From Geosiphon pyriformis (Eukaryota; Glomeromycota; Glomeromycetes; Archaeosporales; Geosiphonaceae), in the NCBI GenBank assembly GCA_016748015.1, contig JAAOMT010000721.1:11280-43956 (forward strand): a DNA stretch of 32,677 nt, given 5' to 3'. Made by a program: the position numbers and the translations under genes. This document shows positions 1-32,677 of this stretch, piece by piece. Under the pieces are notes generated by a model. It worked only from the letters and a program-made list of their open reading frames with translations, did no database searches and was not told where the DNA came from. Positions within the stretch are counted from its first letter, which is position 1; each line of letters opens with the position of its first letter.

Positions 1-212
1 TGCTCAAAACCCTGAAGAAAACTACAGTATCGAATCGGAGGATAACCCGAGTGCTCAGCCTTCCCCAGCTGGTCCATCATCAAGCTTTCTTCCCCCGAAA
101 CAATGCCCTTCGGTTCTGAGTTTGCAATGGTTATCATCTTGTACTTGGCAACAAAATAGCTTTTGTTGGCAACAGGGCAAGTCATGTAAGATTGTACAAA
201 TAGTAACATCAT
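1..212 (-). CDS. Partial unidentified ORF at the left edge (5' end on the minus strand)
   Basis: The first ~185 bases are clearly richer in G+C than the DNA that follows, which suggests an exon. On the minus strand an ORF opens at ATG 212 (or ATG 209 or 185), just after an in-frame stop at 213-215, and stays open for about 70 codons to the window edge. From the Met at 185 the residue mix looks protein-like, with several charged residues and few low-complexity runs. The plus strand is also open over the same bases (2-253, ending in TAA) but reads as a Ser/Pro/Gln-rich tail. I prefer the minus reading because it starts with ATG, has a natural composition and matches the strand of the main genes here. 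No family was recognised, and it could equally be the 3' end of a plus-strand gene. Confidence 0.35.
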   Translation of the reverse strand, partial: MMLLFVQSYMTCPVANKSYFVAKYKMITIANSEPKGIVSGEESLMMDQLGKAEHSGYPPIRYCSFLQGFE

Positions 213-253
213 TCAAACCATTCCCTAAATGTTCTGTCGCAGCTTGTGTCTAA

Positions 254-3200
254 TGTTTAAATCCTTAGCATTGCTTACTTTTAAAAGTGGTTGTGCATCT
301 TTTAAAAGATTATTTTTTACTTGTCATTTAATTCATAAACCTTGTAATTAAATGAAATTGTTACTCTTAGTATATTTATAGTAAGTCAGTTATTTAGTCT
401 AAAGCTTAGCTTATCTTATTTCCCAATTTATAACTGTATCTTAAATTTATTTAACAAATGAAATTTCTATTATATTCTTATACCTCTTGCTATTAAATAA
501 AATAAATACTTTACTTGTACTTTAAATTTAAATAAATTTTAAAGTTATAATAAAGAGTCATTTTAAAAGCTAAGGTTGATTTGTTCAAAGAAATTCGATA
601 CTCTTTAGTAAATTGTCAATATCTTCCTAGCTCTTGTAAAATTTGTAGTTTTTAGTGATGGTTGCTTTTTGATGAAATTTTGACTATTGAATATTGAATT
701 TTCAGAGTATTAGAAAAATTCAGGTGTACAAATAAAATTTTAAAAATTTTAAATTTTGTACCTAAACGAATAACACTGTAGAGTGAATTTTACACAGGCT
801 CTGTGGTCCCTTCACCTATTTGAGGCCAATTAGCCTATCCTTTCGTTAAAGATTTTGAGATACGTAGCTCTCAAAATATAGGCAATACCAATGAAAATGA
901 GTCATATGCTTTTAAAATTTCTCATATTAATTATATGTACTATCCCATGAAATATTTATATTTGACTTAATAAAAAAAAGAAATCACCTGCTAATTTCAC
1001 CTAAAATGAAATGCAATTTTAGATAACCACCTTTCATCTAAGGAGAAGGTAATTATAAAATGGAAGCCGATCTGACTGTAGACCTTTAAAGTTTTACAAG
1101 CTTTTTGCTTATATTATAGTCAAAGGAATTCATTCATATGAAATTATAATTTTCAGAAATCAAAATTTTGTTATTAATAAAAAATTTAAAACTTAATTTT
1201 TGAACAATAAATACTTTTACTATAAAATATTCTAACAACAATAAGTTTAATTTAATAACAGCTCCTTTATATATATACTGTGCCTTGAATTTAAATTTAG
1301 CCACTGATTGACGATAGGGTTATGTAGTTTTGTCCTCCAAATCATAACATCAATAATTCTTTCAGCATTAATTCTAACTCTAACCTTCATTCTAGTCATA
1401 TACTTATCGAATTTGGCCCAATTTTTATTGTAAATTTATTTTAAAAAAATCTTTAAAATTTTTTATATCTATCGAATAAAATTATTCTTTTGGGATTTAA
1501 AACACTAATGTCGCTTTTACTGTCAAAAACCTAATGTATCCAACGATTGAATAATATTTTTGACTCCGAATTTAAGTGGACATGATTTTGGGTTTTAAAT
1601 GACGTTATAGTTAAATTCTATTGGTAAAAATTTTTTTAACACGATATAAGCTTGACATATTGTGTTCTTGCAAGCTTTCCGGAAGCTACAAAGATTTTCT
1701 TTATAAAATATATTCAAATAAGCGCACAGAAGCTCTATGTTCATTTAAGGGACTTTCCAAGTGTTGAAACATAATTTGTCACGGGTTTTGGTTCGTATTT
1801 TATTTTATTTTTTAGTCAAGTCAATAAGAAATTTCATAATGTTTTTGAATATTAAAGTCAAGTTCTTGAAAATAGTTGTGAAATGTATCTCTGTTAAAAT
1901 CTTTCTTTGTTCTTGTAAAATTTATTAATAGTTTTCGAATTATTTTGCTTGTCTTTTAAAGCACTGAAATTTCTGAAAAAATGACTATTAATTTCTTTTT
2001 TAACACATTTGTAGAGTGCAGTTTTTATACTTATGCAGCCATTTCAAATTTCAAATTGTTGTTCACAATAAATTTAAAGTTGTTAATAATATTCTAAGAC
2101 TGTTGTTTCAGTAGTTGTTACTTTGTATAAATCTCAACTAGTGGTAATTCTGAAAGAACATTAAATATTACCAGACTTAGTTTTTAGGTAATTAGAATCT
2201 TTATTTATTTTTTAATTTTTAAATGCTGCCAATTTTTATCTATGCTTTTTCCTGTAGTTGTATGCTGTAGAATCTTTAAAATCTGTCGCTATTTTGTATC
2301 AGAAAATTTATTCTCTCTTTGAACAATGTCTAACTAAAAGGCACTTTAGATTTTTATCCAAAAACTAATCCCTGAGTAGATTGGTCTAGTTCAAAATATT
2401 TTAATTTCAATAATCACAATTTTTTAGAAAGCTTAATATCAAGTTATTTTCAAGTCAATAAATTCTAGGTTTTTTTACCAAGTTTAATGGCAATAATACT
2501 CAGTCTAATTTTTAGATAATAAAAAGTTAAATTTTTGAAATAATTACAAGTGTATTTTTGTTTTGTGTCTTAGAAACTTAAAGAAGACTAATTTCAATAA
2601 AGTTGCCAACTAATTAAGTTTTACATTTTTAGTTATAATAGATGACAAAAACTTTGAATTTTAGTTGATTATGGTTTGTATAAAGAGTATTTTTTTTAGT
2701 AAATTATATTTATTTTAAGTATTCAATCTTTAAACTACTAATTAATTCCAATTAAATTAATTTACAAAATGTAATTTATATGTATTTTATTTGGAAGTTT
2801 TAAAGTAAATCATTTTATATACTAAATAATAGAAACATAATTATTTAAATTTCGTTTATAAAATATTTCTTCATGTATATGTGTGTTTGTGTTATTAAAA
2901 TGTAATTTTTTTTATTAAATATGTGCATAATAATTAATTTTTAATTGTATATTGTAATTTTATATAATTTTATGTTATTTCTATTAATTTACAAAATATT
3001 AATATTATTATAGTTGAAATTTTTTTATTATCTATTAATTATTAAAATTACATATTTTGCTATTTTATTTTTAGAATTTACTTTTAACTTAATTATTTAA
3101 CTTAATTAATGACTTATTCATCATCTTAATAATTAATTTGGTTGGTTTGTCAGTTTATTAGCAATACAAAGAATATTATTTTAGTCATATAATTATAATT

Positions 3201-4100
3201 TTCTCTTAATTTTTTATTTTAGTCGAAATTATTTAATTTTAAAAGTGCTAATTATGACATAAATTATAGGATGTGTATTATTTTTATTAATAAACACAAA
3301 ATATTTCTTTAGTTTTAAAAATATTAAAAAAAATATATTTTAAATTACTTTTATAATTTTTAATTGGTTATTCATTAGTTTGTTATTGCAACTTGTAAAA
3401 ATACAATTAATTTACACTATTTAATTTAAGATATCAAAAACAACAATATTATTAATTTTTTATTTGGTGAAAATTTATTTCTTTTAGTTATTTATTTTTT
3501 AAAACTATTTAATAAAAAGTATATAAAATTTTTTAATAATATTACAAATTACAATAGCAAGTTAGTAAATAACAAGAATTTAAAAAACACCAAATGAAAT
3601 GTGTAAGAAATTTAATTGATAGAATTAATTTAAAATTGCAGTTTCTAAAAATTTTAAAATAGTTTATAATAGTTAATAAAAAATAACATAATTGTTATAA
3701 TTTTTTCAAATTTAAAAATAAATATTAAATTATTTTACCAATTATTTATTTTATAAATTACAAACCAAGTTTATTTTTTAACAAATTTAAATTTAATAAA
3801 AAACATGCACATTTAATTGATTTGATTTTAAAAAAATTGTGAAACTATAATTAATTGAATGTAATCAATACTTTATGATTTTAGCAAATATTTTTGCATT
3901 ATATATATTTAATAAAAAAATAATTAATTTAATTAACAATTTAATTAATTATTAAGTTATTAATAAAGTTATTAATCAGGTTAATAATAATCAATTTTAT
4001 AATCAATATAGTAACAACTAATTTTAAAAATAAAAATGTAATATTAATGGCTAATATATAATTAATATAATTAAAAAATTAAAATATGAAAAGATTTAAA
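254..4100. other. Long AT-rich intergenic region, no gene seen
   Basis: No supported coding region was found on either strand. From about 2600 to 4080 the sequence is almost pure A/T with many short poly-A and poly-T runs. A small hairpin with perfect 9-bp arms lies at 852-860 / 869-877 with an 8-nt loop. A slightly more balanced patch around 780-1090 shows no ORF or RNA-gene structure that I can support. Confidence 0.6.
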
Positions 4101-4108
4101 GCAATTTA

Positions 4109-4190
4109 TTACCTGCTGAGTTTGCTACAAATCTTTTCCATATTATGAAAAGTCGAATTGAGGGGTTAATTGAATTAAGGGGGATTATAC
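4109..4190. repeat. Diverged dispersed repeat, copy A
   Basis: This stretch aligns by eye with 8719-8797, including the blocks CCT..TGAG, CAAATCTT and TTGAG followed by TTAATT. Copy A has one extra base in the middle, so the two copies would differ in frame. One forward frame of copy B reads LPNELLQ, which is faintly F-box-like, but both copies meet stops quickly. The copies lie 1.2 kb (A) and 1.8 kb (B) beyond the 3' ends of L1 and L2 respectively, so they may be remnants of the duplicated segment. Confidence 0.35.
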
Positions 4191-4265
4191 AATGTATTAG
4201 AGATCATAATATATTTTAAACTTTGAAATAAAAAAAATCATTTATCTTGCCTGTGCATTAATTTA

Positions 4266-4560
4266 TGGGGGTCAAATACTTTTTCGATGTACTGAATTAT
4301 AAAAATGCAAGCTCATCTTGATCAGCATAACTTTTGATTTCAGCCTACGGCCTAAAAGAGACTAAAAAACAATTTTTGGAGGTAGAAAATTTTCAACCTG
4401 CTGCGATTCAAAGGCAAAACTTATGGACTTTTAATGAAATCAGTTGCGGTACTTTTTCCACAAGAGTTGTGTGCAACCAGTTGCCATTCATTTCTAATGC
4501 TACACCATCAAGGCTAGAATTCCCTGAATTGAAATGAATGATTTGTATTGGATTTACTTT
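4266..4560. pseudogene. Coding-like island, probably a gene relic; strand uncertain
   Basis: This island has a more balanced composition than its surroundings. The minus strand looks better: after an acceptor-like TTTCAATTCAG near 4525, a frame of about 38 residues (to a TGA at 4408-4410) reads like ordinary protein with W, H, L and K residues. A one-base shift would then open a further stretch that itself contains a stop. The plus strand is open for 67 codons (4334-4537) but only from a TTG. The interruptions suggest a decayed exon. No family was recognised. Confidence 0.25.
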
Positions 4561-5370
4561 TGAGATAAGATTGGATAAATTGAATTCAAAGATGTTGCGA
4601 ATAGATGTGAAAATTTGGAAAATTTTAACTAGAAAAACTAATTTGTTTATTCTAATAATTCATAAAGAAAAGATAAATCAAATTATCAATATTTGTTTTT
4701 TCTATTAAAAATAATTTTTTTAAAATCAATTAATATTGACATTATTAATTTTTACAATAAATTTATATTGAAAATTATTCATTGCAACTAATTTTTAATT
4801 TTTTAAGTTAATAGAATATTTAATATAGTAAATAAAATTTCTTGGAGCCGTTTATTGTTAAAAATGAATTGATAAATTTGCCACAATTGTCACCTTTTTT
4901 TGTAAACCAAAATCATTGTGAAAATAAAACTTTATAATATAATTGCTGACATTTACATTTGATTAAAAATTATAGACGAATCCTAGTCATTTTATGCTTA
5001 ATAAATTTAATGTGTACTTACACAATGCCACCAATATTTAATACTCAATCAAAATTTATAAATAGTATGTGTGAAACCATTCAGTTTAGTGTAAATATCA
5101 AAAAATACTCTGAATCAATCAGTTAGAAAGAACTTTAGGTTTTTATTTAAGATAGCAAATTCAATCAACTAGACCTCTTTTAAAGAAAAACTTTTATAAA
5201 TTCGATTTATTACTTTTTACGCCTAAACTTGCGACTTTGAAATTTTTAATTTATAATTAAATTTATAATTAAATTTAAATTAATTCAATTCACTTCACCT
5301 TAATTTACTTCAATTTATTCAACAGTAAATTGAGGTAAAAACTCGGGGTATTAGCTATCAGGTTTTACTT
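4561..5370. other. AT-rich spacer downstream of L1
   Basis: No coding region is supported here. A short tandem direct repeat of the form AATTTATAATTA sits at about 5248-5275. The segment separates the coding-like island at 4266-4560 from the 3' end of lipase-like gene L1. Confidence 0.5.
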
Positions 5371-5372
5371 CC

Positions 5373-6946
5373 TCAGCCTCCTCTATTCTTTGATTTCTTC
5401 ATCATATAGCCAAAGTAAGGGCCATTATGTGGTCCGATATCACTCGGAGGACGATTTTCATTTTTTAAAACCGGCTTGAATGTTGTATATTGAGCATTGC
5501 ATGACTTTGAACATTGAAAAAATGATAAATAATTATTATTAACTTTTGAAATATATTTTGCATTTATAAAACTAAATGTAAAATGAGAAAAAAGAAAAAC
5601 CTGATTTTCAAGGAATGTGTCGCCTACAGTGCATCGATATACTTCTGGAAAAAAGCTTAATGTACGTGGTTTTGATGAGAGACATTCGCATGATGCCTCT
5701 TTTTTTATCCAATATTCAGTTCTCAAATGACGATAACCAAACTTTGTCGATGGAAATGAAGTTCTTACATCATCGGAATGTGTCACACGATAAACGGTAA
5801 TTTTGGAATCAGCATAAATTGCTAAATTTTCATCTCCCATTCGTGGCTGTCCAAAGGTCACCACGACTGGTCGTTTAGCAAATATTCCATCTGCAAAAAG
5901 CGCGGACAAAACTGCAAAACCTATTTTGTATGCCAAAAAAAAACTCCTTTCATTGTTAGATTAATTATGAGAATACACTCATTAAATTCATTAAATAGAA
6001 AGATCCTCACCACCACCAATGTCAAATCCAATAAATCTAATTTTTGGCAAAATAGTCTCATTTGACAAGAAATTTTCTCCCCATTCCATTAATTTAGCAA
6101 AAAGATCTTGCACAAGAGATATTGTCCATTCTTTGTGATAAAAATGATCAATCATTCCAGCATTAGGGATGTGATTTGTGATCAATTTGTTTTGCCTCTT
6201 TTGCCAATTTTCTAACCTATCCACTGAGTTTTTAAAAACAACAATTATCTCAGCGGCTCGGTTTGTTGATGTTGACCTTATATAAAGAAACTGAACTAAT
6301 TTTTTTTATAAAGAGACCAGATTTTTAAAATTTTACAAAAAAGATTTTGTCAAAATTCAGAATTTCTTTGTTATTTACCCCAAATATTCCCCATCAATCG
6401 GGTGTGGTGACCATCTTTAACTCCAAAGTCTTCTAGATAAGATGCACTTCGAGCAAGAAATGAAAGTAAATTTAAGTTGGTAACTCGTTCTATTGTTTCA
6501 GGAATTTCTTCGGTAGCTTCTCTCTTTGGAATTTTTTTTTCTAGTTTCTTCCAAAAATTTTGAATTTCCGGTCTAGAGATATTATATTTGCAATGAAACT
6601 TGATTTCGGTAAATAAAGAAACATTGTTTGTTCTATTGTGATCGAGATTTCTTATTTGATTTGAAAAATTCGAAATATTTAAGCATTGATTCCTCTTGAA
6701 GTTTTTCTGGACAAAATAATTAATTTTTACAGTCGAGGTCAGGCTAAAGCAAAAAATAGTTAAATAAAAAAAGGCCAGAGCTAAAAATATCTTTGGATAT
6801 ATTGGCTTTTTAATCCAAAAGACTAAAAAAACAGGGGTTTTGAAATCTTGTGAAGGTGGCAATTTCAAGGTTTGTTTCAAAACATTTTGAATCATGTTAA
6901 ACCTAAGTATTCTCTTTGCATTAATACAGATGTATATAATACTCAT
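5373..6946 (-). CDS. L1: class 3 lipase-like protein, catalytic Ser replaced by Asp
   Basis: Proposed exons are 6946-6379, 6295-6011, 5920-5601 and 5504-5373, giving 434 aa with phases 1, 1, 0 closing exactly. The fold is the class 3 (fungal triacylglycerol lipase) alpha/beta hydrolase. A hydrophobic segment at about residues 53-70 suggests a membrane anchor. ATG 6895 (Met18) is an alternative start that would place the anchor nearer the N-terminus, as in the paralogues. The nucleophile elbow reads G279-F-D281-I-G-G, so the serine of GxSxG is Asp. The strand motif VVVTFGQPRMGD, the Asp at 335 (RVTHSDDV) and His417 (PHNGPYFG) are present. The conserved CxC and VYRC cysteines suggest disulfides on the lumenal or outer side. 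It is probably a non-catalytic paralogue. The last intron is 96 nt, stop-free and in frame. Confidence 0.82.
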
Positions 6947-8715
6947 AAAATGAAATTGGACTCTGTTTAATTAATTTCCAAAATCATTTCTTTACTTTTC
7001 GGTTATCCATCTGATCTTTAGATTCAAAGCTGGAATTTAGTTATGTGGATCTGCTTGAACTTTTTGTTTGATCTTGGGTAATATTTAAATGATCTTTATT
7101 TGATTGAAAGATCATATTTTTGGGGTTTTGTCTATTAATGAGCCAATATTTTGAAAATACGAGCCCTTAGGATACCGTATTACTATGATGAATATTATTT
7201 TTAATTAGATTAGAATAAAGAAAATTTTTAAAATAAAATAAAATTATAAGAGAGAATGAGTTTGATAGTTTAGTTTTAAAAATAAAATTATAAACTGAAA
7301 TAATAAACTAAAAGGTCAATCTCAAGCAAAGTATATTCTCCATAACAGTATTCTTAACTCATATTACTCATTCGTTAAGCATCACAAAGCTTCTTATTTA
7401 TCATATAGCCATTTTTGATGGGAAAACTTGAATCTAAAGTCCACACTACGTTATAATTTCATCTTAAATATTTGTATATATTATATAATTTTTTTAATTG
7501 AGAAGTAGTAATTATGCTTTTTGAATTATATCTGGTAGCAAGTGCCCAAAAATAATTCATCTGCTTCAAAATACATGTCCAAAAAAGATATCAGTTCTTG
7601 AAAATCTTAATCTTGTTGAGCGATCGCAATTTCAAATTAAAAAATTTAGTAATTAAATTAAATCATATTTTGATATCAGTTGTGAGATTTAGGCAAAACT
7701 TAAGAATATATTCGCTTACACAATAAAGATTTCTCGGGGATACATAAATTAATTTAGGAACAATATTTATATCAAGATTTTAAATATGATGTGTGCATCT
7801 TTGTCAATTAAAAATATTATTCCAGATCAGTTATTATACTCTGATATCGCCGTAGCAGCAAGTGCTTTGCTAACCGTTTCATGATAGTAAGTTGTTCTGT
7901 AAATTAACATATATATTTTATTCTCCGTGTGAGCCTATCGATAAACGATAAAGGAAAATTGACAGAGAAAAAATTTCTTCTGACAGTAATCAAATGATTA
8001 GGCTTTGAAGAAAATTTATTTTTAAAGGAGGAAAATATAAAACATTTATCTTGCCAGACTATCTTGAAATAAATACCTCCAATTGGTAAATTTACTGGAT
8101 TAAAAGGTGGGAGGAAACAAAGACCCAAGTGATCAAATTTGAAATAAAAAAAATTAATCTAGTCGTCACTGATATTCAACGGGAAATGAAAAAATAAGAT
8201 TAACCGTGTGAGTAAAGATATAGCTAAATTTCCAAACCTTTATTTTTAACGACAAACATTGAAAAAATTTACAATGGGCAAAAATCCAAAAATTTTGACT
8301 GGAATCAAGTTATGTTTTCAGATTTCACTTGAACCAATCAAGATTAAAAGTTTGGAAGTTTATTGAATGAAACACCACCCATTAATTAAAATTAATGTAT
8401 GGGAATTTTTTTTCAGCTTCAGGCTTTGGTAAACTAATTCGATTCTAACACATTCTAAATACTGATTTTGTAATTACAATATACAAACAAGATCTAGTTT
8501 TTAGGAACAATTCTATAAAGTGGATTTTGTAAAAAAAAATAATGATCTAAAATATTTTTCGAAAAAAGTGGCTCATTGGAAGGAGGAAAATGTTAATATT
8601 ATTTCATACCATCAATTCACCTTTCCAAAATTCGATTGAGAATAATAAAAATTAATGTAGTGAAAAAAATTAAAACTCTTACAGGATTAAAAGTGCAATG
8701 AGCAAAAGAAGGGAA
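6947..8715. other. Spacer upstream of L1; presumed promoter region
   Basis: No gene is supported. The minus-strand ORF at 7904-8128 has no recognisable motif, and a 31-codon ATG frame at 8274 is too short to judge. The first 250 bp should hold the L1 promoter, including the shared CCAAT-type motif at 7137-7157. Confidence 0.45.
7137..7157 (-). promoter_or_regulatory. CCAAT-type motif upstream of L1, shared with the P450
   Basis: The plus strand reads AATGAGCCAATATTTTGAAA here and again at 18230-18251, with one extra T in the second copy. This copy lies 191-211 bp upstream of the L1 start codon. The other lies 257-278 bp upstream of the P450 start codon, in the same orientation relative to transcription. 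The core contains CCAAT on the plus strand (ATTGG in gene orientation), the known binding core of the fungal HAP/NF-Y complex. A regulatory role is inference. Confidence 0.4.
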
Positions 8716-8718
8716 TCT

Positions 8719-8797
8719 TTTGCCTAATGAGCTGCTGCAAATCTTGTTCCTAGTATAAAAAATTGAGTTAAGGAATTAATTAAAGTTAGTAGGATTA
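8719..8797. repeat. Diverged dispersed repeat, copy B
   Basis: This is the partner of 4109-4190. In the forward frame it reads EGNLLPNELLQILFLV then a stop, faintly like the start of an F-box. It lies 1.8 kb beyond the 3' end of L2. The similarity to copy A is visible by eye but imperfect. Confidence 0.35.
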
Positions 8798-8809
8798 ACA
8801 GTTCATCAT

Positions 8810-8900
8810 CACTATAGACTGAAAGTCACAGCATACCGAAAATTAACCAAACAGTCCCACGATTGTAGACTAAGATTACTATAGACTAACAGTTACAGCT
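8810..8900. repeat. Short imperfect direct repeat
   Basis: ACTATAGACTGAAAGTCACAGC at 8811-8832 recurs as an ACTATAGACTAACAGTTACAGC variant at 8878-8899, about 67 bp apart. No function is apparent. Confidence 0.5.
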
Positions 8901-10600
8901 TTCATCCAAATCAATTAGACAATTAACAATTAAATGAATGACAGAACATGTTTATGTACTAGGTTAAAATTATTTTTTTTATTTAATTCTACCACAAAAG
9001 TAAATAACTATACTTATTAAACAATTTACACAGTTATAGAATGGATTATTAAAATTAATCATTGTAATATTTTTTGGTTGATTATTATAATTTTGCTTAT
9101 TTATAATATTAATTAATATATTTAGATTATTAATTTTATATTAAAATGTATTTTTTTTATAAAATTTTTATCTTATTTTTAATTGTTAATTTCAATTTCA
9201 AAATAGAATATATAAAAAATATGAAAATATACTCTATTTTTAATAATATATTTATAACAGCTGTATTATTTTAATAATCATTATAATTTATTTCTTAATC
9301 TTTAGATTTCTTTTAAAAAAAATTAGCAATTGTAATTTCAAGAATAATTACATTAATTAAATTAAATTTATATACTTTTTTTTTGTTATCATATTTTTCA
9401 AATTTATAACAATATTATTAATTAGTAAAAATTATAAAAGGCTAAAAACTGATCCACTTATTGCTACATAATTTGTACTACGAAAAATAATTCTCAAAAA
9501 AATGAACAGTAAAAAAATTTCTCAATGAATTTGGTATTTGTCTTTTCTCTTATTTGATCAATTGTAAACAAATATTTATTTAAAGACTTTAAAGCTATTT
9601 TTTTGTTAGTAAAATGTTTTTTTTAGATTTATATTCAGAAAAAATTTAAATAAATTTAACCAAAACATGGTTAATTCAAGTTTAGAATCACAAAAAATTA
9701 TAATTTTAGCATTTTTTGGTTATAAGAATTAATTTTTATAATATAATTTTAATAAGCAGTAAAATATTTTTTAAATTCTATATATAAAATTGCTTTTACA
9801 AATTTATAAGTTAAAACTAAAATATTTTAAATTACATCAATTTAAAAATTCTTTAATATTAACTCTTTTTAATAACAATTTCAGAAATTAACTTTCAAAA
9901 ATAGCTACCTATTAATTTTGAACATTCGTGAGTATGATTATCAATATCAAAATCTTGAAACTGATAGGGTTTGTTAGTTTACTAATTATTAATAAAATGA
10001 GAAATCAAAAATATAATAAAGGAGTAAAATAACATATTTTAAGAGTAATTGAAAAATTACAGAATAAAATCATTAAGGAATTAAATTTAAGCCAAAAGAA
10101 AGAAATGAATTATTTATAAGATGTTTCATATAAAACAAGAAAAAATTAGCACTAGTAAATTGATTCAGCAGTTAGTTAACTATTTTTTGTTTATAAAACT
10201 TTCCAAAACATTTGCAGTAAATGTTTTTTGATCAAAAACAAAATAAATAAGAAAAGAAATAAAATATTAATTTAATAAACATGTAGAAAAAAATGTTGGA
10301 TAGTATTTTGTATTTCAAATTCTCTCACTTTTGAAAATTAAATCACTTAAATTCAGCTTTATTTATCCTCTAGTCAGTTTTAATTGAACAAAATCGGTTT
10401 AATTTAATTCAAATTAAGCTAACAGTACCACCGAAATTGGCTTGACCAAATCTTTTGATCATATGAATCAAAGAAGTCGCATATATTTAATGTCAATCAC
10501 GATCTTTGAAATCTATTTAATATTACCCCAAAAATTATTGATGGATATAGCTTAAGATTTTTTTTTGAAATAATATATTTTACAGTTGATGGGGAAGCCT
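8901..10600. other. AT-rich spacer downstream of L2
   Basis: I see no supported gene. The region is dominated by A/T with many homopolymer runs, especially 9050-9900. Confidence 0.5.
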
Positions 10601-10603
10601 ATT

Positions 10604-12154
10604 CTATGAACAATCATTTATATTCACTCCAAAATATGGTCCAGAATGTATAAAATTCAATGGTACCTGATCGATTGATTGTCCAGCATTGCACTCCTTT
10701 ATTTATTTATTATTCGTATTAAAAAAATTCAAGATTAAAAAACCTCATTGGACAAAATCTTCAGAATAATCTACCAACCAGATTTTCTCCGGAAATCCCA
10801 GCGTTGGGGAATAATGATCTATCCGAAATTTCAATTTGTCGCCATGATCTAGAATTATAATCAAAACCTGGACATTCCCATATCTCTACTTCTCCCCCCT
10901 CCTCCTGAGGACAGTCACATGGTAACAGACTCATCCAAAATTCCAATTCGTGGTGTCCTAAAATATAATTTCCTGTTTCAGGATTAGGAAAATGTGGGAC
11001 GTGATCATTGGTATGTGTCACACGTTTAACGTCTAGCCATTGATTAATTAATTTGGCAAAAACTACGTTTCCGATTCGAGGAGCGCCGAACGTTACCGCT
11101 TCTACATCAAAATAAGAGAATTTGAAGCTGCTGATCAAGCTTTTTTCATCTTTTAAGTAAGATTCGATTTTCCATGTAAGAGCGGCAAATGTTGCATATG
11201 CTATTGGGGAATGTATAATAGAAAAATTTTCTAAATATTAATAAAATTTTGGAAATGATATTTTACACACTTACCACCACCTACACCCCATCCTGTGAAG
11301 CAAATTTTGGAAAATTCTTCTAACCCTCTTTCTTTGAGATTATGTTCAATATCATGAAAAAGAGAGGTTTTTATTGAAAGGAAATCATTTTGCCATTCCT
11401 GATCCACAAGAATTAATTGATTGGGCCTTAGGTCATTTATTTCAAACGTTACGAAATTTGGGCGTCGATTTGCCCATTCAAATTTCGTCAATGCTACCCC
11501 TAAAAAATTTTATATTAAGCTAATATATTTGGATGAGTCTTTTGATTTTGAAGATTTAAAAAAAAAAAAGAATTACCTGAGAAAGCAATAATTAATGCTC
11601 TTGAAAATTTTTCGTTTATCATATTAACTATATAAAATTGATCATGCTAAAGAGTTTCGAATATTAAATATCCACAAATTAAATATCTCTTCTGGTAAAT
11701 TATAATATATGGCACCTCTGATTTGATGTCTACTCAGCGGAGCATCTTTTTTGCAAAAACTACGGTTGCATAAAATAGCCATGTTAGCAGTTTCTGTAAT
11801 AAATTCTCCGTAATTGTCGTTATCCAATCGCTTTTTCGACGAATATTGAAATGAACGTGAGAGTATATCAGTTTCCCAGGTCGAATTAAATTTATCAGAG
11901 GTTGCATTTATTCTATGGAATGAACTTTTATTTGTTGATTCTAACCGCCAAGTATTAATCGTACCAGGCGAAAGCAACCTTGTGAATGTTGAAGAATGCA
12001 AGACATTATTAAAGATCCAAAAAAAAGCTACAAGTGCCCAGATAATAATACAGATTATCGAGTGAAAAAAAGGTTTGTAAGAGTGAAGGAAAAAAGCTAT
12101 AATCGAGATTTGTGCCATGAAAATTGCTGTGAGACTTTTCAAGCCGAAGTTCAA
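10604..12154 (-). CDS. L2: class 3 lipase-like protein, catalytic Ser replaced by Gly
   Basis: Proposed exons are 12154-11716, 11627-11577, 11499-11275, 11200-10779 and 10696-10604, giving 409 aa with phases 1, 1, 1, 0. Residues about 31-50 form a strongly hydrophobic membrane segment. The elbow reads G233-W-G235-V-G-G-A, so the catalytic serine is Gly. The AVTFGAPRIGN motif, Asp304 (THTNDHVPHFP) and His396 in IHSGPYFG are present. The donor after the elbow is a perfect GTAAGT. L2 has one intron more than its paralogues, placed within the strand before the oxyanion region (AFS|G), and its first intron (GTGCCA donor) is the least certain. An alternative acceptor at CTTTAG just upstream would add a few residues. 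The cysteine spacing near 330-350 differs from the other copies. Confidence 0.75.
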
Positions 12155-12199
12155 TTATATTGCGTGAGGGATAAAAATTCCCTATGATGAAGTAATGAT

Positions 12200-13300
12200 T
12201 GATAAATCAAAGACTTTCTCACGTTTTACTGATAGTGATATGATTATCATTTCACAATAAACCTTATCAAATTAATAAGCAATATCCAAAGCATTATTTG
12301 CTGTTATAATTTTCTTTTTGGGTTTTTGAAATTAAAAATACATTTTTCTACAAAAATGAAGAAGAAATAAGAAAATTTTCTTAAGGAATTCAGCATTTTG
12401 AATAGGATTCCATTATCGTCCGTCTTATATTATTAAATTTATTGATTATACAGTCATCTCATATACTTAGTTCTTTACGGAAATCATATTGAGCTCATTG
12501 AAAGCCCGAAGTGGGGAAAATATTCTTTAAAATATAATTTTATCATTTTAAAAAAGTAAAAATTTTTGTTACATTCATATTCAAACATTTATAATTAATA
12601 ATTTAATAAGCTACGAATGCAAAATAGTTTAACCAAATTTATAATTTTAGTTCATAAAAAATTGCATAAAAAATATGAATAATTAAAGCAAAAACTGTGA
12701 ATATTGAGCAAAATCTATTATTAAAAACAATATAAATATAAATTAATGTGAACTTTTGAATATTTAACTATTCAAAAATGATTGATACAAAAATATATGA
12801 GTTGACTACAAAATGTAGTTCAGGCTTTTGCATATAATTTCCAAAGTTTTTCAGAACTATCTTTAGTAAAAATAGACTAAAATTTTTTTGTAAATTTCAT
12901 TTTATAATTATTTTATTTAATTCGAGTCGAAAAATTACATTATAAAATTAATCTATAAAATTGTTATTTCAATTATACTATGTGTGAGCATACATAAAAA
13001 ATACTTTTTCATAAATTGTTGACCAAGTATTCTAATATCATGAGCTGTTAAACAATTCAAGTTATTAAAGATATATTGCCTTTTATCAAACACAAATAAT
13101 GAGAATTTACTTTTTTTAAACCAAATAATTTATTTTTAATATTTTCATATTCAATTTCAATATTTTGGGCTAGTTCAAAAAATGGATTTTTGTTTTTCCA
13201 TGTGAATAAATATTTCTTATAAATAAATGGGTATACTTTTGACAAAAATATTTGTTTCTTTCCCGTATTGAATAACATTTTATTAATATTTGCATAATTT
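12200..13300. other. Spacer upstream of L2
   Basis: No gene is supported. The minus-strand frames at 13057-13355 are AT-rich and overlap one another, with no motif strong enough to call. The L2 promoter should lie in the first few hundred bases. Confidence 0.4.
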
Positions 13301-13372
13301 TTAGTTTATGATTAAATCTTTTCAATATTTTCAGTATTTTTGAATATTTGTACAAACCGAAGATATTCTTAC

Positions 13373-13572
13373 ATTTTTTGACGGAGTAACTAGTCGATGC
13401 GAATATCCCTTTTCTACAAAGAGAAATGTATGCGAGAAAATTTTCGATTGAAATTCAAGGCATTCGCATATGTACATAGAGCATGATGAAAAAAAATTAG
13501 CGTATATACTCACCTTGATTAATCCAGAAATCTTGTTTGAAATTGGTTAAAAAAGAAACATCAACGTAAATT
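13373..13572 (-). pseudogene. Two exon-like pieces of an unidentified gene
   Basis: Read on the minus strand, 13572-13514 is open and ends in WINQ plus one base at a perfect GTGAGT donor. The next acceptor (CTCTTTGTAG) opens 13413-13373 in the matching phase, reading EKGYSHRLVTPSKN up to another good donor (GTAAGA). The phase match and strong splice sites argue that this was coding. No ATG is present upstream, and the exons beyond the second donor cannot be followed. It is probably a gene fragment left beside the transposable element. No family was recognised. Confidence 0.3.
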
Positions 13573-13990
13573 TAATTATTTAAATAATAATGATAATAAT
13601 AATAAATGGCATTACAACTACTATAATTCGAATTTTAAATTTCTAGTTATTAAATATTTATATTGAATATTAATTTTTATTACTAACGCTTTGCCATTGA
13701 AATTCTTTTTAAATGATATGTAAAACAGCTATACAATTCTTTTTCCCGTTTTAATATCATTTTATATATGCGTTCAAGAAATTAACATTATTACTAATAA
13801 AATGTGAAAAATAAAGCTATTAAAACTCTCAAAATGTTTCAACATAGATTTCTTACTATGAAGGCACTTGTAAAAAAGTTATTCGAATAATCTCAATTGT
13901 CTTTTTCTATCGAAAATTCAGGTCTGACCTCGTTAAATTTTTCATATTCTGAAGAAGCCTATTTATTTCTTGTATGTCTTGTTATTATAA

Positions 13991-14136
13991 TACGACAGGG
14001 TGAAATCTGAGATAACAAGTAGTAAAACCTGCGATGATCAGCCATGTAATGTAAAACCTGCGATAGATAGGATAGATTGGGTAAAACCTGCGATAGATTA
14101 GTAAAAACCTGTAAACCCCGTGATTGTATCAAGTGA
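13991..14136 (+). repeat. Left terminal inverted repeat
   Basis: It holds GTAAAACCTGCGAT at 14022, 14051 and 14081, with a degenerate copy near 14101. It ends in the segment GTAAACCCCGTGATTGTATC, which is mirrored in the right terminus. Confidence 0.85.
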
Positions 14137-14211
14137 GAAAATGAAATATATAAAATGTGTAAAGAAGGTAAAGGTACATTATTTTTACTACCATAACATT
14201 ATCACTAATAG

Positions 14212-15104
14212 GCGATTATGCTTTGTCTACTAGCTCTTTTGAAACAAAAAAGGCCATTTGGCGCCCATTATTGCCAACTATTCGATGCATACAAGTGCCA
14301 CTTATACAAGTACCCTCAGTGTTAGACTTATATATGTTTGATACGGTATCCCTAGGAGGTGGTAGTCTTAGTAACGGCTATAAAATTCTAGATCATGACT
14401 GTATGCATAAGAAGTGGGTAAGAGATTATTATTTATATGAATTATAGTTCTATACAATAGTATTTTATTGAATATTAAGGTACGTGAAGGAGATGTAAAA
14501 GCCATTACACTTGTAAATGAAGATGCAAACAAAAATTCAAATTCAAAGTTGGCATACGTAGAATATCTTGGATGTTCCAATAGGGTATAAAATAAAGAAT
14601 AATTTCTAATCAAAATTAAAAAGTATTAACTTTATCTTTATTTATAGAATGGGTGATACCGTATCAAAAAGACAAATCGACCAGCGACTGCCTCTGATCC
14701 TTGTCATCAATGTTACGGGAATTAGCACCATTAATGAAAAGACGTCTCTTCAGAACAAAGATTTACCAGAAGAAATCAATTTTCCTAAAGGAAATCAAAT
14801 TACAAAACAAAGGTAAATTTGAATTAAGTTTATCACTTACTCTATTTATTTATTAATTTTTTAATATAGATATCGCCTGATGGGAGTTTCTTTTTGTAAC
14901 GACATCCATCATATTGCCGATGTTCGTTTCGAAAATTTTAAAAATTCTGGCTGGTATCAATACGATGGGTTGCAAAAAACCTACAAAGCAAGGGCAATGG
15001 CAATTGGAAGTCGCGTCCTCCTCCCAAAAGTGGTTATACAATGGATTTTGTCATCTATGGAAAGATTTGAGTTTTTTGCAATAAAAACTGATCGTTATAT
15101 GTAA
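14212..15104 (+). pseudogene. Transposon-borne gene with a ubiquitin-peptidase-like C-terminal half
   Basis: Exon-like blocks are 14212-14417, 14480-14584, 14648-14812 and 14870-15104 (stop). The donors GTAAGA and GTAAAT and the acceptors are good. Blocks 1-2 and 3-4 join in frame, but blocks 2 and 3 do not: the only usable donor leaves phase 0 while block 3 needs one completing base. That indicates a frameshift or a misread junction. The last two blocks read LPLILVINVTG, then YRLMGVSFCNDIHHIADV, then WYQYDGL. This order resembles the C-terminal His-box half of C19-type ubiquitin peptidases, in which YxL..V, GHYxA and W.xxxD recur. Comparable peptidase-like modules are known in fungal transposons. 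No start codon is evident before 14212, so the gene is probably 5'-truncated. Confidence 0.5.
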
Positions 15105-15422
15105 TAAAGAAGGATCTCTATTTTTAAGCTTACCTGTTTCAATAATAACAGTATTACTTGTTTGAATTTTCCATTCAAAGTTGTGTCACTTAGTTTGGTC
15201 AACTTTACAGCACTTTCAATTGGGTCTACTCTCAAAATGTGCCGTTGTTCTTAAAAACTGATTGCTATATGTAATAAAGAAGGACCTCTATTTTTAAGCT
15301 TACCTGTCTCAGTAATAACAGTATTACTCGTTTGAATTTTCCATTCAAAGTTGTGCCACTTAGTTTGGTCGACTTTACAGTACCTTCAATTGGGTCTGCC
15401 GTCAAAAGGGGTCGTTGTTCTT
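15083..15422 (-). repeat. 170-bp tandem duplication containing an exon-like unit
   Basis: Two adjacent copies with a period of exactly 170 bp run from about 15083 to 15422. On the minus strand each copy contains an open stretch of about 38 codons that starts EQR and passes through DPIE, TKLS and TTLNGKF. Each ends CAG at a GTAAGC donor and is preceded by an acceptor-like TTTTTAAG. The two units differ at about a dozen residues. This may be a duplicated exon of a gene antisense to the peptidase-like gene, or simply a structural repeat of the transposon. Confidence 0.55.
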
Positions 15423-15447
15423 AAAAAATGTCTATTTATCGCAGATT

Positions 15448-15581
15448 TCACTTGATACAATCACGGGGTTTACATGTTTTTACCCTATTGCAGGTTTTAC
15501 TAATCTATCGCAGGTTTTACATTACATGGCTGATAATCGCAGGTTTTTACTATTTGTAATCTCAGATTTCACCCTGTCGTA
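15448..15581 (-). repeat. Right terminal inverted repeat
   Basis: It is the inverted counterpart of 13991-14136. On the plus strand it reads towards ATCTCAGATTTCACCCTGTC at its outer end, with inverted GTAAAACCTGC-type units inside. Confidence 0.85.
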
Positions 15582-15859
15582 TTATAATTATGAATTTTTG
15601 AAATTGCAAAAGTTTTAAATTTTAGATTAATATACACGTATATAAACAGTAAAAGGAATTAGATTATAAATAGCTCAACTTGTCACAAACTGGGATTCTT
15701 AAAGATGTTTTATGAAGTATTACTTGCTAAACTGAATTTATTCGTTGGAAAACTTTATTCTCTCGAAAATTCAGAAAACCTATTAAAATGTTAAATTTAA
15801 ATTGTATTGAAAATTATAAATAAAATGACAATAAATGTCTCGTGAGAAAAATTTTGCTT

Positions 15860-17973
15860 TTAAATTTGGTCTTGAGAAATTTTGTTTGATAGCATAGTCT
15901 CAATACTGGGGTGTCTTGGAATGAAACGAACAAAATAGGGTTTAGGAAATTGGAATATAGACCCGGGAGAAGTACTCATGTCAATAGGAATAGATTTTCC
16001 ATTTGAATCTTGATTTGCATTTTCAATTTTGAAAGCTGAAAGTAGCATGCTTGAGATATAGAGTAGTTCGAGTTCAGCCTGTACAGAGTTTTTAACAAGA
16101 AAAAAAAATTAGATATTCATTCCAAAATCTCTAACTGACCATTGAAACTTACTAAATAAATTCCGGTACATGTTCTTCTTCCAACTGAAAATGTATAATG
16201 GTCTCGAGTTTTATAGGAACCTTTTGCCGAAATGGCAAAACTTTCTTTTGAACCCATAAATCGCTCTGGATTGAAAATATCGGGATTTTCGTATCGATTC
16301 TTGTCTGAGTTTAGAGCGTAAATATTCAAAACAATTCTTGAATTTTTTGGAATTTGATATCCCATATATGTATCATCTTGTTCAAGATATCTAAAGACGG
16401 TTCGGACCTAGAAAAAATAGAGGTATTATTTATTAATTTTTGAAAAAAGCACAGCATTAAGCAATATTAAAAGAATGTTTCAGAACTGCAGGAGCCCAAC
16501 GAAGAGTTTCTTTAATGATTGATTGTATATATGGAAGGGAACTAAAGTCGGAAGTTGTTGGTAAACGTTTATCTCCAACCACTCTGTCTAATTCTTCATG
16601 AGCCTTTAGTTGAAACTCTGGATTGTTGACCAAATTCGCAATGAGCCAATTTGTGCTATTTGCCACAGTTTCCTGTTAGATATATAAATAAAATAATCGT
16701 TAATGCACAATCGTTTTTTTCACAAAATAAATTAGATTAATATAAAAAAATGTAATTTTTAACGTACTGTTCCTGCCATTAAGAAAAGTTCACACATTTT
16801 AACCACATCTAATTCATCCATTAACCCTTCATCCTGCTTCGTCAAAAAATCTCGAGCAACACATGGCTTCTTTTCCGGATCATTTTTTACCCTTTTCAAC
16901 AAGTCTCGCGTTACTGTTTCCCATTCTTCACGTAATTTAAGAGTTTTTAAATATTCCTTTCGAAAGGGAGGAAATGAATATAGAAATGGATACAAATTTG
17001 CAAAAATTATTTTGATTGACACAAATGAAAAGGCTGTTTCAAAGAATTGGACTAGCTGTTTATAAAGGGGATCTTGTAAATTTTCAAATTTAATTCCAAA
17101 CATAAGATTTACAATAATATTAAATGATGTGAAACGGAGGTAATGAGAAGGATCGATTCCTTCTGATTTTTTAGTATCCTTTAAAATCATCAAGACTAGG
17201 TTGTGGGTGCATTCTGCTACAAGACTAGAGTAAGATTCGACTTTTCGTTGATTTAAAAACCCGTGTGCTTTTGAAGGTGAAAAGGGAAATTAAAAAAAAT
17301 AACTCTGAAAGATATTATTATTGAGGAGAAATAAAAGTAAAAAAAAAATTGCTTCCTAACCTAACGGCGTCATTTTTCTATACCATTCATTATAAGGTGA
17401 AGAAGCAAAACTCTTATTGCGGTCCAAAAGGTTACCCAAATAACGTTTTGGTTGCGAAGAATAAATCGCACCTCCTATTAATCGATAAAATGATTAATTT
17501 CGAAATAGTTTTAAACTTTGGATAAAAAAAAAAGAAGAGTTACGTTTTAAGAGAAGGTCGTCGACGGCTTGAGCCTTATTGAGGATAACCCAACGCATAG
17601 GGCCAAAATAAATCATGAATATGTCACCATACGTTTCCCTCCATTCAACAAATCTGTAAATAATAATTAATGTTTATTAACAAAATGAATGATTTCAACA
17701 TTTAATTCGAATAAATATGAAATTAAAAAATGACGCAAACTTTTCTGCCATATTATTTCTCAGCAAAAAAAAGTGTCCTAATCGAAATTTAAAAAAATAG
17801 TCAAAAATTTTCTATAAAGAAAAAAAACCAACCAAAAATTTTTTTTTACCAAAAAACGGAATTGCGCCTGGTGGCACAGGCAACTGCGTTCCATCATATT
17901 TTTTTGCTTTCGAAGATTTGATATTATAAAAGTAAAGTGCGAAAATTAAGGCGATAATGTATAATAAAGCCAT
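15860..17973 (-). CDS. Cytochrome P450 monooxygenase, microsomal (E-class)
   Basis: Proposed exons are 17973-17850, 17777-17741, 17653-17544, 17474-17361, 17267-16768, 16672-16487, 16407-16153 and 16078-15860. They give 514 aa, the usual length, and every phase closes. The N-terminus has an ER anchor (MALLYIIALIFALYFY) followed by a Pro-rich hinge (LPVPPG). The I-helix oxygen-binding motif is A-G-T-E296-T-V, the K-helix ExxR is E350-T-L-R353, and PERF is present as NPERF. The heme loop is FSVGRRTCTG with Cys437 as the thiolate ligand. The expected product is an NADPH-P450-reductase-dependent hydroxylase, with substrate unknown. Three donors start GTT, and exon 2 is only 37 nt. The expected C-helix WxxxR appears as WYRKM, so its Arg is displaced. 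It sits between L2 and L3 on the same strand. Confidence 0.92.
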
Positions 17974-18229
17974 AGTAAACTCTAATATTCAAAATCTCTT
18001 ATAGATTTTAAATGAAAAGTAACATTTCTATTTTTTAGGACACTATTTATACGAAGTCGATGAATATCCATTCTACATGGAATATTTACATCATTAGGGT
18101 TTTTTTGATTCGATTATTAAGCTATTTTCACTATATTAAACTATTATCAAATAGTTTTATATAAACAGAGCTAAAAAAAAAAAAAATTCTCTAACAAATG
18201 GCGTAATATATAATAAATTTGGGAATTTC

Positions 18230-18251
18230 AATGAGCCAATATTTTTGAAAA
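18230..18251 (-). promoter_or_regulatory. CCAAT-type motif upstream of the P450, shared with L1
   Basis: This is the second copy of the AATGAGCCAATATTTT-GAAA block seen at 7137-7157, differing by one T in the run. It lies 257-278 bp upstream of the P450 start codon in the same orientation relative to the gene. Confidence 0.4.
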
Positions 18252-18501
18252 AAGCTTTAAGCAAAGCATGTGATATAAAATGCTAATGATTACAAACAGA
18301 AACTGTTTTTCAATCAATGAATCTATTACCAAAGAGATTCGCTAATCAACTCAGAGTTTTTTAAATTTGACAAGCTCATTAGTTTATAAGGAAAAAATGA
18401 GAGATTATATTTTCCCATCTATAATGTATCGTGTTTCCTTGTAGAAATCAACTTTTACCAAGTTAAAGATGATTTAAAATACATAAGACTTATAAAATTT
18501 T

Positions 18502-18502
<1 letters not shown>

Positions 18503-18534
<32 letters not shown>
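18503..18534. repeat. (AAT)n microsatellite
   Basis: About ten uninterrupted AAT/ATA units in intergenic DNA. Confidence 0.9.
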
Positions 18535-18535
<1 letters not shown>

Positions 18536-19796
18536 GTGTCAAATTGATTTATATACAATTAGTGAGGTTTTATTTATTATATCACATTATTATAAAATTA
18601 CTTTAAAAATGGCAATTAATGAGACATATTTAAATTTCTTCGCCTAGCTTTAGTAACATCTAAAAACTTTTATCTATCATCAAAAATCCAGTATTTATTT
18701 GTATTGGAAACAAATCAAAATTTATTTACTTTCTATCAACAAGAAATTACAAATGATCCGAAAATTCCCTAAATCTTTATTTTATTGCTTCTTCTTTTTC
18801 GTTTGAACTAAAAAACATAAAGATTTATCTAACCTCAATTTGTAGAAAGTTATAAATTGATAAGGAAAAATAAGGTTACATTATCTCTTAATCCTCTAAT
18901 ATTCATAAAGGGAAATTTCAAAAGTCAATAGACAAACTTACACTACCCCAAAATTATGATCCAAGTCTCATTAATAATCCAGTAATGAAAAAGCAATAGA
19001 ATAGAACTTTGAGGTTATAATGGTAAAAAGTTATGCCCAAATACCTTAAGAAAAAGGAAATCAGTTCGTCTATCTTATCTTCTAAAGGAATCTTGTTTAT
19101 TTTTCTAATAAACTAAGATCTCACGATATTTTAAATATGTTCCATTTTAGAAGGTGCCCAATCCAATCATGCGAAAAAAGTTGATTTTGATATTTAGTGT
19201 TTAATTTGTTTATGGTATGATGCGAAAAACAAAATTTTTTTTTGTCACTCGGAGACTATTAAAGCCTGTTTTTTTTTATACTGATTTTTAAGATATTGAT
19301 AACCCATCTTCCCAAAATTCAATAAATGGAATTTAAATTGTAATTAACACATCTCTTGCGTAACTAGAGTTAGGGAAAAGAGAATTATGAGGCATGGAAT
19401 TTCACTCGCCCCAGTATTAACATATTTTTCAGCTGAAAATGTTTATATTAATTGAATAAAGTACTCTTGAAAAGATTTTACTTATAATTCTGAAATAGAT
19501 TAAAACATGATATATTAAAAACTAAATAAAAATTGGTTCTTATTAATTTATAAAACATGTAAATATAATCAGTTTTAAGTATATATTTATTTTTATTTTT
19601 TAAGTAAATCTTAATATATAAAATTTATATTTTTGTGAATTTCAATCATTAATAATTTGTGTGATTTAATTTTTCAAATATTAAAAGCAAAATAATTTAT
19701 AAAATTAATTGTTATAAAAAAACTTCAACATAAGTGATTTTAATTATTTTAAAAAATTTATATTTTTTAACTTTATGTAATTTCATGATTAAATAA

Positions 19797-19800
<4 letters not shown>

Positions 19801-19830
<30 letters not shown>
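19801..19830. repeat. (AT)n microsatellite
   Basis: Fifteen consecutive AT units inside extremely AT-rich DNA. Confidence 0.9.
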
Positions 19831-19834
<4 letters not shown>

Positions 19835-20296
19835 TTATGAATTCATTATACATTAATATTTTAAAATTTTCTAATGAAAATATTTTTTGAACAGTTATTT
19901 ATCAATGACATTAAGAACATATTTTTATTTAAAAAGAAATAAATACAATCAATATTTATTTTAAATAAAAATAAAATGAAAAAAATAATATTCAAAAATC
20001 TTAAAATTAATTAATTTATTAATAAATAGAATTGAATAAATATTTTGATTTCAATTTTAAATGCATTAACGTTATCAAATAAGTAAAAAATAAATATTTA
20101 AAAGTAATTTTCAAGCCTTGTTTTAAAATAATTTTAAAAATAAAAAAAAAATTCAATATTTGTGCTATTAAAGAATCTTTCAAAATTTCTAAAGTTTAAA
20201 TTTAACTTTTTCCACATTCAAAATTTTAAAGGCAATATTATTTTTTTCATTTTATTTCGATTTTATCATAACTCGAACTAAATTTTTAAGAAAATT

Positions 20297-21617
20297 TTAA
20301 TTAGGGCAAAGACCCATATAATAACCAAAATAGGGTCCACTATGATAATGATTATCGGCCATATATTGGGGTACATTAACTTGTCTATGAAATTGGGCAT
20401 TGCAAAGCTGTTTTTTGTAAGAGTATAGATTAAACAATAAAATTTTAATAAAATACTTAATTTAAAATTTTTTGATTTGGAACAAAAAAAGCTAACCTTA
20501 TTCAAATCTTTAGTTCCTCGTTGCTCACACTTATATACCTCTGGGAAAGAACGTTTTGCAACTGGATCGTCAACAAAACATTCACATTGATTTTGTTGTG
20601 GTATCCAATATTCTGTTGAAAGAGGCCAATACTCTGGAACATTTAGCGGAAAACCGGGAACGTAGTCTTTACCATAGGTTACACGATAAAGTCTTACATT
20701 CAGATACACCTCATATGCAAAATAAAAATCGCCCATTTTTGGTTGCCCGAATGTAACGACAATTGGTTTTTGTTTATATTTTTTTGCATAAGCTAGACCG
20801 GCAAAGACAGCTTGAACTAGAAAAACAGAAATTTAAATTCTTAAGTATTTTCTATAATAAAAAAATTTTTTAAAATATTTGAACTTTTACCTCCTGCAAT
20901 TCCAAAGCCAGTAAATTCAAAATAACATTTTTTCCCGGGAATTCCCATTTTTGGATTTTGGCTATGAATATCATAAACTTTTTGCCAAAATGTTTTGAAT
21001 TTGTTTAAGTGTAATCTCAGCCAGACATCATGATACTCTTTATCAACTCCGGCAAACATATTACCCCGAAATGGAACTAATGTATGGATTTTGCCTTCAT
21101 AATGTTCCGGAGTGTTGAAATAAACAATTCGTGTTTCCGGCTCCTTTTTTTTTCGTTTCTCGGCTTTTATTACAAATTTTGCTATTTCAGAAAATCAAAA
21201 TGTGATTTCATCAATAATTGGACAATATTCGAGTCATCGATTTCTAAATACATATTGGGTACCATAAAGATCCGTCACAAATTTATCTTCTTTTGAATCT
21301 AAACATGCTGCATAATAAGCATAAAATGCATGTTGAGCGAGAAGAGCAAGCTCTTCTTCATCGGTCACACGAACTTTGAGATTTGTATCAAAATTTCTTG
21401 AATTTAACGCGTATGTTTTGTTAAATCTCTGTGTAAAGTTTTCATTAGAAATAAGGATTTTATTTCGTTCATGAAGATATTTTGGTTTTGATCTTGAAAA
21501 GTTTGAATCTGAAAAAAACCTAAAAGCCTCTCGAAACAAAAGCAAGTTCAGAAAAACGAGACAAAAAAAAAGTTTAAAACTTAATTTCTCGCTTTTAAAA
21601 AGTCTCAGAGTTTGCAT
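20297..21617 (-). CDS. L3: class 3 lipase-like protein, degenerate nucleophile elbow
   Basis: Proposed exons are 21617-21263, 21181-20891, 20816-20497 and 20407-20297, giving 358 aa with phases 1, 1, 0. A membrane segment lies near residues 14-29. The elbow reads G210-F-G212-I-A214-G-V, so both the catalytic Ser and the final Gly of GxSxG are changed. Retained are VVTFGQPKMGD, Asp266 (YGKDYVPGFP), His344 in HYHSGPYFG, and the cysteines of CEC, VYKC and the C-terminal LC. It keeps PFRGN, close to the family's FRG oxyanion-side motif, better than its paralogues do. The third exon has exactly the same length as that of L1 (320 nt). Non-catalytic binding or scaffolding is the likeliest role. A serine-independent activity cannot be excluded. 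Confidence 0.85.
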
Positions 21618-21649
21618 TGTTTTTTTTTTTTAAGTGGTTGAATACAATC

Positions 21650-24600
21650 AAATCAGTTACTAAATAACACGAGATGCGAACGCTTATTAAATATGGCATA
21701 ATCAAATAAATCTTTTGTTTATTATTTGGGGAACTCTTTCAAAAACGCTTGTAATCTTTGAATCTTTCAAATTAAAAGATTTTTCTCATGAAATACAAAA
21801 TGAATTCACAAGGCCTCCAAAGTTACAAAGATATTCGACATTTTTGGGATGAAATTTGGCATGAATTACTATATCAGATTAGCGGTTGTTTTTTTAATTA
21901 ATTACATGTAATTTTTCGTGGGAAATGGTAACGATCACTGTTTGTATGGAACAAAAAATGAAGAAATTGCTAGACTTTGACATCATTAATTAAAGATCGA
22001 GTCGATTGGACAAAAACATGACTTGATATTTCCGGTTAAAAAGGGGCTGGCTCTAGGCAAACATTGCAAAGGAACTTTTTTAGTTCAATCAGTAATTTTA
22101 ATTGGCCATATAATCTCATAATTAATATTTAAAAATAAAAAATAAAAATATTTGATATTAAAAACAAAAATATTCTTGGATTAATATGATGAGAACTTTA
22201 AACAATCAACGCGTGAAACTAAAAAATTTCTTGAAATTTTTTAGGAAAATAATACCAAAAAACATAAATCTGTTAAAGCTTTTTAAAATTCGATTTGTCA
22301 TCTTCTCTAACGAAATAAATTTTATAAAGTTTTTTCAATATTTTTTTTTCATCAAAAATCTATTATCGAAACTTTGTGGGATACAACGAAATAAACACAA
22401 AAGTACAATTTGATACCGTTTTAAAACAAAAAAAATTAATTCACGTCCAATTCAAATCGTCCCGGAAAAGAAATTTTTATGTTCATTAAGAAAAATAAAA
22501 ATAGAGTTGATCCCTGGCTAACTATTATTATTTAAAGGTTATTTGAAAATTTTTATTTAATACTTTGTTCAAAATAAAGTAATTTATGATTCTATGTTTA
22601 AAAGTAATTGAGTATGGAACATTTTTTGAATTTAAAATTATCAGCCTAGGCTTTTAGTTTATTTCAGAAGGTTTTGAGGCTTGTTAAAATATCTAAATAT
22701 TTATTTTAAAAGGCTAAGAACGTTGAGAATAAAGTGATACAATATAATCAAAATTTTATACATATTGATGTAAAAACAAAATCATATTATTATGATGAGT
22801 AAAAAAATTTATTATTTTAAAATTTGAACAAGATTTTAATTTTTATACATTGATTTATAAAATTGCATGACAGAAGCTAAAATAACTTAACTCATTTTTA
22901 TAATCTTTTTTGAAGTTAAATTAATTTTTAAATTTTATTTTGAATTGATTGAAAACAAATTGAGAAAAATGGTAAAATGAATTATAAATTTCAAAGTTTA
23001 ATTAACAAGTAAAATTAAAAAGATGTGTAAGAATATTAAAAACAAAAAATTCTTTCTCTTTCCTATTTTTTTAATAACTATGGCCAAAGCAAAGAGTAAA
23101 AAAGAAACAATCACTTTTCTTATAATAATAATAATAGTATTACAACCAAGAAATCTTCTTGGTTGTAAAACCGACTAAAAAAGGTATTGTAGAAGCATTT
23201 TTTTAAGTATTTCTGATGCAAACAGTCTTCAACTATTTTAGAGCAATTTTTTGGTCTTTGGTTGAAACTTTTTTTTAATCAAAGTATTAAGATGAAAAAA
23301 ATAGAAAGAACCAAATAAGTCAAGTAAAACAAAACAAGATTAATTAAATTTCTTATTCCTATAACTAATGTTTATCTGCTTAAAAAACTAAATACAGATC
23401 TGGCCAGTCCCTTTTTTTATATTCAAATACTTCAAAATTTCTTACTAACTTGAATTGTAAGATGACTGGGATATTCTAAAATGGTCAAAAGATTTTGTGA
23501 TATTCCTTATGTTTGTAATTATTTTCTTCTTGAGTAATGTCTTCCAACTAGAACAGGTTTTTTAAAATACTATACATAGAACTTTTGAACCAATCTTAAT
23601 GCATTTACAACATTGTCTGTATGCTCTTAAGTGGTTTTCAATATAAGGTACTTTTTCTAAAAAAAACCGAATATTTAAGCTGCTTTTTAATCCTTCCAAA
23701 ATTCTAATTTTTTTTGATTTTAAAATAAGCAAAAATTATAGTAAACCAAAGAATTTACAACACAAACCTTAAACTGAAAACAGATGTTATAAACTTTTTA
23801 AAACTGTAAAAAAAATATTAGTTTTTTGTTATATTCTTTTTTTTAAATTTGAATATCCAAAAATGAAAAATAAAATTTTTTTTTCTTATTTGTATATTAT
23901 TAAATAAATAATCAGAAAAGCCAAAGCAGCAAAAAAAAACTTTTTTCTCATGATTAATGCTGAAAATCTCTTTAAAATTAGCTTAATATAATTTTATTTA
24001 ACAGATTATTGTCAATTACAAAACAAAATAAATTATGTTTTAACATGTAATTTTTCTAATTATATTGTAAAATTACTTATTTTGAAAAGTTAAATTGCCA
24101 GTTTTTTATCTTAGAAATTCAAATCAAGATTTTTGATAATATAATAACTAATTTGTTCAAAGACTTTGTTAAACCATAAAAAATTTTGTTGTGTATACAT
24201 TTGATAATAATAAAATAAATATAAAAAAACCTCTGTATATAAAAATACATTTTAGAAAAAAATTGATTTTTGGAACCTGTTTGATTTTTTTATTAGACTT
24301 AATGCCAATAAAACTGCCTTTTAGATGAATAACATAGTTTTTAATAGCAGAATTTAAGTTACTTTATTTGTAAAATAAGTGCATTAGAATGGTTTTCCAG
24401 TTAGCATAATGTATTCTTAATATAAATTTGAAGAGCTGGTAATGTGTAGAAAATGCATAATTCACTTTAATAACATGCTAAAATGGTAGCTGCGAGTGTA
24501 ATTTATAAATTTTTTATTGTAATAAAACTTTCGATCAAGTAAAAATTTAAAAAGTATAATAGAAAAAATTTTATGGGTTTTCAACTAGAAGAAATCAATT

Positions 24601-24785
24601 TATTTTTCAATTGAAGAAATTAACAATTGACTAATGATTGGTAATATTAAATGATTTGGTTGTTGGAATATTATCTCAGGACGCGTAATAAATTTATAAT
24701 TATTTCTTTATTTTTTCTTATTATATGTAGTGAAAATTTCAAAAATTATATTTGTAAGATTCTAAGAAATGACTATTTTTTAATA
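21650..24785. other. Spacer between L3 and L4
   Basis: No gene is supported. The plus-strand ORF at 22186-22413 is built of K, F, I and N codons expected from AT-rich noise. The only structured element seen is the perfect hairpin at 23140-23168. Confidence 0.5.
23140..23168. repeat. Perfect 13-bp inverted repeat with a 3-nt loop
   Basis: TTACAACCAAGAA is followed by ATC and then its exact complement TTCTTGGTTGTAA. It lies in intergenic DNA with no T-run or neighbouring gene that would explain it. Confidence 0.85.
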
Positions 24786-24791
24786 AGGCTA

Positions 24792-26184
24792 CTAAGGTGA
24801 GTCAATCTCTTGTACGGGTTTTTCTTCTACCAGGCTCAAAAAGATCATTTCCAAAGTATCATAAGGGTTATTGTCACATTGTCCCATCTTGTAACCGAAA
24901 TATGGTCCAAAATGTATTCTATTGGGGACGAAACTATCTTTAACTTTTTTTAAAGACTTTGAATGAAATTGGGCATTGCATTTCTAAAATAAATAAAATA
25001 AAATGAGAATTAAGTTTTTTTAAAATGAAAATTCCTATACAATAACCAGCTAGCACCGACCGTGTTCAATTCTTTTGTACCCTTTTGTTCGCACATGTAA
25101 ACCTTAGGAAACTTTCCAATTGAAGGGTTACAATCACATGAGTTGTCATCTGGAATCCAAAATTCTGTTGGCAAAGGCCAATACTCATTATTTAAAGGAA
25201 AAGCGGGAACATTATCATCTGCATAGGTGACTCGATAAAGTTTTAATTGAGTGGACACAAGATCTGCAAATAGGCTGTTACTCATTTTTGGTTGGCCAAA
25301 AGTGACTACAACTGGAATCTTCCTGTATCTTTTCCCGTAAGATAGAGCCGCAAATATAGCAAAAACTTTGAAAATTTTTTTATAGCGAAATTTTTAAAAA
25401 AGTTAAAAATAAACGAGAAAATAATTCAAATAGATTTACCTCCACCTTCTCCAAATCCAGTAAACACAAAATAACAATGAGTTGACAATTTATAAAGAGG
25501 ATTCATTCTATGAAATTTTTCAAAGGTTGTTTGAACAAGTTTACGTGGGTTTCTTAGAGCGTTGGACCAGCGTGCATAGTGATCTTTATCAACTTTCATC
25601 CCTTTAGTACCGGGACCACCAGGATATTCTTCTAATATGACAGAGGGATTTTTTTTTATTTTACGTGCATCAAAAAAGAAGACGCGTGTTGGAGGTAGAT
25701 TTAGGGTGGGAGGGCTTAAAATAGTTATTATGCCCACTAAAATTTTATTTAAAAGACAGAATTTTTGAATAAATTGGCTGGATTTATTTTGAAGGAGAAA
25801 GATATTTTTCACCCCACCCCCCAAAAAAGAATTCTTACTGAATAAATTCCTTGAAATTTGATCTTCATTCTTAAGACAAGACCCTTTTTTGGAGATATAA
25901 GCCAAAAGAGAAAGAGTTTTCAATTCATTTTCATTCGTGATAAGAATCTTGGAAGGTGATTCTGATCTTTTGAAAAAAACTTTATGATTCTGGTCATGAC
26001 TAAAGCTTTTTAGGATCAATTGATCAAGATTAGAAGTTGCTAGTTTGAAAGAATTTTTTGGAATTATATCTGTTAAAAGAATAGATGGAATATTTTTTAC
26101 TAAAGATTTAATTTTCAATATGAGAAATAATATTGTTGTCAATATTATGAGTGATGAAAACACCAGTCTATACCAAAAATTCAT
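24792..26184 (-). CDS. L4: class 3 lipase-like protein, catalytic Ser replaced by Gly
   Basis: Proposed exons are 26184-25839, 25736-25440, 25365-25061 and 24983-24792, giving 379 aa with phases 1, 1, 0. A membrane segment lies at residues 6-23. The elbow reads G209-F-G211-E-G-G-V, so Ser is Gly and an acidic residue follows it. VVVTFGQPKMSN, Asp265 (YADDNVPAFP), His340 (IHFGPYFG) and the cysteines CDC, VYMC and KCNAQ are kept. The C-terminus extends about 25 residues beyond the GPYFG block, longer than in the paralogues. The first intron (102 nt, donor GTAAGA) is stop-free and in frame. The last intron uses an unusual GTCGGT donor, supported by alignment to the other copies. Confidence 0.82.
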
Positions 26185-26189
26185 TATTT

Positions 26190-28200
26190 TTCAATAAAAT
26201 CTAACAGACTTTCAACTTTAGAAAGTTTCAAACATTTATTTATTTAATATTTACAATATAGATAATTTCAAAGAAGTGTGAATTTATAATTTTTTATTCT
26301 TATTCATTTTTTCATTAGGGGGAGCTATTAAAAAAAATTGTATATTTCAAATATTTCTTAAAACGTACGATTGAAAAAAAAATAAAAAACAAAGAGAATC
26401 TATAGCTCTACCCCCCTTTTTCACACCCCTTGTATGATAGATCTTCCGATCAGTTCTTGAGTTTTGATTTAATTGTTAGTTAGGAGTTTTTTGTTTGGCA
26501 CCATATGAAATAAAATTTCTTTAGGGATAAATGATATGATTGAATCTTTTTGGAAACAATGTCATTTTTTAATTTATATCTTTTACCAAATTATAACAGG
26601 ATTTGAAAATAACAAAAGGATTATAAAAAATACAAAAGAAGATAAAATATCATATTATTATTATAATTAGATAATATTAACAAATTTGCAAGCGATATTA
26701 ATCTAGGTCAAAAAAACAAAAATCCATCTTTGGGGTTAAATTCGGGAAAAATAATTTAAAAAAGATAAAAATCTTCAAGAAAAACAAACAAATAGAAAAA
26801 CCTGTGTTCTCAATGGGAAAATCTTCTTTCAGCCAGAAAGATAAAAAGAAGTGATAAGAGACATGAGAAATTATTTTTTCAGATTTTATTAATAAAATTA
26901 ATAAACACTATCAGAAAATGATTCTCGGACTAAAATAATTGGAGAAGCCAAAAACTTAATAAAACAAGACTAATTACAAGATTTTATTCTTTTCACCCCT
27001 TATTATTCTGGAAAATCGATAAGAATTATATTTTGTAATGTGAATTTACAGAAATTTATTATATAATTTTGTCATACTATTATTATATTAAATGAGCATA
27101 ATTCATAATGCATAATGCATAATGCATAATTTTGATAATCAAAATAGTGTTTGAAAATATTTTTTGAAATCTATTGAATCAAAAAAAGAAGAATAAACTT
27201 CATTCTTAATTCTAATGTAAATTTTTTTCAAAATAAAAAAACAAATGGAAAAATCTTTTTTATTTCATATGAGTAATTCATAGTAATCTGTGGAAAAAAA
27301 AAATGAACGCTTAAACTAAAAAAAAAATTTATTCCTTTTTTGTTGAAACTAGAAATCCGAAATATACTTTAAGATTTCTTTGAAAGCAACCCGATAAGTT
27401 TAAAAACTTGTTTCGGAAACCAAAACATGCATAATGATATCAACGAATGCAATTCAGCAACGGATTTATATGAGCATAAATATTTTTTCTTAAATTTTTC
27501 AAACAAGCTCTTTTTAATCATATGATCACTTCCAAGGTCAAACTTTATTAATTTCATCTAATGAAACGCATAAGATTTGATGAAGCACTCAAAAACGTAT
27601 GTATGAGATGTATGTGCTAGCAAAAATTTATGTTTAAATAGTAAACAAAGCCCTCTGAAAGGGAGAGAGTGAGCTTTAAAGGACAAAGAAATGAAAATGA
27701 AAATTAAATTAAATTGTTCTTGTTAGTATCTTTTTTTTTTTTCATAATTATCTATTACCTTTTGATGGATTTTCATATTTTAAATAAATAACCCATATGA
27801 AATTACTCAAAAGATTCCCTTTTTTAAAAACAAAGAAATATCAAAACGTGGCCATGATCAAAAAATATTATACCAAGACAAGAATTTATGCACGAAATAA
27901 ATTGATTGAAAATTTTTGCCATGTTTTGATCGATGTTTCCCTCCGCGTTCCTACTATTTTAGGTAATGATCGGTGTTTGGAAACAAAAGCCTTTCCATTG
28001 ACATGCTAGCATGGAGTGCATTTACGCCCGGCTTTTTTCATGCATCACAGGATCAACTATTATCTTTTGAAAAATGGAAAAACATTCATCATCATCTGAA
28101 ATAGTTATATCATCTATCAGTGATTGACCTTATATTTCCAATTCTTGATTAGGAAGAGGCGTAAATAAAGCATGATGTAACCAAAATATCTTTAATATTC
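26190..28200. other. Spacer upstream of L4 with weak ORFs
   Basis: Two ATG-initiated frames have less biased composition than noise: minus 27369-27557 (62 aa, rich in K, L and F) and plus 27797-28009 (70 aa, basic). Neither shows a known motif, splice partner or homologue that I recognise, so neither is called as a gene. A 12-bp palindrome CATGCTAGCATG lies at 28002-28013. Confidence 0.35.
27104..27130. repeat. Heptamer tandem repeat (CATAATG, almost four copies)
   Basis: CATAATG occurs three times in tandem, followed by CATAAT. Confidence 0.9.
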
Positions 28201-28211
28201 ACATGATTATG

Positions 28212-28388
28212 TTAGAAACAATTGATTTGATTCCTTTTGTCTATGGTTTTTGGTTTCTCAGAGCTGTTTATCATTCGGGAATCGAATGCGGCCATGCTAT
28301 TAGAAATTTGTGGATCATGGGAGATGGGAGTAGGAAATATATCGCCAACTATTTCGGTCAACCTAAAAGAAATTAAATATATATACAT
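28212..28388 (-). CDS. Small unidentified ORF, 58 aa
   Basis: The minus strand is open from an ATG at 28388 to a TAA at 28212. From about 28363 downwards the composition looks coding (PTPISHDPQ, then MAAFDSRMINSSEKPK), and a TTTCTTTTAG acceptor-like site just before suggests it may be an internal or terminal exon rather than a complete gene. The plus strand is also open over the same bases and runs into a 28-nt poly(A). It lies head-to-head with the membrane-protein gene at 28478. No family was recognised. Confidence 0.3.
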   Translation of the reverse strand: MYIYLISFRLTEIVGDIFPTPISHDPQISNSMAAFDSRMINSSEKPKTIDKRNQINCF

Positions 28389-28400
28389 AATATCTTTGTC

Positions 28401-28428
<28 letters not shown>
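28401..28428 (+). repeat. 28-nt poly(A) tract
   Basis: An uninterrupted run of 28 A lies about 50 bp upstream of the start codon at 28478. It may be a promoter-proximal dA:dT tract or the tail of an old retro-insertion. No flanking duplication was found. Confidence 0.85.
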
Positions 28429-28431
<3 letters not shown>

Positions 28432-28477
28432 TAATTGAAAATACAAAAATTCCTTTTGACACAACAATTTAACTAAA

Positions 28478-28997
28478 ATGTCTTTGAAAACCGCATTGAT
28501 TGTCGGATTTGTGAGTACTGCTGGTGTAGTTGGTGGAATACATTATATTATTGAAAAAGTCAAGAAATCTGGCCGAAAGAACAAAATTGCCGCAGTGACG
28601 ACGACGAAAGAAGAGGTATGCAATAATAATAATAATAATAATAATGATATTAAGTTTTTATGAACAAAAAATGATAAAAATCCTTTTATATATTCAGACA
28701 CGAATATTCGAACCTAAACCACAGACATATCTCGAAAAACCAATCATCAACACCCCACTAAAACAAACGAAACCCGGAAAATCGGAAAAGTTGCCAAAAT
28801 CAAAAAATGAAAAGAAAAAATTTTCAAACGAAATTCCACAAAAACCATTCCCAGCAACTTTATATAAAAACAATCAACCTTGGTGGGAATCTAAATCAAA
28901 AAATGAAATTGAAGGTAAAGTTTCTGCGCAAAGGCAACCAAAAAAACCACATCGCGTTAACACCAACGAACGAATTGCGTGGCGCCTTGATTTATAA
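28478..28997 (+). CDS. Small single-pass membrane protein, function unknown
   Basis: Two exons, 28478-28615 and 28698-28997, join in phase 0 with a GTATGC donor and a TTATATATTCAG acceptor, giving 145 aa. Residues about 5-25 form one Gly/Val/Ile-rich membrane helix, followed by the basic stretch KVKKSGRKNK. The rest is Lys/Pro-rich and probably disordered, ending in a more conserved-looking tail with NQPWWESKSK and RIAWRLDL. The arrangement (short N-terminal helix plus basic soluble tail) would suit a mitochondrial inner-membrane or ER tail-in protein, but I do not recognise the family. The intron carries an AAT microsatellite at about 28621-28646. The gene converges on L5, whose stop lies 475 bp away. 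Confidence 0.65.
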
Positions 28998-28999
28998 AT

Positions 29000-29470
29000 T
29001 CGATTTAATTTATCTCCTGACACATTAACCGAGCAGATATTAGATTTGAATTATTTTGGTTTTTTGAGAAAAATTTGTAGATATTTCATGAACATTTTTC
29101 AAAGATCGAAAGTGGTTTAAAACGGTTTTTCATTTTGTAATAATATTTTGGTAAAACAATTGTTCACTTTTCCTACATATTTTTGTATATAATTTCAAAG
29201 TGTTGGTTAGCTAAAGTATCTTGAAATGAAAAAATAGATTTCCTGTATAAAAATGATGTATTTTCTGAAAAAAAAAATTTTATAGAAAAATTTTTCCAAG
29301 TTGAATTTGAAAATTGAGGTTTTTTAAAACATTGATTACTTTGAATATTTTTTTTAAATTAACAGTTTCTAAAATCAATTTCTATTTTTTCCTAACCATA
29401 TTTAAAAACCCTTCCGAATTTGATTTTTTGGATGTATTTGATAATCTTAGTGAAATGGGGTTCATTAGAT
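29000..29470. other. Convergent intergenic region between the 28478 gene and L5
   Basis: It holds the 3' regions of two convergent genes. AT-rich, with no ORF or repeat worth calling. Confidence 0.5.
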
Positions 29471-29471
29471 T

Positions 29472-30873
29472 TTAATTGATATCTGGACATTTTCCCATTA
29501 AATAACCAAAATATGGGCCAATGTGAACTTTTTCCCGATCTTTCATTTCTTTAAAATTTCTTGGTACTTGACTAATAAATCGTCCACTGCACCTCTTTGT
29601 GAAAACAAATAATTATTAATTGTTTATCATTTAAAAAATTTTAAATTTTTAAATAATAAATAAAGAATTTACCTTATTAAGATCTTGATAGAATGACTGA
29701 TAGCATTTATAAACTTTAGTTTCTTTGCAATCACAATCATCTTCCATTATCCAATATTCAGTCTTTAATGGATAAAACTCTTGAGTATCACTATTCTTGG
29801 GTAAGAATGGAATAATATCATTTTTATAGGTGACTCTGTATGAATTGACTCTTTCTGCCGTATAAATCGCAAAATATTTGTTTCCAATTCGTGGAAGACC
29901 AAATGTCACTACAGTTGGTCGTATTTTAAAGCGAGCTTCAAATGCCAATGCTGCAAATACTGCGTAAACTGATGGAGAAAATTATGTATTCAAAATAAAC
30001 TCTTTTTTTTTTTTTTTTTTAGAAAAATTCCTATGCTCCGAAAAATTAAATATTCACTCACCACCACCAATGCTAAACCCAACAAAAACAAATTTAGGCA
30101 TTTGCCGCTTAAGATCATTCCCAGCAACTGAGGGTGATGATGATAATAATCCAAGACCTCGTTCAAAAACAGGCAAAAAAAGTTGCCAAAATTTTTGTCT
30201 GCCCGTATTCCATTTTTTTAAGAATATACTATCTACTAAAAGGTCAGGCCAGTTTCGCCAACTGACTAGAATACTTTTCCTTAATTCCCATCCATTTAAA
30301 AAAATTTCTGTGGCTTTAAAATAAGAATAAATTCTAGTTGTTTTATGTTCTGATAATGCTTCTATTTGACCCATTGTAGTTGAGTGTACTTCTGGCTGGT
30401 ATATTTCAACGTTAGCTTGAATTTTAAAATATTTTAAACCTTTAGAATTTTACTTTTCAAATTTACTCATTTCAATTATATGCGTTACCATAGAGATGAA
30501 TCGTTAATCGTTCCGTTCTTTCCAAACAAGCGGCTTTGAATGCGTAAGATGCTGCTGTTTTCAAAATTTCTAATTCCGCTGGTTTGGTAACTAAAAGTTT
30601 AGACCCTTGTTCTCTTTTTAATATACGAGTAGCTTGTGAAATAAAAGAATTTTTTGAATAATTTCTTTGAAATTCATAAAGTGATTTCACCCTAAAACTG
30701 TTTTCCAAATAGTTTCCTACAGATGAATTGATTTCAATATTTGAAAAAAATTTTTCACTCTGTTCATATGATAAAAATGTTTTACAGAGTGAAATTATAT
30801 GAAAAAAAATCAACGCTATTGAGAAAAAAATGAAAGGAGTGGTAAAAGCTCTTGAAAGTTGAAATAGTAGCAT
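29472..30873 (-). CDS. L5: class 3 lipase-like protein with intact Ser-Asp-His triad
   Basis: Proposed exons are 30873-30489, 30439-30062, 29968-29673 and 29594-29472, giving 393 aa with phases 1, 1, 0. A membrane segment lies at residues about 13-31. The elbow is G249-F-S251-I-G253-G, a true GxSxG. Asp305 (YKNDIIPFLP) and His377 (VHIGPYFG) complete the triad, and TVVTFGLPRIGN precedes the Asp. Expected chemistry is hydrolysis of ester bonds in acylglycerols or other lipids, at a membrane and on the lumenal or outer side given the CDC and VYKC cysteines. This is the only member of the array predicted to be active. The first intron is just 49 nt. An in-frame ATG at 30374 inside exon 2 is not needed for the model. 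Confidence 0.86.
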
Positions 30874-31299
30874 TTTTGGAAGATGTAGATAGTCTTTATT
30901 ATTTTTAAGAAGTTCCTTAAAAAATCTTTTAAATGATCTAGCTTATCATAGAAAAATCCTTGGAAAATTATATTAGATTGATCATCAAAATATTTATATG
31001 ATATCATTAACCCAGCAAATAATAGATCGGAAAAATGTAATTTAGTAAAAGAATTTCTTTATAATTCTTTTTTAAAAGATGTTACGTAACAAAATATTTA
31101 TTTCGCAAGTTATACTTTGAAAACTTTAGAAATAAAAAAAATATTTAAAAGTGGATGATAGCTGAAATCTTTTAATTTATTTATAAATTTTAATCACTAA
31201 AAATTGTTGATCTCCTTAAAATTACTTGATTTTATTTGGGGAACTAATACCGATTCGATTTTTATGTTAATCGATATTAAACCAATTAAAGGCTTATTA

Positions 31300-31301
<2 letters not shown>

Positions 31302-31382
<81 letters not shown>
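31302..31382. repeat. (TTA)n microsatellite, about 27 units
   Basis: An uninterrupted run of ATT/TTA units about 80 bp long. It creates a spurious poly-Leu frame on the plus strand. Confidence 0.95.
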
Positions 31383-31384
<2 letters not shown>

Positions 31385-31870
31385 ATTAATTAATATTAAC
31401 CAATTATGTCAATTAATAGCAATATTAATTTCTAAAAAATGACTAAATACATTTTGTAATTTATATAAAATATTCTGAAATTCAAATGTTTGGCAAATAA
31501 CAAATTTAAAATATATTTCTTTTTATTTTTTAAATTTTTCTGTTAATAATTATTATTTATTAAATTAAATTTTATAAATATCTTTGTATCTTATTTTTTT
31601 TGGTAGTTTACAAATTTTTAAAGCTTTAAATTAAATATATTAATATATGATATTAAATAATTTAAAATTTAAATTAATAAATAACAATTATTATAAAATT
31701 TTATAAAGTTTTTAATAAAATATTTGTTATATAACTTTATTATATGTTAATAAAAAAATTTTATATATAATAAAAGTATAATATAAATTTAATAGTTTTA
31801 ATAAATTATTCTAAGAAATACAAATATTTTACATATTATTATTAACTTTATAAAAAAAAATTGTTTCATA

Positions 31871-31872
<2 letters not shown>

Positions 31873-31912
<40 letters not shown>
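31873..31912. repeat. (AAT)n microsatellite
   Basis: About thirteen AAT units, ending at a variant GAT unit. Confidence 0.9.
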
Positions 31913-31915
<3 letters not shown>

Positions 31916-32677
31916 TAATATTAATAATTAATAAAATCTATTAATATAAACATTTTAAGCATTAAAACATATATATTTTAAGCTTGTAAATAATAATTTT
32001 TTCTGAAAAACTACATTTTTTTTTCAACACATTAGAAACGGTTTTAATAATATTTTAATTATCAACAAAAAATTTAAAACTTTTAATAATATGATCAATT
32101 AAAATTTAACTCAAAAATTATTTTTTAGTTCTTATTATTAATTAACATACATTATTGTTTTATATTTAATATTAATTATTTAAATTATCTAAATTATTCA
32201 TTATTTTATTTTATTAATAACTTAATTTTTACAATACAAAAAATGTAATTAAATATTATAATTAGATTATAAAATAATTTAAATTCTATACAATATTAAA
32301 AATTTTTCTAAATGTAAATAGTTTAAGTATAATTTGATAGTTTATTAAAATTATTATTTTAATTATTAAAATCTTTGCAAAAATAATAGCGTTAATTCAA
32401 ATACAGCAATATATATAAAAAAAAGTTTATCTCTTAAGAAATGTATGTTACCTAAAATATTTATTACTTAAAGATTCTAATATATAAAATAATCAACTAA
32501 AAAATAATAATGCAATTAAAAGAATAATTAATTAATAATAAATAGAGTAACTAAATATCAAAATATTGAAAAAACCAAAAAAATTTTAAATTGTTACACA
32601 TATAACAACAATTAAAGTTTAAAGTATTATAAATCACTTTTTTAATAAGGTTTTAATTCGGTTTAAAAAATACATTA

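What the first reader, a model, noticed from the sequence alone, without database searches (positions are those of the whole stretch)
5373..30873. Four of five tandem lipase-like genes have lost the catalytic serine
After splicing, the GxSxG elbow reads GFDIG in L1, GWGVG in L2, GFGIA in L3, GFGEG in L4 and GFSIG only in L5. The Asp and His positions, cysteines, membrane anchor and reading frames are all kept. Intact frames with a selectively lost nucleophile argue for maintained pseudoenzymes (lipid binding, scaffolding or regulation) rather than decay. Plant EDS1/PAD4-type lipase-like proteins are a known precedent for class 3 folds working without hydrolysis.
Basis: partly seen in the sequence, partly recalled or inferred. 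Interest (0 to 1): 0.75.

Follow-up and report, generated by a model that had tools for sequence, protein, structure and literature searches.

The report
Hundreds of lipase-like proteins lacking serine
A fungus appears to carry several hundred genes for lipase-shaped proteins, most of which have swapped the serine that does the chemistry for a glycine while keeping its two partner residues, so counting them as fat-digesting enzymes would probably be wrong.

Summary
Confirmed, and much larger than reported. All five window genes splice into open frames (358-417 aa). Elbows read GFDIG, GWGVG, GFGIA, GFGEG and GFSIG; catalytic Asp and His are kept. The genome is fungal, and the pattern is genome-wide. 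Of 85 sampled family genes, 82 gave a readable nucleophile: Gly 62, Ser 15, Asp 3, Cys 1, Ala 1. Elbow-plus-donor patterns over 124.7 Mb found 322 Gly, 57 Ser(AGY) and 7 Ser(TCN) sites; reversed controls 5, 2, 3. Asp is kept in 67/67 and His in 61/65 Ser-less genes. The family profile is closest to Rhizomucor-type lipases; only 4 of 82 keep the whole lipase signature. The loss looks old and shared; L5's serine is probably a regain, and L5 lacks other lipase motifs. dN/dS of five Ser-less paralogues is 0.60 (0.44-0.82), but 0.74 (0.50-1.11) for the four youngest, and one sampled copy is broken: kept, yet fast. Best reading: anchored or secreted pseudo-lipases that bind lipids or other ligands. 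Function is inferred, not shown.

The parts
5373..6895 (-). L1: four-exon lipase-like gene (417 aa); exons 6895-6379, 6295-6011, 5920-5601, 5504-5373; elbow GFDIG with Asp (GAC 6021-6023); Asp codon 5769-5771; His codon 5427-5429
   Evidence: gene model, coordinates; Lipase_3 E 1.7e-8 on a hand-spliced part
10604..12118 (-). L2: five-exon lipase-like gene (397 aa); exons 12118-11716, 11627-11577, 11499-11275, 11200-10779, 10696-10604; elbow GWGVG with Gly (GGT 11285-11287); first donor (GTGCCA) is weak
20297..21617 (-). L3: four-exon lipase-like gene (358 aa); exons 21617-21263, 21181-20891, 20816-20497, 20407-20297; elbow GFGIA with Gly (GGA 20901-20903)
24792..26184 (-). L4: four-exon lipase-like gene (379 aa); exons 26184-25839, 25736-25440, 25365-25061, 24983-24792; elbow GFGEG with Gly (GGA 25450-25452); the end of exon 1 is uncertain (two donors possible)
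29472..30873 (-). L5: four-exon lipase-like gene (385 aa); exons 30873-30489, 30415-30062, 29968-29673, 29594-29472; elbow GFSIG with Ser (AGC 30072-30074); Asp codon 29817-29819; His codon 29523-29525; lacks FRG[ST] and VHxGF
   Evidence: Lipase_3 E 2.8e-16 on a hand-spliced part

Best explanation
The window holds five members of a very large, expanded family of Rhizomucor-type class 3 lipase homologues in a fungal genome. Most members have glycine in place of the nucleophilic serine and no longer carry the usual oxyanion-loop (FRG[ST]) and lid-side (VHxGF) motifs, while the core of the domain, the Asp-His pair and several cysteines stay fixed. Shown: sequence state, genome-wide scale, conservation. 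Inferred: they cannot hydrolyse esters by the serine mechanism. They pass through the secretory pathway as anchored or secreted, disulfide-bonded proteins, and they use the old lipase pocket to bind ligands, most simply acyl lipids taken up by a fungus in which I found no type I fatty-acid synthase domain. Gly is favoured at the elbow probably because that turn is strained and Gly fits it best (structural knowledge of the nucleophile elbow, recalled).
For: Fold and kinship: Lipase_3 in 9 of 9 scanned members. A profile of those nine (three canonical, six others) matches PDB chains 6a0w at 2.2e-41 and 4tgl at 4.9e-41 with elbow, Asp and His aligned; L5 alone matches 1dt3 best at 3.3e-8. Scale: 163 Lipase_3 matches from 748 candidates, 150 of them scored; 322 Gly elbows genome-wide against 5 reversed controls, 57 and 7 Ser. 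In the letters I hold, 37 of 38 Gly and 11 of 11 Ser pattern matches sit at the elbow of a modelled gene. Constraint: Gly 62 of 67 Ser-less, Asp 67/67, His 61/65, Cys 61/61 at one column; Asn, also one transition from AGY, is 0. dN/dS 0.60 (0.44-0.82, 0 of 500 bootstraps at 1 or more) over five Ser-less paralogues and 0.51 for another pair. Secretory context: N-terminal hydrophobic segment in 5 of 5 window genes. No Fas_alpha_ACP match in the genome.
Against: Function is not shown: no expression, localisation, binding or activity data. The four youngest Ser-less copies give dN/dS 0.74 (0.50-1.11; 42 of 500 bootstraps at 1 or more) and single pairs reach 0.82-0.88; C254:41197 has an in-frame stop in its elbow exon, and two more elbow exons are interrupted by a stop or an extra intron. 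15 of 82 genes have Ser, four of which look like full lipases, so the family is mixed. Retained Asp and His may be structural: they lie among 23 of 214 columns conserved at 90% or more in Ser-less genes. The lipid link rests on fold and on one absence test without a eukaryotic positive control.
Confidence: 0.57

Rival explanations
1. The proteins are still enzymes: an Asp-His dyad with a Gly, Asp or Cys elbow does non-nucleophilic or altered-nucleophile chemistry (acid-base lyase or oxygenase-like; Asp elbows as in dehalogenases and epoxide hydrolases; Cys elbow as in dienelactone hydrolase; these parallels are recalled).
For: Asp 67/67 and His 61/65 retained without Ser; Asp elbows sit on three separate branches and a Cys elbow on one.
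Against: 62 of 67 Ser-less genes have Gly, which offers no side chain; the [RK]G[ST] oxyanion-loop motif is absent in 61 of 62 scoreable Ser-less genes; Asp and His are no more conserved than nearby non-catalytic columns such as Arg 67/67, Pro 67/67, Glu 67/67.
Confidence: 0.1
2. A diversifying surface or secreted repertoire (recognition, adhesion, host- or microbe-facing), for which the lipase fold is only a stable scaffold and the ligand is not a lipid.
For: Several hundred copies, many clustered; dN/dS 0.43-0.88 among close Ser-less pairs of one clade; the elbow exon has few conserved columns outside the elbow; N-terminal hydrophobic segments and conserved cysteines.
Against: No exon has a pooled point estimate above 1 (exon 1 0.59, exon 2 0.49, exon 3 0.81 with upper bound 1.50); pocket residues Asp and His would not need to be kept.
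Confidence: 0.25
3. Birth-and-death family largely in decay: many copies are dying, and open frames reflect youth.
For: Four youngest copies dN/dS 0.74 with bounds that include 1; C254:41197 has a stop in the elbow exon and two others are interrupted; C370:2200881 shows only a short second-exon match (E 7e-07).
Against: A readable elbow exon with a GT (80) or GC (2) donor in 82 of 85 sampled genes and a third exon in 82 of 85 (finding stop-free pieces is partly built into the search); end branches of median 0.64 changes per column; a drifting nucleophile would not settle on Gly. I raised these odds from 0.05 after finding the broken copy.
Confidence: 0.08

Closest known systems
Rhizomucor miehei-type fungal class 3 lipases (Pfam Lipase_3 PF01764; PDB 4tgl, 6a0w; species name of 4tgl recalled)
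   Same: Profile match over most of the domain (2e-41 to 5e-41, nine-sequence profile that includes three canonical members), same order of elbow, Asp, His, C-terminal YFG..G.C; four sampled genes keep FRGT, VHxGF and GHSLGG.
   Different: Most sampled members have Gly at the nucleophile, no FRG[ST], usually VD in place of VH, HxGPYFG at the catalytic His, conserved extra cysteines; the five window genes have an N-terminal hydrophobic segment.
Plant EDS1/PAD4/SAG101 lipase-like proteins
   Same: Class 3 lipase fold used without hydrolysis (recalled); weak profile match to PAD4 4e-8 and EDS1 2e-7.
   Different: Not close kin; plant, intracellular, with an EP domain (recalled); here many fungal copies, and Pfam showed no other domain than hydrolase-fold ones in nine part-length members.
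Dipteran yolk proteins (lipase-fold pseudoenzymes; recalled)
   Same: Lipase fold kept without the nucleophile.
   Different: Pancreatic-type lipase family, animal, few genes. Recalled, not tested.
Lipase_3 expansions of Entomophthorales (eLife 2024, PMC11105155; passages read)
   Same: Large Lipase_3 count in an early-diverging fungus: 348 in Entomophthora muscae, 190 and 132 in two relatives.
   Different: There they are read as lipases used on host tissue; the passages I saw mention no check of catalytic residues. This genome has no trypsin match, while that paper counts trypsins in that group, so it is probably another lineage (inference).

Membership tests
Class 3 lipase homologue (PF01764) | Profile match over the curated cut-off | tested here: met
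   L5 60.1 bits, L1 34.9 bits against a cut-off of 22; 9 of 9 members of A1 match at 0.01 or better
Active class 3 lipase | Nucleophilic Ser in GxSxG | tested here: not met
   Ser in 15 of 82 resolved genes (3 of 85 unresolved), in 1 of 5 window genes; 64 of 386 strict pattern sites genome-wide
Active class 3 lipase | Catalytic Asp and His | tested here: met
   Asp 82/82; His 75/79, 4 Asn; one gene left out of that count has His without the usual Gly after it, and one unresolved gene has Tyr; mapped on 4tgl and 6a0w
Active class 3 lipase | Oxyanion-loop [RK]G[ST] motif | tested here: not met
   4 of 14 scoreable Ser genes and 1 of 62 scoreable Ser-less genes; 6 of 82 not scoreable
Active class 3 lipase | Hydrolytic activity | not testable with these tools
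   needs protein
Maintained pseudoenzyme | Open frame under purifying selection without the catalytic residue | tested here: inconclusive
   For: dN/dS 0.60 (0.44-0.82) over five Ser-less paralogues, 0 of 500 bootstraps at 1 or more; window genes open; conserved Gly, Asp, His. Against: four youngest 0.74 (0.50-1.11); one sampled copy with a stop, two interrupted
EDS1/PAD4 family | Closest kinship | tested here: not met
   PAD4 and EDS1 rank far below fungal lipases
Genome of an arbuscular mycorrhizal fungus (Glomeromycotina) | No type I FAS; expanded Hint domains | tested here: inconclusive
   Fungal; Fas_alpha_ACP 0 matches; one Hint match, 33.6 bits against a cut-off of 29.7, where an expansion was expected (passages of PMC8778642); 18S search did not complete

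The most novel reading that the evidence does not exclude
A lipid-dependent fungus has turned a digestive lipase into a repertoire of several hundred secreted or anchored serine-less lipid-binding (or Asp-His-dyad catalytic) proteins, with the nucleophile site switching between Gly and Ser many times. This would be a very large pseudoenzyme radiation and a possible route for capturing host lipids.
Probability: 0.2. Interest if true: 0.88.

Novelty: new variant of a known kind. Interest (0 to 1): 0.65.

Why it matters
Lipase_3 counts are used to infer fat-digesting capacity of early-diverging fungi; in this genome about five in six of the family elbows that my patterns found lack the nucleophile (322 of 386), so such counts can mislead. 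It is a natural experiment with many paralogues in which one catalytic residue has been swapped repeatedly while its Asp and His partners stayed, which makes it testable what the rest of a triad is kept for. If the proteins bind lipids in a fungus without its own fatty-acid synthase, they are candidates for lipid uptake.

Tried and rejected
Rejected: restored Ser by other splicing (elbow codon 10-12 nt inside its exon in all five genes; one elbow-exon hit per window gene). Rejected: nematode origin, my first guess (no SL1; Chitin_synth_1N at 8e-29; Col_cuticle_N 0, although that control rang nowhere). Entomophthorales considered and disfavoured (no trypsin). Structure prediction and pocket inspection were not run: the tool takes proteins that DNA gives letter for letter without skipped codons, and these are spliced.

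Results against the reading: dN/dS of the four youngest copies 0.74 (0.50-1.11), single pairs up to 0.88. My first pooled value, 0.58 (0.43-0.77), included C254:41197, which a later check showed to have a stop in the elbow exon; without it the value is 0.60 (0.44-0.82). Elbow exons of C370:2259767 and C283:713296 are also interrupted, by a stop or by an extra intron. Canonical Ser pairs (0.12, 0.29) have high dS (2.90, 1.39) and are no fair yardstick. In the quick rooted tree starred branches force only 3 changes, against 7 in the careful unrooted tree, whose bootstrap had not quite settled; the root state was fixed as Ser. AGY-only use among 15 elbow serines fits regain from GGY but also plain inheritance, so I do not lean on it. 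Sampling is not random: the 85 genes come from the window, 8 best Pfam loci, 30 best L5 loci and 20 tiles chosen for dense hits; the pattern counts are the genome-wide check but catch only 37 of 62 known Gly and 11 of 15 known Ser elbows. Dropped before counts: 3 of 85 genes without a resolved elbow (one reads GFAVSG by eye, i.e. Ala; C372:117770 is cut by the locus edge), and gapped rows as stated. No Asp-elbow pattern was run genome-wide. Literature: ten searches; I saw no title or abstract start about a Ser-less class 3 family in fungi. Only open-licence papers are held, several searches listed only part of their hits, and I read passages, not whole papers.
Full report
Observation. The five genes are real. 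On the minus strand they splice, by hand-chosen GT-AG junctions, into proteins of 417, 397, 358, 379 and 385 aa with no internal stop, over 30873 down to 5373 as stated. The elbow residues are Asp, Gly, Gly, Gly and Ser, and catalytic Asp and His codons are present in all five. The elbow codon sits 10-12 nt from a phase-1 donor that recurs across the sampled family, so splicing does not explain the change. A profile of the elbow exon, seeded with the catalytic position masked, found one such exon per window gene.

Setting. The window is part of a 124.7 Mb assembly; the window itself is AT-rich. The genome is fungal: two strong matches to the chitin synthase N-terminal domain (fungal restriction recalled). 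It has no match to the type I FAS ACP domain (the control rang below cut-off in one bacterium), no trypsin and one Hint match just over its cut-off. Absence of FAS is reported for arbuscular mycorrhizal fungi (passages of PMC12574304 and PMC11426481), so a Glomeromycotina-like fungus is my guess, not a result. The 18S search did not complete.

Scale. PF01764 gives 163 matches from 748 candidates, 150 of them scored. In the letters I could fetch (loci L001-L058 and the window) there are 85 distinct family genes. The nucleophile position is resolved in 82: Gly 62, Ser 15, Asp 3, Cys 1, Ala 1. Genome-wide, patterns combining elbow and splice donor find 322 Gly sites (reversed control 5), 57 Ser AGY (control 2) and 7 Ser TCN (control 3). 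Within the fetched letters these patterns point to modelled elbows in 37 of 38 and 11 of 11 cases, and catch 37 of 62 Gly and 11 of 15 Ser genes. A rough extrapolation is therefore 500 or more Gly genes and some 75 Ser genes (inference). The share of Ser is 15 of 82 in the sample and 64 of 386 by pattern.

What is kept and what is lost. Among Ser-less genes: catalytic Asp 67/67, catalytic His 61/65 (4 Asn), one Arg and one Pro 67/67, Glu of EYW 67/67, four cysteine columns at 91-100%. Mapping to Rhizomucor-type structures supports the assignment of elbow, Asp and His. Lost: [RK]G[ST] remains in 4 of 14 scoreable Ser genes and 1 of 62 scoreable Ser-less genes; VHxGF in 4 of 15 and 0 of 67. The same four genes (C298, C362, C380, C401) keep everything and are the likely true lipases of the sample. 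L5 keeps only the Ser (FKATE and VDSIF in place of the other motifs), so its Ser does not by itself make it an active lipase.

History. In a careful tree of 82 genes with the catalytic column masked, Ser versus non-Ser needs at least 11 changes, 7 of them forced by well supported branches. With two Rhizomucor-type lipases as outgroup (a quick tree, 3 forced changes, root fixed as Ser), a two-state model with regain beats loss-only by 8.5 log units, and loss-only would need 28 losses. The ancestor of the clade of L1, L3, L4 and L5 comes out Ser-less and L5's Ser as a regain, P(Ser) 0.04 at its last fork. This rests on one tree and is moderate support. L2 belongs to a different, all-Gly clade of nine. 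So the cluster is a mixed neighbourhood, and the 4-of-5 ratio mirrors the genome.

Selection. Five Ser-less paralogues on C254 and C328 give pooled dN/dS 0.60 (bootstrap 0.44-0.82; exon 1 0.59, exon 2 0.49, exon 3 0.81 with an upper bound of 1.50); the four youngest alone give 0.74 (0.50-1.11), not clearly below 1. A C227 pair gives 0.51. Close pairs of the C254/C328 clade range from 0.43 to 0.88. A sixth member of the clade, C254:41197, has an in-frame stop in its elbow exon, and two other sampled elbow exons are interrupted. So the family is constrained over longer times, evolves fast, and loses some copies. Gly rather than another residue fills the lost site: 62 Gly against 0 Asn, although both are one transition from AGY. 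This fits a fold constraint at the strained elbow (recalled knowledge).

Mechanism. Most likely these are non-hydrolytic proteins of the secretory pathway (N-terminal hydrophobic segment in five of five window genes; conserved cysteines) that use the lipase core to bind ligands, lipids being the simplest choice for a fungus without detectable FAS I. Shown: residue states, scale, conservation. Inferred: inactivity, location, ligand. Rivals are a diversifying recognition repertoire, altered catalysis by the Asp-His pair, and decay; the first is not excluded, and the odds of the last were raised a little (and those of the best reading lowered from 0.60 to 0.57) after the broken copy was found.

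Known context. Entomophthorales genomes were reported with large Lipase_3 expansions read as lipases used on host tissue (PMC11105155, passages); the passages I saw mention no check of catalytic residues. PMC12574304 (passages) gives a mean of 189 lipases for Glomeromycotina; the passages do not split classes. My ten searches showed me no paper on a Ser-less class 3 lipase family in fungi, within an open-licence library and listings that were partly capped. EDS1/PAD4 precedents are recalled and only distantly related here.

Noticed in passing
window 15860-17988, minus strand: Cytochrome P450 gene between L2 and L3 (PF00067 2e-56 on a 320-aa hand-joined part).
   Followed up: partly
window 13984-15588: Element of about 1.6 kb with imperfect inverted repeats at its ends that contain GTAAAACCTGCGATAGAT units (arms 95-100% complementary), a pair of 170-bp direct repeats, and plus-strand frame pieces whose hand-joined product has no Pfam match; it looks like a DNA transposon.
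   Followed up: partly
window 28478-28997, plus strand: Small two-exon gene, hand-joined to 145 aa, with a hydrophobic N terminus and no Pfam match, between L4 and L5.
   Followed up: no
C370:2247865, C393:595949 and window 6021-6023: Three genes on separate branches carry Asp at the nucleophile (GHDIG, GHDEG, GFDIG) and C301:186644 carries Cys (GHCVG); GHD is a motif I recall from epoxide hydrolases and fluoroacetate dehalogenases.
   Followed up: no
C254:41197-41457, plus strand (L033): A Ser-less family member with an in-frame stop in its elbow exon, the one clearly broken copy I saw in the sample.
   Followed up: partly
L006 (C368:383251-383685): A separate, more divergent class 3 lipase gene with GHSLGA and FKGT, absent from the family exon hits.
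   Followed up: no
window 2001-4000, 8001-10000, 18001-20000, 30001-32000: These 2-kb bins fall to 17-21% G+C, and parts of them hold long AT and trinucleotide runs.
   Followed up: no
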